NCBI RefSeq assembly: GCF_029846175.1
Contig: NZ_JARWAC010000014.1
Coordinates: forward strand, 62,001 to 126,000
DNA: 64,000 nucleotides
Direction of reading: 5' to 3'
Source: Sphaerisporangium sp. TRM90804
GTDB lineage: Bacteria > Actinomycetota > Actinomycetes > Streptosporangiales > Streptosporangiaceae
The notes below the pieces were generated by a model, which was given only the letters and a program-made list of their open reading frames with translations, was not told where the DNA came from and ran no database searches. Below, one piece after another: positions 1-64,000 of this stretch. Position 1 is the stretch's first letter; each line of letters opens with the position of its first letter. The translations under genes and the position numbers were made by a program.

Positions 1-1
1 G

Positions 2-1156
2 GGGGTGGACGTCCTGGTGGGCGACGGGTCCCTCTACCACGCCGGCTTCGTCGTCGACGGCAGCGGAGCCGGCTCCCCGCTCGTGCGCAGGCTCGAAGCC
101 GAGGACGCCGAGCCGCGGCTGCGCTCCCGCTCGCGGGTCCTGGCCACGCACATGCACGGGGTGACCCCGTTCGAGGACTGCGTACGCCTGGAGGACTACG
201 GGCGGGCCACTCCCTGGTCCAAGGGCACGCTCAGCCACCTGTTCCCCGGCGGATGGCTTCAGGTGGCGCACTTCGACAACGGCGAGGACCCGGTCAACCC
301 ACTGGCCAGCGTGGTGCTCAGCGTGGATCCCGCGCGGTTCGCCGACCTGCCCGCCGGCCCCGAGGACGCGTTCCGCGAGGTGATCGGGCGGTTCCCCAGC
401 CTGGCCCGGTCGTTCACCCGCGCCGGCGCGGCGCGGCCGTGGACCTCGGCCCGGTTGTGGCAGCGCACGGCCGGCCAGACGGCGGGCGATCGCTGGTTCC
501 TGTACGACCGTACGGTCAGCCGCAACGACCTGTTCCTGTCACGGGACGTCACCATGGGCGCCGAGATGGTGCACGCCCTGGCCCCGGTGCTGATCGAGGC
601 GGCCAGAGGGGACGACTGGCCGGCGCGGCGGCTGCGGCGGGTGGCCCTGTTCCAGGACCGGCTGGTGGACTTCAACGACCGGCTGCTCCAGGCCGCCCGC
701 ACCGCCACCGCGGACTTCCGCCTGTGGAACGCCTACTCCCGCGTGTGGCTGCTGTGGTCGATGCTCTCGGCCCTGTCGCTCAAGAGCGCACGCAACCACT
801 GCCTGGCGACGTCCCGCTGGGACGACGTGGAACGCGACCGTGACGACGCGTTCTGGTTCACGCCGCCCGCCGGGCTGCCCGAGCTGCTGGAGCGGGTGTT
901 CGGCCTGTTCGCCGAGGTGGACGGCGGCACGCGTTCCGCGGGCTCCGCGGCCACGGAGATCTTCGCCCTGCTGCGCCGGGCGCCGTTCGTGCCGCCGGTC
1001 TACCGGTTCGCCGACCCCGGGGCCCGCTACTACCACTTCTCCACGGCCCGGCGGCTGCGGATGCTGGTGTGGTCCAAGACCACGGCGCCCGCGGAGTTCC
1101 GCACCATGATGACCAAGGAGAACATCACCAACGTCCGCCCTCCCGCCGTGCACTGA
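2..1156 (+). CDS. Flavin-dependent halogenase, C-terminal part (5' end outside window)
   Basis: The open frame runs in from the left edge, so this is the C-terminal ~385 residues of a protein that is probably ~500-600 long; the N-terminal GxGxxG FAD site is missing only because the window starts here. The visible start resembles the end of the FAD domain (FVVDGSGAGSPLVRRL). It is followed by GWLQVAHFDN, which aligns in position with the halogenase core WxWxIP region, and then by a helical tail. Family members use FADH2, O2 and chloride to halogenate pyrroles, phenols or carrier-bound acyl groups. The flavin reductase ending convergently at 1209 and the prolyl-AMP ligase/dehydrogenase pair next door suggest a pyrrolyl or phenolic substrate in a pyralomicin-type pathway. 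It could also be a related flavin monooxygenase; the diagnostic N-terminal lysine region cannot be seen. Confidence 0.75.
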   Translation, partial: GVDVLVGDGSLYHAGFVVDGSGAGSPLVRRLEAEDAEPRLRSRSRVLATHMHGVTPFEDCVRLEDYGRATPWSKGTLSHLFPGGWLQVAHFDNGEDPVNPLASVVLSVDPARFADLPAGPEDAFREVIGRFPSLARSFTRAGAARPWTSARLWQRTAGQTAGDRWFLYDRTVSRNDLFLSRDVTMGAEMVHALAPVLIEAARGDDWPARRLRRVALFQDRLVDFNDRLLQAARTATADFRLWNAYSRVWLLWSMLSALSLKSARNHCLATSRWDDVERDRDDAFWFTPPAGLPELLERVFGLFAEVDGGTRSAGSAATEIFALLRRAPFVPPVYRFADPGARYYHFSTARRLRMLVWSKTTAPAEFRTMMTKENITNVRPPAVH

Positions 1157-1160
1157 GCGC

Positions 1161-1192
1161 GGGTGCCGGCGGGCCGCGGCCCGCCGGCACCC
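1161..1192. terminator. Bidirectional terminator between halogenase and flavin reductase
   Basis: This is a perfect inverted repeat with 15-bp arms (GGGTGCCGGCGGGCC and its complement) around a 2-base centre. It lies in the 52-base gap between two convergent genes. There is no clear T-tract, as is common in high-GC actinomycetes. Confidence 0.7.
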
Positions 1193-1208
1193 CCCGGGGG
1201 TGGCACCC

Positions 1209-1796
1209 TCAGCGCAGCACCTCGGCGTAGCCGCCCCGCCAGTACGCCAGCGGGAGGCGGTCGGGGCCGCAGCCGCCGCCGATGAGCCGGCCCATCAGGA
1301 GCGTGTGGTCGCCGGCCGGCACCGTCCTCTCCAGTTCGCACTCGGCGTGCGCCACGACGTCGGCCAGCACCGGCATGCCGCTCACCCGTCCGCGTCCCCA
1401 GCGCACCCGGTCGAACTTGTCCGGCAACGGGGAGGCGAAGACCTGCGAGACCTGCCTGGCGTTGTGGTCGAGCATGTTCACGGCGAACCGGCCCCGCACC
1501 AGCACCGCGGCCAGCGTGCCGCTGCGGTTGCTGACGCCCGCCAGCAGCAGCGGCGGCTCCGCGGACACGCTGCACACCGCCGAGCAGGTGAAGCCGCGGG
1601 GGACTCCCGCGCCGTCGGTGGTCGTGACGACGCACACGCCGCTGGCGAAGGACCCCATGACCGTGCGGAAGGTGTGGGAGTCCACCGAGGGCGGCGGCCG
1701 GTCGGGACGGTGGTCCACCTCGGTCATGGGGAACATGTCGGGCGCGGTGCACTCGGCGTCCATGGACGTCGCCGGAAACGCCTCCCGCGCGCTCAT
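1209..1796 (-). CDS. Flavin reductase (split-barrel FMN-binding) partner of halogenase
   Basis: The protein is about 195 residues. A short variable N-terminus is followed by a flavin reductase-like split barrel from about residue 35. The visible motifs are a TFRTVMGSFASGVCVVTT start, a phosphate-binding stretch around SNRSGTL, and PAGDHTLLMGRL, which holds the conserved G-D-H. Such enzymes reduce FMN or FAD with NAD(P)H and release free reduced flavin, which flavin-dependent halogenases need. The ATG at 1796 was chosen because it overlaps the stop of the upstream ligase as ATGA; a longer in-frame extension inside the ligase gene is unlikely. It is the last gene of a tightly coupled minus-strand operon (antiporter, dehydrogenase, ligase, reductase). 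Confidence 0.85.
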   Translation of the reverse strand: MSAREAFPATSMDAECTAPDMFPMTEVDHRPDRPPPSVDSHTFRTVMGSFASGVCVVTTTDGAGVPRGFTCSAVCSVSAEPPLLLAGVSNRSGTLAAVLVRGRFAVNMLDHNARQVSQVFASPLPDKFDRVRWGRGRVSGMPVLADVVAHAECELERTVPAGDHTLLMGRLIGGGCGPDRLPLAYWRGGYAEVLR

Positions 1797-3301
1797 CGAG
1801 CGCCCCCCTGCTCCGCCACCGCCAGCAGGCGTTCGCGGTCGGTCTTGCCGTTGGGCGTCCGCGGCAGCGCGTCGAGCAGCCGCAGGTGGTCCACGATCAT
1901 GTAGGGCGGCAGCCGCTCCGCGCACCGGCGTTTGAGCTCCAGCAGGGACGGGCGCCGGTTCGGCGCCGCCACCACGAACGCGTACAGGCGCGACCTGACC
2001 TCCTCGCCGATCGCCAGGACGGCGATGTCGGCGACGGAGTCCAGCGAGCCCAGGGCCGTCTCGATCTCTCCGAGCTCGACGCGATGGCCGCGCACCTTGG
2101 TCAGATGGTCGCGCCGGCCGACGAAGTGCAGCTCACCGCCGGGGCCGAAGCGGCCGAAGTCGCCCGTACGGTAGGGCCCGGTCTGCGGCTCGCGCCCCCA
2201 GTAGCCTTTCATCACCGTCGGCCCGCTCACGACGATCTCGCCGACGCCCTCCTCGTCGGGCGACAGCACGTCCACCGTGTCGCCGCTGCACGCGTACCCG
2301 ATCGGCAACGGCCGATCGCGCGCCAGGTCGTCGTCGGACACCTCGTGGGACGTGCACACGTTGGTCTCCGTGGGCCCGTACCAGTTGAGCAGCCGCACCT
2401 CGGGCCAGTGTTCCGCCAGCGCCCGCAGGTGCGGCAGGGCGAACGGCTCTCCGGCGAACACACACGCGCGCAGCCCGGGCGGCGGCTCCCGGTCGAGCAG
2501 GCCGCCTTCGCAGATCATGAGGCTCAGCGCCGAGGGGACCGAGTACCACACGGTGATGTCCCGCTCGTACAGGAACGAGGTGAGCTGTTGCGGCAGGTAG
2601 GCGGTCTCCTGCGGGATGAGATGCACCGACGCGCCCGTGGAGAAGGCGGCGTAGAGGTCGAACACCGACAGGTCGAAGGTGAACGGCGCGTGGTTGGACA
2701 GCCGGTCCTCCGGCCGCACGCCGACCTCCCGCACCGCCCAGTCGACGAACGCCAGCGCGTTGCGGTGGCTCAGGCAGACGCCTTTGGGGGTCCCGGTGGA
2801 TCCCGAGGTGTAGAGGATGTACGCGGGATCGTCGCCGCCGGCGGGATCGCCGCTGTCCGGGTCGCCGTCCCGCGCCGGGCCGCCCGCCGCGCCGCTCCCG
2901 TCCGCGGCCGGTCCCGGCAGGTCCGCGAGCCGGACGACCGGCGTGGCGTGGCCGGCCTCGGCCGCGAGCCGCCGGGCGCCGTCCTGGTCGGCGACGACGA
3001 GGGCGGGCGCGGCGTCCCGGACGATCTGGGCCACCCGGGTCACCGGGTTGGTGTCGCTCACCGGCACGTAGACGGCGCCGAGGCGCAGCGCCGCCTGCAT
3101 CACCGCGATCGCGCCGGCGTGTTTGCCGGTCCAGACGACCACACGGTCGCCCCGGCGTACCCCGCGCTCCCGCAGCGCCCTCATGTGGCGGCCGGACAGC
3201 TCGTCCAGCGCCCGGTAGGTCGTCGGGCCGTCGCCGTCGTGCACGGCGACGGCGTCCGGGTGGCGCAGCGCGCTGTCGACGAGCAGTCGGTGCAGTTTCA
3301 C
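1793..3301 (-). CDS. L-prolyl-AMP ligase (stand-alone adenylation enzyme)
   Basis: This is a 502-residue ANL-family adenylating enzyme without an attached carrier domain. Core motifs are present: YILYTSGSTGTPKGV (P-loop-like A3), FTFDLSVFDLYAAF (A4, with the Asp that binds the amino group), NWYGPTETN (A5), YRTGDFGRF (A7), GRRDHLTKVRGHRVELGEIE (A8) and PNGKTDRERL (A10, catalytic Lys). Its coupling to an acyl-CoA dehydrogenase-like gene matches the PltF/PltE and RedM/RedW logic. In those systems L-proline is activated, loaded on a peptidyl carrier protein and oxidised to pyrrolyl-2-carboxyl-S-PCP. The GTG start at 3301 overlaps the stop of the dehydrogenase gene (GTGA). The carrier protein is not in the window and should lie to the left. 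Proline specificity is inferred from context. Confidence 0.85.
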   Translation of the reverse strand: MKLHRLLVDSALRHPDAVAVHDGDGPTTYRALDELSGRHMRALRERGVRRGDRVVVWTGKHAGAIAVMQAALRLGAVYVPVSDTNPVTRVAQIVRDAAPALVVADQDGARRLAAEAGHATPVVRLADLPGPAADGSGAAGGPARDGDPDSGDPAGGDDPAYILYTSGSTGTPKGVCLSHRNALAFVDWAVREVGVRPEDRLSNHAPFTFDLSVFDLYAAFSTGASVHLIPQETAYLPQQLTSFLYERDITVWYSVPSALSLMICEGGLLDREPPPGLRACVFAGEPFALPHLRALAEHWPEVRLLNWYGPTETNVCTSHEVSDDDLARDRPLPIGYACSGDTVDVLSPDEEGVGEIVVSGPTVMKGYWGREPQTGPYRTGDFGRFGPGGELHFVGRRDHLTKVRGHRVELGEIETALGSLDSVADIAVLAIGEEVRSRLYAFVVAAPNRRPSLLELKRRCAERLPPYMIVDHLRLLDALPRTPNGKTDRERLLAVAEQGGAR

Positions 3302-4437
3302 AGTCCCAGCTCCCTCGCGATGAGTTGTCGTTGGATGTCCGAGGTTCCGGAGAAGATCACCGAGGGCACCGCGTCACGGAGCGCCGCCTCGATGCCGTCC
3401 CCGCGCAGGTAGCCGCGGGCGCCGAACAGCCGGACGGCGTCCAGGGCGCTGTGCAGCACCCCCTCGGAGACGGCCAGCTTGGACAGGGCGGTCGCGAGAA
3501 CGGCCCGCTCGCCCTGGTCGATCAGCCAGCAGGCGCGGTACAGCAGCAGGCGGGCGCTCTCGGTGCGGAGCGCCATGTCGGCGACGCGGTGGGAGACGGC
3601 CTGGAACCGGGAGATCGGCTCGCCGGACTGCCGCCTGGCGCGGACGTGCTCGGTGACCTGTTCGAGCACGCGGTCGGCGAGCCCCAGGTACCCGGCGAAC
3701 AGGCAGGCGCGCTCCCAGCCCATGGAGTGCTGGAAGATCGGCCCGCCCTGCCCCGGGTCGCCCAGCACCCGCCCGTCGGGCACGAAGCAGTCCTCGAACC
3801 GGACCGCGGCGGCCAGGCAGTCGTCCAGGCCGAGCTTCGCCAGCGGCGTGCCGACGTGGACGCCGGGCGCGGTGCGGTCGACCACGAAGGCGGTCTGCCC
3901 GAAGTAGCCGGCCTCGGGGCGGGTGGTGACGTAGGTGAGGAACACGTCGGCGACGGGGCCGTTGCTGACGAAGCTCTTCTCCCCGGTGAGCACCCAGCCG
4001 CCTGCCACCCGCCGTGCCCGTGCGGCCAGCACGGAGACGTCCGACCCGGCCTCCGGCTCGGTCATCGCGTTTCCCGCGACCGCCTCGCCGGCGCACAGCT
4101 TCGGCAGCAGCTCCGCGCGCAGGTCCGGACTGCCGAACTCGGCGATCGGCATGGCGCACGCGAACAGATGGGCGGCGGCGCCGAACACCAGCCCGGTGTG
4201 CGGGCATCCCCGGCCCAGCGCCTCGAACGACCGGGCCGTGTCGAGCGCGCCGAGCCCCTGCCCGCCGTAGCCGACCGGCACGCAGGAGCCGAGCACCCCC
4301 AGCTCGGCGAGGCTCCGCCAGTGCCGCCGCCGCCCGCCCGCCGGCTCCTCGCCGTGCGTCCGCGCGCAGACGTCCCGCACCTCGTCGAGCAGGCGCTCGT
4401 ACCTGCCGGACTGCTCCTTGCTCCAACTGAAGTCCAC
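3298..4437 (-). CDS. L-prolyl-PCP dehydrogenase (acyl-CoA dehydrogenase family)
   Basis: This 379-residue flavoprotein has the full acyl-CoA dehydrogenase layout: an N-terminal helical domain, a central beta domain (AMTEPEAGSD near residue 125) and a C-terminal helical domain ending in IFSGTSDIQRQLIAREL. The Glu of GIEAALRD, about residue 350, sits where the family's catalytic base is found. Beside a prolyl-AMP ligase the likely reaction is the FAD-dependent oxidation of carrier-bound proline to pyrrole-2-carboxyl thioester, as in PltE, RedW and CloN3. AGAGGAGG stands just before the GTG start. The gene begins 15 bases after the antiporter stop and overlaps the ligase start, so the genes are co-transcribed. 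Confidence 0.85.
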   Translation of the reverse strand: MDFSWSKEQSGRYERLLDEVRDVCARTHGEEPAGGRRRHWRSLAELGVLGSCVPVGYGGQGLGALDTARSFEALGRGCPHTGLVFGAAAHLFACAMPIAEFGSPDLRAELLPKLCAGEAVAGNAMTEPEAGSDVSVLAARARRVAGGWVLTGEKSFVSNGPVADVFLTYVTTRPEAGYFGQTAFVVDRTAPGVHVGTPLAKLGLDDCLAAAVRFEDCFVPDGRVLGDPGQGGPIFQHSMGWERACLFAGYLGLADRVLEQVTEHVRARRQSGEPISRFQAVSHRVADMALRTESARLLLYRACWLIDQGERAVLATALSKLAVSEGVLHSALDAVRLFGARGYLRGDGIEAALRDAVPSVIFSGTSDIQRQLIARELGL

Positions 4438-4452
4438 CGGATCCTCCTCTGG

Positions 4453-5760
4453 TCAGCGTGTGGGCAGGACCGACACCGAGGCGACGGCGTCCAGGGGCGG
4501 GCCGGCCCCGTCCCGCAGGGAGGGCGCGCGCCGCAGCGTCAGGGACAGCAACGGGGAGGCCATGGCCGTGGTGACCACGGCCATCACGACCATGGCGCTG
4601 AAAAGCTGCGTGTTGAGCAGCCCGAGCCCGAGCCCGACGTTGAGGATCACCAGTTCGGTCAGGCCTCTGGTGTTCATCAGCAGCCCCAGCACCAGCGAGC
4701 CGTTCGTGCTCATCCCGCTGAGCCTGGCCGGCACCGCCACCCCGCCCAGCTTGCCGAGGCACGCCACCACGATGATCCCCAGCGTGACCAGCAGGGTGAC
4801 GCCGGTGAGCGTGGTCAGGTCGACCGACAGTCCCGTGACGACGAAGAACACCGGCATCAGAAGCGCGCCGACCCGCTCAAGCGGCCCCTGCACCGCCGAG
4901 CGCAACGCCGGCGAGGGCGACCTCGGCATCACCAGGCCGAACATGAAGGCCCCGAAGATGGCGTGGATGCCGATGACCGAGGTGGTGTAGGCCGACAGCA
5001 GGACGCCGGCGGTGGTCAGCATGGCCAGCCAGGGGTGCGCCGCCGGGCCCACCCGCCGGAAGGCGGACGCGAGCAGCGGCCGCACCAGCGTGAGCATCAC
5101 GACGACGTAGACCACCGACCAGACGATCACCATGACGAACCCGCCCGTGCCCGTGGCCGCCACCAGGGCGACGACCACGGCCAGCACCGACCAGGCGAGC
5201 ACGTCGTCGGCCGCCGCCAGGGCGAGCGCGAGCGTGCCCACGCGGCTGTCCTGCAGCCGGTGCTCGGCGATGATCCTCGCCAGCACCGGGAACGCCGTGA
5301 CGGACATGGCCACGCTCAGGTAGAGCACGAAGTTCGCCGGCTCGACCTGGCGGCCGTCCACCGTGCCGTAGGCCGGGTACAGCACCCACGCCAGCGCCGC
5401 GCCCAGCGCCATGGGGGTGGCCATCGACGACAGCCAGATCAGGCCCGCGCTGCGCCGGTGCTCGCGCATCGCGGCCGGGGCGAACTCCCAGCCGACGATG
5501 AACAGGAAGAGCAGCACCCCGACCTGGGCCACCACCGACAGATGCGGCCGGAGTTCGGGGGGGAACAGCAGGTTGGTCAAGTCGCCGGGAAACAGTCCGA
5601 GAACGCTGGGGCCCATGACGATGCCCGCCCCGATCTCGCCGATCACCGCCGGCTGGCGCAGCAGCCGGGCGATGAGGACGGCCGCGGTCGCGACCAGCAG
5701 GATCAGCCCGATCCCGGCCACCGTCGTCGTGATCTGCCATTCCACATGATGCTCGTGCAC
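4453..5760 (-). CDS. Cation:proton antiporter (CPA2/Kef-type)
   Basis: This 435-residue integral membrane protein has about 12 hydrophobic helices and no TrkA-N or other cytoplasmic domain. Its layout (IGEIGAGIVMGPSVLG near the N-terminus, helix pairs with buried Asp residues such as AAADDVLAWS, and FGAFMFGLVMPRSP) is that of the monovalent cation:proton antiporter-2 family. It exchanges Na+ or K+ for H+, or in some clusters may export product. The GTG start is preceded by GGGAGGAG. It leads the minus-strand operon for pyrrole formation. Related antiporters occur in several antibiotic clusters, but a role in self-protection is inference only. Confidence 0.8.
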   Translation of the reverse strand: MHEHHVEWQITTTVAGIGLILLVATAAVLIARLLRQPAVIGEIGAGIVMGPSVLGLFPGDLTNLLFPPELRPHLSVVAQVGVLLFLFIVGWEFAPAAMREHRRSAGLIWLSSMATPMALGAALAWVLYPAYGTVDGRQVEPANFVLYLSVAMSVTAFPVLARIIAEHRLQDSRVGTLALALAAADDVLAWSVLAVVVALVAATGTGGFVMVIVWSVVYVVVMLTLVRPLLASAFRRVGPAAHPWLAMLTTAGVLLSAYTTSVIGIHAIFGAFMFGLVMPRSPSPALRSAVQGPLERVGALLMPVFFVVTGLSVDLTTLTGVTLLVTLGIIVVACLGKLGGVAVPARLSGMSTNGSLVLGLLMNTRGLTELVILNVGLGLGLLNTQLFSAMVVMAVVTTAMASPLLSLTLRRAPSLRDGAGPPLDAVASVSVLPTR

Positions 5761-5830
5761 CGCTGCTCCTCCCGAAGTCGTCGGCGCGTCGGCGCCTCGG
5801 CGCGACTCTCGGCGCTCGCGCTTGAACTCT

Positions 5831-5872
5831 GGTCAAGCGCGGACGCCGTCACGCGTTCAAGCCAAGTTCCAC
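5831..5872. promoter_or_regulatory. Divergent promoter with SARP-like heptamer direct repeats
   Basis: The 188-base gap between the antiporter and glycosyltransferase operons contains GGTCAAG (5831-5837), GTTCAAG (5855-5861) and GTTCCAC (5866-5872). The last two are 11 bp apart, the classical spacing for SARP activators. A weak -10-like CTACACG lies about 10 bp further on, toward the glycosyltransferase. An inverted repeat CGCTTGA/TCAAGCG also covers 5819-5839. The SARP gene at 20332 is the obvious candidate regulator; binding is inferred. Confidence 0.5.
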
Positions 5873-5948
5873 CGGCGGCGCCTACACGTGGACTCAAGGC
5901 GGTCCGCCGCGACGCCGGCCGGCGGACGCGAGAGGGGATGTGAGCCGC

Positions 5949-7256
5949 ATGAGACGGATCCTGGTCGCCACCACTCCGGGTGAGGGCCACGTGAACGGGA
6001 TGGTGGAGGTGGCCCGCGCCCTGGTTCGCGGCGGGCACGACGTGCGCTGGTACACCGGGCGGGCGTTCCGCCCGAAGGTGGAGGCCACCGGCGCCGTGTT
6101 CGCGCCGATGCGCGCGGGGCACGACTGGGGCGGCAAGACGCGTGAGGAGGCGTTCCCGCACCATGCCGGGCTCACCGGCATCGACAGCATGGCCGCGGCC
6201 TTCCGGGACATCTTCTTCCGCCCGGCCTACGGGCAGATGCGCGACATCGAGGCGATCCTGGATGAGTTCCCGGCCGACGTCGTCGTCACGGGCGAGACGA
6301 TCTTCGGCGCCAACTTCGCCGCGGAGCGCCGCCGCATCCCCATCGCCTGGGTGGCCACCTCCGTCTACATCTTCGGCAGCCGCGACACCGCCCCGCTCGG
6401 CCTCGGGATGCGCCCCGACGCCAGCCCGGCGGGCCACCTGCGCAACCGGGCGCTCAAGCGGCTCTCGCGCACGCTGGTCAAGCCCATTCGCGAGCTGCGC
6501 GCGGAGGCGGACGTGACGCGGTCGCGCGCGGGCTTGACGCCGATCGACGCGGGCCCGTTCGAGAACATCGTGCACCCGCCCGACCTGTACCTGATGGGCA
6601 CGGTGCCGTCCTTCGAGTACCCCCGCGGCGACATCCTGCCGCAGACGCACTTCGTCGGCCCCTTCGTCGGCCCGCCGCCGCAGGGCTTCGAGCCGCCCGC
6701 CTGGTGGGGGGAGCTGAAGGGCGGGCGCCCGGTGGTGCACGTCACCCAGGGCACGGTGGCCAACGACGCCGACAGGCTGCTGGCCCCCGCGCTCGCGGCC
6801 CTGGCCGACCTGGACGTGCTCGTGGTGGCGACCACCGGCGTTCCGCCCGAGTCGCTCGACCTGGGCCCGCTGCCGGCCAACGTCCGGCTGGAGCGCTTCC
6901 TGCCGCACTACGAGCTGCTGCCCCACGTGGACGTCATGGTGACCAACGGCGGATACGGCGGGGTCAACACCGCCCTGTCGCACGGCGTCCCGCTCGTGGT
7001 CGCGCCGGCCACCGAGGAGAAGCACGAGGTGGCGGCGCGGGTCGGCTGGTCGGGGGTCGGCATCGGCCTCAGACGCCGCGCGATGACGGCCGACAGGATC
7101 CGCCGGGCCGTGAGCACGGTGCTCGCCGAGCCCTCCTACCGGCGCAAGGCGCGCGCGCTGAGCGAGGAGTACCGCCGGCACGACGGGCCGCGACGCGCGG
7201 TCGAACTCATCGAGCGGCTCGCCGGCTCGCGCCGCTCGGCTCCCGTCGGCGAGTGA
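5949..7256 (+). CDS. GT1-family glycosyltransferase, candidate N-glycosyltransferase
   Basis: This 435-residue GT-B glycosyltransferase of the macrolide/UGT type has an N-terminal acceptor domain (RRILVATTPGEGHVNGMVEV) and a C-terminal donor domain. The donor motif reads TNGGYGGVNTALSHGVPLVV, with Asn in place of the usual first His of HGG. In a pyralomicin-type cluster the expected job is transfer of glucose or a nucleotide-activated C7-cyclitol to the pyrrole nitrogen; a GT of this type (PrlH) is required for pyralomicin in Nonomuraea spiralis. ATG 5949 is preferred because AGAGGGG lies 11 bases upstream; GTG 5940 is in frame but too close to that site. A downstream GalT-type gene follows after 25 bases, so donor activation and transfer are probably co-expressed. 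Confidence 0.82.
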   Translation: MRRILVATTPGEGHVNGMVEVARALVRGGHDVRWYTGRAFRPKVEATGAVFAPMRAGHDWGGKTREEAFPHHAGLTGIDSMAAAFRDIFFRPAYGQMRDIEAILDEFPADVVVTGETIFGANFAAERRRIPIAWVATSVYIFGSRDTAPLGLGMRPDASPAGHLRNRALKRLSRTLVKPIRELRAEADVTRSRAGLTPIDAGPFENIVHPPDLYLMGTVPSFEYPRGDILPQTHFVGPFVGPPPQGFEPPAWWGELKGGRPVVHVTQGTVANDADRLLAPALAALADLDVLVVATTGVPPESLDLGPLPANVRLERFLPHYELLPHVDVMVTNGGYGGVNTALSHGVPLVVAPATEEKHEVAARVGWSGVGIGLRRRAMTADRIRRAVSTVLAEPSYRRKARALSEEYRRHDGPRRAVELIERLAGSRRSAPVGE

Positions 7257-7281
7257 GTCCCTGGCACGTGGAGGAGAGACA

Positions 7282-8385
7282 GTGAAGAAGACGACGGCGA
7301 GGCTCGCCGACGGACGCGAGCTGATCTACTACGACTCGCGCGACGACGCGGCGCGCGACACCGTGGACCGGCGCCCCGCCGCACCGGCCACGACGGCCGC
7401 GGAGATCCGCTACGACCCGCTGCGGGACGAATGGATCCTCATCGCCTCGCACCGTCAGGGGCGCACCCACAATCCGCCCACCGCCGAATGCCCGCTGTGC
7501 CCGTCCCGGGAGGGGCACAGCGAGATCACCGCGGACGACTACGAGGTCGTGGTCTTCGAGAACCGCTTCCCCTCGATGGCCGGGCGCGACGGCGACGACG
7601 AGGCCCCGGCGCTCATCGCGGACCTGCGTACGCCGGGGGGCTCGTGGCGGAGCGCGCCCAGCGCCGGTCGCTGCGAGGTCGTGTGCTTCAGCCCCGACCA
7701 CGAAGCGTCGTTCGCCGACCTGTCACCCGAGCAGGTCGCGCTCATCCTGGAGGCGTGGACCGACCGCACCGCGGAGCTGTCCCGCCGGCCGGACGTCGAG
7801 CAGGTGTTCCTGTTCGAGGACCGCGGCAAGGAGATGGGGATGAGCCTGGTCCACCCGCACGGCCAGATCTACGCCTACCCGTTCGTCACCCCGCGGACCG
7901 AGCGGGTGCTCGCGGCGGTGGGCGCGTACCGCGAGCGCACGGGCGGCAACCTCTTCGACGACATCCTCGCCGCGGAGTCCGCGGACGGCGGACGCCTGGT
8001 GGTCGAGGCGGAACACTGGACCGCCTTCGTCCCGCACGCCGCGCACTGGCCCTACGAGGTGCACCTCTACCCCCGCAGGCGCGTGCCCGACCTCACGGCG
8101 CTGGACGACGACGCCCGCGCGGAGTTCCCCGCCGTCTACCTGGACGTGCTGCGCCGCTTCGACCGGCTGTTCGGCGAGGACACCGGCCCGGTGCCGTACA
8201 TCTCCTCGTGGTCGCAGGCGCCGCTCTCGGCGCCCGGCGAGTTCGCCCTGCACCTTGAGCTGTTCACCGTGCGCCGCACGCCGGCCAAGCTCAAGCACCT
8301 CGCCGGCTCGGAACTGCTCATGGACGTCTTCGTCAACGAGATCTCCCCGGAGTCGGCCGCGGCCCGGCTTCGCGAGCTGGGCTGA
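7282..8385 (+). CDS. GalT-family (UDP-hexose/hexose-1-phosphate) uridylyltransferase
   Basis: The protein is 367 residues, full length for GalT (HIT superfamily). It shows a zinc-type CPLCPS pair near residue 70, FENRFPSM, and the nucleophile motif VHPHGQIYAYP, whose second His forms the uridylyl intermediate. A second half with PYEVHLYPRRRVPDL and a C-terminal HLELFT region completes the fold. Canonical GalT exchanges UMP between UDP-glucose and galactose-1-phosphate. No galK or galE is nearby and the gene is coupled to a glycosyltransferase in a cyclitol cluster. I therefore infer that it activates a cyclitol 1-phosphate (or hexose phosphate) as an NDP donor. A GTG start follows GGAGGAGAG. 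A housekeeping galactose role cannot be excluded. Confidence 0.85.
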   Translation: MKKTTARLADGRELIYYDSRDDAARDTVDRRPAAPATTAAEIRYDPLRDEWILIASHRQGRTHNPPTAECPLCPSREGHSEITADDYEVVVFENRFPSMAGRDGDDEAPALIADLRTPGGSWRSAPSAGRCEVVCFSPDHEASFADLSPEQVALILEAWTDRTAELSRRPDVEQVFLFEDRGKEMGMSLVHPHGQIYAYPFVTPRTERVLAAVGAYRERTGGNLFDDILAAESADGGRLVVEAEHWTAFVPHAAHWPYEVHLYPRRRVPDLTALDDDARAEFPAVYLDVLRRFDRLFGEDTGPVPYISSWSQAPLSAPGEFALHLELFTVRRTPAKLKHLAGSELLMDVFVNEISPESAAARLRELG

Positions 8386-8467
8386 GCCCGGCGGCCGGGG
8401 CCCGGCCGCCGCGGCGGGCGTCACCGCCGCGGCGACCGGGCTCGCGCGTGCCGGCCCGGGAAAACGA

Positions 8468-8499
8468 AGGGACCGTCCCCGGTCGTGGGGACGGTCCCT
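8468..8499. terminator. Strong bidirectional terminator between GalT and methyltransferase genes
   Basis: The site has perfect 13-bp arms (AGGGACCGTCCCC and complement) around GGTCGT. Read on the minus strand the stem is followed by CGTTTT, a typical rho-independent tail for the methyltransferase gene. It also serves the convergent GalT gene. Confidence 0.85.
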
Positions 8500-8515
8500 C
8501 GGCGCGCTTCGCGAC

Positions 8516-9361
8516 TCACCCCGTGCCGTCTCCCGGCGTCTCCCGGCCGCTGCCCGCGAGCACCACGTAACCGAACTGGGGGAGGGCGGCGTAGCGCTCG
8601 GTCAGGTCGACCATCTGGTCGAGGCGGTCCCCGCCGACGATGGGCCCGAGGCGGTCACGAGCGGCGCGGACGGCCTGGGCGTGCTGCGCCATGGACGGCT
8701 GGACGTTGGCGCTGACGTCGCCGATCTCGATCACGTCCAGGCCCGCCTCGGCGAACTCGCGGGCGTAGTCGTCGATCGTGGTCAGCGTCACCAGGTTGCA
8801 GGCGACGGCGAACCGGTCCACCAGCTCGCGGTGCCGTTCGGGGACCGGGCCGCGCAGGGCGAAGTCGGCGACGACCACCGACCCTCCGGGACGGACGACC
8901 CTGGCGATCTCCCGCAGCGCCTTGGGACGGTCGGGCATGTGGTGCAGCGCCTCCAGGCACAGCACGGCGTCGAACGAGGAGTCGGGGAACGGGAGGTCCA
9001 TGGCGTCGGCCGTCTGGAATTCGACGTCGGCGGGCAGGGGCACCGCGCGGGCCGAGGCCTTGGCGACGCCGATCTGCTGCTCGCTGATCGAGACGCCCGT
9101 GACGTTCACGCCGCGTTCGCGCGCCAGCCGGAGCGCCGGCTTGCCGATGCCGCACCCGACGTCCAGGACACGGTCGCCTGGGGCGACCCGCAGCCTGCCG
9201 ATCACCTCCCCGGTCAGGCGTTCGGTCGCCTCGACGATCGAGGGATTCGCGGTCGCCGACTCCCAGTAGCCCATATGCAGATTGCCGTCCCAGGCTTCGA
9301 CATAGGGGTCGGTCACGTTGTCGTAGAACTTTTCGATCTCGTCCACGGTCTGCCGGCTCAT
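8516..9361 (-). CDS. SAM-dependent methyltransferase (class I, UbiE-like)
   Basis: The 281-residue protein has a Rossmann methyltransferase core. Motif I VLDVGCGIGKPALRLA is at about residues 67-82, post-I is around TGVSISEQQI, and FPDSSFDAVLCLEALHHMPD is the motif II/III region. A C-terminal substrate cap of about 100 residues follows. This cap type is common in O- and C-methyltransferases that act on sugars and polyketides. In a pyralomicin-type cluster O-methylation of the sugar or cyclitol is the expected tailoring step, which fits but is inferred. ATG 9361 is preferred over GTG 9364 because of its spacing from GAGG. The 90-base gap from the ABC-F gene may hold its own promoter. Confidence 0.8.
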   Translation of the reverse strand: MSRQTVDEIEKFYDNVTDPYVEAWDGNLHMGYWESATANPSIVEATERLTGEVIGRLRVAPGDRVLDVGCGIGKPALRLARERGVNVTGVSISEQQIGVAKASARAVPLPADVEFQTADAMDLPFPDSSFDAVLCLEALHHMPDRPKALREIARVVRPGGSVVVADFALRGPVPERHRELVDRFAVACNLVTLTTIDDYAREFAEAGLDVIEIGDVSANVQPSMAQHAQAVRAARDRLGPIVGGDRLDQMVDLTERYAALPQFGYVVLAGSGRETPGDGTG

Positions 9362-9451
9362 CACACCTCGTTTTCGTGGGGGCGAGAAATCTCTGACCCG
9401 GTCGCGAGGCGAGCCTAGGAGTGAAAGCTTGAGCGGCGGTGGAGTGGTCTT

Positions 9452-10666
9452 TCAGTAATCGTCCTGGCATTTCACCTCGCGCATCGGCTCCCATATCGGT
9501 ATGTCGACCTCACTGACCCGGCCGTCCCCGGCGAAGTGCACATAGCGGGTGAAGTCGGCGGCGAGCCAGCGGTCGTGGGTGGTCGCCACGACGGTTCCGG
9601 GAAATCGCCGGAGGCCGCGCTGCAGGGCGTCGGCGCTGGGAGTGTCCAGGCCGCCGGTGGGGTCGTCGAGCAGGAGCAGATCGACGTCCGCCATCTCCAG
9701 GAGCACGATTCTCAGCCGGGCCCGCTCGCCGCGGGAAAGCGCGCCGTACTTCCGGTTCCAGGTGCCGGCGATGTCATAGCGGGCGAGCGCGGCGGCTGCC
9801 GCCTCCCGGTCGGGGGGCAGGTCGCGCCGCACGATCTCCGAGACCCGCCTGCGGTCGAGATCGGGACGGTCGTCGTCAGCGGTGAGATGCCCCGGCCTGA
9901 TCCCGGGGCCGAGGTCGACGGTGCCGCCGAACGGCGCCGCGGAGCCCTCCGGGAGGGCGGCGCCGGCCAGCGTTCGCAGGAAGGAGGACTTCCCGGCGTC
10001 GTCCGGCCCCAGGAGCGCGACCCGCTCGCCCGGCCGCACCGTCAGGTCGAAGGGCACCGTGAGGCCGGTGAGCCGCAGACGCCGGCAGGTGATCGCCGTG
10101 GCGCGCGAGGACGGCGGCCCGGCCTCGGGCCGCCCGTACCCGCCCGGCGGCCGCGAGCCGCGGTCGCGGCGGGCGTCGGCGAAGGTGGTGTACCCGCCCT
10201 CGTGCACCCGGACGTCGCGGCCCTCCACCGAGATGATGCGGTTCGCGGCGTTGGCCAGCAACTGGCGGTCGCGGGACACTATCAGGACCGTCTTGGCGCT
10301 GGCCCTCAACTGGTCTTCGAGCCACTCCTTGCCGGGCATGTCCAGGTGGTCGTCCGGCTCGTCGAGCAGGAGGACCTGATCCGGTCCGCGCAGGAGCGCC
10401 TCCAGGGCGAACCGCCTGCGCCGGCCGCCGGCGAGCGGCGGATGGGGTGATCGGGGCATGAACCCGATGCCGCCACTGCTGACGATCTCCCCCTTGGCCG
10501 GCGTGAGACGGCCCGCGATCAGGCGCAGCAGCGTCGACTTGCCCGCCCCGTCCGGCCCCACCACGCCCGCGGTGACGCCTTCGCCGACGCGGAAGGACAC
10601 CTCGTCCAGCAGTACGCGCCCGCCGGGCAGCACGTAGGTGAGACCGGCCACGTGGACGTGCGCCAC
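9452..10666 (-). CDS. Reduced ABC-F-like ATPase (two nucleotide-binding domains)
   Basis: This soluble 404-residue protein has two fused ABC ATPase domains and no membrane helices, as in ABC-F ribosome-protection proteins, but it is much shorter than the usual ~530-550. NBD1 has Walker A GPDGAGKSTLL and Walker B VLLLDEPDDHLDM. Between its Q-loop region (FMPR, with no Gln) and the signature-like LAGGR, the usual ~60-80-residue helical subdomain is almost absent. NBD2 has GPDDAGKSSFL, LSRGERAR and LLLLDDPTGGLDT, with Asp in place of the catalytic Glu. The GTG start overlaps the MFS stop (TAGTG), so the two are coupled. A role in target protection or regulation inside this cluster is plausible, but the reduced structure makes it doubtful. 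Confidence 0.75.
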   Translation of the reverse strand: MAHVHVAGLTYVLPGGRVLLDEVSFRVGEGVTAGVVGPDGAGKSTLLRLIAGRLTPAKGEIVSSGGIGFMPRSPHPPLAGGRRRRFALEALLRGPDQVLLLDEPDDHLDMPGKEWLEDQLRASAKTVLIVSRDRQLLANAANRIISVEGRDVRVHEGGYTTFADARRDRGSRPPGGYGRPEAGPPSSRATAITCRRLRLTGLTVPFDLTVRPGERVALLGPDDAGKSSFLRTLAGAALPEGSAAPFGGTVDLGPGIRPGHLTADDDRPDLDRRRVSEIVRRDLPPDREAAAAALARYDIAGTWNRKYGALSRGERARLRIVLLEMADVDLLLLDDPTGGLDTPSADALQRGLRRFPGTVVATTHDRWLAADFTRYVHFAGDGRVSEVDIPIWEPMREVKCQDDY

Positions 10667-12162
10667 TAGGAGACCCCTTCTTCCTGGACGTCCGGCACGG
10701 GCACGGGCGCGGCGGGCGGGCGGCGCGTCTTCAGCATGAGCCAGACGACGAGCGCCGTCGCGAGGATGACGGCGAACGCGACCGTGAGCGCGACGGTGAA
10801 GCCGTGCACGGCGGCGCGGGTGTACGCGTCCGCGCCGCCCGCGCCGCCGGCCGCGAGGTAGGCGCCGGCGGCCGTGGTGGCGACGGTGTTGAGCAGGGCG
10901 GTGCCCACAGAGCCGCCGACCTGCTGCACCACGTTGACCGTCGCCGAGGCGACTCCGGCGTCGCCGGGCCGCACGCCGCCGGTGGCCATGCTGATCGCCG
11001 GGGCCACCACGCATCCCAGCCCCAGGCCGATGAGCAGCTCGGCCGGGAGCAGGCGGGTCAGGTACACCCCGGGCCCGCCCGTGTCCAGGCCGATCATGAT
11101 CAGCATGCCGGCCGCCATCGACAGCAGCGCCGGGACGATGAGCGTGCGGGGGGCCACCCTGGGCGCGAGCGTGGCGGTGATCACGGTGGAGCCGACGCCG
11201 ATGGCCAGCGACAGGGGAAGGAACGCCAGCCCGGTCTGGAGCGGGCTGTAGTCCAGCACCAGTTGGAAGTAGTAGGTGAGGAAGAGGAAGAAGCCGAACA
11301 TGGAGACCTGGGGCAGGCCGATCGCCAGGAAGGCCGCGGCCCTGACGCGGTCGCGCACCACGCGCAGCGGCAGCAGCGGGTGGCGGGTCCTGCCCTCCCA
11401 GAAGGCGAAGCCGGCCAGCAGCAGGAGGCCGGCGGCGAGCAGCGCCAGGACGACGGGGTCGGCCCAGCCGTGTGTGGCCATCTCCGAGAACGAGAAGACG
11501 ACCGCCAGCATCCCGAGCAGGCTGAGCGCCATCCCGGGCAGGTCGAGCGGCTCGGCCCGCCCCCGGGCGGCGGCGGGTATGACGGTGACCGCCCGCGCCA
11601 GGGTGAGCGCGGCGATCGGGACGTTGATCAGCAGACACCAGTTCCAGGCCAGGTACTCGGTGAGGAGGCCGCCGACCAGGAGCCCCACGGCGGCGCCCAC
11701 GCCGGTGAGCGCGCCGAACACGCCGAACGCGATGCCTCGTTCGCGGGAGGCGGTGAACGTGGTGGAGATGATCGACAGCGCCGCGGGGGCCAGCACGGCG
11801 GCGAAGGCCCCCTGCGCGGCGCGCCCGGCGAACAGCAGCTCGGCGCTGGGCGCCAGGCCGGCCAGCCCGGAGGCGACGGCGAAGCCGAGCAGGCCGATGA
11901 CGAAGGCGCGTTTCTGGCCGAACCGGTCCGACAGCCGTCCGCCGATCAGCAGCAGGCCGCCGAACGCCAGGGCGTAGGCGGTCACGACCCAGCCGCGCGC
12001 CGCGTCGGACATTCCGAGATCGGCCTGCACGGACGGCAGGGCGATGTTGACGACGGTCGAGTCCAGCACCACCATCAGCTGCGCCACGCCGGCCAGGGCG
12101 AGGATCCACCACCGCCCCGGCCGCTCGCCGGTCGCCGCCCCGGCCCCTTGATCGAATGCCAT
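10666..12162 (-). CDS. MFS drug exporter, DHA2 (EmrB/QacA) type
   Basis: This 498-residue, 14-helix major facilitator has the DHA2 signature motifs: LDSTVVNIALPSVQADL in helix 1 (motif D1), GGRLSDRFGQKR in loop 2-3 (motif A) and a GxxxGxxxGG stretch in helix 5 (motif C, antiporter type). It probably exports the cluster product or a toxic intermediate by proton antiport. It is transcribed divergently from a TetR gene 64 bases away. Two TAGAACGTTGG repeats between them look like the operator. It is followed with overlap by the ABC-F gene. Confidence 0.88.
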   Translation of the reverse strand: MAFDQGAGAATGERPGRWWILALAGVAQLMVVLDSTVVNIALPSVQADLGMSDAARGWVVTAYALAFGGLLLIGGRLSDRFGQKRAFVIGLLGFAVASGLAGLAPSAELLFAGRAAQGAFAAVLAPAALSIISTTFTASRERGIAFGVFGALTGVGAAVGLLVGGLLTEYLAWNWCLLINVPIAALTLARAVTVIPAAARGRAEPLDLPGMALSLLGMLAVVFSFSEMATHGWADPVVLALLAAGLLLLAGFAFWEGRTRHPLLPLRVVRDRVRAAAFLAIGLPQVSMFGFFLFLTYYFQLVLDYSPLQTGLAFLPLSLAIGVGSTVITATLAPRVAPRTLIVPALLSMAAGMLIMIGLDTGGPGVYLTRLLPAELLIGLGLGCVVAPAISMATGGVRPGDAGVASATVNVVQQVGGSVGTALLNTVATTAAGAYLAAGGAGGADAYTRAAVHGFTVALTVAFAVILATALVVWLMLKTRRPPAAPVPVPDVQEEGVS

Positions 12163-12171
12163 CTGCGCCCC

Positions 12172-12205
12172 TAGAACGTTGGACCACTAATAGAACGTTG
12201 GTCTA
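12172..12205. promoter_or_regulatory. TetR operator between MFS and TetR genes
   Basis: TAGAACGTTGGACCA (12172-12186) and TAGAACGTTGGTCTA (12191-12205) are direct repeats of 11 identical bases, 19 bp apart. The second is also a partial palindrome (TAGA..TCTA). They fill the short divergent promoter, as expected for a TetR repressor that controls itself and the exporter. Confidence 0.65.
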
Positions 12206-12226
12206 TGCGCAGATCAACGTACTAGG

Positions 12227-12949
12227 ATGGATCGCATGGATGCAAACAGCTCTCCGCCCCGTGCCGGCGGGCGCGGCGGGAGGACGAGCGGCACCGCGGG
12301 CGCGGTGTGGCTACGCGGCCCCCGCACCTATCGCGACTCGACGCTCACCTCTGATCGCATCATCGCCGAGGCCATCGTGCTGCTGGACGGCGAGGGAGCC
12401 GGCCGGCTCACCATGCGCAGGCTCGCCGAGCATCTCGGCGTCGGCCCCACCACGCTGTACTGGCACGTCAAGACCAAGGACGACGTCATCGACCTGGCGG
12501 TGGACGCCATCTTCGACGAGGTCTCCCTGCCCGAGCCGTCCAGCCGGTGGGACGACGACGTGCGCGCGCTCGTGCTGCAGTGGCGGGCGACCATGCTGAG
12601 ACATCCATGGGCGGCGGGGCTGCTCGGGCGGCCCCTGCTGGGCCCCAACGTGCTGGAGCGCACCGAGTTCCTCCAGGCCACCCTGCGCCGGGCGGGGTTC
12701 GAGGGGCCGGTGCTCGCCGCGGCCACGCACGGGCTGGCCAACTACGTCATCGGCTCGGCGGCCACCCAGTCCACCTGGCAGCACCTGGCCACTCCGGAGC
12801 TGCAGCAGTCGGCCGACGCGCACGTGCGCGCGCACGCCGACCTGTATCCCACCCTGGCCGTGACCCACCACCTGGGCGAGCACGACTGGGACGACCTGTT
12901 CCGCCGCGGCCTGGAGTTCATGCTCGCCGGGCTGGGCTCCCCGGCTTAG
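12227..12949 (+). CDS. TetR-family repressor of the MFS exporter
   Basis: The 240-residue regulator has a long N-terminal tail and then a TetR helix-turn-helix (residues ~42-90: TSDRIIAEAIVLL, LTMRRLAEHLGVGPTTLYWHVKTKDDVIDL). The C-terminal ligand domain has the TetR_C layout of true TetR-like exporters' regulators. Gene order (divergent from a DHA2 exporter, with a repeat operator between) is the classical tetR/tetA arrangement, so the cluster product or an intermediate is the likely inducer. ATG 12227 has little ribosome-site support; ATG 12236 is an alternative with AGGATGGA upstream. Confidence 0.85.
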   Translation: MDRMDANSSPPRAGGRGGRTSGTAGAVWLRGPRTYRDSTLTSDRIIAEAIVLLDGEGAGRLTMRRLAEHLGVGPTTLYWHVKTKDDVIDLAVDAIFDEVSLPEPSSRWDDDVRALVLQWRATMLRHPWAAGLLGRPLLGPNVLERTEFLQATLRRAGFEGPVLAAATHGLANYVIGSAATQSTWQHLATPELQQSADAHVRAHADLYPTLAVTHHLGEHDWDDLFRRGLEFMLAGLGSPA

Positions 12950-13398
12950 GGACGGCCGGTTCTGCCGGTGACAGACGGAGGGATGTGGCGGTACGAACCT
13001 CCGGTACATCTCCTTGAAATAGTGCCGCCCGTCAGCCGGGTGCCCGAGGGCGCGACAGGAATGCTTACTCTATGACACGAAACCAATACTAGAGTCAGAT
13101 GAGGTTGACATACGCGCCGTCGTTTATCTATTGTCGCGTGTGGATCATCGTACCGGCCGGGGAGTGTCTTTCGCGCACGTCGCGTCCCTCTGGTGAGTCT
13201 TGATCTGGGGAAGACCAGGTCGAAGATCATGCGAGTCCAGCCTGTCGCGGTGACGGAAAAACCGGTACTTCGGCATTCGATTTCGCCGCCGGCCCGCACG
13301 GTAACGCGAGGAGATCACATCATCGGAGGTAATGATAGAAGGCGTTTCCTCTTGAATTCCCGTGTGAGGTTCATAGCTGATCCGATGCTGGGGGAGTT
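12950..13398. other. 449-base non-coding region with candidate promoter for the response regulator
   Basis: No open frame here has a ribosome site or recognisable product. The stretch is richer in A/T than the surroundings. TTGACA (13105-13110) and TATTGT (13129-13134), 18 bp apart, look like a sigma-70-type promoter reading right, which would leave a ~260-base leader before the regulator gene. Confidence 0.4.
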
Positions 13399-14040
13399 AT
13401 GTTCAGCGTGATGTTGGCGATGGAACTGCGCATGGTGCGCGGCGCTTTCGCCGTCATGTTAGAAATGGACTCCGACCTCACCGTTGTGGGCGAGGCGGAC
13501 AAGGCGCAGTCCGTGCTCCGCACCGCACAGCGCTGTCGTCCCGACGTCGTCGTCCTCGACGCCGACATGATCGACGGTTCCGCGATCACCGTCGCCGCCG
13601 ACCTGCACGCGCACATGCCCACGTGCCGGACCCTCCTGATCGCCGCGCGCAAGTCTCCGGAGCTGCTGCGGCGCGCGATGAAGGCGAACGCCTCCGGCCT
13701 GCTGCTCAAGGACTCCCCGGCCGGGGAACTGGTGCGGGGAATCAAGGCGGTCGCCGCGGGTGAGCAGATCGTGGACCAGGAGCTCGCCATCGCCGCGCTC
13801 AACGCCCGGCCGAACCCGTTGTCCAAGCGTGAGGTGGACATCCTGGTGCTGGTGGCCGCCGGGGCCGAACCCGCCGAGATCGCCAAGAAGCTCGACCTGA
13901 GCATCGGCACCGTGCGCAACTACCTGGCCAGCATCGTCACCAAGCTGGACGCGCGCAACCGCGTGGACGCCATCCGCATCGCCGACGAGTTCGGCTGGCT
14001 GCTTCCAGCGGTCGAGCCGGTGCTGCCCGACGCCTCGTGA
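13399..14040 (+). CDS. Atypical NarL/LuxR-family response regulator (orphan)
   Basis: The 213-residue protein has a receiver domain (1-~120) and a C-terminal LuxR/NarL HTH (~140-205: PLSKREVDILVLVAAGAEPAEIAKKL, SIGTVRNYLASIVTKLDARNR). The phospho-acceptor Asp seems kept (VVVLDADMIDG). The usual acidic pair at the end of beta-1 is replaced (MFSVMLAMELRMVRGAF), which should weaken Mg2+ binding and phosphorylation. No sensor kinase gene lies nearby. Such atypical regulators in antibiotic clusters often answer to small molecules instead of phosphorylation; that role is inferred. ATG 13399 follows GGGGAG very closely; ATG 13411 and GTG 13408 are in-frame alternatives. Confidence 0.8.
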   Translation: MFSVMLAMELRMVRGAFAVMLEMDSDLTVVGEADKAQSVLRTAQRCRPDVVVLDADMIDGSAITVAADLHAHMPTCRTLLIAARKSPELLRRAMKANASGLLLKDSPAGELVRGIKAVAAGEQIVDQELAIAALNARPNPLSKREVDILVLVAAGAEPAEIAKKLDLSIGTVRNYLASIVTKLDARNRVDAIRIADEFGWLLPAVEPVLPDAS

Positions 14041-14081
14041 TCGGCGGGGGCGGGGAACGGGCCGCGCGGAGGTGACGCGGA

Positions 14082-14100
14082 CCTCCCGGCGCCCGGGAGG
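14082..14100. terminator. Terminator between convergent response regulator and Nudix genes
   Basis: CCTCCCGG and its complement flank a 3-base CGC loop. The site lies in the 82-base gap between two convergent genes, which suits a shared terminator. Confidence 0.55.
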
Positions 14101-14122
14101 CGGTGCCGCCTGACCGCGAGGG

Positions 14123-14698
14123 TCAGGGGCCGGGCGGGCGCGTGCGGCGGGTGCGGTCGAGCAGGGTGAGCGCGGCGAGGGACAGGCCGTCGACGAAGCG
14201 CCCCTCGGTGATCATCAGGTTGAGATCGTCCTCGCTCACCCAGCGCTGTCGCATGTCGGCCTCGGTCGCCTCCCGCTCCGGCTGCCACTGGGTCAGCCCT
14301 TCGGCCAGGAACACGTGACAGCCCTGGTTGGAGTACCCGTGCGCGACGTGGACCCGTCCGAGGTAGGTGAGCGAGTCGGCGACGAGGCCGGTCTCCTCAC
14401 GCAGTTCGGTGGCCGCGAGCCGTTCCGGGCCGCGCGGGCCGGGCCCGTCCGCCGGCGGCGCGACCTCGGCGGAGGCCGGCCAGGAGCCCTGCGGGAACTC
14501 CCAGAAGCGATCGGCGACGGGGTAGCGGAACTGCTCGACGAGGTGGAATCCGCCGTTCTCGCTCGGCAGGACCAGGGCGAGGTCCTGCTTGTCGACGACG
14601 CCGTACAGGCCGACCGAACCGTCTGGCAGCTCGACGTCATCCTCTCGCACCGACATCCAGGCGTTGCTGTACACCAGACGTGAGCGGAGCGTGTGCAC
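14123..14698 (-). CDS. Nudix hydrolase (ADP-ribose pyrophosphatase-like)
   Basis: The protein is about 191 residues. The fold is that of ADP-sugar/ADP-ribose pyrophosphatases: an N-terminal strand region (RSRLVYSNAWMSVREDDVELPDG), FRYPVADRFWEFPQGSW, then the Nudix helix AATELREETGL. In the Nudix box the usual Arg of REUXEEXGU is Thr (TELREETGL) and a Pro/Gly-rich insert precedes the helix. The EE pair that binds metal is kept. GTG 14698 was chosen because GGGAGG stands 5 bases before it. It lies on the same strand as the cyclase, 177 bases downstream. It may recycle or cleave nucleotide sugars in the cyclitol pathway, or be unrelated. Confidence 0.75.
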   Translation of the reverse strand: MHTLRSRLVYSNAWMSVREDDVELPDGSVGLYGVVDKQDLALVLPSENGGFHLVEQFRYPVADRFWEFPQGSWPASAEVAPPADGPGPRGPERLAATELREETGLVADSLTYLGRVHVAHGYSNQGCHVFLAEGLTQWQPEREATEADMRQRWVSEDDLNLMITEGRFVDGLSLAALTLLDRTRRTRPPGP

Positions 14699-14875
14699 GC
14701 CTACCTCCCTGGTCACCCACCGCGGTTCGCGTCGCGCACAGCCTACTGACCCCCGTGTCGCGCCGGGCGCCGCCCGCCCGGGACGGTGCCGGCGCCGCGC
14801 GGTGTCCCGCCTCCGCCTCCGGCTCGGGCGGGAGGCGCCCGCGCCCACCCGGGCGGCCCCGGCCTCGCGGCCGGG

Positions 14876-16102
14876 TCAGGCCGCCACGTCCTCCCTGCGG
14901 TGCCCCATGCTCCGCAGCTCGGCCAGCGCGCCGGCCAGCTCCTCCTCGGTGAGGTCGTCGACGAAACGCGCCTCGCCGAACCCGACGGGAAGCGGAAGCC
15001 GCTGGCGGCCGTCGCGATGGCGGACGGTCTCCTGCAGCGCCGTGGTGATCAGGTCGGGGGTGCACACGGGGTGCCAGGAGGGCAGGCGGAGCTCGCGCAT
15101 CAGCCGGATGACCCGGTCCTGCTGCTCTCGGGTGAGCCACCCGCGGCGGCGCGCGAGCACCGTGCAGAACGCCATGTCCACGCAGACCGCCTCTCCGTGC
15201 AGCAGCTCCGGCAGCGCGTGCATCTCTACGGCCGGCGAGAAGGAGTGCCCGTAGTCGACCAGCCGGGTGAGACGGTGCTCCCACAGGTTCGGCTGCAGCT
15301 CGGACAGCATTCCCTGGATGGCGCGCCGGATCACCTCCGTGGCGCACGCGCCGCCGTCCAGGCTGCCCGCGCCCTGCATGCGCTCGGCGATCAGCCGCTC
15401 CCCGTGCCCCTCCAGCAGATCCAGCAGCGCGGCGTCCTTGACCAGGGCCATCTTCAGGATCTCGGCCAGGCCGTTGGCCATGTGGCGCTCGCTCAGCGTG
15501 CGCAGGAAGCTCCTGTCGATGAGGGTGGTGAGCGCCGGGTGGTAGGCCCCGAGCCGGTTCTTGTGATGGCCGAGGTTGACCCCGGTCTTCGCGCCGACGC
15601 CCGCGTCGATCATGCCCATCAGCGTGGTGGGCACGCGCACGTGCGGCGTGGACCGCCGGTACAGGCTGGCGGCCAGCCCGACGACGTCGGTCAGCACGCC
15701 GCCGCCGAAGGCGATGACCGGCTCGGCCCTGCGCACGATCCCGAACCGGTCCATGGCGGCGACCACGGTCATGACCAGGTCCATCGTCTTCACCTGTTCG
15801 TGCGCGCTGATGACCACGGTCTCGTGCTCCACCTTCTGCGCGGTGAAGTAGGCGGAGATCTCGTAGCCGTAGAGCTCGTGCACCGTGCTCTCGACGACGA
15901 GAAGCCGTCGCCGCGTGGCCGGACCGCCGAGCGTCCCGGCGTCCGCCAGGGCCGGATCGGCCGGATCGAGCAGATCGGAGTGCAGCCGCACCTCGTAGCT
16001 CACCGGCTGCCTGGTGGTGAGCCGCCACGACGGCTCCGCGGCCCCGCCGGAGCTGAACAATCCCTGTTCGGACACCTGGTCGACCTGTGCTGATCCCGGC
16101 AT
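14876..16102 (-). CDS. Sugar phosphate cyclase, 2-epi-5-epi-valiolone synthase type
   Basis: This ~408-residue dehydroquinate-synthase superfamily enzyme has an NAD site (AFGGGVLTDVVGLAASLYRR) and zinc-ligand motifs GLAEILKMALVKD, DYGHSFSPAVEM and LLHGEAVCVDM. The substrate loops read MIDAGVGAKTGVN and GHSFSP rather than DHQS QVDSSVGGKT and GHTFGHA. This is the pattern of EEVS enzymes, which cyclise sedoheptulose 7-phosphate to 2-epi-5-epi-valiolone, the entry to C7-cyclitols such as acarbose, validamycin and pyralomicin. ATG 16102 with AAGGGAG upstream fits better than the ORF start 14 codons further out. It is divergent from the kinase operon, with SARP-like repeats between. Confidence 0.88.
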   Translation of the reverse strand: MPGSAQVDQVSEQGLFSSGGAAEPSWRLTTRQPVSYEVRLHSDLLDPADPALADAGTLGGPATRRRLLVVESTVHELYGYEISAYFTAQKVEHETVVISAHEQVKTMDLVMTVVAAMDRFGIVRRAEPVIAFGGGVLTDVVGLAASLYRRSTPHVRVPTTLMGMIDAGVGAKTGVNLGHHKNRLGAYHPALTTLIDRSFLRTLSERHMANGLAEILKMALVKDAALLDLLEGHGERLIAERMQGAGSLDGGACATEVIRRAIQGMLSELQPNLWEHRLTRLVDYGHSFSPAVEMHALPELLHGEAVCVDMAFCTVLARRRGWLTREQQDRVIRLMRELRLPSWHPVCTPDLITTALQETVRHRDGRQRLPLPVGFGEARFVDDLTEEELAGALAELRSMGHRREDVAA

Positions 16103-16209
16103 GACACTCCCTTGCCAGCCCTCCGCTGGGCTGTCTGCTCGCACGGCTTCCCGGCCTGCCCGGCGTGGGCCCGCAGGCGGATGTCAGATGCGAGCCTCGA
16201 TCCCCCTCC

Positions 16210-16227
16210 TCAAATCCAGCTCAACTC
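16210..16227. promoter_or_regulatory. SARP-like heptamer repeats in the cyclase/kinase divergent promoter
   Basis: TCAAATC (16210-16216) and TCAACTC (16221-16227) are direct repeats exactly 11 bp apart. This matches the spacing and TCAAxxx-like core seen before the glycosyltransferase (5855-5872). They sit in the 207-base gap shared by the cyclase and the kinase operon. No -10 element lies at the ideal distance toward the kinase, so the direction of action is open. Confidence 0.45.
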
Positions 16228-16309
16228 CGCCGGGCACGCCCGGTCCACCGCGACTCCAGCGGCCGCTCCTAGCGTCGGGCGAATCCGTCACCTGGGAGGG
16301 GAGTCCGAC

Positions 16310-17323
16310 ATGTCGCGGCCGATTTCGGTGCTGGACGTTGGAGGCACCCACCTGCGCTGGGCGACGTGGAGCCGCGGCGACGGGCTCGGGCCGGTCGGCC
16401 GAGCGCCGACGCCGAGCCTGGCCAACGGACTGCTCTCGCCGGTGGACGAGCTGCGGGCGCGGCTGGTCGCGATGATGGCGCGGGCCGTGCCGGAAGGCGG
16501 TGTGGCCGGGGTCTCCTTCGGCGCCGCCCTGGACCATCGCTCGGGGACCGTCTACGCGTCGGCCCCGCTGTGGGGATCCTGCACCCGCCCGTTCGACCTG
16601 CTCGGCGCACTGTCGGCCGCCCGGCCGGACGTCCGCTGGCACGTCGTCAACGACGTGACCGCGGCCCTGCTGCACCTGGCGGCCGGCCTGGCCGGCGAGC
16701 GGTGCCGCAAGGTGCTGCTCGTCACCGTCAGCACGGGGATCGCCTGCCGGGTGCTCGACCGCCGCAGCGGCGAGATCCCCGTGGACGGCTGCGGCCTGCA
16801 GGGGGAGATCGGGCACCTGCCCGGCGGGGTGTCGATGGCCGGACGCCCGGTCGACCTGCGCTGCGAGTGCGGCGAGATGAACCACGTCTCGTCGTTCTCC
16901 TCCGGGCCCGGCATCCGGCGGCTCGCCCGGGTCCGGCGCGAGCGAGACCCGGACGGCTGGCGGGGTTGCGGGCTCGACGTCCAGGGGCCGTTCGAGGAGT
17001 CCCTGGCGAGCGCGCTCGACGCCGGTGATCCCGTGGCCGAGGACGTCCTCCGGATGGGCACGCGGCCGGTAGCCGACGTCGTGCGCACCGCGATGTGCCT
17101 GGACCCCGAGCTGGATCTCGTGGCCTTCACCGGAGGCGTGGTGCACGCGCTGGGCGCCCACTACCGCAGGGAACTGCTCCGCCACCTCAGCGCTCGCGGA
17201 CTGTACCTGACCAGCACGCTGGCCCCTGACTGGGTGCGGGACCGCGTGCTCGTCTGCGGGCGAGGGCAGGCGGACTGCCTGGTCGGGGCGGGGCTCGCGG
17301 CCGAGCTGGCGGCCGGGTCGTGA
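16310..17323 (+). CDS. ROK-family kinase, candidate C7-cyclitol kinase
   Basis: The 337-residue kinase has an ASKHA/ROK fold: N-terminal phosphate loop VLDVGGTHLRWATW, VSFGAALDHRSGTVYASAPLWG, NDVTAALLHLAAGLAG, and the ROK zinc-type motif EIGHLPGG followed by DLRCECGEMNHVSSFSSG. Glucokinase relatives ValC and AcbM phosphorylate valiolone-type cyclitols, so a cyclitol is the likely substrate here. ATG 16310 has GGGAGGGGAG before it. It opens a four-gene operon whose members overlap by 1-4 bases, so expression is translationally coupled with the two dehydrogenases and the epimerase. Confidence 0.85.
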   Translation: MSRPISVLDVGGTHLRWATWSRGDGLGPVGRAPTPSLANGLLSPVDELRARLVAMMARAVPEGGVAGVSFGAALDHRSGTVYASAPLWGSCTRPFDLLGALSAARPDVRWHVVNDVTAALLHLAAGLAGERCRKVLLVTVSTGIACRVLDRRSGEIPVDGCGLQGEIGHLPGGVSMAGRPVDLRCECGEMNHVSSFSSGPGIRRLARVRRERDPDGWRGCGLDVQGPFEESLASALDAGDPVAEDVLRMGTRPVADVVRTAMCLDPELDLVAFTGGVVHALGAHYRRELLRHLSARGLYLTSTLAPDWVRDRVLVCGRGQADCLVGAGLAAELAAGS

Positions 17324-18441
17324 CGGCCGCCCACCGCGCGATCGTCCGGACCGCAGGCACGGTCGCGCTCGGCACCCGGCCCACGGCCGAGCCGGGCCCC
17401 GGCGAGCTGAGCCTCGAGGTGGTGGTGGCGGGGCTGTGCGGCACCGACATCCAGATGCTGCGCGGGCTGCGGGACGACGGGGCCGCCGTGATCGGCCACG
17501 AAGGGCTGGCGCGGGTCGTGGCCGCGGGCCCCGGCGCGCCGTTCACGCCGGGCACCCCCGTGCTGGTCAACCCGACCCACCCGGCCGACCCCTCGTTCCT
17601 GCTCGGCCACAACGTGGACGGGCTGCTCCAGGAACGGGTGATCGTGCCCGCCACCGCCGTCGAGGGCGGCATGGTGCTTCCCCTGGGTGCGCCGGAGACC
17701 CCCGAGGACGCGCTCACCGCGCTGCTGGAGCCGCTGGCCGTCGTGCACTACGCGCTGGAGATCCACCGCCGGTTCGCCCCGGCCACGCTGCTGGTCGTCG
17801 GGGACGGGACCGTGGGGCACCTCGCCGTCCGCGCCGCGCGTCACCTGCTGGGCCCGGTGCGCGTCGTGCACGCGCACCACACCCCGGCGGGCCTGGCGTG
17901 GAGCCGGGGCGGCACGCCCGCGGCGGATCTGACGCTGCTTGCCGAGGACCTCGGCTCACTGCCCCCGGCGGGGGGAACGGTCTGCGTGCTGCTCGCGACG
18001 CCCCGTGACGCCACGCTGCCGCTGCTGGAGCGGGTGCTCGGGCTGGGGGAGGACACGCTGGTGGTGGACATGGTGGGCGGCCTGCCGCCCGGCGCGAGGA
18101 CGCCGCTGCTGCCGGGCGTCGACCTGGCCGCGGTCCGCGCGGCGAACTGCGGCGGGATCCCGGCCGTGCCCGTCGTGGCCGAGGCGACCACCCCCGCGGG
18201 GAGCCGCGTCGTGCTCTACGGGCACCGCGGAGTGGCGAACCGGCATCTGAGGGCCGCGGCCAGGGAGTTGACGGCCTTCCCGGGGCGCTACCGCGCGCTG
18301 CTGACCCACGAGACCGACCTCGCCGGCGCGGTGGGCGTCCTGCGTGCCCTGGCCGGTTCGTCCGGCCGGGTGATCGAGGGCAGGCGGCTCGTCAAGCTGG
18401 CCGTCCGTATCGGCGCGTCTGAGACCTGGAGGAATCGGTGA
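17320..18441 (+). CDS. Zinc-type (medium-chain) alcohol/cyclitol dehydrogenase
   Basis: The 373-residue MDR-superfamily protein has catalytic-zinc residues in CGTDIQML, GHEGLARV and LLEPLAVV. Its NAD(P) fold starts at LLVVGDGTVGHLAVRAARH. The structural-zinc four-Cys lobe is not evident, as in several aminocyclitol dehydrogenases (NeoA/BtrE-type) and threonine-dehydrogenase-like members. The probable role is oxidation or reduction of a ring hydroxyl on the C7-cyclitol (phosphate). The GTG start overlaps the kinase stop as GTGA. The substrate is inferred from the operon only. Confidence 0.78.
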   Translation: MTAAHRAIVRTAGTVALGTRPTAEPGPGELSLEVVVAGLCGTDIQMLRGLRDDGAAVIGHEGLARVVAAGPGAPFTPGTPVLVNPTHPADPSFLLGHNVDGLLQERVIVPATAVEGGMVLPLGAPETPEDALTALLEPLAVVHYALEIHRRFAPATLLVVGDGTVGHLAVRAARHLLGPVRVVHAHHTPAGLAWSRGGTPAADLTLLAEDLGSLPPAGGTVCVLLATPRDATLPLLERVLGLGEDTLVVDMVGGLPPGARTPLLPGVDLAAVRAANCGGIPAVPVVAEATTPAGSRVVLYGHRGVANRHLRAAARELTAFPGRYRALLTHETDLAGAVGVLRALAGSSGRVIEGRRLVKLAVRIGASETWRNR

Positions 18442-19208
18442 TGGGGGACAACCCGGGAGGGGCGCTGAGTGGGCGCCGGGCTCTGGTCGTGGGAGGGTCG
18501 GCCGGGATCGGCCGGGCGGTCGCGCAGGCGTGGGCCGCGGCGGGCGCCGAGGTGGTGGTGTGCAGCCGCACGGAACCGGGCGGGCCGGGAGCGGGCGCCC
18601 TGGGCTGGCGGCCGGTCGACCTGACCGACGCCCGGCAGGCCCGCGCCCGCCTGACGGAGCTCGGCTCGCAGCCGCTGAGCATGGTGTGCTTCTCCGCGGT
18701 TCACTACGGAGAGCGGCGCACCCGGTTCGCCGGAATCGGCGAGGCGGAGTGGCGCCGTCAGTTCGAGGTCAACGTGGCCGGGCTCTGGCTCACCCTGGCG
18801 GCCACCCTGCCGTCGTTGCGCGACGCCGCGCCGGGCCTGCTCCTGGCGGTGTCCTCCGAGGTCGCCTTCAACGCGGGGCCGGGCCGCGCCGGGTACGCCG
18901 CCTCGAAGGCGGCGGCCAAGGCGCTGCTGGACTCGGTGGCGCGGGAGGAGGACCCGGCTCGCGTGCGCATCGTGCAGATCCTGCCCGAGGGCATGGTCGA
19001 CACCCCCGGCATCAGAAGGCGCAGGAGCGACGGCTTCGACTACAGCGCGTACATGCGTCCGGAGGCGTTCGCCCGTGTCGCGGTCCACCTGGCGGGGGCG
19101 GCCGGGCATGGCCACCACGGGGACAGCCTGGTGGTGGCCGGCGACGGGAGCTGGTGGCCGGTCGAAGACCGCCTTCCCGGCTCGCAGAGCAGGCCCCTGC
19201 CGGCATGA
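18441..19208 (+). CDS. Short-chain dehydrogenase/reductase
   Basis: The ~255-residue classical SDR has cofactor motif VVGGSAGIGRAVAQAW near the N-terminus, FSAVHYGE in the NxxG region, catalytic Ser in LAVSSEVAFN and YxxxK in YAASKAAAK. ATG 18441 overlaps the preceding stop (TGATG) and has GGAGG 8 bases upstream; GTG 18438 is an equally linked alternative. In this operon it probably reduces or oxidises the cyclitol ketone that comes from 2-epi-5-epi-valiolone. Confidence 0.8.
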   Translation: MGDNPGGALSGRRALVVGGSAGIGRAVAQAWAAAGAEVVVCSRTEPGGPGAGALGWRPVDLTDARQARARLTELGSQPLSMVCFSAVHYGERRTRFAGIGEAEWRRQFEVNVAGLWLTLAATLPSLRDAAPGLLLAVSSEVAFNAGPGRAGYAASKAAAKALLDSVAREEDPARVRIVQILPEGMVDTPGIRRRRSDGFDYSAYMRPEAFARVAVHLAGAAGHGHHGDSLVVAGDGSWWPVEDRLPGSQSRPLPA

Positions 19209-20047
19209 GCGCACGCGGCTGCGTGATCGGGCTGGCCGAGTGGCGGCTGCCGCGATCGGGTGCGGACGCCGTCCGGTACGGGGCCCGGGTCGGCGCCGAA
19301 GGGCTGCAGCTCGACTTCGGCGGCCCCGGCCGGGGCGAGTGGGCCGACGCCCCCGGCCGGGCCCGCGCGCTGCGCGAGGCGTCGGCGGCGACGGGGGTGG
19401 CGCTGCTGGCGCTGGCGGGCAACGTCCTCAACGACGTCGGCCTGGCGCCGGCGCCGGGCGGCCCGGCCGAGGCCCGGGTGCGGCGGCTGCTGGCCCGCCT
19501 GCTCGACACCGCCCGTGAGCTGGCGGTGCCGCTGGCCTTCGTGCCCAGCTTCCGGCGCGGCGCCATCAAGGGACCGGCGGCCTTCGCGCGCACGGCGCGG
19601 ACGCTGGCGTGGGCGGCGGCCGAGGCCGAGGCCCGCGGCCTCCTGCTGGCCAGTGAGAACGTGCTGCGGGTGGCCGGCGCGCGTGCGCTGGTCGAGGCCG
19701 TCGGCTCGCCGGCGTTCCGGCTCGTGCTGGACACCTTCAACCCCGTGCACGCGGGGCTCGACTGCGCGCGGCTGGTCGCCGGGACCGCTCCCTGGCTCGC
19801 CGACCAGGTGCACCTCAAGGACGGCCCGCCCCCGGTCGGGGAGACGCCGCCGCTCGGCCGGGGGAGCGGGCGCCTGGAGGCCACGCTGGCCGCGCTGGGC
19901 CGGCGCCGCGCCCGCGTCGCCGCGCTCGTCCTGGAGAACGACTACCGCGGCGGCGGGGCGGACCGGATCGCGGCCGACCTCGCCTGGGCCCGCGCCGCGG
20001 TGCTGCGGCACGGGCTGGGCCCCGGGAAGGACGCCCGCGCCCGCTGA
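19205..20047 (+). CDS. Sugar phosphate isomerase/epimerase (TIM barrel), candidate cyclitol epimerase
   Basis: The 280-residue protein has the xylose isomerase-like TIM-barrel layout: GLAEWRLP start, ALAGNVLNDVG, a Glu on the barrel (ASENVLRV), VLDTFNPVHAG with the metal-binding Asp, QVHLKDG and a final Glu in LVLENDYRG. These acidic and His residues form the divalent metal site used in 1,2-enediol or epimerisation chemistry. The validamycin pathway uses a different (VOC-type) epimerase, ValD, so this could be a replacement for the epimerisation step. Its ATG overlaps the SDR stop by ATGA. It ends the cyclitol operon. Confidence 0.75.
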   Translation: MSARGCVIGLAEWRLPRSGADAVRYGARVGAEGLQLDFGGPGRGEWADAPGRARALREASAATGVALLALAGNVLNDVGLAPAPGGPAEARVRRLLARLLDTARELAVPLAFVPSFRRGAIKGPAAFARTARTLAWAAAEAEARGLLLASENVLRVAGARALVEAVGSPAFRLVLDTFNPVHAGLDCARLVAGTAPWLADQVHLKDGPPPVGETPPLGRGSGRLEATLAALGRRRARVAALVLENDYRGGGADRIAADLAWARAAVLRHGLGPGKDARAR

Positions 20048-20331
20048 ACGCCCGGCGGTGAAAGCGCGACGGCGCACCGGCGCAATACGCCACAAGACGT
20101 ACCGGCGGGACTTCGGTCGGTCATCGTTCTTTCGACGCCGTGAAATATTAATATCGGGACCGGTGATCTATCCCGGCGGCCCGGTGACTCCTTCACTGGC
20201 TGATTCGGTATGGCTCTGTCAGAATGGGTGTCAAGTGGATAACGGGAGTGCGGCCTTTCCGTGTGGCGAGCAGCGAGGGGCGGCGGCTCCAGTTTCGAAG
20301 GCGACGATATCGATGAGAGGAGCTCTTCGAA
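20048..20331. promoter_or_regulatory. Leader and promoter region of the SARP gene
   Basis: This is a 284-base gap without a gene. It includes an A/T-rich island with the palindrome ATATTAATAT (about 20147-20156), unusual in this GC-rich setting, and GAGAGGAG at 20315-20322 as the SARP ribosome site. No clear -35/-10 pair was found. Confidence 0.35.
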
Positions 20332-21165
20332 TTGGAGGTCAAAGTTCTTGGACCGCTCACAGCCCGGCAGAATAAAATGGATATTCTCCCCAGCGCCCAC
20401 AAGCCGCGGCAGATTTTCGCGCTTCTGGCGCTGAACGGGAACAACATCGTGCCCGTTCACATCCTCATCGAGGAGATCTGGGGAGAACGCCCGCCGCGCA
20501 GTGCGGGGACCACGCTGCAGACCTACATCCTGCAACTGCGCAAGAAACTCGCGGACGCGCTGGGCGAGGGCGCCTGGCGCGGGCCCAAGGACGTGCTCGT
20601 CACACGCAACGGCGGATATCTGCTCAACGTGCCTCCGGGCGCCTGCGACACCGACGACTTCGACAGGTTGTGCCGGCGGGCGAGAAGCGCCTCGGACGCC
20701 TTCGACGCCTACCGGTTGTTCAACCAGGCGCTCGCGCTCTGGCGCGGGCCCGCGCTCGTGGACGTGCCGGTCGGGCGGACGCTGGAGCGTGAGGTGGTGC
20801 GCCTGGAGGAGACCAAGATGAAGGCGCTGCACGAGCGCAACGAGGTCGGACTGCGCCTGGGCCTGCACATCGAGCTGCTCAGCGAGCTGGCCTCGCTGAG
20901 CAGGCACAACCCGATGAACGAGAACCTGCACGCCCAGTGCATCGTGGCGTTCTACCGGGCGGGGCGCACCTTCGACGCCCTGGAGACCTACCAGCGGCTG
21001 CGCCGCACCATGGTCGAGGAGCTGGGCCTGGAGCCGTCGGTGCGGCTGCGCAGGCTCCAGCAGGCCGTGCTCACCGCCTCGCCGGAACTGGAGCCCCCCG
21101 AGACCAGGATGCCGCCGGCGCGGCACATCAGGCGCGGCGCGTCCCCGAGGTCGAGGTACTCCTAG
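20332..21165 (+). CDS. SARP-family pathway activator
   Basis: The 277-residue regulator has a winged-helix OmpR-type DNA-binding domain (residues ~1-95; VKVLGPLTAR...RQIFALLALNGNNIVPVHILIEEIWGERPP, LQTYILQLRKKL) and a bacterial transcriptional activator (BTAD) domain (~100-255), with no ATPase or TPR extension. This is the short ActII-ORF4/DnrI type that activates single biosynthetic clusters by binding heptamer direct repeats. Two candidate repeat sites occur at 5831-5872 and 16210-16227. The start is TTG 20332, with GAGAGGAG nine bases before; no ATG fits better. It marks the likely right border of the cluster. Confidence 0.88.
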   Translation: MEVKVLGPLTARQNKMDILPSAHKPRQIFALLALNGNNIVPVHILIEEIWGERPPRSAGTTLQTYILQLRKKLADALGEGAWRGPKDVLVTRNGGYLLNVPPGACDTDDFDRLCRRARSASDAFDAYRLFNQALALWRGPALVDVPVGRTLEREVVRLEETKMKALHERNEVGLRLGLHIELLSELASLSRHNPMNENLHAQCIVAFYRAGRTFDALETYQRLRRTMVEELGLEPSVRLRRLQQAVLTASPELEPPETRMPPARHIRRGASPRSRYS

Positions 21166-21170
21166 CCCCC

Positions 21171-21211
21171 GGCCGCCGGCCCGTCCCGCCGCGGTGGGGC
21201 CGGGCCGGCCG
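21171..21211. terminator. Possible terminator between SARP and CGNR genes
   Basis: The GC-rich segment between the convergent genes contains imperfect complementary arms built from GGCCGCCGGCCC and GGGCCGGGCCGGCC. The pairing is not clean, so confidence is low. Confidence 0.35.
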
Positions 21212-21212
21212 G

Positions 21213-21728
21213 TCAGCGTTCCCGTGCGGCTCTGGCCCGCTGCTGATGGCGGCGGGCCTTCATCCTGTTGCCGCAGGCGGTCATGGAGCACCAGCGGGCG
21301 CTGTTGGCCTTGCTGCGGTCGACCAGGAACAACCGGCACTCGTCGTTGGCGCACGGCCTCAGGCGGCCGGGCGCGGTCTCGGCCAGGGCCGACCAGGCGA
21401 GGATCGCCCGTACGGAGAGTGCGCGGCCGGCGGGGACCTCCAGCGTCCAGCGGACGCCGTCGCGGGTGACGGCCGGGACGCGCGTGACGTCCCGCAGGGC
21501 CGGTTCCAGGGCCTCGGCCGGCTCGTCCCCGCGCACGACGGCCTGAAGGGTCCGCCGGACCGCGAGCAGGGCCTTGAGCTCCTCGTCGGTCCCGTCGCCG
21601 CCCACGCCGGCCAGCCAGGCGCGGGCCTGGGCGGGGTCGGCGAACCGGTCGGCGGCGGCGCCGTCGACCACGGGGGTGCTGTTGAGGATCTCCAGCAGGA
21701 AGTCCTCGTCGGGTATGTCCGCGGCCAT
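21213..21728 (-). CDS. CGNR zinc-finger regulator
   Basis: The ~171-residue protein has an N-terminal ABATE-type stress domain (ILNSTPVVDGAAADRFADPAQARAWL, LLAVRRTLQAVV) and a C-terminal CGNR zinc finger: CANDECRLFLVDRSKANSARWCSMTACGNRMKARRH. The four Cys residues bind zinc. These proteins are small DNA-binding regulators. ATG 21728 was chosen because of AGGAG at the right distance. The divergent neighbour is an alpha/beta hydrolase with an inverted repeat in the 79-base gap, so the hydrolase is its probable target. Confidence 0.85.
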   Translation of the reverse strand: MAADIPDEDFLLEILNSTPVVDGAAADRFADPAQARAWLAGVGGDGTDEELKALLAVRRTLQAVVRGDEPAEALEPALRDVTRVPAVTRDGVRWTLEVPAGRALSVRAILAWSALAETAPGRLRPCANDECRLFLVDRSKANSARWCSMTACGNRMKARRHQQRARAARER

Positions 21729-21762
21729 CTTCACTCCTAACCCCTTCAATGCCCTTGACAGG

Positions 21763-21798
21763 TTACATCAGGCGCTGCTTGGCTGATGCTAACCAGAT
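21763..21798. promoter_or_regulatory. Inverted repeat between CGNR gene and hydrolase gene
   Basis: GGTTACATCAGGC and GCTGATGCTAACC form an imperfect palindrome with an 8-10 base centre. It lies in the divergent promoter and is a candidate operator for the CGNR protein. Confidence 0.45.
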
Positions 21799-21807
21799 AA
21801 ATCAAGC

Positions 21808-22686
21808 ATGGGGGTTAGTGACGTGACCGTCCACCACCGTTACGCCGACGTGCGGGGTCACCGGCTGTTCTACCGGGAGGCCGGAGACCCGGGCGCACCG
21901 GCCGTCGTGCTGCTGCACGGCTTCCCGACCAGCTCGTTCATGTTCCGTCATCTCATCCCGGCGCTCGCCGACCGCTACCACGTGATCGCGCCCGACCATC
22001 TCGGCTTCGGCCTGTCGGACGCCCCGCCGGTCGGCGAGTTCGACTACGGCTTCGACGCGCTGGCCGACCTCACCGCGGCGCTGCTGGCCCGGCTCGGGGT
22101 CGGCGAGTACGCCGTCTACGTCCAGGACTACGGCGCGCCGGTGGGCTGGCGGCTCGCCCTGAACGACCCGGACGCGATCACGGCGATCGTGACCCAGAAC
22201 GGCAACGGGTACGAGGCCGGGTTCGTCGAGGACTTCTGGGAGCCGGTCTGGGCCTACGGGAAGGACCAGAACCCGCGGACCGAGGCGGCGGTCCGCGCGG
22301 CGTTGGGCGTCGAGGCCATCAGGTGGCAGTACCTGCACGGAGTGCCGGACCCGAGCCTGGTCAGCCCCGACACCTGGCACCACGACCACGCGCTCGTCTC
22401 CCGGCCCGGCAACGACCTGGTACAGCTCAAGCTGTTCGCCGACTACCCCTCCAACCTCCCGCTCTACCCCCGGCTCCACGAGTACCTGCGCGCGCGCCGG
22501 GTGCCGCTGCTGGCCGTCTGGGGTCGCAACGACGAGATCTTCGGCCCGGCCGGAGCCCGCGCGTTCGCCGTCGACCAGCCGGACGCCGAGATCCGGCTGG
22601 TCGACGGCGGCCACTTCCTGCTCGAAAGCGCCCTGGACGAGGTCGTGGGCCATACGCGCGCCTTCCTCGGCAGGGTCCTGGCATGA
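21808..22686 (+). CDS. Alpha/beta-hydrolase, haloalkane dehalogenase/epoxide hydrolase type
   Basis: The 292-residue alpha/beta-hydrolase has the oxyanion-hole motif LLHGFPTSS, a nucleophile elbow with Asp (VYVQDYGAPVGW), a cap region (~130-220), a third acid near AVWGRNDEIFG and catalytic His in VDGGHFLLES. An Asp nucleophile means ester-intermediate chemistry of the epoxide hydrolase/haloalkane dehalogenase branch, not Ser esterase. It is divergent from the CGNR gene. ATG 21808 is weakly supported; GTG 21823 with GGGGG upstream is a possible start. The substrate is unknown. Confidence 0.8.
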   Translation: MGVSDVTVHHRYADVRGHRLFYREAGDPGAPAVVLLHGFPTSSFMFRHLIPALADRYHVIAPDHLGFGLSDAPPVGEFDYGFDALADLTAALLARLGVGEYAVYVQDYGAPVGWRLALNDPDAITAIVTQNGNGYEAGFVEDFWEPVWAYGKDQNPRTEAAVRAALGVEAIRWQYLHGVPDPSLVSPDTWHHDHALVSRPGNDLVQLKLFADYPSNLPLYPRLHEYLRARRVPLLAVWGRNDEIFGPAGARAFAVDQPDAEIRLVDGGHFLLESALDEVVGHTRAFLGRVLA

Positions 22687-22741
22687 CCGCGACCCGGCCG
22701 GCGTCACCCGCGGCGCGCGGGCCGACTCGGCAAGCGCCCCC

Positions 22742-23359
22742 TCAGACGACCGGAGGGGACGTCCGCCGGCGCCGGGTCACCAGCGAGATGACGCCCGCGC
22801 CCGCCAGCGCGCCCACGGCGAGCGGGAGCGCGATGGTCAGGGCCGGGGACGGGCCGGCCGCGGCCGCCGGCGTGGCGGCCGGGGAGGGACGGGCGGCGGG
22901 CGGCGTGGCCGGTGGCCGCTCGGGCAGCCCGAGCGCGACCAGCGTCGCCTTCAGCAGCGCCGGGGCCGCGTACCAGCCGGAGCGCTCCACGCCCTCCTGC
23001 GCGGCCGTGTGGACGGCCAGGCGCGGCGTCGCGTACGGGTAGACGTCCTGGACGACCTCCAGGCCGTCGCCCGTCCAGGGCACGTGCCACGCGATGCGGT
23101 ACCGGGGGCCCAGGTCGCCCTCGGGGCGCTCCTTCGCGAGCGTGCCGGGGTACTCCTCGAAGAGCGCGAGGTGGATTCCCGAGGCTTCGCGCAGCGGGTC
23201 CAGGAACGGCGACCGGCCCTCGCGGTCCGGTCGCACGTCGACGGCTCCCGCCAGCCCGGGCCCGGAGACCGTCGCGCGGTCCGGGCCCTTCGCCCAGGCG
23301 GGCCCGCCCATCAGGATCGCGGCGAGCAGGACGGCCAGTACCGTGATCGTTCGGCGCAT
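22742..23359 (-). CDS. Secreted, membrane-anchored protein of unknown function
   Basis: The ~205-residue protein has a Sec signal peptide (MRRTITVLAVLLAAILMGGPAWA, cleavage after AWA) and a globular part of ~110 residues with a WHVPWTGDGLEVVQDVYPYA stretch. An Ala/Pro-rich linker (~145-170) and a C-terminal helix (ALTIALPLAVGALAGAGVISLV) ending in RRRR follow. The topology is an outside-facing domain anchored at the C-terminus. I do not recognise the domain. It is convergent with the hydrolase and is the only gene of its unit. ATG 23359 has a G-rich site just upstream. Confidence 0.75.
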   Translation of the reverse strand: MRRTITVLAVLLAAILMGGPAWAKGPDRATVSGPGLAGAVDVRPDREGRSPFLDPLREASGIHLALFEEYPGTLAKERPEGDLGPRYRIAWHVPWTGDGLEVVQDVYPYATPRLAVHTAAQEGVERSGWYAAPALLKATLVALGLPERPPATPPAARPSPAATPAAAAGPSPALTIALPLAVGALAGAGVISLVTRRRRTSPPVV

Positions 23360-23565
23360 GCCCCCATTACCGGAGAAGCGCGCAGAAGGTTTCGCGGAAC
23401 GCGCGGCCCGGACGACGACGCCGGCCGCCGGTGAGACCGAGGTGCTCGGAGGACGGCCGGCTTGGGAGCCGGTCCCCTCGCGACCGCAGGCGGGACGCCT
23501 TGACGCGGACGTGGAGGGCCGCCCGGGCGGCTCCGGGCGGGGCGGGCCCGCCCGGAGCGTGGGTG

Positions 23566-25212
23566 TCAGCCGGTGACGAGGTCGAACTGCTCCCACTGGC
23601 CGATCGCCGCGCGGTTCGCGATCAGCGGCTGCGCCCCCGCGCCGTCCGCGCAGACGTACCGCCCGTTCGCCTGGGCGCGCAGGCTGACCGTGCCGTTGGG
23701 GTTGGTGACGAGCTGGAACGTCTCCCACGGGCCGACGGAGGCGCGGTCGGCGATGAGCGGCTGCGCCCCGGCGCCCTCCGCGCACACGTACATGTTGTTG
23801 ACCCGCGCCCGCAGGGCCACGTTGCCGTTGCCCAGGTCGGTGGTCTCGAACCGCTGGGCGGTGCCGGCGGAGGCCCCGTCGGCGACGAGCGGCGCGCCGG
23901 AGACGGCGGTGACGAAGCGGCCGTTGGCCCGCGAGCGCAGGGCGATCGCCGCCGAGCTCGGCACCACCGGCGGGGTGGGCCGCACGGGCGTCAGCGCGAT
24001 CTCCCGCTTGAGCATCCGGCCGCCGTCGCCGGTGAGCCGCAGGTAGTAGTCGGACGAGCAGCGGGTGCCGTCCTCGTCCAGGGCGAGCATCCCGGAGTCG
24101 GCGGGGACCGACGCGATGGTCTCGGCCGTCTTGGCGATCTGGTTGCCCTCGTTGAACTCGTCGAACATCGAGATGTAGATGCCCTGGGCGCCCAGCCGGG
24201 TCATGTTGTAGAACTGCCGCCACATGAAGTCGCCGTGGGCGCGCTGGCGGCCGGTCACGTCGCCGGGCAGCACGCACGGCTGGTAGTCGATGCCGTGGGC
24301 GTCGCAGTCGGCCTGGTCGGGCGTGTTGACGTTGGCGTAGAACCGGTCGGTGTCGGCGATGTTCCCGATGCGCCCGACCATCCACGGCGAGATCATGTCG
24401 AAGGCGTGGTACACGTCGAGGAACCCGGGCCGGGAGTCCTCGTTGCCCGACCGCCAGTGGGTCGGCACGCCGCCCATCACGTAGCAGCCCTGGGCCTTGA
24501 ACCAGTTGACCACGTCGAGGCACGGGCCGGGCGGCCAGGGGCGCTTGGGGTCGTTGAAGCCGAAGCCCCAGATGCCGACGACGGGCTTGCCGTTCTGCAT
24601 GGCGTACATCGGCGAGGACGTCATGGCCCGCATCTTGGCGGTCCAGTCGGTCTTGATCTCCGACTGCATGTCGGTCCAGTCGGTGACGTCGTACATGATG
24701 TAGAACTTGCGCCCGTTCGCCTCGGCCGCGGCGCGCACCTTGGCGGTCATCGCGTCGCGGGTGGGGCCCTCGCCGCCCATCGGGTTGAACCGCTGCAGGG
24801 CGGCGGTGTCGATGTCGTTCTCCCGCATCCACCGGAAGTGGGTGTCGACCGTCTGCTGGTCGTAGGAGGAGAACAGGGTGGCCGGCTGCCCGTTGTTGAG
24901 GTTGGCGTACGCGGTCGGGTAGGTGTTGGTGAACTCCCGCATGTCGGGCCAGGCCACGATGGTGTTGTTGCTCCGGGACGGCGGCCGGCCCATGTCGGCG
25001 CTCCAGTGCCACCAGCCGTTGATCGGCGCGTTGTCGCCCCGGCAGGCGAACCAGCCCTGGTACCCCACCGTGATCTTTCCGACCACGTCGCCGACGGGGC
25101 TCCCGGCACTGGCCGCGCTGGTGAGCGCGGACGCCAACTGCGTTCCCGAGACGGCGGCGAAGGCCGACCCCGCCGCCACGGACGTCATGAACCTGCGGCG
25201 TGAGACTTCCAC
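23566..25212 (-). CDS. Tat-exported glycoside hydrolase (GH71/99-like) with fascin-like beta-trefoil
   Basis: The ~548-residue protein starts with a twin-arginine signal (SRRRFMTSVAAGSAF). Residues ~45-400 form a TIM-barrel-like region: VGYQGWFACRGD, FRWMRENDIDTAALQRF, FYIMYDVTDW, GIWGFGFND and YISMFDEFNEGNQIAK, whose Asp/Glu pair may be catalytic. Such proteins are often called xylosidase/arabinosidase and resemble GH71/GH99 enzymes. Residues ~420-548 are three ~44-residue repeats (LRSRANGRFVTA, LRARVNNMYVCAEG, LRAQANGRYVCADG) typical of fascin/actin-crosslinking-like beta-trefoils that bind sugars. GTG 25212 follows AAGGAG at 5 bases; GTG 25218 is too close to that site. The exact substrate is unknown. 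Confidence 0.75.
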   Translation of the reverse strand: MEVSRRRFMTSVAAGSAFAAVSGTQLASALTSAASAGSPVGDVVGKITVGYQGWFACRGDNAPINGWWHWSADMGRPPSRSNNTIVAWPDMREFTNTYPTAYANLNNGQPATLFSSYDQQTVDTHFRWMRENDIDTAALQRFNPMGGEGPTRDAMTAKVRAAAEANGRKFYIMYDVTDWTDMQSEIKTDWTAKMRAMTSSPMYAMQNGKPVVGIWGFGFNDPKRPWPPGPCLDVVNWFKAQGCYVMGGVPTHWRSGNEDSRPGFLDVYHAFDMISPWMVGRIGNIADTDRFYANVNTPDQADCDAHGIDYQPCVLPGDVTGRQRAHGDFMWRQFYNMTRLGAQGIYISMFDEFNEGNQIAKTAETIASVPADSGMLALDEDGTRCSSDYYLRLTGDGGRMLKREIALTPVRPTPPVVPSSAAIALRSRANGRFVTAVSGAPLVADGASAGTAQRFETTDLGNGNVALRARVNNMYVCAEGAGAQPLIADRASVGPWETFQLVTNPNGTVSLRAQANGRYVCADGAGAQPLIANRAAIGQWEQFDLVTG

Positions 25213-25318
25213 GTGCACTCCTTAGGATCGTTGCCTCACCGCGCCACCGGCGCGCCCGGCCGGCGTCGAGAAACGGGGTCTCTTCAACGGGGGACGTCAC
25301 CGGAGGCATCTCAGCGGG

Positions 25319-25420
25319 GATGTCATCGCCGCCTGACATCGGACCGCTGCCGCCATCCTGACAGGGTTTGACATCCCAGTGCAACAAGTGGACGGTCTGT
25401 CTGAAATATCGACTGACATC
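25319..25420. promoter_or_regulatory. Cluster of TGACATC motifs upstream of the Tat glycoside hydrolase
   Basis: GATGTCA (25319-25325) and TGACATC (25334-25340) form an inverted repeat with 8-base centre. Two more TGACATC copies lie at 25369-25375 (inside TTGACATC) and 25414-25420. Four copies in about 100 bases of non-coding DNA suggest a regulator-binding cluster. The gap 25213-25761 holds no other supportable gene. Confidence 0.45.
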
Positions 25421-25670
25421 GATAAATCACAGCGCAGCCGGATGGCAGGACGATGGAACGGTACACGCTGGGGAGACCCGCGCCGGTCAGCCCGGCGGGT
25501 CGATACATCGGATCTATGACCTGCCCGCAGATCCGGAGGTGAGCCGGTCCGACGCCGTCCGGCACGCGCCGGGGAGGCCAGGGTGCGACGCGATCGTGAT
25601 CTAGGTCGGCCTTGACTGATCGTCATGAGCGCGTTAACACTCACGGAAAGCAGATGTTAGGTCATGGCGA

Positions 25671-25684
25671 TGTTGCCGCTAACA
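25671..25684. promoter_or_regulatory. LacI-type operator, copy 1 (arabinofuranosidase/CUT1 operon)
   Basis: TGTTGCCGCTAACA has the central CG typical of LacI-family operators and matches 11 of 14 positions of the copy at 31609-31622. It lies 77 bases before the arabinofuranosidase start. Confidence 0.65.
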
Positions 25685-25761
25685 GCGGTTCAGCCACGCC
25701 TGCGCCGGCCGCTGAGGGCCGGGAGCCGGTGCGGCGCGGCCGTGCCGTGCGAGGAGGCCCC

Positions 25762-27270
25762 GTGCTGTCCGCATCCCTCACCCTGGACCCCGCGTCGACC
25801 GTGGCCCCCGTGCGGCGGCGGACCTTCGGGACGTTCGTCGAGCACCTCGGCCGCTGTGTGTACACCGGCATCTACGAGCCCGGCCACCCCGCAGCCGACG
25901 AGGACGGGTTCCGGCGCGACGTGCTGGCGCTCGCCCGCGAGCTGGGCGTCACCACCGTCCGCTACCCGGGCGGGAACTTCGTCTCCGGATACCGCTGGGA
26001 GGACGGCGTCGGCCCGCGTGAGCGGCGCCCCCGGCGGCTCGACCTGGCCTGGCACAGCACCGAGACCAACGAGTTCGGGCTGGACGAGTTCGTCGCCTGG
26101 GCCCGCAAGGCCGGGGTGGAGCCCATGATGGCCGTCAACCTCGGCACGCGCGGCATCGCCGAGGCGCTGGACCTGCTGGAGTACTGCAACGTCGAGTCCG
26201 GCACCCACCTGTCGGACCTGCGCGCCGCCAACGGGTCCAAGGAGCCGCACGGCATCCGCATGTGGTGCCTGGGCAACGAGATGGACGGCCCGTGGCAGAT
26301 CGGCCACAAGACCGCCCGCGAGTACGGGCGCCTGGCCGCCGAGACCGGCAGGGCCATGCGCATGGTCGACCCCGGCCTGGAGCTCGTCGCCTGCGGCAGC
26401 TCCGGCTCCGGCATGCCCACCTTCGGCGCCTGGGAGGCGACGGTGCTGGAGGAGGCCTACGACGTCGTCGACTTCGTCTCCTGCCACGCCTACTACGAGG
26501 AGCACGACGGCGACCTGGCCAGCTTCCTGGCGTCCGCCGCCGACATGGACCACTTCGTCGACGCGGTGACGGCCACCGCCGACGGCGTGGGGGCGCGGCT
26601 GAAGAGCAAGAAGCGCATCGACGTCTCCTTCGACGAGTGGAACGTCTGGTACCTGTCGCGCTTCCAGAACGCCGAGCCGCCGCGCGACTGGCCGGTCGCC
26701 CCGCGGCTGCTGGAGGACCACTACAACCTGGCCGACGCCGTGACGCTCGGCGGCCTGCTGATCTCCCTGCTGCGCCACAGCGACCGCGTCACCTCCGCGT
26801 GCCTGGCCCAGCTCGTGAACGTCATCGCCCCGATCGTGGCCGAGCCGGGCGGGGGAGCCTGGCGGCAGACCACCTTCCACCCCTTCGCCCAGGCCTCCCG
26901 GCACGCCGCCGGCGACGTGCTGCGGGTCCAGCTCGACTCGCCGTCGCACGAGACGGCCAGGTACGGGACGGTCACCGCCCTGGACGCCGTCGCCACCCAC
27001 GACGCGGAGCAGGGCGCCACCACGCTGTTCGCCGTCAACCGCTCGGTCGACCGGCCGCTGCGGCTCACCGCCGGCCTGCGCGCCCTCGGCCCGGTGCGCC
27101 TGGCCGAGGCCACGACGCTGTCCGGCCCCGACCCCTACGCCCGCAACACCGCGGACGCCCAGGACACCGTGGCGCCGCGCCCGAACGCCGACGCCCGGCT
27201 CGACGGCGCGGCCCTGGAGGTCACGCTGCCGCCGGTGTCGTGGAACGTGATCCGGCTGGCCCGCCCGTAG
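25762..27270 (+). CDS. abfA: Alpha-L-arabinofuranosidase (GH51 type)
   Basis: The ~502-residue protein has the GH51 length and layout: TFGTFVEHLGRCVYTGIYEPGH at the N-terminus, VRYPGGNFVSGYRWEDGVGP, acid/base Glu in WCLGNEMDGPWQIGH, nucleophile Glu in VSFDEWNVWYLSRF and a C-terminal beta domain. It has no signal peptide, so it acts in the cytoplasm on imported arabino-oligosaccharides and releases L-arabinose. The GTG at 25762 has GAGGAGG 4 bases upstream and was preferred to the 50-codon longer frame that would start inside the operator region. It leads the CUT1 importer operon. The arabinose it frees feeds AraA/B/D, encoded downstream. Confidence 0.9.
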   Translation: MLSASLTLDPASTVAPVRRRTFGTFVEHLGRCVYTGIYEPGHPAADEDGFRRDVLALARELGVTTVRYPGGNFVSGYRWEDGVGPRERRPRRLDLAWHSTETNEFGLDEFVAWARKAGVEPMMAVNLGTRGIAEALDLLEYCNVESGTHLSDLRAANGSKEPHGIRMWCLGNEMDGPWQIGHKTAREYGRLAAETGRAMRMVDPGLELVACGSSGSGMPTFGAWEATVLEEAYDVVDFVSCHAYYEEHDGDLASFLASAADMDHFVDAVTATADGVGARLKSKKRIDVSFDEWNVWYLSRFQNAEPPRDWPVAPRLLEDHYNLADAVTLGGLLISLLRHSDRVTSACLAQLVNVIAPIVAEPGGGAWRQTTFHPFAQASRHAAGDVLRVQLDSPSHETARYGTVTALDAVATHDAEQGATTLFAVNRSVDRPLRLTAGLRALGPVRLAEATTLSGPDPYARNTADAQDTVAPRPNADARLDGAALEVTLPPVSWNVIRLARP

Positions 27271-27324
27271 TACCGTCCGGCCCGTGTCGTGGGGGCGCGG
27301 GCCCCGCTCCCCATGGAGGCAGCA

Positions 27325-28665
27325 GTGGACGACACCCCGCCCACCCCGCTCCCGCTGACCCGAAGAAAGCTGCTGGGCGGCGCGGTCGCCCTCGGCCTGC
27401 TGAGCTCGGGATGCGCCATCCCCGAGGGCCTCGGCTCCTCCCAGACCCGCGTCAAGTACTGGCACTTCCTCGGCGCCAGCGACGGGATCATCATGAACCG
27501 GATGGTCGGCGCCTTCGCCGGCCGCAACCCCGACCTGTACGTCGAGGAGAACGTGCTCGCCTGGGGCGAGCGGTTCTACACCAAGATCGCGATGGCCGGC
27601 GCCGGGGGCCGTTCTCCCGACGTCGCCACCTTCCACCTGGCCCGGCTGCCCGGCATCGGGCCCGGGCAGATCCTCGACCCGGTGAACCTGGACCTGCTGG
27701 CCGAGAACGGCCTGCGCGCCGAGGACTTCAGCCCGCCCATCTGGGAGCGGGCGCACGTGGACGGCGTGCTGTACGCGGTGCCGTTCGACGCCCATCCGAT
27801 GGTGCAGTACTACAACACCGACGTCTGCGACGAAGCCGGGCTGCTGGACGCCGACGGCCGGCTGCGGCCGACCAGCGGCCCGGAGGAGCTGCTGGAGGCG
27901 CTGCGCAAGGCCAAGGACGTGCTGGGCGGCAAGCCGCCGCTGGTCTTCGACGCGCTGGGCCTCGGCACGGTGGGGCCGTGGCGCGTGTGGTGGACGCTGT
28001 ACCGGCAGAGCGGCGGCACGCTGCTGTCGGAGGACGGCACGAGGATCACCATCGACGACGCCAAGGCCCTGAAGACGCTGGCGTTCATGCGCACCCTGGG
28101 CACCGAGGGCCTGTGCGACCCGTCGACCGACTACTCCGCCTCGGTCGCCTCCTTCCAGAACGGCATCTCGGCCATCCTGTGGAACGGCGACTGGGAGATC
28201 ACGACGTTCACCAACGCCAAGATGCCGTTCAGCATGGCGCGCTTCCCGTCGATCTTCGGAAGCGGCGTGGCCCAGGCCGACTGCCACGTCTTCGTCCTGC
28301 CCCACCAGCGAGACCGCGACCCCGCGGTGGAGCGGGCCACCTACCGGTTCATCGCCGACCTGGTGCGCAACAGCGCCGACTGGGCCGTGGCCGGGCACGT
28401 GCCGGCCTACCTGCCCACGCTGGAGCAGCCTCGCTACCTGGCGCTGCGCCCGCAGTCGGAGTACCGCTCGGTGATCACCGAGGTAGCCCTGGACCCGCAG
28501 GTGTGGTTCGCCGGGTCGGCCTCGCGGCTGTGGATCGAGTTCGGCGGCGCCTTCTCCTCGGTGATCGCCGGAACGCGGACCCCCGAGCAGGGCCTGGAGC
28601 TGGCCAAGGCCGCCCTGCGCCGGCTCATGGCCGTCCCCGACCCCTTCGCCAAGGAGCGCACATGA
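27325..28665 (+). CDS. CUT1 ABC importer, sugar-binding lipoprotein
   Basis: The 446-residue extracellular solute-binding protein (family 1) has an N-terminal TRRKLLGGAVALGLLSSGC: twin arginines followed by a lipobox ending at Cys, so it is lipidated and possibly Tat-exported. Mature motifs include VKYWHFLGASDG, YAVPFDAHPMVQYYNTDV and ILWNGDWEI, common to MalE-like oligosaccharide binders. Its position between an arabinofuranosidase and two permeases implies arabino-oligosaccharides as ligand. GTG 27325 was chosen for GGAGG at 5 bases; an in-frame ATG at 27313 is less likely. It overlaps the next gene by ATGA. Confidence 0.88.
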   Translation: MDDTPPTPLPLTRRKLLGGAVALGLLSSGCAIPEGLGSSQTRVKYWHFLGASDGIIMNRMVGAFAGRNPDLYVEENVLAWGERFYTKIAMAGAGGRSPDVATFHLARLPGIGPGQILDPVNLDLLAENGLRAEDFSPPIWERAHVDGVLYAVPFDAHPMVQYYNTDVCDEAGLLDADGRLRPTSGPEELLEALRKAKDVLGGKPPLVFDALGLGTVGPWRVWWTLYRQSGGTLLSEDGTRITIDDAKALKTLAFMRTLGTEGLCDPSTDYSASVASFQNGISAILWNGDWEITTFTNAKMPFSMARFPSIFGSGVAQADCHVFVLPHQRDRDPAVERATYRFIADLVRNSADWAVAGHVPAYLPTLEQPRYLALRPQSEYRSVITEVALDPQVWFAGSASRLWIEFGGAFSSVIAGTRTPEQGLELAKAALRRLMAVPDPFAKERT

Positions 28666-29582
28666 CGACCACCGTCGCCGCCCCCGCCGCGACCGCCCCG
28701 GTCGCGGCGGCCCGGGCCGAACGCCGCTGGACGCAGCACGGCCTGCTGTTCGTCGCGCCCTTCATGGTGATCTACGCGGCCTTCCTGGTCTGGCCGCTGC
28801 TGCTCGGCTTCCAGATGAGCCTGTCCAGCGTCAACATCGCCGGGACCAACACGGGCCTGGTCGGCTTCGCCAACTACGCCGAGGCCTTCTCCGACCCGCA
28901 GATGTGGTCCTCGCTGTGGAACACGGTCGTGTTCACCGGGATGAGCACGGTGCCGCTGGTCCTGATCGGGCTGGGCCTGGCGCTGCTGGTGCACAACCTG
29001 CGGTTCGCGCGCTGGCTGTGGCGGCTGTCGTTCTTCGCCCCGTTCCTGCTCCCCTCGGCCGTGGTGTCCCTGCTGTGGCTGAACATGATCTACCAGCCGA
29101 ACTTCGGCCTGCTCAACGGCACGCTGGGCACCGACATCCTGTGGCTGGGCGACAAGGGCACGGCGATGCTCTCGGTGGTGATCACCACGGTCTGGTGGAC
29201 GGTCGGCTTCAACTTCCTGCTCTACCTGGCGGCGCTGCAGAGCATCCCCGAGCACCTCTACGAGGCCGCGGCCATCGACGGGGCGTCGGCCTGGGACAAG
29301 CTGCGCTCCATCACGCTGCCGTTGCTCAACCGCACCACCGGCCTGATCGTGGTGCTGCAGCTGCTCGCCTCGCTGAAGGTGTTCGACCAGATCTACCTGA
29401 TGACCGGCGGGGGCCCGGAGGGCGCCACCCGCCCGATCATCGAGTACGCCTACGAGGCGGGCTTCACCGGCTACCGCATCGGCTACGCCTCGGCCGTGTC
29501 GTACATCCTGTTCGTCCTGATCGTCATCGTCTCGCTGGCTCAGCTCCGGCTGCTCCGCAGGCGTGAGGAGGCCCGCTCATGA
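28662..29582 (+). CDS. CUT1 ABC importer permease 1 (MalF-like)
   Basis: The 306-residue protein has six membrane helices. The EAA loop reads EHLYEAAAIDGASAWDKLRSITLPLL, the docking site for the ATPase. The N-terminal ~20 residues are cytoplasmic and Ala-rich. It pairs with the permease encoded directly after it. AAGGAG precedes the ATG, which overlaps the binding-protein stop. No ATPase gene occurs in this operon. Confidence 0.9.
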   Translation: MTTTVAAPAATAPVAAARAERRWTQHGLLFVAPFMVIYAAFLVWPLLLGFQMSLSSVNIAGTNTGLVGFANYAEAFSDPQMWSSLWNTVVFTGMSTVPLVLIGLGLALLVHNLRFARWLWRLSFFAPFLLPSAVVSLLWLNMIYQPNFGLLNGTLGTDILWLGDKGTAMLSVVITTVWWTVGFNFLLYLAALQSIPEHLYEAAAIDGASAWDKLRSITLPLLNRTTGLIVVLQLLASLKVFDQIYLMTGGGPEGATRPIIEYAYEAGFTGYRIGYASAVSYILFVLIVIVSLAQLRLLRRREEARS

Positions 29583-30412
29583 AAAGACGATTCGGCCCCG
29601 GCCAGGTGGTGCTGCTGGTCGTCACCGCGGCGCTGGCCGTCGTGTGGCTCCTGCCCATGGCGTGGGCGGTCGCCACCTCGCTCAAGCCCGAGGCGGACAC
29701 CGTCGACATCCCGGCGAGCTGGGTCGGCGAGGAGGTCACGCTGGAGGCCTACCGCCTGGTGCTGGGCACCGGCGACATCCTGACGTGGGCGGTCAACTCG
29801 ACGGTCGTCGCGGTCATCGTCACCGCGATGGTCGTGCTGTTCTCGGCGATGGCGGCGTACGGCTTCGCCCGCACCCAGTTCCGCGGCCAGCGCGCGCTGC
29901 TGGCGGTGGTGCTGGCGGGCATCTTCGTGCCCCCGCAGGTGCTCATCGCGCCGCTGTTCGTCCAGATGGTGGCCCTCGGGCTGGTCGACACGTGGTGGGG
30001 CGTCATCCTGCCGCAGGTGGCCGCCCCGGTGATGGTGTACATCCTGTACAAGTTCTTCCAGGGGGTGCCGCCCGAGCTGGAGCAGGCCGCGTTCGTGGAC
30101 GGGGCGGGCCGGTGGCGGGTGTTCTTCCAGATCGTGCTGCCCCTGTCGCGCCCGGTGCTCGCCGCGGTCGCGATCTTCACCTTCATCACCACCTGGAACA
30201 ACTTCCTGTGGCCGTTCCTGGTCTCCACCGACCCGAACACGATGACGCTGCCGGTGGGCCTGGCCAACGTGGTGCAGGGCACCTTCGGCGTGCGGTACGC
30301 GCAGATCATGGCGTCGGTCGTGCTGGCGGGACTGCCGCTGCTGGTCGTCTTCGTGCTGTTCCAGCGCCAGATCGTGCGCGGCGTCGCGCATACTGGGCTG
30401 GCCGGGCAGTGA
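29579..30412 (+). CDS. CUT1 ABC importer permease 2 (MalG-like)
   Basis: The 277-residue protein has six membrane helices and the EAA motif ELEQAAFVDGAGRWRVFFQIVLPL. Its N-terminus (VVWLLPMAWAVATSLKPE) is typical of MalG-like subunits. The start overlaps the stop of permease 1 (ATGA). The system needs an ATP-binding subunit from elsewhere; in actinomycetes a shared MsiK-type ATPase commonly serves such importers. The operon appears to end here, before the LacI promoter. Confidence 0.9.
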   Translation: MKRRFGPGQVVLLVVTAALAVVWLLPMAWAVATSLKPEADTVDIPASWVGEEVTLEAYRLVLGTGDILTWAVNSTVVAVIVTAMVVLFSAMAAYGFARTQFRGQRALLAVVLAGIFVPPQVLIAPLFVQMVALGLVDTWWGVILPQVAAPVMVYILYKFFQGVPPELEQAAFVDGAGRWRVFFQIVLPLSRPVLAAVAIFTFITTWNNFLWPFLVSTDPNTMTLPVGLANVVQGTFGVRYAQIMASVVLAGLPLLVVFVLFQRQIVRGVAHTGLAGQ

Positions 30413-30509
30413 CCGAGGGTGAAACCGTACCGAACTACCTGTCTTCCCTACAAAGCAGACATTTCACCGTAACCGTACCGTAATCTGTAGAATGCTTGAC
30501 GGTATGCGT

Positions 30510-30523
30510 TGTTAGCGTTCACA
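30510..30523. promoter_or_regulatory. LacI-type operator, copy 2 (regulator's own promoter)
   Basis: TGTTAGCGTTCACA is the exact reverse complement of copy 3 at 31609. It lies 33 bases before the LacI gene and just after TTGACG (30496-30501), a -35-like element, so autorepression is likely. Repeated ACCGTA units just upstream (30467-30482) may add a second signal. Confidence 0.75.
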
Positions 30524-30555
30524 GTCGTGCTCAGACCCACGAGAGGAGCAGCGCG

Positions 30556-31575
30556 GTGGCATCCACCCCGGCACGTCACCCTCCGGTGATGGCCGACGTG
30601 GCCAGGGCGGCGGGCGTGTCGCACCAGACGGTCTCGCGGGTGCTCAACGATCATCCGAACGTCCGGCCCGAGACGCGCACGCGGGTCCTGACGGCGATCG
30701 ACCAGCTCGGCTACCGACGCAACCTGCTCGCCCGCGCCCTGGTGACCAAGCACTCGCGCACACTGGGCGTGGTCAGCTTCGACACGGTCCTGTACGGCCC
30801 CGCCAGCACGGTCTACGGCATCGAGCGGGCGGCCCGTGAGGCGGGCTACTTCGTCAGCATCGTCAGCCTGCGGACGATCGACCGCGCCGGCGTGCGCGAC
30901 GCGGTCGACTACCTCGCCGGTCAGAGCGTGGACGGCGTGGTGGTCGTCGCGCCGCAGCGCTCGGCCGCCCGGGCGCTGGCCGACCTGCCGCCCGACCTGC
31001 CCGCGGTGGCCGTCGAGGGCGGGCACAGCGGCGACGTCTCGGTGGTCAGCGTCGACCAGGCCGAGGGGGGGAGGCTCGCCACGCAGCACCTGCTCGACCT
31101 CGGCCACGCGACGGTCTGGCACGTCAGCGGCCCCGCCGACTGGATGGAGGCCGAGGGCCGTGCCGAGGGCTGGCGCGCGACGCTGCGCGCCGCCGGCCGC
31201 CCCGTCCCCGAGCCGCTCGCCGGCGACTGGAGCCCGCGCTCGGGCTACGAGGCCGGCCGCGTGCTCGCCGGGACGGACGGCGTCACCGCCGTGTTCGTGT
31301 CCAACGACCAGATGGCGCTCGGGGTGCTGCGGGCGTTCGCCGAGCGGGGGGTGCGTGTGCCCGAACAGGTCAGCGTCGTAGGCTTCGACGACATCCCTGA
31401 GTCGGCGTTCTTCTCCCCGCCTCTGACCACCGTCGGCCAGGACTTCGGGGCCGTCGGAAGGCGCAGTATCGAGGTGCTCGTGCGGCAGATCGAGAGCTCC
31501 AGGGCGGGCCCCCGTGAGCGTTTCGTCGTGCCGCCCCGGTTCGTCGCCCGGGCGAGCACCGCGCCGCTGCGCTGA
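30556..31575 (+). CDS. LacI-family regulator of the arabinose regulon
   Basis: The 339-residue regulator has an N-terminal LacI HTH with hinge (MADVARAAGVSHQTVSRVLNDHPNVRPETR...LARALV) and a periplasmic-binding-protein-like sensor domain ending in VVGFDDIPESAFFSPPLTTV. It sits between the import operon and araBDA, and four matching palindromes precede the four surrounding units. It is therefore the likely repressor of the whole region, induced by arabinose or a derivative. GTG 30556 has GAGAGGAG seven bases upstream; the longer frame would run through its own operator. Confidence 0.88.
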   Translation: MASTPARHPPVMADVARAAGVSHQTVSRVLNDHPNVRPETRTRVLTAIDQLGYRRNLLARALVTKHSRTLGVVSFDTVLYGPASTVYGIERAAREAGYFVSIVSLRTIDRAGVRDAVDYLAGQSVDGVVVVAPQRSAARALADLPPDLPAVAVEGGHSGDVSVVSVDQAEGGRLATQHLLDLGHATVWHVSGPADWMEAEGRAEGWRATLRAAGRPVPEPLAGDWSPRSGYEAGRVLAGTDGVTAVFVSNDQMALGVLRAFAERGVRVPEQVSVVGFDDIPESAFFSPPLTTVGQDFGAVGRRSIEVLVRQIESSRAGPRERFVVPPRFVARASTAPLR

Positions 31576-31608
31576 TCCATGGGCCTGGCACTTCTATTTG
31601 GAGCCTTG

Positions 31609-31622
31609 TGTGAACGCTAACA
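31609..31622. promoter_or_regulatory. LacI-type operator, copy 3, overlapping the araB start codon
   Basis: TGTGAACGCTAACA, the reverse complement of copy 2, covers the first four codons of araB. A repressor here would act as a roadblock or block initiation. Confidence 0.75.
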
Positions 31623-33259
31623 GAGAGTCGTACGTCATCGGCGTCGACTTCGGGACGCTGTCCGGACGCGCCGTCGTCGTCCGGGTGAGCGACGGCGCCG
31701 AGCTGGGCAGCGCGGTCCACGAGTACACCCACGGGGTGATCGAGGGCGCGCTTCCCGAATCCGGCGTCCGGCTCGGGCCCGATTGGGCTCTGCAGTCGCC
31801 GGAGGACTGGCGCGACGTGCTGCGCGACGCGGTGCCCAAGGCGCTGGCCGTCGCGGGCGTCCCGGCCGCCCAGGTCGTCGGGATCGGCACCGACTTCACC
31901 GCCTGCACCGTGCTGCCGGCCACCGCCGACGGCATCCCGCTGTGCGAGCCGTACCCCGACCGCCCGCACGCGTGGCCCAAGCTGTGGAAGCACCACGCCG
32001 CCCAGCCGCACGCCGACCGCGTCAACGCCCTGGCCGCCGAGCGGGGCGAGCCCTGGCTATCCCGCTACGGCGGCAAGCTCTCCTCCGAGTGGCAGTTCGC
32101 CAAGGCGCTGCAGGTCCTCCAGGAGGACCCCGAGGTCTACGGCCGCGCCGACCGCTGGATCGAGGCCGCCGACTGGATCGTCTGGCAGCTCACCGGCGTG
32201 GAGACCCGCAACGTCTGCACCGCCGGCTACAAGGGCGTCTTCCAGGACGGGCACTATCCCTCCGAGGAGTTCCTGGCCGCGCTGGACCCCGCGTTCGCCG
32301 GATTCGCCGGCAAGCTCGGCGGCGAACCGGCGCCGCTGGGCGGCCTGGCCGGACGGCTGAGCGCCGCGGCCGCGGAGTGGACCCGCCTGCCCGAGGGCAT
32401 CGCGGTGGCCGTCGGCAACGTCGACGCCCACGTCACCGCCGCCGCGGCCGACGCCGTCCGCCCCGGTCAGATGGTCGCCATCATGGGCACCTCCACCTGC
32501 CACGTCATGCCGTCCGACCAGCTCGCCGAGGTCCCCGGCATGTGCGGCGTGGTGCGCGACGGCATCGTCCCGGGGCTGTGGGGCTACGAGGCCGGCCAGT
32601 CGGGCGTCGGCGACATCTTCGCCTGGTTCGTGGACACCTCCGTGCCCGCCTCCTACACCGAGGAGGCCCGCCGCCGCGGGCTGACCGTCCACCAGTACCT
32701 GACCTCGCTCGCCGAGGGGCAGAGGGTCGGGCAGCACGGGCTGGTCGCGCTCGACTGGCACAACGGCAACCGCTCGGTGCTGGTCGACCACAACCTGTCG
32801 GCCGTGGTGGCCGGCCAGACGCTCGCCACCCGGCCCGAGGACGTCTACCGGGCGCTCATCGAGGCCACCGCCTTCGGCGCCCGCGTGATCGTGGAGGCGT
32901 TCGAGTCCTCCGGCGTGCCGGTCGAGGAGTTCGTCGTCGCGGGCGGCCTGCTGAAGAACGCCTTCCTCATGCAGGTCTACGCCGACGTGCTCCGACGCCC
33001 GCTCTCGGTGATCGGGTCCGAGCAGGGCCCCGCCCTCGGCTCGGCCATCCACGCCGCGGTGGCGGCGGGCGCCTACCCCGACATCCGGAGCGCCGCCTCG
33101 GTGATGGGCAAGCGCACCGCGGACGTCTACCTGCCCGACGCCGGCCGCGCCGACACCTACGACCGGCTGTACGCCGAGTACCGCCGGCTGCACGACCACT
33201 TCGCGGACGGCGGGCTGCTGCACCGCCTCCGCGCGATCAGGAACGAGGCCGGAGCGTGA
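31610..33259 (+). CDS. araB: L-ribulokinase
   Basis: The 549-residue FGGY-family kinase has an N-terminal phosphate loop [46 protein letters not shown], a second ATP motif [11 protein letters not shown] and a C-terminal [20 protein letters not shown]. Length and motifs match AraB, which phosphorylates L-ribulose to L-ribulose 5-phosphate. The GTG at 31610 follows GGAG at 6 bases and lies inside the LacI operator. It overlaps araD by GTGA. The gene starts 34 bases after the LacI stop, so some read-through expression is possible. Confidence 0.93.
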
Positions 33260-33915
33260 TCGAGGAGACACGGAAGACCGTCTGCCGGCTCCACGCCGAG
33301 CTGGTGCGTTACAACCTGGTCGCCTGGACGGCGGGGAACGTCTCCGAACGGGTGCCCGGCGAGGACCTGTTCGTCATCAAGCCGAGCGGCGTCTCCTACG
33401 ACGAGCTGACCCCGGCATCCATGGTCGTGTGCGACCTGGACGGCGTGCTCGTCGAGGGCGAGCACGCCCCCTCCAGCGACACGGCGGCGCACGCCTACGT
33501 CTACCGGCACATGCCGCACGTCAACGGCGTCGTGCACACCCACTCCACCTACGCCTCGGCGTGGGCCGCGCGCGGGGAGCCGATCCCGTGCGTGCTGACC
33601 GCGATGGCCGACGAGTTCGGCGGCGACATCCCGGTGGGGCCGTTCGCGCTGATCGGCGGCGACGACATCGGCAAGGGGCTGGTCGAGACGCTCGCCGGCC
33701 ACCGCTCGCCCGCCGTCCTGATGCAGAACCACGGCGTGTTCACCATCGGCGACTCGGCCAAGGCCGCAGTGAAGGCGGCGGTCATGTGCGAGGACGTCGC
33801 GCGCACCGTGCACGTGGCCCGCCAGCTCGGGCAGCCCCTGCCCATCGAGCAGCACCACATCGACCACCTTTACGAGCGCTATCAGAACGTCTACGGACAG
33901 AGGAGTCACCTGTGA
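33256..33915 (+). CDS. araD: L-ribulose-5-phosphate 4-epimerase
   Basis: The 219-residue class II aldolase/AraD family protein has zinc ligands in [12 protein letters not shown] (HxH) and MQNHGVF, SGNVS-like [20 protein letters not shown] at the phosphate site and a C-terminal [16 protein letters not shown]. It converts L-ribulose 5-phosphate to D-xylulose 5-phosphate for the pentose phosphate pathway. Its GTG start overlaps the araB stop and its stop overlaps the araA start, so the three enzymes are translationally coupled. Confidence 0.93.
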
Positions 33916-35393
33916 AGCTTTGGTTCCTGACCGGCAGCCAGGGCCTGTACGGCGAGGAGACGCTGCGGCAGGTGGCCGAGCAGTCGCAGGGGATCGCCGC
34001 GGTCCTGGACCGCGAGCTGCCGTTCGAGGTGGAGTGGCGCCCGGTGCTCACCAGCGCGGACGCCATCCGCCGAATCTGCCTCTCGGCGAACGCCGACGAC
34101 GAGTGCGCCGGCCTGGTCGCGTGGATGCACACCTTCTCCCCGGCCAAGATGTGGATCGGCGGCCTGGACGCGCTGCGCAAGCCGCTGCTCCACCTGCACA
34201 CCCAGGCGGGCATGGAGCTGCCGTGGGACTCCATCGACATGGACTTCATGAACCTCAACCAGGCCGCGCACGGCGACCGGGAGTTCGGCCACGTCCAGTC
34301 GAGGCTGGGCGTGCCGCGCAAGACCGTGGCCGGGCACGTCCAGGACCCCTCGGTCGTGTCCCGGATCGCGGCCTGGGCGCGGGCGGCGGCGGGCCGGGCC
34401 GAGGTGGGCTCGCTGAAGCTGGCCCGGTTCGGCGACAACATGCGCGACGTGGCCGTCACCGAGGGCGACAAGGTCGAGGCCCAGCTCCGCTTCGGGGTCT
34501 CGGTCAACACCTACGGCGTCAACGACCTGGTCGAGGTGGTGGAAGCCGCCGCCGACAGCGACGTGACCGCGCTGGTGAAGGAGTACGAGGGGCTCTACAA
34601 GGTGGCCCCCGAGCTGCGCTCGGGCGGCGACCGGCACGACTCGCTGCGCTACGCGGCGCGGGTCGAGGTCGGGCTGCGGCGGTTCCTGGAGGACGGCGGG
34701 TTCCGCGCCTTCACCACCAACTTCGAGGACCTCGGCGGCCTGCGGCAGCTTCCCGGGCTGGCCGTGCAGCGCCTGATGGCCGACGGCTACGGCTTCGGCG
34801 GCGAGGGCGACTGGAAGACCTCGGTGCTGCTGCGCACGCTGAAGGTGATGGCGCAGGGCCTGCCCGGCGGCACCTCCTTCATGGAGGACTACACCTACAA
34901 CCTCACGCCCGGGCAGGAGCTGATCCTGGGCGCGCACATGCTGGAGGTCTGCCCGTCCATCGCGGCCGGGACGCCGTCGTGCGAGATCCACCCGCTCAGC
35001 ATCGGCGGCCGGGAGGACCCGGTGCGGCTGGTGTTCGACGCCGAGCCCGGCCCGGCGGTCGTGGTCGGCCTGGCCGACATGGGCGACCGGTTCCGGCTGG
35101 TGGCCAACGAGATCGACGTCGTCCCGCCGCTCGCCCCGCTGCCCCGGCTGCCGGTGGCCCGCGCGGTCTGGCGGCCGAGGCCCGACCTGCGCACCTCGGC
35201 CGAGTCGTGGCTGACCGCGGGCGCCCCGCACCACACCGTGCTGTCGGCGGCCGTCGGGGCCGAGGAGCTGGAGGACTTCGCCGACATGCTCGGCGTGGAG
35301 CTGCTCGTCATCGACGCCGACACCACCACCCGCCGCTTCGTCAAGGAGCTGCGCTGGAACCAGGCCTACTACCGCCTGGCCCGGGGCCTGTGA
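33912..35393 (+). CDS. araA: L-arabinose isomerase
   Basis: The 493-residue protein has the AraA N-terminus [63 protein letters not shown] (metal and substrate Glu residues) and [22 protein letters not shown]. It interconverts L-arabinose and L-ribulose with a divalent metal. It is the last gene of araBDA and is followed by a strong terminator. The gene order B-D-A is the same as in many actinomycetes. Confidence 0.94.
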
Positions 35394-35411
35394 CCGGAGG
35401 CTGAGAACACG

Positions 35412-35444
35412 AAGGCCGGCCGCCCCCCAGGGGCGGCCGGCCTT
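35412..35444 (+). terminator. Terminator of the araBDA operon
   Basis: The site has perfect 15-bp arms (AAGGCCGGCCGCCCC and complement) with a CCA loop, followed by a short T run. It lies 19 bases after the araA stop. Confidence 0.85.
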
Positions 35445-35450
35445 TCCATG

Positions 35451-35480
35451 TCGGTCGGTGTCGGTCGGTGTCGGTCGGTG
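35451..35480. repeat. Three exact 10-bp tandem repeats
   Basis: TCGGTCGGTG is repeated three times head to tail between the araA terminator and the convergent permease gene. It may reflect replication slippage. No function is evident. Confidence 0.8.
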
Positions 35481-35502
35481 TGGCGCGGTGCGGCGTGCGG
35501 CG

Positions 35503-36762
35503 TCAGCGCGAGGCCGCGCCGGCGCGGCGCTTGGTCCAGACGTCGAAGGCCACCGCCGCCAGCAGGACGATGCCCTTGACCAGCATCACCTGCTCGCTCG
35601 GCGAGCCGATGAGCGACATCCCGTTGTTGATGACGCCCATGATGAGCCCGCCGGTGATGGCGCCGACGACCTTGCCGACGCCGCCCTGGACGGCCGCGCC
35701 GCCGATGAACGCGGCCGCGATGGCGTCCAGCTCGAAGGAGCCGCCCGCCGTGGGCCCCGCCTGGTTGAGCCGGCCGGCGAAGATGATGCCGGCCATGCCC
35801 GCCAGCACGCCCATGTTCACGAAGATCCAGAACACGACGGACTTCACCTTGACGCCCGACAGCACCGCCGCCTGCAGGTTGCCGCCGACGGCGTAGATGC
35901 GCCTGCCGAACACCGAGCGGTTGGCCAGCAGGGAGTACCCCAGCACGATGACGGCCAGCAGCACCAGCACCCACGGCAGGTTCTTGAACCGGGCGAGCTG
36001 CACGACGACGGCCACGATCAGCACGGCGGCGGCGGCCACCTTCAGCGCGAACACCGGCAGCGGGTCGACCGTCTGGCCGTACCGGGCGCGCGCCGCGCGG
36101 GTGCGCCACTGCGCCGCAGCCATGCCGGCGACGGCCAGCACGCCGACCAGGAGGCTGAACACGTCGGCGCCGCCCAGCGGGCCGAGGCCCACGTTGCCGA
36201 GGTAGCCGTCGGTGAAGCCGTTCGACAGCGTGCGGACCGCGTCGGGGAACGGGCCGATGCCCTGGTTGCCCAGCACGGTGAGGGTGAGCGCGCGGAACAG
36301 CAGCATGCCCGCCAGCGTGACGATGAAGGACGGGATGCCGAAGTAGGCGATCCAGAAGCCCTGCCAGGCCCCGATCAGCCCGCCCGCGACCAGCGTGACC
36401 AGCAGCGCGGCCGGCCAGGGGACGCCGTAGTTCACCATCAGCACGGCGGCGATGGCTCCGGTGGCGGCGACCACCGAGCCCACCGACAGGTCGATGTGCC
36501 CGGCGATGATGATCAGGATCATCCCGACCGCGAGGATCAGGATGTAGGAGTTCTGCACGACGATGTTGGAGATGTTCTGCGGCTGGAGCAGCGCGCCGTC
36601 GGTGAGCACCGTGAACAGCACGACGATCAGCGCGAAGGCGATGTAGATGCCGCTCTGCCGGATGTTGACCGAGAGGCCGCCCAGGGACAGCCGCCCCGGC
36701 GGTTCGGCCGGGCCGTCGTCCTGTGGTGGAACGGCGACGCTGGTCGGCGAGACGCTGCTCAT
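35503..36762 (-). CDS. mmsB: CUT2 ABC importer permease (multiple monosaccharide type)
   Basis: The 419-residue membrane protein has about ten hydrophobic segments of the RbsC/XylH/GguB family. AGHIDLSVGSVVAATGA, the hallmark of monosaccharide permeases, is at about residue 85, and GGAAVQGGVGKVVGAITGGL lies near the C-terminus. The length of ~420 is typical of the XylH/MmsB subgroup rather than RbsC (~320). It is the last gene of the chvE-mmsA-mmsB operon, five bases after mmsA. With araBDA next door and the shared operator upstream of chvE, L-arabinose is the likely substrate. Confidence 0.9.
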   Translation of the reverse strand: MSSVSPTSVAVPPQDDGPAEPPGRLSLGGLSVNIRQSGIYIAFALIVVLFTVLTDGALLQPQNISNIVVQNSYILILAVGMILIIIAGHIDLSVGSVVAATGAIAAVLMVNYGVPWPAALLVTLVAGGLIGAWQGFWIAYFGIPSFIVTLAGMLLFRALTLTVLGNQGIGPFPDAVRTLSNGFTDGYLGNVGLGPLGGADVFSLLVGVLAVAGMAAAQWRTRAARARYGQTVDPLPVFALKVAAAAVLIVAVVVQLARFKNLPWVLVLLAVIVLGYSLLANRSVFGRRIYAVGGNLQAAVLSGVKVKSVVFWIFVNMGVLAGMAGIIFAGRLNQAGPTAGGSFELDAIAAAFIGGAAVQGGVGKVVGAITGGLIMGVINNGMSLIGSPSEQVMLVKGIVLLAAVAFDVWTKRRAGAASR

Positions 36763-36767
36763 CGGAA

Positions 36768-38297
36768 CTACTCCTGTCCCATTGTCATGTAGTGCATGAG
36801 GCGTTCCTGTGTCGCCTCGCTGCGCAGAACCTCGCCGGTGACGCGGCCCTGCGAGAGCGTATAGATGCGGTCGCAGAGTCCGAGCAGCTCAGGAAGCTCG
36901 GAGGAGATCACCAGCACAGCCTTGCCCTCGTCGGCGAGCCGGTTGATGATCGTGTAGATCTCGTACTTGGCGCCCACGTCGATGCCGCGGGTGGGCTCGT
37001 CGAGGATCAGCACGTCGGGGTCGGTGTAGATCCACTTGGACAGCACGACCTTCTGCTGGTTGCCGCCGCTGAGCTTGCCCACGACGCTCAGCACGCTGGG
37101 CGCCTTGATGTTCATGCTCTTGCGGAAGCCCTCGGCGACCTTGTACTCCTCGTTCTCGTCCACCCAGCCGCGCCGCCCCATGCGGCGCAGGCCGGCCGAG
37201 GAGATGTTGCGCCGGATGTCCTCGATGAGGTTGAGCCCGTAGCGCTTGCGGTCCTCGGTGGCGTAGGCGATGCCGTGCCGGATGGCGTCCTGCACCGAGC
37301 GCAGCTCGATCGGGGTGCCGTTCTTGAACAGCCGCCCGGAGATGTTCACGCCGTAGGCGCGGCCGAAGACGCTCATGGCCAGCTCGGTGCGCCCGGCGCC
37401 CATCAGTCCCGCCAGGCCGACGATCTCGCCCCTGCGCAGCGTCAGGCTGGCGCCGGAGACGACCTTCCTGCCGGGCTGGGCCGGGCTGTGCACCGTCCAG
37501 TCCTCGATGCGCAGGACCTCCTCGCCGATGCTCGACTCGTGCGGCGGGAAGCGGTGCTCCAGCGGCCGGCCGACCATGCCCGAGATGATGCGGTCCTCGG
37601 TGACCTTGTCCGCGGCCATGTCGAGGGTCTCGATGGTCTGGCCGTCCCGGAGCACGGTGATCGAGTCGGCGATGGCGATGATCTCGTTCAGCTTGTGCGA
37701 GATGATCACGCAGGTGATGCCCTCGTCACGCAGCCCGCGCAGCAGGTCGAGCAGGTGCGCCGAGTCCTCGTCGTTGAGCGCGGCGGTCGGCTCGTCGAGG
37801 ATGAGCAGCCGCACCCGCTTGGACAGCGCCTTGGCGATCTCCACCAGCTGCTGCTTGCCCACGCCGATGTCGGCCACCTGGGTGACCGGGCTCTCGCGCA
37901 GGCCCACCCGCGCCATCAGCTCGGCGGCCTCGTGGTTGGTGCGGTTCCAGTCGATCAGCCCGCGGCCGGAGCGCTCGTTGCCCAGGAAGATGTTCTCGGC
38001 GACCGAGAGCTGCGGGCACAGCGCCAGCTCCTGGTGGATGATGACGATCCCGGCGTCTTCGCTGTCCTTGATGCCGGAGAACCGGCCGGGCTCGCCGTCG
38101 AAGGAGATCTCGCCCTCGTAGGTGCCGTGCGGGTACACCCCGGACAGCACCTTCATCAGGGTCGACTTGCCGGCGCCGTTCTCGCCGCAGATCGCGTGGA
38201 TCTCGCCCCGCCGCACGGACAGGTTGACGTCCTGGAGGGCCTTCACGCCGGGGAAGGTCTTGGTGATCCCGCTCATGCGCAGGATGTGGTCGGTCAT
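36768..38297 (-). CDS. mmsA: CUT2 ABC importer ATPase (two fused ATPase domains)
   Basis: The 509-residue protein has two ABC domains. NBD1 has Walker [13 protein letters not shown]-loop [10 protein letters not shown], signature-like [15 protein letters not shown] and Walker [16 protein letters not shown]2 has a degenerate Walker A ([13 protein letters not shown]), a good signature [14 protein letters not shown] and Walker [13 protein letters not shown]. This asymmetry is normal for RbsA/XylG/GguA proteins. It energises monosaccharide import with the neighbouring permease. A stable hairpin lies between it and the binding-protein gene. Confidence 0.93.
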
Positions 38298-38323
38298 GTC
38301 GCAGGTCCCCTCACGGGTGTGAC

Positions 38324-38351
38324 GGGGGGCGGGCGGCGAGGCCCGCCCCCC
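38324..38351 (-). terminator. Intra-operon hairpin between chvE and mmsA
   Basis: The site has 11-bp GC arms (GGGGGGCGGGC and complement) with a 6-base loop in the 67-base gap. It has no T-tract. It probably protects or attenuates the transcript so that more binding protein than ATPase is made, as in other sugar transport operons. Confidence 0.6.
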
Positions 38352-38364
38352 GGGCCACGGAAGC

Positions 38365-39492
38365 TCAGCCGAGCTGGTCGGCGGAGTAGTAGCCGCTGTC
38401 GACCACGACCTCGCGGTAGTTGTCCTTGTCGACGATCACCGGCTCCAGCAGGTACGAGGGGACGACCTTGGCGCCGTTCTCGTAGTCCTTGGTGTTGTTC
38501 ACCTCGGGCTTGCCGCCCTTGAGCACGGTGTCGGCCATCTTCACCGTCACCTCGGCGAGCTTGCGGGTGTCCTTGAAGATCGTCGAGTACTGCTCGCCCG
38601 CGACGATCGACTTGACCGAGGCCAGCTCGGCGTCCTGGCCGGTCACGACCGGGTACGGCTGGTCGGAGGTGCCGTAGCCGTTGCTCTTCAGGGCCGACAG
38701 GATGCCGATCGACAGGCCGTCGTACGGCGACAGCACGCCGTCCACCTTCTGGGAGCCGGTGTAGGTCTTGGTGAGGATGTCCTCCATGCGCTTCTGGGCC
38801 GTGGCGGGGTCCCAGCGCAGGATGGCGACCTGCTTGAACTCGGTCTGGTCGCTCTTGACGGTCAGCACGCCCTTGTCGATGTAGGGCTTCAGGACCGACA
38901 TGGCGCCGTTGAAGAAGAAGGTCGCGTTGTTGTCGTCGGGCGAGCCGGCGAACAGCTCGACGTTGAGCGGGCCCTTGGCCTCGCCCTCGGAGCCGTCGGC
39001 GTTCTGCACCTTCAGACCCACCAGCAGCGACGTCGCCTGCTGCACACCGACCTTGAAGTTGTCGAAGGTGGTGTAGTAGTCGACGTTCGGGCTGTTGCGG
39101 ATCAACCGGTCGTAGGCGATGACCGGGATCTTGTTGTCCGCCGCCTGCTGGAGCTGCGTCGTGATCGCGGTGCCGTCGATCGAGGCCACGATGAGCAGCT
39201 TGGCGCCCTTGGTGATCTGGTTCTCGATCTGGTTGACCTGGGTGGGGATGTCGTTCTCGGCGTACTGCAGGTCGACCTTGTAGCCGAGCGCCTCCAGCGA
39301 CTTCTTGACGTTGTCGCCGTCGTGGATCCAGCGTTCCGACGACTTGGTCGGCATGGTCACACCCACCAGGGCGCCGGTTTTGTCGCCGGACCCCGCCTGT
39401 ACGTCGACCGTCTTCTCGCTGGACCCGCACGACGCGACCGTCGTGGCGAGGGCGATGGCCGAGACGACCGTCGCGATCCGACCGAACCTCAT
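38365..39492 (-). CDS. chvE: CUT2 sugar-binding lipoprotein (ChvE-like)
   Basis: The 375-residue lipoprotein has signal [22 protein letters not shown] with a Cys lipobox and a periplasmic-binding fold of the RbsB/XylF/ChvE family ([69 protein letters not shown]). In this regulon L-arabinose is the probable ligand, though ChvE-like proteins can bind several aldoses. ATG 39492 has AAGGAG seven bases upstream. A perfect LacI-type palindrome lies 170 bases upstream. Confidence 0.92.
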
Positions 39493-39661
39493 GGTTTGTC
39501 TCCTTGCAGGGTGGAGTACGCGGGGTGCGGAACACGTGCTCCGGGGGCCGTGAGGTCGTGGCCCCGACGGGCGCCGAACCTGGCCGTACACCGTTCCCGA
39601 GGCATCTTGCGGCACCTCCGCGCTGAAGTGCATCGAGCGAGCACCTCGCCTGGAGCACGAT

Positions 39662-39675
39662 TGTTATCGTTAACA
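39662..39675. promoter_or_regulatory. LacI-type operator, copy 4 (chvE-mmsAB promoter)
   Basis: TGTTATCGTTAACA is the most symmetric of the four copies (TGTTA-n-CG-n-TAACA) and matches 12 of 14 positions of copy 2. It links the monosaccharide importer to the LacI regulator encoded 8 kb away. Confidence 0.75.
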
Positions 39676-39856
39676 TTTGGCATGTCAACGGTAGGTAATA
39701 ACATCTCGGAAACAGTAGCTTAACGTGGCTCTGACCTTCACATGACCCCCCCTGACCTGTGGGTCGGCAGCCCTGTGGCGGCGCTCTTGAGCGCTCTCAA
39801 CGGGGCGCCGGCCCGGGCTCCCTCGCGGGGCGGCCGCCGAAGCCGGGGGGTCGCGG

Positions 39857-41440
39857 TCAGCGGCCGGAGGCCAGGCGCAGGGAGGCGCCGACCGCGGCGC
39901 GCAGGGAGTCCAGGCGATGCGCGGGCAGCTCCAGGAGAGTGACGCCCTCGGCCCAGGGGGCGGCGCGGGTGACGGCCTCGCGGGCCTGGTTCCTGGTGAG
40001 CTCGCCGTGCACCTCGATCAGCGACTCGCGCCAGGTGTTGGCGATCTTCCCGTGGGCGCGGTCGAGGAGGCGCCGCAGCACCCGGCCCTCGTCGTCCGCG
40101 GCCGGCGGGCGGCGGACGGCGTCCAGGACGTTCCCCTTCACCGTGACGTCGTAGACGACCCGCACGGGCTCGGGCAGGGCGGCGTCGGCGGGCTGCCCGG
40201 CCAGCAGGGCGCGCACGTGGCCGGCGCGTGCGGCCAGCAGGAGCCGGGGGAGCGAGGCTTCGAGGCCCGCGGGCACGGCGATGGCCACCCGGCCGGGCGA
40301 GGTGGCGTACGGCTTGGCCAGCCAGGTGGCGAGCCGGACGCGCGGCGCCTTGGGAAGCAGGGCGGCCGGCCAGTCGCCCACCAGCAGGCCGGGCGCGAAC
40401 GCGGCCGTCTCGGCCTGGAGCGCCGCGTCGTCCACGCCGCCCCCGGGGCGGGACTCGACCGCCTGCGGCCCCTGGGTGTAGATCGCGGCGCCGAAGCGCT
40501 CCACCCGGGCCGCGACGGCGGGCCGGGTCTTGGACGTCGGGCGCAGGACGTACAGGTCGGCGGCCGAGCCGATGGCCTCGGCGCCGAGGTAGCGGTTGAA
40601 GTCGGGATACATGGCCTCGTAGGCGAGGTTCAGGTCGTGCAGGGAGTTCTGCACCTTCAGCGCCAGCATCGGGGTGCGCTCGCTCGCCCCGTACGCCAGC
40701 AGCACCCGGCCCTGCTCGGGGTCGCGCAGCCCCTCGACCGCGCGGGCGACGAACAGCCCGACGCCCTCGGGGGTGTAGGGCGGGTCGGTCACCGCGAGGT
40801 CGGCGTACTCGCGCAGCGAAGCCGGCAGGCCGAGCCGCAGGTCGGCCCACCGGGTGCGCACGTTCAGCCCCAGCTCGCCGGACCGGGCGTCGATGTAGGC
40901 GAGGATGCGCTCGTCGACGTCGGCCACCGCCACCTCGGCGCCCGGGTGGATCAGCGCGACGGCGAGCGAGGTGAGGTCGTGGTCGCCCACGCAGAGCACC
41001 CGCGAACCGGGAGTCCAGAAGCGGGCGCCGAGCAGCAGGGCCCGCCGCACCACCGTCTCGGGGGTGGCCGCGACGTGGTCGAGGGCGTGCCGCCCGCGCG
41101 GGGCTTCGGCGATCAGCCGGGTCAGCCGCTGGACCACCTCGGCGTGCGCGGGCAGCAGGTGCTCGACGGGGTCGGCGGGCGTGAACGGCCGGTGGCCCGC
41201 CCCCAGCGGGCCGCGGAACTCGCCGGCCCGGCCGGGGGGCAGGCGGAACCGCTCGCCGGAGCGCTCGGGCGCGACCTCACGCAGCAGGCCCTCCACGGCC
41301 CGCCGCGGCGCCGCGGTCGCGCGGACCAGGTCGGCGAGGGTCCACCACTCGCCGTCGCACAGAAGCGTCAGCGCGGCGTGGACGCGCCTGGCGTCCATGC
41401 CGCCCGCCGCCGACAGCCTCTTCACGAAGTCCTGGTCCAC
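39857..41440 (-). CDS. BpsA-like N4-bis(aminopropyl)spermidine synthase family protein
   Basis: The 527-residue protein has an N-terminal winged-helix-like segment (residues ~1-65) and then an aminopropyltransferase/methyltransferase Rossmann core: VLCVGDHDLTSLAVALIHPGAEVAVADVDERIL and LAVTDPPYTPEGVGLFV. The G-D-(D/H)-D-L-T-S and DPPYTPEG motifs are those of the branched-chain polyamine synthase BpsA (formerly DUF43), which adds aminopropyl groups from decarboxylated SAM. The thermophile enzyme is ~350 residues; about 170 extra C-terminal residues here have no obvious domain. Function in a mesophilic actinomycete is not established, so the substrate may differ. It is transcribed alone between chvE and the carotenoid oxygenase. 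Confidence 0.7.
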   Translation of the reverse strand: MDQDFVKRLSAAGGMDARRVHAALTLLCDGEWWTLADLVRATAAPRRAVEGLLREVAPERSGERFRLPPGRAGEFRGPLGAGHRPFTPADPVEHLLPAHAEVVQRLTRLIAEAPRGRHALDHVAATPETVVRRALLLGARFWTPGSRVLCVGDHDLTSLAVALIHPGAEVAVADVDERILAYIDARSGELGLNVRTRWADLRLGLPASLREYADLAVTDPPYTPEGVGLFVARAVEGLRDPEQGRVLLAYGASERTPMLALKVQNSLHDLNLAYEAMYPDFNRYLGAEAIGSAADLYVLRPTSKTRPAVAARVERFGAAIYTQGPQAVESRPGGGVDDAALQAETAAFAPGLLVGDWPAALLPKAPRVRLATWLAKPYATSPGRVAIAVPAGLEASLPRLLLAARAGHVRALLAGQPADAALPEPVRVVYDVTVKGNVLDAVRRPPAADDEGRVLRRLLDRAHGKIANTWRESLIEVHGELTRNQAREAVTRAAPWAEGVTLLELPAHRLDSLRAAVGASLRLASGR

Positions 41441-41490
41441 GGGAAGACCCTAGCGGCGCCGGGCCGCGTGCCGGTCGCCGCGCGCGGCGG

Positions 41491-42888
41491 TCAGTAGGAG
41501 GCGTCGGGCAGGAAGTTGCCGTGGAACCCCAGGGGGATGCGCGCGGGAAGGTGCACGGTGGCGACCGGCGGCCCGGCGAAGTCCTGGGCCGAGAGGATCA
41601 CCAGGTCGGCGGCGCCGCGCTCGGGGTTGTTCACGTAGGTCATGATGTACCCGTCGTCCTCGTCGGTACCGCCGTGCCGGGGCACGAAGACCGGCTCGCC
41701 GGCGTAGGCGCCTGGGGAGAAGGTGTGCGCCTGGCGGGTGCCCGCGCTCAGGTCGTGCTTGAGCAGCGCGTTGGCGAACGCCCCGTCCTTCAGGGACGAG
41801 AGGTCCCGCGCGCCGCGCGGCAGGAAGACGTCGAAGGCCTCGGTGACCGTGGTGTAGCCGTAGCGGTGCGGCCGGGAGGCCCTGCGCTCGTCCATGCGGG
41901 GGAACTCCTGCGCCCGGTCGTCCAGCCGCACGCGCTCGACGGGGGTGCCCGCGGGGTCCACGGTCCACCGCTCCAGGGCGGGAGGCGTGCCGCCGTCGAG
42001 CCGGGAGCCGACGAACAGGCGGTCGTAGGCCACCAGGTCGACCACCACCCGGTCTCCGGCGTCGTAGGCGTTGAGCGTGTGGAACACGAAGCACGGCTCC
42101 ACCTCCGACCACCGCACGTCCTCGGCCCCGCCCAGGCGCGGCATCAGCCCGACACGCGCCGGGCGGTCGTCGTTCCAGGAGTACGGGATGCGCACGCCGG
42201 CCTCGGCGGCGGTCACGTCGAAGGTGACCGGCAGGTCGAGCAGCACCACGTACTTCTCGGTGAGCGCGAAGTCGTGCACCATGGGGCCGTCCTCCACCGG
42301 GACGTCCACGGTGCGCACCACCTTGCCGTCCGGGCTCACCACCAGGTGCTGCACGTGCTCCCAGCCCCAGTAGTAGGCCACCGCGTGCAGCTCGCCGGTG
42401 AGCGGATCGATCTTGGAGTGGGCGGCGAAGCCGCCGGGCAGCGTGCCGTCGAAGTCGCACCTTCCGACGGTGTCCAGCTCGTGGGTCAGCTCGTACATCG
42501 GCATGCCGGCCTCGACCAGGGCCAGGGTGCGCCCGGCGTGCCCGATCACGTGCGTGTTGGCGGCGAAGTCCTGGTCGTCGAAGCGCGGCCCGGGGCGCGG
42601 CGCCTCGCCCAGCGCCTCGGCGACCTGGTCGGAGCGCACCCAGCGGTTGCGGTACCACTCGGCGCGGCCGTCACGCAGCCGCACCCCGTGCACCATGCCC
42701 TCGCCGATGAACAGGTGCGGGTCGGGGGAGTCCAGGTCGAGCGGGTTGGGCCCGTTGCGCAGGTAGCGCCCGGTCAGCTCGGGCGGGATCGTGCCGGTGA
42801 CGGGCAGGTCGAACGCGGTGATCTCCTCGGTCGCCGGGGCGGCCGGGCCGTAGAACACCGGGTGCCGCTCATTCTCGGTGGTCGTCAT
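41491..42888 (-). CDS. Carotenoid cleavage oxygenase (RPE65 family)
   Basis: The ~465-residue seven-bladed propeller iron dioxygenase has the four His ligands in GGFAAHSKID, GPMVHDFALT, FVFHTLNAYD and LGFHGNFLPD, the last near the C-terminus. The N-terminus has the typical GRYLRNGPNP and FIGEGMVHGV. Such enzymes cleave a conjugated double bond in carotenoids or stilbenoids with O2. No carotenoid synthesis gene is nearby. ATG 42888 has AGAGGA at a good distance and overlaps the end of the upstream TetR gene by 20 bases, so the two are co-transcribed. Confidence 0.9.
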   Translation of the reverse strand: MTTTENERHPVFYGPAAPATEEITAFDLPVTGTIPPELTGRYLRNGPNPLDLDSPDPHLFIGEGMVHGVRLRDGRAEWYRNRWVRSDQVAEALGEAPRPGPRFDDQDFAANTHVIGHAGRTLALVEAGMPMYELTHELDTVGRCDFDGTLPGGFAAHSKIDPLTGELHAVAYYWGWEHVQHLVVSPDGKVVRTVDVPVEDGPMVHDFALTEKYVVLLDLPVTFDVTAAEAGVRIPYSWNDDRPARVGLMPRLGGAEDVRWSEVEPCFVFHTLNAYDAGDRVVVDLVAYDRLFVGSRLDGGTPPALERWTVDPAGTPVERVRLDDRAQEFPRMDERRASRPHRYGYTTVTEAFDVFLPRGARDLSSLKDGAFANALLKHDLSAGTRQAHTFSPGAYAGEPVFVPRHGGTDEDDGYIMTYVNNPERGAADLVILSAQDFAGPPVATVHLPARIPLGFHGNFLPDASY

Positions 42889-43498
42889 GGACGGTCCTCT
42901 CGTCGCTGGGGGACTGTGCCGTGCCATAGGAGCGGAGCAGTGCGCCGATCAGCATGCTCAGACGGGCCTCGGCCTCCTCGCCGGTGAAGAACCCGGCGAG
43001 TTCGAGGCTGACCACGCCGTGGACGCTCATCCACAGCGTGTCGGCGATCTCGACCGGGTCGCCCTCGGCGAACACGCCGGCCCTCATGCACTCGGAGACG
43101 GCCTCGACGGGGAACGCGAACGTGCCGCGCGCGACCTCGGTCGCGGAGTCGCTCGCCTTGAAGCCGGTGATCCCCTCGAACATGACGCGGTAGTAGTGGG
43201 GCTCGGCCACCGCGTACGCGCGGTAGGCGCGGCCGAGTGTGGTCAGGTAGACCAGCGGGTCGTCCCCGCGCGGGACCCTGCCGAGTGCCTCGCCGAAGCG
43301 GGCGAAGCCCTCCAGCCAGAGCGCCTCGACGAGGCCCTCCTTGCCGCCGAACATCGTGTAGATCACTTTCGTGGAGCACCCCACCTCGCCGGCGATGCGC
43401 CGTACGGTGAGCGCCGCCGGGCCCTCCGACACCAGCAGCCGGGTGGCCGCGTCGAGTATCGCCGTCCGGACCGCGCTCTGCCCTGCCTGCTGAGCCAT
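42869..43498 (-). CDS. TetR-family regulator of the carotenoid oxygenase operon
   Basis: The ~209-residue protein has a TetR HTH at residues ~10-60 (RTAILDAATRLLVSEG, LTVRRIAGEVGCSTKVIYTMFGGKEGLVEAL) and a C-terminal domain of the WHG/TetR_C_13-like kind (YYRVMFEGITGF, TLWMSVHGVVSLELAGFF). It is first in a two-gene operon and a clean palindrome lies 43 bases upstream, so self-control is likely. ATG 43498 gives the usual family N-terminus; GTG 43516 is also in frame and neither has a strong ribosome site. Confidence 0.85.
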   Translation of the reverse strand: MAQQAGQSAVRTAILDAATRLLVSEGPAALTVRRIAGEVGCSTKVIYTMFGGKEGLVEALWLEGFARFGEALGRVPRGDDPLVYLTTLGRAYRAYAVAEPHYYRVMFEGITGFKASDSATEVARGTFAFPVEAVSECMRAGVFAEGDPVEIADTLWMSVHGVVSLELAGFFTGEEAEARLSMLIGALLRSYGTAQSPSDERTVHDDHRE

Positions 43499-43540
43499 CT
43501 CGTATGCGGTGAGCACTGTTGGGTTACACCGTTGTTCGTC

Positions 43541-43555
43541 GGTAACGTTGTTACC
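43541..43555. promoter_or_regulatory. Palindromic operator upstream of the TetR/carotenoid oxygenase operon
   Basis: GGTAAC-GTT-GTTACC is a perfect 6-bp inverted repeat with a 3-base centre. It stands 43 bases before the TetR start and is the candidate TetR-binding site. The rest of the 243-base gap (43499-43741) shows no gene. Confidence 0.65.
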
Positions 43556-43741
43556 GCCTTTCTAGTCCGCCAAACCGGCCAGGTCAAGTCCGGCCCCGCT
43601 TCGGAGCGCCCGGCGGGCCGACGCGGCCCCCCTCGGACGCGGCCGTGCGGCCGAAACGCGGATGGGGCGGGGAAGCTGTGCTGGAATTGACGTCTGACGA
43701 GCGCCGCCGCCGCGCGCTCGACGCCATATCGGAGAGTGATC

Positions 43742-44644
43742 ATGAGTTTCATCCGGCCCCCGGACGACCTTGAGGAAGATCACGCTCTCGACCAGAACTG
43801 GACCGGCCCGACCGTGCTGCGCATGCTGGTGGGCGCGCAGCTCCGGCGCCTGCGCGAGGCGGCCGAGATCAGCAGGTCCGCCGCCGGCTACGCGATCCGC
43901 GGGTCCGACAGCAAGATCAGCCGGCTGGAGCTGGGCCGCACGGGCTTCAAGGCGCGTGACGTGGCCGACCTGCTGACCCTGTACGGGGTGGGCGACGCCG
44001 CCGAGCGCGAGACGCTGCTCTCCCTGGTCGAGCAGGCGAACCGGCCGGCCTGGTGGCAGCCCTACGCGGACGCGGTGCCGTCGTGGTTCGAGCCCTACCT
44101 GGGCCTGGAGCAGGACGCCAGCGTCATCAGGAGCTGGGAGCCGCGGTTCGTCCCCGGCCTGCTGCAGACCGAGGACTACGCCCGCGCGCTGATCGCGCCG
44201 CACCATGGGGTGCCGGGTGCCGAGGTCGAGCGTGGGGTGCGGCTTCGCCTGCTGCGCCAGCGCGTCGTGACCGGGCCGGAGCCGGCGAGGCTGTGGGCGG
44301 TGGTCGACGAGGCGGTGCTGCGGCGGCCGATCGGCGGGCCCGCGGTCATGCGGGCCCAGCTGCGGCATCTGATCGAGATGGCCGCGCTTCCGCACGTCAC
44401 GGTGCAGGTCATGCCGTTCGGCCACGGCGGGCACGCCGCCCTGGGCGGGCCGGTCGCCATCCTGCGCTTCCCCGCGTGCGATCTTCCCGACGTCGTCTAC
44501 CTGGAGCATCTCCACGGCGCGACCTATCCCGACAAGCCGGCCGAGGTCAATCAGTACTGGGATGTCATGAATCGGCTGAGCATCGAGGCCGAGGGCCCGC
44601 GGGCGAGCGTCGCGACCCTGCGACGCGTTCTCGACGAGACCTGA
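43742..44644 (+). CDS. XRE-family regulator with DUF5753 domain
   Basis: The ~300-residue protein has an N-terminal Xre HTH (residues ~25-85: LRRLREAAEISRSAAGYAIRGSDSKISRLELGR) and a DUF5753 domain (~105-290) with YLGLEQDASVIRSWEPRFVPGLLQTEDYARALI and VQVMPFGHGGHAALGGP. This is the BldB/WhiJ-associated regulator class very common in actinomycetes. Usually a DUF397 gene lies beside it, but none is present here. GGAGAG precedes ATG 43742. The target is unknown. Confidence 0.87.
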   Translation: MSFIRPPDDLEEDHALDQNWTGPTVLRMLVGAQLRRLREAAEISRSAAGYAIRGSDSKISRLELGRTGFKARDVADLLTLYGVGDAAERETLLSLVEQANRPAWWQPYADAVPSWFEPYLGLEQDASVIRSWEPRFVPGLLQTEDYARALIAPHHGVPGAEVERGVRLRLLRQRVVTGPEPARLWAVVDEAVLRRPIGGPAVMRAQLRHLIEMAALPHVTVQVMPFGHGGHAALGGPVAILRFPACDLPDVVYLEHLHGATYPDKPAEVNQYWDVMNRLSIEAEGPRASVATLRRVLDET

Positions 44645-44665
44645 GCCGGGGGGAGGGGGGGACGG

Positions 44666-44908
44666 CTAGCGGCTGACGGAACGGAGCGCCTCGCGGTGGC
44701 TGCGGTACTCCTCGTCGCCGATCTCGCCGCTGGCGAACCGGTGGAAGAGCTCCTCCTCGGCCGTGCGCGAGCGCGCCGGCCGGGTGAACGTCCTGACCGC
44801 GGCGCAGCACGCGCCGAGCGCGGCCGCGGACATCACCGAGGCGCAGAGGATGACGGGGCCGAAGGCGAAGAACAGCAGGTCCCAGGTGGTGAACGCTTGG
44901 TGGTACAT
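44666..44908 (-). CDS. Small membrane protein with SHOCT motif
   Basis: The 80-residue protein has one N-terminal membrane helix (TWDLLFFAFGPVILCASVMSAAALGACCAAV) and a C-terminal SHOCT-type helix pair (EEELFHRFASGEIGDEEYRSHREALR). SHOCT motifs form short oligomerising helices at protein ends. ATG 44908 has AGGAG seven bases upstream. It is divergent from the MmyB-type regulator and convergent with the DUF5753 gene. No specific function can be given. Confidence 0.8.
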   Translation of the reverse strand: MYHQAFTTWDLLFFAFGPVILCASVMSAAALGACCAAVRTFTRPARSRTAEEELFHRFASGEIGDEEYRSHREALRSVSR

Positions 44909-45080
44909 GAGGGGTCTCCTTTGCTGGCGTCCCGGGCTTCCCGAGGAAAGGGATCCGGGACGGGCATGGATCCGGTTCACGAGGTGTCGCGGATCCTTCG
45001 TCGACGGGGGGTGACATGACCCCATCCTCATCGCCGGCGACCCCTCTCACCAGGGCGCATGTCACATGGGAGGGAACAGC

Positions 45081-45125
45081 CTGGGTGTAAGAGGACCACC
45101 CAGCTTTACCCAAATTCCGTATAAC
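45081..45125. promoter_or_regulatory. Promoter and operator of the MmyB-type regulator
   Basis: CTGGGTG (45081-45087) and CACCCAG (45097-45103) form an inverted repeat. TATAAC at 45120-45125 is a good -10 only 8 bases before the ATG at 45134, so the mRNA is probably leaderless, with the repeat near the -35 region suitable for autorepression. Confidence 0.6.
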
Positions 45126-45133
45126 GTGACGAA

Positions 45134-46066
45134 ATGGACACCGACAAGCTTCTCGGCGACTTCCTTCGCGCCAGGCGCGAGGCGACCAGCCCTGACTCGT
45201 CCGGGCTGATCCACGTTGGACGCCGGCGGACCCCCGGATTACGACGCGAAGAGGTCGCGATGCTGGCCGGCGTCAGCACCGACTACTACGTCCGCCTGGA
45301 GCAGGGACGCGAACGGCGTCCGTCCGAGCCCGTGCTGGACTCCCTGGCGCGGGTGCTGCGCCTGAACGCCGACGCCAAGGACTACCTGTACGAGATCGCC
45401 TACCCGCGCCTGCGCCGGCCTCGGCCGGCCGCGCGGGCGGAGCGGGTGAGCCCGAGCCTGATGCGGCTGCTGGGCGACTGGCGGCACACCCCGGCGTTCG
45501 TGCTGGGGCGCTGGATGGACATGCTGGCCGTCAACCCGGTCGCCGACGTCCTCTACGAGGGGCTCGAACACCGGGACAACCTGCTGCGGCTGGTCTTCCT
45601 CAACCCGCGGGCGCGCCAGTTCTACCCCGACTGGGAGAAGACGGCCCACGTCAAGGCGGCCCACCTGCGGGCCGTGGCCGGGGCCGACCCCGACGACCCC
45701 TTCCTGCCCGAACTGGTGCGGGAGCTGTCCTCGGGCAGCGAGGACTTCCGGCGCATGTGGGCCCGCCACGACGTCCGGGCCAAGACGCATGAGATCAAGC
45801 GGATCCACCACCACCACGTCGGCGAACTGCTGCTGACCTACGAGTCCTTCAGCGTGAACAACGCCCCGGGCCAGCAGCTCATCGTGTTCCAGGCCGAGCC
45901 GGGCAGCACGTCGGAGTACGCGCTCGGCATCCTCGGGCGTCTGGCCGCCGAACGGACGGCACGGGCGCAGGGTGCCGGCCGCGACGAGGGCTCGCCGCGT
46001 TCCCTGCCGCTGCATCCGGCCGGCCAGGAGACGCCGTCCCCCTTCATGTGGAACACCAGATTGTGA
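45134..46066 (+). CDS. XRE-family regulator with MmyB-like ligand domain
   Basis: The 310-residue protein has an HTH at residues ~5-70 (LGDFLRARREATSP, RRTPGLRREEVAMLAGVSTDYYVRLEQGRERRPSE) and an MmyB-like PAS-type ligand-binding domain (~100-270; PAFVLGRWMDMLAVNPVADVLYEGL, MWARHDVRAKTHEIKRIHHHHVGELLLTYESF). Members regulate antibiotic or stress genes and may bind fatty acyl ligands. It appears to have a leaderless mRNA. The last ~40 residues are a low-complexity tail. Confidence 0.88.
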   Translation: MDTDKLLGDFLRARREATSPDSSGLIHVGRRRTPGLRREEVAMLAGVSTDYYVRLEQGRERRPSEPVLDSLARVLRLNADAKDYLYEIAYPRLRRPRPAARAERVSPSLMRLLGDWRHTPAFVLGRWMDMLAVNPVADVLYEGLEHRDNLLRLVFLNPRARQFYPDWEKTAHVKAAHLRAVAGADPDDPFLPELVRELSSGSEDFRRMWARHDVRAKTHEIKRIHHHHVGELLLTYESFSVNNAPGQQLIVFQAEPGSTSEYALGILGRLAAERTARAQGAGRDEGSPRSLPLHPAGQETPSPFMWNTRL

Positions 46067-46110
46067 GGTCGGCCGGGCGCACACGGGACGGCCGACGAGG
46101 GAGGGCGGGG

Positions 46111-47517
46111 GTGAGCAGGCTGCCCCGCCCGGCCTCCATCCGGGCCCGGTACACGATGATGGCGATGACGCTCGCGCTGGTGGCCGTGGTGTCGGCAGGG
46201 GCCAGCCTGGACGCGGTCGCCCGCTACAAGACCGAAGTCGACACCTTCTCCGAGAACGAGCGCGTGGCCAGCCAGTGGAGCGCGGCCGTGCGCGCCGGCC
46301 ACCTGCCCCGGGTGATCCCGGCGTCGGGCGGCGTCGACCTGGTGCAGCTCGTGGACGCGAACGGGGCCGTCATCAGGGCCAGCCGGCACGCCCCCGTCAA
46401 CCGGCCGCTGACCACCGTTCGTCCCCCCGCCGACGACCGCTTCAGGAACGTCACCGAGTGCCCGGGCCCCGGCGAGCCCTGCGTAATGATCATGGCCATC
46501 CGGGTCAGCCCGGCCGCCGACTCCTCCGTCGTCTACGCGGGCACGCGCCAGCCTGACCTGCTCGCCACCCACCACCTGGAGATCATCATCGTGGGCGGCG
46601 GCCTGCTCGCCATCGTGCTCACGGCCTGGATCACCTGGGCCATGGTGGGCCGGACGCTGCGCCCGGTCCAGGCGATCCGCACGCGCATGTCGGAGATCTC
46701 GGTGACCGACCTGAGCCTGCGGGTGCCCATACCGCCCGGCAAGGACGAGATCGCCATGCTCGCCCGCTCGGCCAACCAGACGCTGGAGCGCCTGGACGCG
46801 GCCGTGCGCCAGCAGCGGCAGTTCGCCTCCGACACCTCGCACGAGCTGCGGACGCCGATCGCCGGCCTGCGGGTCCGGCTGGAGGAGGCGCTGCTCAGCC
46901 CGGACGACGTCGACCCCCTCGACGCCATCAGGGGCGCGCTGACCACCGTCGACCGGATGGAGGCGATCGTCGGCGACCTGCTGGTGCTCGCCCGCCTGCG
47001 CGCGGACGGCCAGCAGCCGCCCGTCGTCGTCGACCTCGGCGCGCTGGCGAAGGAGGTGGCCTCCAGCCGGATCGACGGGGTGCCGGTGCGGCTGCACGCG
47101 ACCGAGGACGTCCCCGTCCTGTGCTCGCGCATCCAGATCATCCGGGTGCTGGAGAACCTCCTGAACAACGCCCAGCGGCACGCCGAGAGCGCCGTGGACG
47201 TCACCGTCGAGGCGGCCGGGGACGAGGCCGTCGTGACGGTGAGCGACGACGGGGCCGGCATCGCGCCGCAGGACCGCGAGCGGGTATTCGACCGTTTCGT
47301 CCGCCTGAGCGACGGGCGGCGCCGCGACCCCGGCGGCAGCGGGCTCGGCCTGTCCATCTGCAGGGAGATCGCGCACGCCCACGGCGGCACGCTCACCGTG
47401 GAGGACTCCCCGCGCGGCGCCCGCTTCGTGCTGCGGCTGCCGTTCTCGCGCGTTGCTGGGGAAGCGCTTTCCGAGTACCGGGAGGATTCACGGCCCCGGA
47501 CCCAGGTTGATTCGTGA
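46111..47517 (+). CDS. Sensor histidine kinase (orphan)
   Basis: The 468-residue membrane kinase has helix 1 (~14-36), an extracellular sensor of about 120 residues, helix 2 (LEIIIVGGGLLAIVLTAWITWAM), HAMP, HisKA with phospho-His in FASDTSHELRTPIAGL, and HATPase with N-box NLLNNAQRHA, G1 DDGAGIAP and G2 GGSGLGLSI. It is complete, but no response regulator gene is adjacent, which is unusual for this class. The nearest upstream gene on the same strand is the MmyB regulator, 44 bases away. GTG 46111 follows GAGGGAGG. Confidence 0.87.
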   Translation: MSRLPRPASIRARYTMMAMTLALVAVVSAGASLDAVARYKTEVDTFSENERVASQWSAAVRAGHLPRVIPASGGVDLVQLVDANGAVIRASRHAPVNRPLTTVRPPADDRFRNVTECPGPGEPCVMIMAIRVSPAADSSVVYAGTRQPDLLATHHLEIIIVGGGLLAIVLTAWITWAMVGRTLRPVQAIRTRMSEISVTDLSLRVPIPPGKDEIAMLARSANQTLERLDAAVRQQRQFASDTSHELRTPIAGLRVRLEEALLSPDDVDPLDAIRGALTTVDRMEAIVGDLLVLARLRADGQQPPVVVDLGALAKEVASSRIDGVPVRLHATEDVPVLCSRIQIIRVLENLLNNAQRHAESAVDVTVEAAGDEAVVTVSDDGAGIAPQDRERVFDRFVRLSDGRRRDPGGSGLGLSICREIAHAHGGTLTVEDSPRGARFVLRLPFSRVAGEALSEYREDSRPRTQVDS

Positions 47518-47533
47518 GGTAAGCCTTAGCTAA
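47515..47533. promoter_or_regulatory. Iron-box-like site (DmdR1/IdeR type)
   Basis: TGAGGTAAGCCTTAGCTAA matches the actinomycete iron box TTAGGTTAGGCTAACCTAA at 14 of 19 positions. It starts inside the kinase stop codon, 38 bases before the siderophore-interacting protein gene, which is a typical iron-repressed target. Confidence 0.65.
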
Positions 47534-47570
47534 GTTGCTGGCGATGACACTCCGGCACTGGAGGCAGACG

Positions 47571-48548
47571 ATGACCGCCGGCACCGAGCCGATCGCCGAA
47601 CTCGGCCCCGAGCCGATCACCGAACTCCGAACCGAGGAGATCCCCTCCTACCGCGCCTTCCACGTGACCGTCGTGCGGCGGGCATCGCTCGGATCCGGCT
47701 TCGCGCGCGTCACCTTCACCGGCGCCGACCTCGACCTGTTCGCCGACAACGGCTTCGACCAGCGCGTCAAGCTGGTCTTCCCGCTCGCCTCCGGCGGATT
47801 CGACCACTTCCCCGGCGGCCCCGACTGGTACCGCCTCTGGCGAGGCCTGCCCGCCGGGCGGCGCAACCCCGTCCGCACCTACACCGTGCGCGCGGTGCGG
47901 CGGGCCCTGTGCGAGGTGGACGTCGACTTCGTGCTGCACGGCGACGGCGGCCCCGCCTCACGCTGGGCGCTGGCGGCCGGGCCCGGCGACCACCTGATCA
48001 TGATCGGCCCGGACGCCCGCCACCCGGGGCCCGTCGTGGGCCGGGAGTGGGCCCCGCCGCCGTCGGCGACCCGCCTGCTGATCGCGGGCGACGAGACGGC
48101 CGTCCCCGCCGTCTCCTCCATCGCCGAGAGCCTGCCGGCCGACGCCGAGGCCAAGGTGCTGCTGGAGGTCCCCGACGCGGGGGACGCCCTGCTGCTCGAC
48201 GTCCCGGCCGGGGTCAAGGTCGTGTGGCTGCCGCGCCGCGGCTACGGCAGGCCCACGGCCGGGCACGGCGACCTGCTCGTCGCCGCGGTCCGCGAGGCGC
48301 TGGGGGACCGAGGCGCGCCCGGGCGCGCCCCGGCGGGCGGCGCGCGGGAGGCCGACGCCGACGCCGAGGTCGTGTGGGACGTGCCGGGCGACATGGCCGC
48401 CGCCCACGACGGCCTCTACGCGTGGCTCGCGGGCGAGGCCGGCGCGGTCAAGCGCCTGCGCCGCCTCCTGGTGGGGGAGTTCGGCGTCGACCGCGCCGCC
48501 GTCGCGTTCATGGGCTACTGGCGCCTGGGGCGCGCGGAGTCCGACTGA
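47571..48548 (+). CDS. Siderophore-interacting protein (ferric-siderophore reductase, SIP family)
   Basis: The ~325-residue protein has an FAD-binding barrel (residues ~25-150) with NPVRTYTVRAVR, the R-x-Y-T flavin motif, and an NAD(P)H-type SIP C-terminal domain (~160-325; RLLIAGDETAVPAVSSIAESLP, WLAGEAGAVKRLRRLL, GYWRLGRAE). It reduces ferric siderophores to release iron in the cytoplasm. ATG 47571 has GGAGG 6 bases upstream and was preferred over the TTG at 47535, which lies in the iron box region. No siderophore genes are in the window. Confidence 0.88.
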   Translation: MTAGTEPIAELGPEPITELRTEEIPSYRAFHVTVVRRASLGSGFARVTFTGADLDLFADNGFDQRVKLVFPLASGGFDHFPGGPDWYRLWRGLPAGRRNPVRTYTVRAVRRALCEVDVDFVLHGDGGPASRWALAAGPGDHLIMIGPDARHPGPVVGREWAPPPSATRLLIAGDETAVPAVSSIAESLPADAEAKVLLEVPDAGDALLLDVPAGVKVVWLPRRGYGRPTAGHGDLLVAAVREALGDRGAPGRAPAGGAREADADAEVVWDVPGDMAAAHDGLYAWLAGEAGAVKRLRRLLVGEFGVDRAAVAFMGYWRLGRAESD

Positions 48549-48678
48549 CCCCGGCGGGGGGGGGGGGGGGGGGGGGGGCGGCCCCCCCCCCCGGCGGGCG
48601 GCGGGGGGGGCGGCGGGGGGCGCGCCCCCCCCCCGCGGGGGGGGGGGGGCGGGCCGCCGCCCCCCCCCCCCGCCGCGG
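48549..48678. repeat. 130-base pure G/C tract with long homopolymers
   Basis: No A or T occurs in this stretch. It includes a run of 23 G (48556-48578) and several C or G runs of 8 or more. It lies between two convergent genes whose protein ends look normal. Such tracts are typical of failed reads at strong GC hairpins, so the sequence here should not be trusted. Confidence 0.7.
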
Positions 48679-48679
48679 T

Positions 48680-51397
48680 TCAGGACAGGATCCTGAACGC
48701 GTCGATCATGCCGACCGACGTGGTCTTGTTGACGATCCTGATGGTGTGCGTCCCGCTCGCCATGCCGGTCCTGCGCCAGACGACCTGCTGGGCCTGGCGG
48801 GCGCCCGAGACGTAGAGGTTGACGTTGGCCTGGAAGACGTCGTCGATGTACACGTCGACGTTGCCCATGTCGCCGTTGCGCTCTGACAGGTACTCGATGC
48901 CGGTGCCGGTGAAGGTGTAACGCGCGACGGCGCCGACCGTGGTGGAGTGGTGGGTGTCGTCGTTGTAGTCGCCGTACCCCCGCGAGGTGGTGTGGTGCCA
49001 GTTGGCGTCGTAGGTGACGTTGGTGTTGTTGACCATCGGGTCGGCGGTGCGCGAGGTGCCGAGCGTGGAGTCGGTGCCGCTCAGCCGCTTGGCGTCCTGG
49101 TTGACCGACCCCGTGATCGAGGTGGTGGCGTAGGAGCTCAGCGGCTTGGCCGTCCGCTCCACCACGTACACCGTGCCGGCGGCCGTGGGGAAGGTGAACT
49201 CGCCGCCGGTGGTGGTGGTCAGGACGGCGTTGTCGGAGGTCCGCCGCACGCGCACCTCCTGGCCGCCCCACGGGTTGACCACCCGCGCGGTGGCGCCCCA
49301 CAGGCTCTTCAGGCCGACGTACTTGATCTCGCCGGCCTCCTTCTCGGAGCTCACCTGGAAGCCGTTCTTGGCCAGCAGGGTGAACCTGCCGCGGAAGGTG
49401 GAGTCGCCGGGCGTCGCCGGGAACACCCTGATCTTGTCGTTGTAGCTCTGCATCAGGGCCTCGTTCATCGCCGACAGATGCACGCCCAGGTACTCGAACA
49501 CGCCGTTGGTGTTGTTGGTCATGCCGTTCGGGTAGTTCTGGTACTTCTGCAGCATCGTGCGCATGCCCTGGTACGCCTGGTCGCCGAGCCCCAGCCGGGC
49601 CGCCTGCACCGCGTCGTTGGCCCACACGTTGCCGTAGGGGAACGGCCGCGCGTTCCAGGTGTTCAGCGCGGTCTGGTGGTCGGGGTAGCCGATGCCGGTG
49701 GTGTTGTAGGGCCAGATCACCTCCGAGGCCACGTTCTCGCCGTTGCGGGCCTGGGCGATCGGCGGGTTGTGCGGCAGGTACCTGCCGCTCTCGGCGGGGT
49801 AGGGGGCGACGTTGCTCAGCACGTTCTGCCACTGGCTCCGCAGCCCGCTGTCGAGCCCGAGCGACGTGGACGCCTCGATGACCGCCGGGAACAGGCTGCG
49901 CACCGCGGCCAGGTCGGTGATCGGGTTGGGGACGTTCCAGTAGGTCTCGTGCGCGTTGGCGTTGGCCATGTAGTACTTGCCGTTGGCGTCACGCGACAGC
50001 TTGCCGAGGTAGAACTTGGCCACCTCGCGCATGAACGGGTAGGCCGTGTCGCGCAGGTAGCCTCCGTCGTTGGTGTACTTGTACTGCAGCCACATGTTGA
50101 ACGCGGCCTGCGGGCCGGTGGTGAAGATGTTCTTGGTGTAGTCGCTGTTCACCGTGCCGCGCGCGTGGCCGTCCCAGCCCATGGTCTCCGGCACCCAGAT
50201 GCCGTCGATGCCGTACCTCGACTGGGTCAGCGCCTTCAGCGAGTTGTAGTTGCGGCTGTACAGCCGGTTGAAGCCGTTCATCAGGTCGGCGTGGTTGGAG
50301 GCGAGGAAGGAGTTGTAGACGTCGCGCTGGTTCCAGTACCAGTAGGCGTTGCTCCACTTGGTGGCGTCGCCGGTCGCCCGGAACACCCCGTTGATGAAGT
50401 GGAACGGGTAGTTGCCGTACCCGCCCGCGGCGATCATGTACGTGCTGAGGTAGTAGACGTTCTCCATGTAGTCGGCGTCGCCGGAGCCGTTGCCGTACTG
50501 GACGAACGACTTGCCCCAGAACCCGTGCCACCAGTTGCGGAAGTTGTTCAGCGTGCTGGTGTACCCGGTGCTCTTGACGCCGTTGAGGATGGACTTCGCC
50601 TGGTTCACCGAGTTGCCGCCAGGAGCGTTGATCCGGCTGGCCGAGGCGAACCAGATCGTGTAGCTGGAGGTGGGCGTGATGGTGATCCGCACCCGGGTGT
50701 TGTTGATCACCTGGGTGGTGTAGCTCGCGCCCTCCACGGTGGCCGCCAGGGTGTAGCCGAAGCCCTCGGGGTCGCTCTGCCCCCGGCTCAGGCCGATGCC
50801 GCTCGCGTCGGCGTAGGGGGTGACGGTGCGCCAGGTGTTCAGGTCGCGCACGTCGCCGCTGTTGCCGACCGAGTTGAGGTCCCACAGGCTCAGTTCGAAG
50901 GACACGCTGGAGACCCCGCCGCGGGTGTCGTCCACGTGCACGCCCATCACCTCGGAGTTGGGGGCGCCCATGACGGTGACGGTGCGGTTGGAGTCGTACC
51001 TGGTGGTGAGCGTGCCGTCGTACAGCGACAGTCGCTGCTGGTAGCTGGAGTACCCGCTGTCCATCGGCGGGCTGGTCTGCAGGGTGGCCAGGCCGGCGCC
51101 GAAGGCGGTCTGCTGTGAGGTGTCCACGCCGGACACCTGCATCGTCAGCCCGTTCTGGTGCCAGGCCATCGCGCCCATGCGGCCGTTGCCGACGGTGAGG
51201 CCGTGCAGCGGGTTGGTGTTCGGGCGGTTGTAGACGATGTCGTGCTTGGCCAGGTAACTGCCGTAGTTCACCCGCAGATTGCCGTTGACCGGGTCGAACG
51301 CCTGGTCGGTGGGGGCCGCCATCACGGGGACCGCCGTGATGGCGGCCACGAGGCACACGCCCGCGGCCACGCTCAGCAGATAACGGATCAACCTCAT
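48680..51397 (-). CDS. Secreted GH95-like glycoside hydrolase (alpha-fucosidase/galactosidase clan)
   Basis: The ~905-residue protein has a Sec signal peptide (RYLLSVAAGVCLVAAITAVPVMAA). The N-terminal beta domain has the GH95-type HGLTVGNGRMGAMAWHQNGLTMQVSG. An (alpha/alpha)6 barrel follows (~290-700) with YLSTYMIAAGGYGNYPFHFINGVF, WNQRDVYNSFLASNHADLM, GWDGHARGTVNSDYTKNIFTTGPQAAFNMW and HLSAMNEALMQSYNDKIRVFPATP. A beta domain and a C-terminal galactose-binding-like module (~780-905; YTFTGTGIEYLSERNGDMGNVDVYIDDVF) end it. The substrate is likely a plant or host glycan, perhaps fucosylated or galactosylated. ATG 51397 starts the signal peptide directly. Confidence 0.8.
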   Translation of the reverse strand: MRLIRYLLSVAAGVCLVAAITAVPVMAAPTDQAFDPVNGNLRVNYGSYLAKHDIVYNRPNTNPLHGLTVGNGRMGAMAWHQNGLTMQVSGVDTSQQTAFGAGLATLQTSPPMDSGYSSYQQRLSLYDGTLTTRYDSNRTVTVMGAPNSEVMGVHVDDTRGGVSSVSFELSLWDLNSVGNSGDVRDLNTWRTVTPYADASGIGLSRGQSDPEGFGYTLAATVEGASYTTQVINNTRVRITITPTSSYTIWFASASRINAPGGNSVNQAKSILNGVKSTGYTSTLNNFRNWWHGFWGKSFVQYGNGSGDADYMENVYYLSTYMIAAGGYGNYPFHFINGVFRATGDATKWSNAYWYWNQRDVYNSFLASNHADLMNGFNRLYSRNYNSLKALTQSRYGIDGIWVPETMGWDGHARGTVNSDYTKNIFTTGPQAAFNMWLQYKYTNDGGYLRDTAYPFMREVAKFYLGKLSRDANGKYYMANANAHETYWNVPNPITDLAAVRSLFPAVIEASTSLGLDSGLRSQWQNVLSNVAPYPAESGRYLPHNPPIAQARNGENVASEVIWPYNTTGIGYPDHQTALNTWNARPFPYGNVWANDAVQAARLGLGDQAYQGMRTMLQKYQNYPNGMTNNTNGVFEYLGVHLSAMNEALMQSYNDKIRVFPATPGDSTFRGRFTLLAKNGFQVSSEKEAGEIKYVGLKSLWGATARVVNPWGGQEVRVRRTSDNAVLTTTTGGEFTFPTAAGTVYVVERTAKPLSSYATTSITGSVNQDAKRLSGTDSTLGTSRTADPMVNNTNVTYDANWHHTTSRGYGDYNDDTHHSTTVGAVARYTFTGTGIEYLSERNGDMGNVDVYIDDVFQANVNLYVSGARQAQQVVWRRTGMASGTHTIRIVNKTTSVGMIDAFRILS

Positions 51398-51863
51398 CAA
51401 CGCCGGACTCCCTTCGTCGCCGCGGTGCCGGCCGCGGCAGCCTCTCTCCGAGGGCGCGCGCGTCGACCAGGCGAGAGCCCCGCCGAATCCTGGACATCGC
51501 ACTGTCGCGACCTTGGTTCTGTCAGGCGCAGTTAACATCGGATGTCTCCGGGCGTCAAGAGAGGTACGGGTCCGGAGTCCGCCTAGGCGTCAGATGACGA
51601 AGCGGAAGCAAGTGCGTACGGGGAGGGGTGTGAGGCGGGAGGTGCCGGGGCGTGCTTCTTGCCTGGCCTTGGCGCTGCGCGAAAATCACCCGATGTATGG
51701 CGATGCTACTTGGAGGTAACCGGGGCCCTGAACGCTTGACGCCTCCGCCGGAGCGTGTCATGTTTCGTCGAGATCGGCGAAAGTCTTCCACGGCACGGAT
51801 CTCGGCTTCTCCTTCAAGGGTGCGGCGGCGCGCTCCTTCTCCTGTAACGCCAAGGAGCACGTC
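51398..51863. other. 466-base divergent promoter region
   Basis: There is no supportable gene. The region separates the GH95-like gene from the ThuA-type gene. A TTGACG element (about 51736-51741) reads toward the ThuA gene but has no convincing -10. AAGGAG before 51864 is that gene's ribosome site. Confidence 0.4.
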
Positions 51864-53621
51864 ATGCGCAACGCGCCCCCCGTCGCACAGCCGCCTCCCC
51901 GGCCCGGCCGCCCGCGGCCGGCCCCGCTACGGGCCCTGGCGGCCCTGGCCGTCGCCGTGGTGGCGGCCTTGTCGGTCCTGTCCGTTCCATCCCCGGCATC
52001 GGCGGCACCGTTGACCAAGATCCTCGTGTTCTCCAAGACCGCCGGGTTCCGGCACTCGTCCATCCCGGCCGGCGTCGCGGCCATCCAGCGGCTCGGCGCG
52101 GCCAACGGCTTCACGGTGACCGCCACCGAGGACGCCGGGGCGTTCACCACCGCCAACCTGGCCCAGTACGAGGCGGTCGTCTGGCTCTCCACCACCGGCG
52201 ACGTGCTCAACGCCGCCCAGCAGACGGCCTTCCAGTCCTACATCGCCTCGGGCGGCGGCTACGCCGGCGTGCACGCCGCTGCCGACACCGAGTACGACTG
52301 GCCGTGGTACGGCGGCCTGGTGGGCGCGTACTTCAGCTCCCACCCGGCCAACCAGCAGGCCGCCATCCGGGTGGAGGACCGGTCCCACGTCTCCACCTCC
52401 CACCTGCCGCAGACCTGGAACCGGCTCGACGAGTGGTACAACTACCGCACCAACCCGCGCTCCGCGGTCAAGGTGCTGGCCAGCCTCGATGAGTCCTCCT
52501 ACTCCGGCGGGACGATGGGGGACCACCCCATCACCTGGTGCCAGAACTACGGCGGCGGCAGGTCCTGGTACACCGGCCTCGGCCACACCGAGGAGTCGTA
52601 CACCGAGCCCCACTTCACCAGGATGCTGCTGGGCGGCATCCAGTTCGCGGCGGGCGCCAGGGCCGCCGACTGCCGGCCGGAGACCGGTTACACCCCGCTC
52701 TTCGACGGCACCCAGACCTCCCTGTCGCGGTGGCGGCAGGCCGGGCCCGGCGGGTTCACCCTGGCCGACGGCACGCTGACCTCCTTCGGCGGCATGGGCC
52801 TGCTGTGGTACCCGGTCAGCACCTTCGGCGACTACTCCCTCAAGGTCGACTGGATGATGCCCGGCGACGACAACGGCGGGGTGTTCATCGGCTTCCCCGA
52901 CCCCCGGGGCGACCCCTGGAAGCCGGTCGACCAGGGACACGAGATCCAGATCGACGCCACCGACGCCGACCCGTCGCGCACCACGGGCGGCGTCTACGGC
53001 TTCAAGGCCCCCGACGCCGCCCTGCGCGCCGCCGCGCTCAACCCGCCCGGGTCGTGGAACACCTACGAGATCGGCGTGCACGGGCAGCGCGTCGAGATAT
53101 GGCTGAACGGCGTCAAGATCAACGACTACACGAGCGCCCGCGCCATCGCCAACGGGTACATCGGCCTGCAGAACGACGGCGACGGGCTCGACATCAACTA
53201 CCGCAACGTCAGGATCAGGCGGGACGCCGCCGTCACCGACCTGGCGCGGGGCCGCCCGGTCACCGTCTCCAGCGTCGAGCCCGGCAGCCGGCACGCCGGG
53301 GCCAACGCCGTCGACGGCGACTCCGCGACCCGGTGGGGCAGCGCGTACTCCGACCCGCAGTGGATCACCGTGGATCTCGGCTCCTCGCGCACCCTCTCCC
53401 GAGCCAGGCTGACCTGGGAGACGGCCTACGGGCGGGCCTACCAGGTCCAGGCCTCCGCCGACAACGCCACCTGGCGCACCGTCTACTCCACCACCACCGG
53501 GAACGGCGGCGTCGACGAGGTCACCCTCGACGGCACCGGCCGGTACGTGCGGGTCTACGGCACCCAGCGGGCGACCCAGTGGGGCTACTCCCTCTGGGAT
53601 CTGAACGTCTACGGCGGCTGA
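51864..53621 (+). CDS. Secreted ThuA / DUF1080 / F5-8 type C protein
   Basis: The 585-residue protein has a long signal peptide (to ~ASA47) and a ThuA-like domain (~50-265; ILVFSKTAGFRHSSIPAGV, GGGYAGVHAAADTEYDWPWYGGLVGAYF, WYTGLGHTEESY). A DUF1080/3-keto-disaccharide hydrolase beta-jelly-roll (~275-450; YTPLFDGTQTSLSRW, DNGGVFIGF, HEIQIDA) and a discoidin (F5/8 type C) sugar-binding domain (~455-585) follow. ThuA and DUF1080 proteins act in metabolism of 3-keto or unusual disaccharides. AAGGAG precedes the ATG. The C-terminal module is almost identical in DNA to that of the next gene. Confidence 0.85.
   Translation: MRNAPPVAQPPPRPGRPRPAPLRALAALAVAVVAALSVLSVPSPASAAPLTKILVFSKTAGFRHSSIPAGVAAIQRLGAANGFTVTATEDAGAFTTANLAQYEAVVWLSTTGDVLNAAQQTAFQSYIASGGGYAGVHAAADTEYDWPWYGGLVGAYFSSHPANQQAAIRVEDRSHVSTSHLPQTWNRLDEWYNYRTNPRSAVKVLASLDESSYSGGTMGDHPITWCQNYGGGRSWYTGLGHTEESYTEPHFTRMLLGGIQFAAGARAADCRPETGYTPLFDGTQTSLSRWRQAGPGGFTLADGTLTSFGGMGLLWYPVSTFGDYSLKVDWMMPGDDNGGVFIGFPDPRGDPWKPVDQGHEIQIDATDADPSRTTGGVYGFKAPDAALRAAALNPPGSWNTYEIGVHGQRVEIWLNGVKINDYTSARAIANGYIGLQNDGDGLDINYRNVRIRRDAAVTDLARGRPVTVSSVEPGSRHAGANAVDGDSATRWGSAYSDPQWITVDLGSSRTLSRARLTWETAYGRAYQVQASADNATWRTVYSTTTGNGGVDEVTLDGTGRYVRVYGTQRATQWGYSLWDLNVYGG
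53310..53617 (+). repeat. Duplicated F5/8 type C coding segment, copy 1
   Basis: Positions 53310-53522 (213 bases) are identical to 56347-56559. Only a few mismatches follow to 53617. The copies encode the same discoidin module at the ends of two different proteins. Confidence 0.9.
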
Positions 53622-53635
53622 CCGGCCGTCCCCGC

Positions 53636-53668
53636 GGCGGTCCCGCGCCCGTCGCGGCGCGGGCCGCC
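53636..53668 (+). terminator. Possible terminator after the ThuA-type gene
   Basis: CCCGCGCC (53642-53649) and GGCGCGGG (53656-53663) flank a 6-base loop, with further GGCGG/CCGCC pairing outside. It lies in the 103-base gap between two same-strand genes, so read-through is possible. Confidence 0.5.
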
Positions 53669-53724
53669 GGCCCACCGGCGCCGCCTGAGGCGCCGTCCCC
53701 CCAGCCAGCGTTCCTGGAGCAACC

Positions 53725-56658
53725 ATGTCTGCTTTCGCGCGCCTTCGAACGGTCGCCGGCGCGGTACTGCTCGCCTTCGCCTCGGTCGTGACGGCGGGAG
53801 CCGTCGACGGCACCGCCGGCGCCGCGGCGACCGCGGCGGGCCCGCCCGCCGCCTCGGTGCCCGCGGCCCCGCCCGCCCGCGCCGCCCTGCTGGCCCCGCC
53901 CGCCACCAGCGGGTTCGAGAAGGTCAAGCTGGACGGCGGCCTGTCGATGGGCGAGCCCATCGAGCTGTCGGTCCTGCCCGACGGCAAGGTCCTCTACATC
54001 AACCGGGGGTCCAGCGCCGCAGGCGGCCAGGTGCGGCTGTACAGCCCGGCCACCCGGACCACGAGCGTCGCGCTCACCGTGCAGCTCGACGCCCGGTTCG
54101 AGGACGGCCTCATCGGGATCACCCTGCACCCGCGCTTCGCCGCCAACCGCTGGGTGTACCTGTTCTACTCGCCGAAGGTGACGCCGCTGGTCAACCGGAT
54201 CTCCCGATTCACCTTCAACGCCACCGCCAACGTCCTCGACCCGGCGAGCGAGGACATGATCATCGAATGGCCGACCGAGCGCGACCTGTGCTGCCACTCG
54301 GCCGGGTCGATGAGCTGGGACTCCAACGAGAACCTGTACTTCGCGGTGGGCGACAACACCAACTCCGGCGGCGACTCGGCCGGCATGGCGCCCATCGACG
54401 AGCGGACCGGCCGCAACCCCCAGTACGACGCGCAGCGCACCTCGGGCAACACCAACGACCTGCGCGGCAAGATCAACCGCATCCACCCGGAGAACAACGG
54501 GACCTACACCGTCCCGGCCGGCAACCTGTTCGCCCCGGGCACCGCGTCCACCCGGCCCGAGATCTACATCATGGGCACCCGCAACCCGTACCGCGTCTGG
54601 GTCGACAGGCAGGCGAACAACACCCTGTACTGGGGCGAGGTCGGCCCCGACGCGGGGGCGACCATCGCCAACCGCGGCCCGGCCGCCTACGACGAGTTCA
54701 ACCGCGCCACCGGCCCGGGCAACTACGGCTGGCCGTACTGCGGCGGGCCCGACGTGGCCTACAACGACTGGGACTTCGCCGCCAACGCGCCCCGCGGCTG
54801 GTTCCCCTGCGGCGGCACGGCCGGGCCCGTCAACGACTCGCCGCGCAACACCGGCCTGCGTCAGCTCCCGCCCACCAAGCCCGCGCTGGTGTGGGAGCAG
54901 CACGGCGGCAGCAGGGAGTGGCCGGCCCTGGACAACCCCGGAGGCTGCGGCTCGCCCAACCACGCCGAGGTCTACCACTACAACGCGGGCCTCGTCTCGG
55001 ACGTGAAGTGGCCCGCCTACTATGACGACAAGCTGCTGATCTCCGAGTACTGCCGCAACTGGATCAAGGAGGTCCAGTTCGGCGACGGCGACCCTTCCAC
55101 CGGCACGCCGACGATCATCGAGCCGGTGCTGCAGGGCATGAGCTTCGTCCACCCCATCGACATGGAGTTCGGCCCCGACGGGTCGCTGTACCTGCTGGAG
55201 TACGGCAGCGGATACTTCTCCGGCGCCGCCGACGCCGGCCTCTACAAGATCAACTACGTGCAGGGCGGGCGGTCACCCGTCGCCGTCGCGTCGGTGAACA
55301 GGGACAACGGCCTGCCCCCGCTCGCGGTGACCTTCTCCAGCGCCGGCAGCTCCGACCCCGACGGCGAGCCGCTGACCCACGCCTGGGACTTCGACGACAA
55401 CGGCACCACCGACTCCACCGCCGCCAACCCCTCCCACACCTACACCACCGCCGGCGACAAGCGGGCCCGCCTCACCGTCCGCGACCCCGGCGGGCGCACC
55501 GGGACGGTCGTGGTCGCGGTCGTGGTCGGCAACGACCGGCCGGCCGTGACGCTGTCGGGCCTTCCCGCCGGCGGCATGTACGGCTGGGGAGAGAACCTGA
55601 CCGCGACCGGGGGTGCCACCGACCCGCAGGACGGCACCGTCCCCTGCGCGAGCGTCGTCGTCCGCGCCGCGCTCGGCCACCAGGAGCACGCGCACGAGGA
55701 GGGGGAGGGCACCGGCTGCGGCTTCACGGTCAACACCGGCCCCATCCACGCCGGCCTGGACGCGACGCAGTTCTTCGTCATGCGCTCCTCCTACACCGAC
55801 AGGGGCGCCGCCGGCACCGTCCCGCTCACCGGCCAGCGGGAGATCACCCTGTGGCCCAAGCAGTGGCAGGCCGAGCACTACGTGCAGCTCAACGGGCCCA
55901 GGGTCATCGAGCAGAGCGCGGCCGAGGGCGGCAAGCGGCTCGGCGACATCCAGAACGGCGAGTGGGTCCGCCACCACCCGGTCAGCCTGAGGGGCATCAA
56001 CCAGGTCAAGGCGCGGGTCTCCTCCGCCAACGCGGGCGGCACCCTGTCGTTCCGCTACGACTCGCCCACCGGCCCGGAGGTCGCGCGGTTCACGGTGGCG
56101 AGCACCGGGGGGTGGGACAACTACGTGGAGCTCACCGCGCCGGTCACCAAGCCCGACGACGGCACCCACGATCTCTACCTGGTCTTCTCCGGCACCAACA
56201 CCGGCACCAGCGCCCTGTACGACGTCGACAGTTACACCTTCGCGGGCCCCGGCGTCAGCACCCCGTCCGGCACCGGCACCGACCTCGCGCGGGGACGGCC
56301 GGTGACCGTCTCCAGCGTCGCCGACGGCCTGACCGGCGCGAGCGCGGTCGACGGCGACTCCGCGACCCGGTGGGGCAGCGCGTACTCCGACCCGCAGTGG
56401 ATCACCGTGGATCTCGGCTCCTCGCGCACCCTCTCCCGAGCCAGGCTGACCTGGGAGACGGCCTACGGGCGGGCCTACCAGGTCCAGGCCTCCGCCGACA
56501 ACGCCACCTGGCGCACCGTCTACTCCACCACCACCGGGAACGGCGGCGTCGACGAGGTCGCGCTGAACGGCACCGGCCGGTACGTGCGGGTCTACGGCAC
56601 CCAACGGGGGACCCAGTGGGGCTACTCCCTCTGGGATCTGAACGTCTACGGAACCTGA
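53725..56658 (+). CDS. Secreted PQQ-dependent sugar dehydrogenase-like protein with PKD, CBM and F5-8C domains
   Basis: The 977-residue protein has a signal peptide and an Ala/Pro-rich stretch (to ~60), then a glucose/sorbosone dehydrogenase propeller (~65-510; LSVLPDGKVLYINRG, GLIGITLHPRFAANRWVYLFYS, GSMSWDSNENLYFAVGDNTN, IYIMGTRNPYRVWVD). A PKD domain (~512-605; AGSSDPDGEPLTHAWDFDDNGT), a ~95-residue region, a carbohydrate-binding CBM6-like domain (~712-845; WQAEHYVQLNG) and a C-terminal F5/8 type C domain (~855-977) follow. It probably oxidises sugars at polysaccharide surfaces, with PQQ if that cofactor is available. With the preceding gene it forms a secreted pair sharing the binding module. 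Confidence 0.85.
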   Translation: MSAFARLRTVAGAVLLAFASVVTAGAVDGTAGAAATAAGPPAASVPAAPPARAALLAPPATSGFEKVKLDGGLSMGEPIELSVLPDGKVLYINRGSSAAGGQVRLYSPATRTTSVALTVQLDARFEDGLIGITLHPRFAANRWVYLFYSPKVTPLVNRISRFTFNATANVLDPASEDMIIEWPTERDLCCHSAGSMSWDSNENLYFAVGDNTNSGGDSAGMAPIDERTGRNPQYDAQRTSGNTNDLRGKINRIHPENNGTYTVPAGNLFAPGTASTRPEIYIMGTRNPYRVWVDRQANNTLYWGEVGPDAGATIANRGPAAYDEFNRATGPGNYGWPYCGGPDVAYNDWDFAANAPRGWFPCGGTAGPVNDSPRNTGLRQLPPTKPALVWEQHGGSREWPALDNPGGCGSPNHAEVYHYNAGLVSDVKWPAYYDDKLLISEYCRNWIKEVQFGDGDPSTGTPTIIEPVLQGMSFVHPIDMEFGPDGSLYLLEYGSGYFSGAADAGLYKINYVQGGRSPVAVASVNRDNGLPPLAVTFSSAGSSDPDGEPLTHAWDFDDNGTTDSTAANPSHTYTTAGDKRARLTVRDPGGRTGTVVVAVVVGNDRPAVTLSGLPAGGMYGWGENLTATGGATDPQDGTVPCASVVVRAALGHQEHAHEEGEGTGCGFTVNTGPIHAGLDATQFFVMRSSYTDRGAAGTVPLTGQREITLWPKQWQAEHYVQLNGPRVIEQSAAEGGKRLGDIQNGEWVRHHPVSLRGINQVKARVSSANAGGTLSFRYDSPTGPEVARFTVASTGGWDNYVELTAPVTKPDDGTHDLYLVFSGTNTGTSALYDVDSYTFAGPGVSTPSGTGTDLARGRPVTVSSVADGLTGASAVDGDSATRWGSAYSDPQWITVDLGSSRTLSRARLTWETAYGRAYQVQASADNATWRTVYSTTTGNGGVDEVALNGTGRYVRVYGTQRGTQWGYSLWDLNVYGT
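56347..56654 (+). repeat. Duplicated F5/8 type C coding segment, copy 2
   Basis: This is the partner of 53310-53617 at a constant offset of 3037 bases. It has 213 identical bases and then a few differences. Confidence 0.9.
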
Positions 56659-56677
56659 CCGGAGCCGGCGGGTCACG

Positions 56678-56710
56678 CCGCGCCACGCCGTCCGGCACGG
56701 CGTGGCGCGG
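56678..56710 (+). terminator. Terminator after the sugar dehydrogenase-like gene
   Basis: The site has perfect 14-bp arms (CCGCGCCACGCCGT and complement) with a CCGGC loop. It starts 20 bases after the stop. Confidence 0.8.
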
Positions 56711-56847
56711 CTCGTGCATACCGGGCGTTAAGCGAGTGATCAGGCGATATAAGCCTAAATGTTTGCTTTGACCGCTGTGACCGCCCATGTCCGAAGGGGT
56801 ATGGCGACATTGATCTGTTCCGCGAGTTTTCGGAAGGCGGTGAGGTT

Positions 56848-57282
56848 ATGACCAGACCGACCGGCCTTGAGGCGCATCCGGACATCGTCCAGATGCGCGC
56901 CAAGTACGAGACGGCGAGCTCCAGCATGGTCGCCCAGATGATCGACGGGCTGACCCTGCTCGCGGGGCTCTATCTGGCGATATCGCCATGGGTGGTGGGG
57001 TTCAACGGCCTGTCGAGGCTCGCCGTGAACAACATGGTCATCGGCCTGGCGCTGGCGGCCCTCGCTCTGGGGTTCGCGTCCGCCTATGGGCGCACCCACG
57101 GTCTGACGTGGATCGCCCCCATCCTGGGGGTGTGGACGATCCTGTCGCCCTGGATCATCCGGTCGGCCACGACGAGTTCCATCTGGAACAACGTCGTCAC
57201 CGGAATCGTCATCCTGCTGCTCGGCCTGGGTGCGATGGCCGTCGGCAACCGCCACATACCGACGCCCGCGGCCATGAGGTGA
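56848..57282 (+). CDS. SPW-repeat membrane protein
   Basis: The 144-residue protein has four predicted helices arranged as two SPW repeats (LYLAISPWVVGFNG and WTILSPWIIRS), each with the Ser-Pro-Trp signature, and a hydrophilic N-terminus (~30 residues). SPW proteins are common in actinobacteria and have no assigned reaction. A GGTGAGG site precedes ATG 56848. The 189-base upstream gap has an A/T-rich patch near 56740-56770. Confidence 0.88.
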   Translation: MTRPTGLEAHPDIVQMRAKYETASSSMVAQMIDGLTLLAGLYLAISPWVVGFNGLSRLAVNNMVIGLALAALALGFASAYGRTHGLTWIAPILGVWTILSPWIIRSATTSSIWNNVVTGIVILLLGLGAMAVGNRHIPTPAAMR

Positions 57283-57388
57283 GCCGAGTGGTCCGGGTGT
57301 GGCGGCGCACACCACGCCACGCCCGGCCCCCGGCCCGCCTCGGGCGGACGCCCTGTTTGCCGGTCCGGGCGCGGGTAAGTGTGCGCCC

Positions 57389-58393
57389 GTGACGGAGCTT
57401 CGACACAGCGACCCCGCCGAGCCCGGCATCCGCCGCAGACGGCACGGCAAGGGATTCAGCTACCGCTGGCCCGACGGCCGCCCGGTGACCGGCAAGACGA
57501 CGCTTGAGCGCATCCGGGGCCTCGGCATACCGCCCGCCTGGTCCGACGTCTGGATCTGCCGCTCGCCCGAGGGGCACATCCAGGCCACCGGCACCGACAA
57601 GGCCGGCAGGCGCCAGTACCGGTACCACGACGTCTGGCGGGTGGAGCAGGACCGGGTGAAGTTCGACCGGGTCCGCGAGATGGCGGCCCGGCTCCCGGAC
57701 TTCAGGCAGACCGTCCACGAGCACCTGCAGGGGGAGGACCTGTCGCGACGGCGCGTGCTCGCCGCCGCGGCGCGCATGCTCGACATCGGCTTCTTCCGCG
57801 TCGGCGGCGAGGAGTACGACTCCTTCGGGCTGGCGACGCTGCGCATGGAGCACATCAGGTGCGACGGCGGCCGGGTGTCGTGCCTGTATCCCGCCAAGGG
57901 CGGCAAGACCCGGGAGCTGGAGCTCGTCGACACCGACGTCTGCAGGGTGGTCACCGCCCTGCACAAGGGGAGGGAGGAGGGGGAGCTGCTGCGGTTCGAG
58001 GACAACGGCACGTGGGTCGACGTCCGCAGCGCCGACATCAACTCCTACCTCCGCGAGACGCTCGACTGCGACGTGTCGGCCAAGGACTTCCGCACCTGGC
58101 ACGCCACCGTGCTGGCCGCCGTCGGCCTCGCGGTGTCCTCACGCGCCCGGCACAGGACCGGCAGGAAGCGCGCGGTCAACCGCGTCGTCTCGGAGGTGGC
58201 CGAGTACCTCGGCAACACCCCGGCCGTCGCCCGCGCCTCCTACATCGACCCGCGGGTGATCGAGGCGTACGAGAAGGGGCGGACGATCGAACGGGCGCTC
58301 GCCCAGCTAGGGGCCGACGCCGCCTTCGGGCAGCTCGCGACGCACGGCGGCGTGGAACGGGCCGTCATCTCCCTGATCCGCCGCTCCACCTAG
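57389..58393 (+). CDS. DNA topoisomerase IB
   Basis: The ~334-residue protein has the poxvirus-type bacterial TopIB layout: an N-terminal beta domain (RRRRHGKGFSYRWPDG, RIRGLGIPPAWSDVWICRSPEGHIQATG, DKAGRRQYRYHDVWR) and a catalytic domain with RVGGEEYDSFGLATLRMEHI, VSAKDFRTWHATVLAA and the nucleophile Tyr in RASYIDPRVIEAY. It relaxes supercoils of both signs through a 3'-phosphotyrosine. GTG 57389 fits the family start; the longer frame begins in low-quality coding sequence. It is separated by 53 bases from the holin-like gene on the same strand. Confidence 0.9.
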   Translation: MTELRHSDPAEPGIRRRRHGKGFSYRWPDGRPVTGKTTLERIRGLGIPPAWSDVWICRSPEGHIQATGTDKAGRRQYRYHDVWRVEQDRVKFDRVREMAARLPDFRQTVHEHLQGEDLSRRRVLAAAARMLDIGFFRVGGEEYDSFGLATLRMEHIRCDGGRVSCLYPAKGGKTRELELVDTDVCRVVTALHKGREEGELLRFEDNGTWVDVRSADINSYLRETLDCDVSAKDFRTWHATVLAAVGLAVSSRARHRTGRKRAVNRVVSEVAEYLGNTPAVARASYIDPRVIEAYEKGRTIERALAQLGADAAFGQLATHGGVERAVISLIRRST

Positions 58394-58446
58394 TTTGCCC
58401 CGCACGTCAGGGGGCACCCAGGCGACAAGCCGGAAAGGGGGTACGC

Positions 58447-58872
58447 ATGACAAGCCTCAGAGAACGTGACGTCACGGCGCGCCCGGACGCGGCACCCACC
58501 ACCGCGGACCTCATCAAACGACTCTCCGAGGAGGTCTCCCGGCTGGTCCGGGACGAGATCCGCCTGGCCACGCTCGAACTGTCCCGCAAGGGGCGCCGGG
58601 CCCGCATGGGCGCCGGCATGTTCGGCGGCGCCGCCGCGTGCGCCCTGTACGGCGCCGGAGCCCTGGTCGCGGCCGTCATCATGCTGCTGGCCACCGTGCT
58701 CACGCCCTGGATCGCCGCCGCCGTGGTCGGCGTGGTCCTGCTCGTGGTGGCCGGCGTGCTCGCGCTCGCGGGCAAGGGACAGGTGGGCCGGGCGACGCCG
58801 CCGCTTCCCCAGGAGGCCATGAAGAGCATCAGGGCCGATGTCGACGCCGTGAAAGAGGGGGCACACCGATGA
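58447..58872 (+). CDS. Phage holin-family (YqjD/ElaB-like) membrane protein
   Basis: The 141-residue protein has an N-terminal amphipathic helix (TTADLIKRLSEEVSRLVRDEIRLATLELSRKGRRA) and two membrane helices in ~50-110, the actinobacterial 'phage holin family protein' pattern. It is not part of a prophage here. AAGGGGG precedes ATG 58447. It overlaps the DUF3618 gene by ATGA, a conserved pairing in actinomycetes that suggests a membrane stress or envelope role. Confidence 0.85.
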   Translation: MTSLRERDVTARPDAAPTTADLIKRLSEEVSRLVRDEIRLATLELSRKGRRARMGAGMFGGAAACALYGAGALVAAVIMLLATVLTPWIAAAVVGVVLLVVAGVLALAGKGQVGRATPPLPQEAMKSIRADVDAVKEGAHR

Positions 58873-59609
58873 CCGAGACCGATCCCGCGAACACCTGGCA
58901 CCGCCCGACCGCGGGCGAGGTGGGCCTGCACCGGCAGGAGCCCGGCACCGCGACCCCCGAGTCGGCGGGGCCGTCGCTCAACGTGCCCGAGGTGCACGCC
59001 CCGCCCAAGCCGTACGTCAAGCCCGTGGTCTCCCACGGGGCGGGCGACCCGCTCGCCGGGCTGTCCGGCCCCGCCCGCGCGGCGCACGAGGCGCCGCCCG
59101 CCGAGCCCGGGCACGACCGCCCGCCCGCCGGGGAAGGCGTCGCCGAGCGGGACGGGCACCGGCGCGGGGGGACGGAGGAGGAGGCGCTCCGCCAGGACAT
59201 CGCCCACACCCGCGAGGAGCTCGGGCGCACGGTCGAGGCGCTGGCGCACAAGGTCGACGTCAAGGCCCGGGCACGGCAGCACGCCGTCCGGACCGGGGTG
59301 GTGGCCCGCGAGAAGGCCGTGCGGACGGGGGCGGTGGCCCGGGAGAGGGCCACCATGCTGGCCGACCGGCTCCGCGCCGCGGCCACCAACACGGGCGAGC
59401 CCAAGGGCCCCGGGCGCACGTACGGCGGGGACGGCGCGGGCGGCCCGGCCGGCGTCGCCGACCGCCTGGTGCACGAGGCGGCGCGCCGCCCGGTGTGGAT
59501 CATCGCCGCGGGCGCGGTGACCATGGTCGGCGCGGGCTGGGTGAACCTCATGGGCAGGCGCTCGCGGCGCGTAACCGGCCGCCGGGGCGCCGCCGCGTTC
59601 CGCCGGTAG
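58869..59609 (+). CDS. DUF3618-domain protein
   Basis: The 246-residue protein has a Pro/Gly-rich N-terminal ~105 residues, then a DUF3618 helix (EEEALRQDIAHTREELGRTVEALAHKVDVKARAR). A repeat-like helical stretch follows (RTGVVAREKAVRTGAVARERA), and one C-terminal membrane helix (RRPVWIIAAGAVTMVGAGWVNLM) ends in a basic tail. It is co-translated with the holin-family gene. Its function is unknown; the N-terminal extension is longer than usual. Confidence 0.85.
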   Translation: MTETDPANTWHRPTAGEVGLHRQEPGTATPESAGPSLNVPEVHAPPKPYVKPVVSHGAGDPLAGLSGPARAAHEAPPAEPGHDRPPAGEGVAERDGHRRGGTEEEALRQDIAHTREELGRTVEALAHKVDVKARARQHAVRTGVVAREKAVRTGAVARERATMLADRLRAAATNTGEPKGPGRTYGGDGAGGPAGVADRLVHEAARRPVWIIAAGAVTMVGAGWVNLMGRRSRRVTGRRGAAAFRR

Positions 59610-59629
59610 GCGGGGACGCTCGTGTTCAC

Positions 59630-59657
59630 GAGCAGGCGGCCCCCGGGCCGCCTGCTC
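59630..59657. terminator. Bidirectional terminator between DUF3618 and NAD kinase genes
   Basis: GAGCAGGCGGC and its complement flank CCCCGG, a clean 11-bp stem between convergent genes. Confidence 0.75.
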
Positions 59658-59667
59658 TCACGTGCGC

Positions 59668-60531
59668 TCAGTCGACCTCGGCGCTGCCCCTGACGCGCAG
59701 CTTGCGGCGGGCGCGCTCGTAGAACGTCGTGGTGCCGAGCCGCACCACGCGGCCGGCGCCGCGCAGCGCGGTCACCGTGACGCTGTCGCCGGGGCCCAGG
59801 TTGCCGCCGATGGTGCCGTCGACCTCCACGGCGAGCCTGCCGCTGCTGGGAAGCAGGTCGAGCGTCACCTCCTCCTCGGCCGAGAGCACCAGGGCGCGGT
59901 TGAACGAGGAGTGCGCGGCGGCCGGGACGACGAGGAACCCCTCCACCATGGGGGAGACCAGCGGGCCTCCCGCCGAGAAGCTGTAGGCGGTCGACCCGGT
60001 GGAGGTGGCCACGATCACCGCGTCGGAGGCGTAGCGGACGAACGGGTTGCCGCCCACCGAGATCGACACCGCGGCGAGCCCGTCGCCGGGGATGCGCACC
60101 AGCGCGATGTCGTTGAAGGCGGTCACCGCCGGCCCGCAGGAGAGCGTGGCCCGCACGGCCATGCGCGGCTCGATCGTGAAGCGGTGTTCGTCGATGGCCG
60201 ACAGCGCGGTCGGCAGCTCCTCCACGTCGATCTCGGCCAGGAACCCCAGCTTGCCCAGGTTCACCCCGAGCACCGGAGTGGTGCGCCCGGAGACCAGGCG
60301 CATGGTGCGCAGCATGGTGCCGTCCCCGCCCAGGCTGACCAGCAGGTCGGCCGAGTTCACCAGGGTGGCGCTGTCGACCGCCACGGCGCTGCAGTGGATG
60401 CGGTCGACCTCGTCGGGGAGGCCGAGCACCGTGTTGCCACGGCCCTGCGCCCACTCGACGATCGTGTCGATGGCCTGCTTGGAGTCGCGCTGCGGGTGGA
60501 GTACGAGCCCGACGGTCTTGACCATGCCCAT
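59668..60531 (-). CDS. nadK: NAD kinase
   Basis: The 287-residue ATP-NAD kinase has the GGDGT motif (LLVSLGGDGTMLRTMRLV), NLGKLGFLAEID, the NE/D-type AFNDIALVR, TSTGSTAYSFSAGGPLV and PAAAHSSFNRALVL. It phosphorylates NAD+ to NADP+. The start is ATG 60531 or the in-frame ATG 60525; no strong ribosome site separates them. Confidence 0.93.
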   Translation of the reverse strand: MGMVKTVGLVLHPQRDSKQAIDTIVEWAQGRGNTVLGLPDEVDRIHCSAVAVDSATLVNSADLLVSLGGDGTMLRTMRLVSGRTTPVLGVNLGKLGFLAEIDVEELPTALSAIDEHRFTIEPRMAVRATLSCGPAVTAFNDIALVRIPGDGLAAVSISVGGNPFVRYASDAVIVATSTGSTAYSFSAGGPLVSPMVEGFLVVPAAAHSSFNRALVLSAEEEVTLDLLPSSGRLAVEVDGTIGGNLGPGDSVTVTALRGAGRVVRLGTTTFYERARRKLRVRGSAEVD

Positions 60532-60940
60532 GGCGCAACTGTACGGCGGCCGCGGGACCCGCTCGTGACGGCGCCGGGCTTCGCCGCCCGCGCGGCGGTG
60601 GGAACGGGACGGGCATGCCTTCCCGGCGGCCCGCTATAGGTGAGTCATGCTCAATGACGACCGGCCCTTCCATGATGGAAGACCTGCCGTCCACGATATC
60701 TGTAGTCGGCGATATGACCGCTCACGCGTGCATATGGTGCTGAGACCAGCTCAGGGTGACGGGGGGCGGCCCGCGGTTCGGCGCGGCGCTGGTGGGCCCA
60801 CCGATAAAGGTGCGGCCGCCCGAAACCGCGGAGTTACGCCTAGGGGGCGGCAATGTGTCGTGGTGTTCTCCGCGTGGGAGAGGCCGGAAGGCGGGTATAT
60901 TCTTGAGGAGTTGAACTAAGCCCTGTGAAAGGAGTGCGAG
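60532..60940. promoter_or_regulatory. Divergent region between NAD kinase and lsr2, rich in short palindromes
   Basis: There is no supportable gene. The region contains CTTCCAT-G-ATGGAAG (60667-60681), a perfect 7-bp inverted repeat, and several short palindromes nearby (GATATC, GCATATGG region, 60700-60740). It probably holds the lsr2 promoter. AAAGGAG before 60941 is the lsr2 ribosome site. Confidence 0.45.
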
Positions 60941-61276
60941 ATGGCGACACAGATCCAGACGCTTCTCATCGACGACATCGATGGGGGCGAAGCAAAAGAG
61001 ACCGTCGTCTTCGCCATTGACGGCACCAGCTACGAGATCGATCTGAACGACAAAAACGCCAGGAATCTCCGTGAGGCCCTTTCGCCTTTCGTGTCCAGCG
61101 CCCGCAAGGCCGATGGCGGCGGTGCCGCCCGCGGCCGTAAGCGGGGCGGTGGCCAGCGGCCCTCTCGTGACAAAAGCTCCGAGATCCGGGCGTGGGCCAA
61201 GGCGCACGGGCTGAACGTCAGCGAGCGCGGCCGGATCGCCTCGCACATCGTCGCGCAGTACGAAGCGGCTCAGTGA
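60941..61276 (+). CDS. lsr2: Lsr2 nucleoid-associated silencer
   Basis: The 111-residue protein has an N-terminal dimerisation domain (residues ~1-60; QIQTLLIDDIDGG, TVVFAIDGTSYEIDLNDKNARNLREAL), a basic linker (RGRKRGGGQR) and a C-terminal DNA-binding domain (IRAWAKAHGLNVSERGRIASHIVAQY) with the R-G-R loop that inserts into A/T-rich minor groove. It is the actinobacterial H-NS analogue that silences A/T-rich or foreign DNA, including many antibiotic clusters. AAAGGAG precedes the ATG. Confidence 0.95.
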   Translation: MATQIQTLLIDDIDGGEAKETVVFAIDGTSYEIDLNDKNARNLREALSPFVSSARKADGGGAARGRKRGGGQRPSRDKSSEIRAWAKAHGLNVSERGRIASHIVAQYEAAQ

Positions 61277-62286
61277 ATGAGTAACCCGTCCCACCTCGAT
61301 TGAGCCGCCCCGACGAGCACGAGATCCGCCGGCCGGATCATCCCAGGGCCGCCTTTGTGGCGGCCGTGCTCGCATCGGGCGGGGTGGCCGCGCCGTCCTT
61401 CGGCGCGGGCGCGCCCGCTTCCCGCCGCCGGCGAAGACGGGCCTGGCCAGGGCCGTCACGGCTGTCACGACCGTGCCCGGACCGCCGGCGTCACGAGCCG
61501 GCTTTCGGGAAGGTGATGCTGACTTCAGCGAATTTGTCAGCGTGAGCCCTATTCGTTGCCTGCTCGTGTGTTAGCCGCCCCCGGTGGTCACCGGGGTGCC
61601 GGCCCGGCGAAATCCCGGCATCGCGGCACACCGTCATCGCCTCCGTCCATTCGGGTGATAACCCCTGCGATGGGGCGCCGATCCGTGCTCGGCTTGAGCC
61701 GCCGGGCTTCCGGGCACCCGTATGCGGGCCGGTTCTCGTGGCAATCCCGAAATCTCTGCCCTCCGTGACACTTGACGCGGAGGGCGATCTCCGCGATTAT
61801 CAGGCCCTCGGCCGCCCGGGAGCCGATCCCGCGCCCCGAAGATCCGCCGTGCGCCACGAGCGCCGGCCGCGACCGGGCGCCCCCAAACTATTGGCCCGTG
61901 GCCGAGCATTGCCCGGGCCTATTTCCCCGCAGGGGCCGGTCAATCGCAGGCCGGAGCCCCGGCCGGCGGTGTGCCGGCCATTCGGGCGCCCGCCAATGGC
62001 ACGCCTTACGTGGCGGCCGATAAGGCAATGCCCTGGCGCCATCGTTTTGCGCCTCATCTCCGACAGAGAGTAGGAATAATACGAGCAGCATTTTGTCACC
62101 TTGTGTGAGCAACCTATGGCGGTATGTCGTGACTTTTATCGCCGCCATATGGCCGGGCCCTCGCATCCGGAGCACCGCCGGGGCGGGGGGCGCTTCCGGG
62201 GGACGGCGACGGGCGCACCTGCCACGCCCGTGCCGTTCACCGCATGGTTCACACCGTTGGCCGTCGCGCGATTACCGCCGCGAACG
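61277..62286. other. About 1 kb without a supportable gene downstream of lsr2
   Basis: Open frames on both strands are short, overlap one another and lack ribosome sites or recognisable domains. The segment has several hairpins, such as CCCCGGTG-GT-CACCGGGG (61579-61596), and an A/T-richer end (about 62040-62150) with ATGGCGG/CCGCCAT arms around 62115-62147. It could hold a decayed gene or an RNA; I see no positive evidence for either. Confidence 0.5.
61347..61365 (+). terminator. Possible lsr2 terminator
   Basis: GGCCGCC and GGCGGCC flank a TTTGT loop, 70 bases after the lsr2 stop. Confidence 0.45.
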
Positions 62287-62781
62287 TCAAATGGCGATCC
62301 ATTCGGTGACCACCACGGCGTCGCCGAACCGGCAGCGCAGGCTGAACGGCCCCGCGGGCACCCGCTCGCACACGAAGCGGCCGGCGGCGTCGGCCGTCAC
62401 CGCGGCCGGGTGGCCCAGCACCTCGATCTCGACCGGCAGGGGAGGGATCACCTGGCCGAGGACGCGGCCGGTGGCGCCGGCGACCGTGACCTCCACGTCG
62501 ATGGTCACCCAGGGGGTGTGGAAGGTGGCCAGGCGCGGCTGGTCGCCGCCCCGCACGCGCGCGGGCTCGGCCAGCGAGTCGAAGGCCAGGGCGGCCAGCT
62601 CGGCGTCCATCGTGCGCAGCGTGAAGGCCTCCACGGCGATCTGGAGCAGCTCAGGCGGCACCGGGTCGATGAGCGCCGCCGCCTGGCGCAGCGCCTCCTC
62701 CAGCCGTGCGTCCTCGTCCATGGCCTCCTCGCCCGGCCCGCGGCCGTCCGCCGGGTCCCCGCCGGAGCCCCCGGCGCTCAT
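62287..62781 (-). CDS. Protein of unknown function coupled to a sigma factor
   Basis: The 164-residue soluble protein has a Gly/Asp-rich start, a helical part (DARLEEALRQAAALIDPVPPELLQIAVEAFTLRTMDAELAALAFDS) and a C-terminal beta-rich part (ATFHTPWVTIDVEVTVAGATGRVLGQVIPPLPVEIEVLGH...) like a small carboxypeptidase-regulatory/transthyretin-type sandwich. It starts 19 bases after the sigma factor stop, so it is probably co-transcribed and may control that sigma factor. It has no zinc anti-sigma motif and no membrane helix. Confidence 0.7.
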   Translation of the reverse strand: MSAGGSGGDPADGRGPGEEAMDEDARLEEALRQAAALIDPVPPELLQIAVEAFTLRTMDAELAALAFDSLAEPARVRGGDQPRLATFHTPWVTIDVEVTVAGATGRVLGQVIPPLPVEIEVLGHPAAVTADAAGRFVCERVPAGPFSLRCRFGDAVVVTEWIAI

Positions 62782-62800
62782 CGCCGCGCCCGCCCGGCGC

Positions 62801-63376
62801 TCACCGGACGCCCCGCTCGGCCAGCAGCGCCCTCAGGCGGCGCAGGCAGCGCTGGCGGGTCGGCCCGATGCCGCCGACCGGGATGCCCAGCGCCGCCGAC
62901 ACCTCGGCGTACTGCGGGCGGGGGCTGGCCATCAGCACGCGCAGCAGGCGCCTGCAGGCCTCGCTCAGCTCCTCGAACGCCGCCCACATCACCCGCAGGC
63001 GCTCCGCCCGCGCGTCCTCCTCCTCCGACGACAGCAGCGCCTCCTCCGGCGTCCACGGGTCGGGGACGCGCTCGAAGACCTCGGGGTCGCCGGAGGGGGA
63101 GACCCGGCGGGCGGCCTGGATGATCTTCAGGCATTCGTGCCGCGCCGTGCTGGCCAGCCATGAGCCCACCTTCCCGGGCTCGCGGACGCGCGTGAGGTTC
63201 TGCAGGAGCCGGAACCACGTCGTCTGGAACACCTCGCGCCCGTCGGCGTCCGACAGCCCGTAGGCGCGCACGACCGACCACACGAGGGGGGAGAGCCCTT
63301 CGACGAGGGCCTTCCACGCGGCGGCGTCACCGCCCGCGGCGGCCACGAAGACGTCGCCGATCGTCTCACGGTCCAC
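62801..63376 (-). CDS. ECF-like RNA polymerase sigma factor
   Basis: The 191-residue sigma-70 family protein has region 2 (residues ~20-90; WKALVEGLSPLVWSVVRAYGLSDADGREVFQTTWFRLLQNL, VGSWLASTARHECLKIIQ) and region 4 (~125-185; LSEACRRLLRVLMASPRPQYAEVSAALGIPVGGIGPTRQRCLRRLRALL). The GTG start is preceded by AAGGGA. It leads a unit with the unknown gene 62287-62781 and lies beside an S8 protease gene. This grouping recurs in actinomycetes, to my knowledge without a defined function. Confidence 0.85.
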   Translation of the reverse strand: MDRETIGDVFVAAAGGDAAAWKALVEGLSPLVWSVVRAYGLSDADGREVFQTTWFRLLQNLTRVREPGKVGSWLASTARHECLKIIQAARRVSPSGDPEVFERVPDPWTPEEALLSSEEEDARAERLRVMWAAFEELSEACRRLLRVLMASPRPQYAEVSAALGIPVGGIGPTRQRCLRRLRALLAERGVR

Positions 63377-63464
63377 GGGAGATCCCTTACGGCGGGGATC
63401 ATCATCGTACGCCGCACGGCCCCCCGCGCACGCCCGCTCCGGCGCTCTCCCCCGAGGGGCGGTC

Positions 63465-64000
63465 TCATGGCTGCGGCGGCGCGGGTAAGGGCGGGAAGGC
63501 GGCCACGGGCTGGGCGTCCCACCCGTCGGGGCGCAGGGCGCGCGCCCGCCGTCCCCGCACCGTCACGTGCTCGGAGCGATCCTGGATGAGGTCGCGGGCG
63601 GCGGCCCGAGGATCGGACACGTTCTTCTCGAGCATGTAGTTGACGACCATGGCGGCGACGAGCGGTGTGGCGAACGACGTGCCGCTCCAGATGGCCCGCC
63701 CGTCGAACTCGGCGGTCGACACCCGCGCGGGCGAGTCGGCGTCCTCGACGCTCAGCCGCCCGACGCGCGGCGGGAATCCGCAGGTGCAGTCGTAGTAGAA
63801 CGGGCGGGGATCATCGGGGTCGAGCTTGTAGCGGCAGTGGTCGAACGTCGAGTGCTGGTACAGGTACGGGTCGTCGGTGCCGGCGCGGCCGGCGAACGGG
63901 CCGACCAGGCGCTCGCCGGGCGCGAACACGCTCACCCAGTCGCCGTGGTTGCTGAAGCACGCGCTGCCGTCGCCGTCGGCGCGCAGCGCGCCCACCGACA
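63465..64000 (-). CDS. S8 (subtilisin-like) serine peptidase, C-terminal part (5' end outside window)
   Basis: The frame runs off the right edge. The visible ~176 residues hold the catalytic Ser motif GTSFATPLVAAMV and the upstream strand CFSNHGDWVSVFAPGERLVG. There is an unusual Cys-containing insert (YKLDPDDPRPFYYDCTCGFPP), and a short Pro-rich C-terminal tail. The Asp and His parts of the triad lie outside the window. It is on the same strand as, and 88 bases upstream of, the sigma factor gene, so it may belong to the same operon. Confidence 0.85.
   Translation of the reverse strand, partial: SVGALRADGDGSACFSNHGDWVSVFAPGERLVGPFAGRAGTDDPYLYQHSTFDHCRYKLDPDDPRPFYYDCTCGFPPRVGRLSVEDADSPARVSTAEFDGRAIWSGTSFATPLVAAMVVNYMLEKNVSDPRAAARDLIQDRSEHVTVRGRRARALRPDGWDAQPVAAFPPLPAPPQP

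Follow-up and report, generated by a model that had tools for sequence, protein, structure and literature searches.

The closest described system is the prl cluster of Nonomuraea spiralis IMC A-0156, which reportedly spans ~41 kb and contains 27 ORFs, including four halogenase-family genes, one methyltransferase and one N-glycosyltransferase. N. spiralis itself is said to produce several congeners. To our knowledge, the plt cluster has neither a cyclitol arm nor an N-glycosyltransferase. The plt, pyr and mcs clusters share with the cluster described below a prolyl ligase, a carrier protein, a dehydrogenase and a PltA-type halogenase, together with two PKS proteins with one KR, a free thioesterase and a halogenase homologue that does not halogenate (PltD, McsG).

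The DNA analysed here is a stretch of 64,000 nucleotides (the window; C7:62001-126000) of the 8.3-Mb genome of Sphaerisporangium sp. TRM90804, and the study covers window positions up to ~23 kb. The first 21 kb of the window hold the right half of a cluster of 27 genes that occupies C7:42640-83165 (~40.5 kb). The first-pass annotation had placed about 19 cluster genes in the window and proposed either the pyralomicin pathway or a close relative; we counted 19, and all the genes it named are present where it had put them. It had also called for PKS, carrier protein and halogenase genes to the left, and these were all found on the same contig within 18 kb of the window: PKS1, PKS2, the carrier protein and three more halogenase-family genes. 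A thioesterase and an ABC-F gene also belong to this left part. Gene content, families, orthology and conservation were read directly in this analysis. The genome G220 has counterparts of all 27 cluster genes, 26 of them collinear, with identities of 54–89%. The comparison with N. spiralis, which rests on two deposited proteins (PrlH and a galactose-1-phosphate uridylyltransferase), gave 83% and 78% identity, respectively, and supports the proposed pathway; no other N. spiralis name appeared among the best 120 matches of three protein searches, in which many names are missing or incomplete. It is thus very probable that this is a complete prl-type cluster for pyralomicin or a very close analogue, the product being read from the genes alone. 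The cluster appears to be a further instance of a known pathway in a genus other than Nonomuraea. No paper that mentions Sphaerisporangium together with pyralomicin was found among the open-licence PMC papers.

The full set of a prolyl ligase, PCP, prolyl dehydrogenase and pyrrolyl-PCP halogenase is present in the cluster. The putative L-prolyl-AMP ligase (1793..3301, minus strand; AMP-binding) has as its best PDB match 6o6e, an L-proline--[L-prolyl-carrier protein] ligase (429 bits). The adjacent candidate L-prolyl-PCP dehydrogenase (3298..4437, minus) has Acyl-CoA_dh domains, and its top NCBIfam matches are RedW (423 bits) and PigA (411 bits), both under their curated cut-offs (650 and 500, respectively). 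A flavin reductase (1209..1796, minus; PF01613, E=1.4e-38; 71% in G220) would supply FADH2 to the halogenases. Of the four halogenase-family genes in the cluster, one lacks the halogenase motifs. This is hal4, the only one in the window, which begins 490 bases to the left of it (whole gene C7:61510-63156, window -490..1156, plus strand), leaving the 3' part at 1..1156. Its best PDB matches are tetracycline 7-halogenase (247 bits) and PltM (190 bits). In hal4, GxGxxG has become GTHLAG and WxWxIP has become WLQVAH, both motifs being lost in G220 as well (2/2 genomes), while hal2 retains both motifs and hal3 retains GxGxxG and WxWxI. The halogenase annotated in the window is therefore present as a family member but is probably not a halogenase, and because GxGxxG and WxWxIP are absent, hal4 is a poor indicator of a chlorinated pyrrole. 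We rejected hal4 as the pyrrole halogenase. On its sequence matches that enzyme is halA, outside the window and 16–17 kb to the left, which matched 5buk, ChlB4 and PltA with 714, 693 and 631 bits; hal3 matched tetracycline 7-halogenase with 621 bits. Nor is hal4 an ordinary decaying pseudogene, since neither genome has internal stops in it and its dN/dS of 0.283 lies within the range of the cluster genes (0.126–0.468, computed for 23 of the 27; for the SARP gene the G220 stretch was extended beyond the stop and shows 2 stops, the match being 77% over 259 residues). By analogy with PltD and McsG, the precedent for a non-halogenating homologue (PMC12670696), hal4 is probably a PltD-type aromatising dehydratase.

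The polyketide synthases make up three type I modules with one KR, as the product predicts: PKS1 has two KS, one AT and two ACP domains, and PKS2 is KS-AT-KR-ACP. The acyltransferase of module 2 is vestigial, whereas the second module of plt reportedly has a malonyl AT (PMC10204065). The module 1 AT carries YPSH, and its best solved matches are 6iyr and DEBS; from its sequence it looks methylmalonyl-type, though malonyl is chemically expected there, and this counts against the prl reading.

An EEVS-type sugar phosphate cyclase and a cyclitol cassette are also present. The putative 2-epi-5-epi-valiolone synthase, PrlA-type, lies at 14876..16144 (minus), and is followed by four genes on the plus strand: a ROK cyclitol kinase (16112..17323; PF00480) with an AcbM-like role, an MDR oxidoreductase (17320..18441; ADH_N) and an SDR reductase (18438..19208; adh_short) with predicted AcbL- and AcbN-like roles in forming valienone-7-P and valienol-7-P, and a metal-dependent TIM-barrel epimerase (19208..20047; PF01261), which would have the role of AcbO. 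In acarbose biosynthesis, AcbC, M, O, L and N have the same roles as the EEVS, ROK kinase, epimerase, oxidoreductase and SDR here. AcbM and ValC resemble ROK proteins (PMC9200736), and the chemistry of AcbL and AcbN is shown in PMC7081202, in which the same steps are only proposed for PrlW and PrlV. Because a PDB sequence search of the epimerase gave no match, the protein was modelled (pLDDT 86.8) and used in a fold search, in which UlaE L-xylulose-5-P 3-epimerase and sugar 3-epimerases were the best folds; its residues E146, D171, H198 and E239 are invariant in 5/5.

The cyclitol arm would be misread if the cyclase were a dehydroquinate synthase, and the first-pass annotation had asked whether it groups with those enzymes. 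Its Pfam domain is named DHQ_synthase, and its best NCBIfam match is aroB, but at 196 bits it falls below the cut-off of 305, while a separate AroB of the same genome reaches 351 bits. Its match to 4p53, named Cyclase in the PDB list and presumably ValA, is 492 bits, against 243 for 5tpr and at most 136 for the remaining 14. In the tree, the cyclase and the genome's own AroB are split by a long branch with an SH-aLRT of 100; 11 of 14 further EEVS-like loci had been dropped from it as missed by the sequence pattern, 15 of 119 other listed homologues were chosen by hand, and 7 of its 18 inner branches are poorly supported. On its sequence the cyclase is a valiolone synthase and not AroB, and the dehydroquinate synthase reading was rejected as having practically no chance of being right. 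Among the best 120 of 6695 EEVS matches, none bore the name PrlA.

The pyrrole arm might also be a pyrrolomycin- or pyoluteorin-type cluster that happens to lie beside an unrelated C7-cyclitol cluster. Such a reading can draw on the pyoluteorin/pyrrolomycin-like parts list of the pyrrole arm and on relatives of the EEVS-kinase-ADH-SDR-epimerase cassette without a pyrrole arm in other genomes of the family (all five genes in one case, four in each of two others). A scan of genome contigs with the EEVS gave 7 loci of 11–21 kb, and none had a ligase, dehydrogenase or halogenase match at E<=1e-8 (for PKS, matches of at least 200 bits were considered, and the query set did not include the flavin reductase or the carrier protein). 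In G220, however, both arms, the interspersed regulators and exporters and the PrlH orthologue are kept together, with hardly any synteny in the flanks, where the further frames tested gave a single match, 34% identical. Two unrelated neighbours were rejected on these grounds, and we consider them very improbable. A special case of the prl-type reading is a congener cluster of the same logic, whose product would depart from the N. spiralis compounds in its chlorination, methylation or sugar. The identities to the two N. spiralis proteins and to G220 leave room for such small differences, but every gene has a G220 counterpart and N. spiralis is itself said to make multiple congeners; we regard a distinct congener as possible though rather unlikely.

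Having preferred a single prl-type cluster, we turn to how its cyclitol may be activated and transferred. The N-glycosyltransferase (GT1; 5940..7256, plus) is the orthologue of N. spiralis PrlH (L7SWR8; 83% over 99%), and further matches in its search are named RebG-like and StaG-like N-glycosyltransferases. Beside it lies a GalT-type uridylyltransferase (7282..8385, plus; PF01087/PF02744; TIGR00209 above cut-off), the proposed maker of the UDP-cyclitol, 78% identical over 100% to the N. spiralis galactose-1-phosphate uridylyltransferase entry. It has the HPH motif and the GalT domains, and is an extra paralogue beside the housekeeping copies. The residues that align with Asn153 and Phe312 of the E. 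coli enzyme, which contact Glc-1-P (PMC5081055), are Asp and His in 4/4 cluster-type copies. Of the 8 Glc-1-P contacts that have been published, only 2 lie at fixed differences, in a comparison with 9 of the 11 housekeeping copies (one was without a locus and one was dropped by a text pattern). Residues 338–350 hold 5 of the 29 fixed differences (expected 1.03, P=0.0018, post hoc), and a scan over all 13-residue windows gave 0.023. The two altered contact positions suggest a route to a UDP-cyclitol by uridylyl exchange. Among the 27 genes, family annotation revealed no second cyclitol kinase, sugar phosphatase or NTP-type nucleotidyltransferase, and so the 7-P to 1-P step has no assigned gene; the acarbose kinase AcbU, phosphatase AcbJ and nucleotidyltransferase AcbR have no counterpart here, where GalT and a NUDIX hydrolase (14123..14848, minus; PF00293; 70% in G220) are found instead. 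The NUDIX gene had no match in any of 14 stretches (14–20 kb) around EEVS-like genes in other family genomes. We tentatively propose, at slightly less than even chances, that a Leloir-pathway enzyme was duplicated and its hexose pocket altered for a C7-cyclitol 1-phosphate, so that UDP-valienol would arise by uridylyl exchange with UDP-glucose and not from an NTP as with AcbR and ValB/VldB; the donors of PrlH would then be the same, UDP-activated, for pyralomicins that carry a cyclitol and for those that carry glucose. NTP-dependent nucleotidyltransferases make GDP-valienol in the pathways to acarbose and validamycin (PMC9200736). Only this route goes beyond the ordinary, and it touches on pseudosugar activation, which is NTP-dependent in those pathways.

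Each catalytic step of the proposed pathway is inferred from the named relatives. L-proline would be adenylated, loaded on the free-standing carrier protein and oxidised to pyrrolyl-PCP, which the PltA-type halogenase would chlorinate on the carrier. The two type I PKS proteins would add three extension units with one ketoreduction, the free-standing thioesterase would carry out off-loading and cyclisation, the PltD-like former halogenase would dehydrate and aromatise the ring, and two phenol-type halogenases would chlorinate it. In the other arm, sedoheptulose 7-phosphate would be cyclised by the EEVS and converted by kinase, epimerase, dehydratase and reductase to valienol 7-phosphate in the acarbose manner; the dedicated GalT paralogue would give the UDP-cyclitol, and the PrlH orthologue would transfer the cyclitol to the pyrrole nitrogen.

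Two instances are thereby added to a rare pathway in which the chemistry of halogenated-pyrrole polyketides meets that of C7-cyclitols, and Nonomuraea NPDC050790 probably carries a third new one. The orthologous clusters reveal odd features that have been kept, namely hal4 as a probably non-halogenating homologue, the vestigial acyltransferase of PKS module 2 and the changes in GalT, and each opens a specific and cheap enzyme test.

The remaining genes include a SAM methyltransferase (8516..9364, minus; Methyltransf_11; 76% in G220), probably for O-methylation of the sugar or cyclitol as its putative substrate, a CPA2 cation:proton antiporter (4453..5760, minus; PF00999; 74% in G220), an MFS exporter (10666..12162, minus; PF07690; 74% in G220) and a NarL/LuxR-type response regulator (13399..14040, plus; Response_reg and GerE; 86% in G220). 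A SARP-family activator (20332..21165, plus; BTAD and Trans_reg_C; 77% in G220) forms the right border, and 21165 fits as its position because the next two genes have no match in G220's 80 kb. The shortened ABC-F protein of the window (9452..10666, minus; 404 aa) has two ABC_tran stretches, scores below the cut-offs of the ABC-F models and has no LSGG[E/Q] in its first domain; no paper was found that mentions pyralomicin together with the ribosome among the open-licence PMC papers. In G220, the second ABC-F gene is diverged (58%), and the match of the TetR regulator (12194..12949, plus; TetR_N/TetR_C_1; 54%) lies elsewhere, adjoining the left ABC-F gene.

The source genome comprises 8,318,024 bases in 86 contigs, and the window corresponds to C7:62001–126000. 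All the genes listed for it by the first-pass annotation were recovered: those for the prolyl-AMP ligase, prolyl-PCP dehydrogenase, flavin reductase, GT1 glycosyltransferase and EEVS-type cyclase (2-epi-5-epi-valiolone synthase), together with a ROK kinase, MDR and SDR dehydrogenases, an epimerase-like TIM barrel, regulators and exporters. The estimate of about 19 cluster genes was also borne out, as 19 were counted at 1–21165, including GalT-like (uridylyltransferase), NUDIX, methyltransferase and ABC-F genes. In the DNA to the left (C7:2001–62000), where a search had been recommended, two PKS proteins, a carrier protein and three further halogenase-family genes were found. With bases left of the window start counted as negative, the minus strand carries an ABC-F gene (−19360 to −17678; C7:42640–44322), the halogenase halA (−17384 to −15915), the carrier protein (−16009 to −15653) and a thioesterase (−15652 to −14816), and the plus strand carries PKS1 (−15242 to −9063), PKS2 (−9093 to −3865) and the halogenase-family genes hal2 (−3889 to −2204) and hal3 (−2256 to −505). 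The last halogenase-family gene, hal4, starts at −490 and runs on into the window. Because these frames are mostly stop-to-stop, some of the left-part starts are set too far upstream. The whole cluster spans C7:42640 to 83165 (40.5 kb, 27 genes); the published pyralomicin (prl) cluster of Nonomuraea spiralis reportedly comprises 27 ORFs over 41 kb, among them four halogenases. The cluster is real, complete and pyralomicin-type, ordinary in kind and useful in detail, and its host appears to be of another genus than N. spiralis.

All 27 genes were matched in G220, a relative of the same genus. Searching 80 kb of that genome by tblastn matched 25 of the 25 cluster proteins then in the query set (54–89% identity), and two later queries, the flavin reductase (71%) and the carrier protein (77%), brought the total to 27. 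Gene order is common to both genomes for all cluster genes except TetR (12194–12949), which adjoins the MFS gene here and has its G220 match (54% identity) next to the left ABC-F gene. The two genes right of SARP had no tblastn match in the 80 kb of G220. When flanking frames on both sides (at least 80 aa, with GC-rich third positions) were compared with G220, only 30484–31575 gave a match that belonged neither to a cluster gene nor to a frame antisense to one; its G220 counterpart (34% identity) lies 3.7 kb to the right of SARP. Among 341 family genomes, 16 have an EEVS-like match (E ≤ 1e-60), exceeding 57% identity only in the window genome and G220. The glycosyltransferase matches PrlH, the N-glycosyltransferase of N. 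spiralis, with 83% identity and 99% coverage, and GalT is 78% identical to the N. spiralis entry named galactose-1-phosphate uridylyltransferase over its length. Nonomuraea NPDC050790 probably carries the cluster too, since its EEVS (81% identity), GalT (79%) and glycosyltransferase (83%) are each on a contig of 1,397,556 bases. The name PrlA, the EEVS of prl, is absent among the 120 EEVS matches listed; one of the entries that stand for sequences clustered at 90% identity, such as P0005, could contain it under a different label.

In the pyrrole arm, the prolyl ligase comes closest, among solved structures, to 6o6e (429 bits), which is an L-proline--[L-prolyl-carrier protein] ligase. Because its nearest solved relatives are 5buk (714 bits), ChlB4 (693) and PltA (631), halA is read as the pyrrolyl-PCP halogenase. 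Both hal2 and hal3 are read as phenol halogenases: hal3 is nearest to tetracycline 7-halogenase (621 bits), then PltM (316), and reads WAWVIA (WxWxI without the final proline), and hal2 keeps both halogenase motifs (GxGxxG and WxWxIP) and is 48% identical to hal3 of G220. The halogenase annotated in the window is indeed a halogenase-family gene, the only one there, but it is hal4, split by the window start and devoid of both motifs, with GTHLAG and WLQVAH in their place (GAHLGG and WVQVAH in G220). It retains GVKRSLGF, whose lysine is presumably catalytic, and a dN/dS of 0.283 against G220, with no stops, indicates that it is under selection. By analogy with PltD and McsG, the non-halogenating homologues for which PMC12670696 gives the precedent, hal4 would best be read as a PltD-type aromatising dehydratase, not a halogenase.

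PKS1 contains a single AT besides two KS and two ACP domains, and PKS2 is KS-AT-KR-ACP. After the second KS of PKS1 lies a shortened region whose AT site lacks GHSxG in both genomes (the single GHSTGE match in G220 sits elsewhere, in the linker); it is 52% identical to G220 with a dN/dS of 0.547, against 0.226 for the adjoining KS. To judge from the sequence, this module 2 AT, at about residues 1690–1870 of the PKS1 frame, is vestigial. The module 1 AT (GHSMGE and YPSH; best solved relatives 6iyr and DEBS module 3) and the PKS2 AT (GHSVGE and HAFH) are taken, by the usual fingerprint, to be methylmalonyl- and malonyl-type, respectively. Despite this methylmalonyl-like AT, the module 1 unit should be malonyl, because its alpha carbon ends inside the aromatic ring beside a ketone. 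One speculation is that the module 1 AT also serves module 2, which would account for part of the mismatch. In both genomes, a Met stands 39 residues past the catalytic Cys in both PKS1 KS domains, and a Leu in PKS2; we infer that it is the position of the Met reported in PltB as a gate for dichloropyrroles (PMC12670696).

Against the PDB, the cluster EEVS scored 492 bits with 4p53, 243 with 5tpr and at most 136 with the remaining 14 matches. With the aroB model it scored 196 bits, and a separate AroB elsewhere in the genome scored 351, over the cut-off. In a tree of 21 rows, a long branch (SH-aLRT 100) set off the two AroB rows, so that the phylogeny does not group the cluster cyclase with true dehydroquinate synthases, in keeping with its first assignment. 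Relatives of the cyclitol cassette (52–67% identity) are clustered in three further genomes of the family: L042 has the full set of five (EEVS, kinase, MDR, SDR, epimerase), L043 four (no kinase match) and L045 four (no SDR match). No pyrrole-arm match was found in the 20 kb around these loci (genomes G261, G265 and G114, respectively), which are probably other cyclitol pathways within the family; GalT or NUDIX matches were found in none of 14 stretches (14–20 kb each) around EEVS-like genes of other family genomes. The epimerase model (pLDDT 86.8) best matches the fold of L-xylulose-5-phosphate 3-epimerase UlaE (TM 0.77–0.78), and Glu146, Asp171, His198 and Glu239, invariant in 5 of 5, are by motif presumably metal ligands. 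For acarbose, PMC9200736 and PMC7081202 describe conversion of 2-epi-5-epi-valiolone to valienol 7-phosphate by AcbM, AcbO, AcbL and AcbN; for pyralomicin they give PrlW and PrlV only as proposed for the last two steps. The NUDIX hydrolase gene (14123–14848) adjoins EEVS and is kept in G220, with no evident pathway role.

All 11 genomes of the genus have one GalT of the 56–61% class, and the cluster GalT is an extra copy in the two that bear the cluster. The four cluster-type copies (window, G220 or S. rubeum type, NPDC050790 and N. spiralis) differ from nine housekeeping copies by 29 fixed differences, five of them within 338–350 (P = 0.0018; 0.023 scanning all windows). Asp180 and His339 align with Asn153 and Phe312 of E. 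coli GalT, where housekeeping copies have Asn (9/9) and Tyr (8/9). These correspond, in our own mapping, to human Asn173 and Phe335, listed among eight residues of the Glc-1-P site in PMC5081055. The HPH motif is kept. At the sequence level, these changes would fit recruitment for another sugar-1-phosphate-like substrate. No gene resembling AcbU or AcbJ is among the 27 cluster genes; a direct, mutase-like conversion is one prediction for the route to the 1-phosphate in section 6 of PMC9200736.

Two ABC-F genes lie in the cluster, the left one and another at 9452–10666. The left protein has both signature motifs, the window protein (404 aa) has a first domain without LSGG[E/Q], and both score under the NCBIfam cut-offs. 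In producers, ABC-F proteins are often ribosome protectors, which would point to the ribosome as a possible target of pyralomicin. The cluster also includes a CPA2 cation:proton antiporter gene (4453–5760), which may serve in self-protection, since pyrrolomycins are protonophores.
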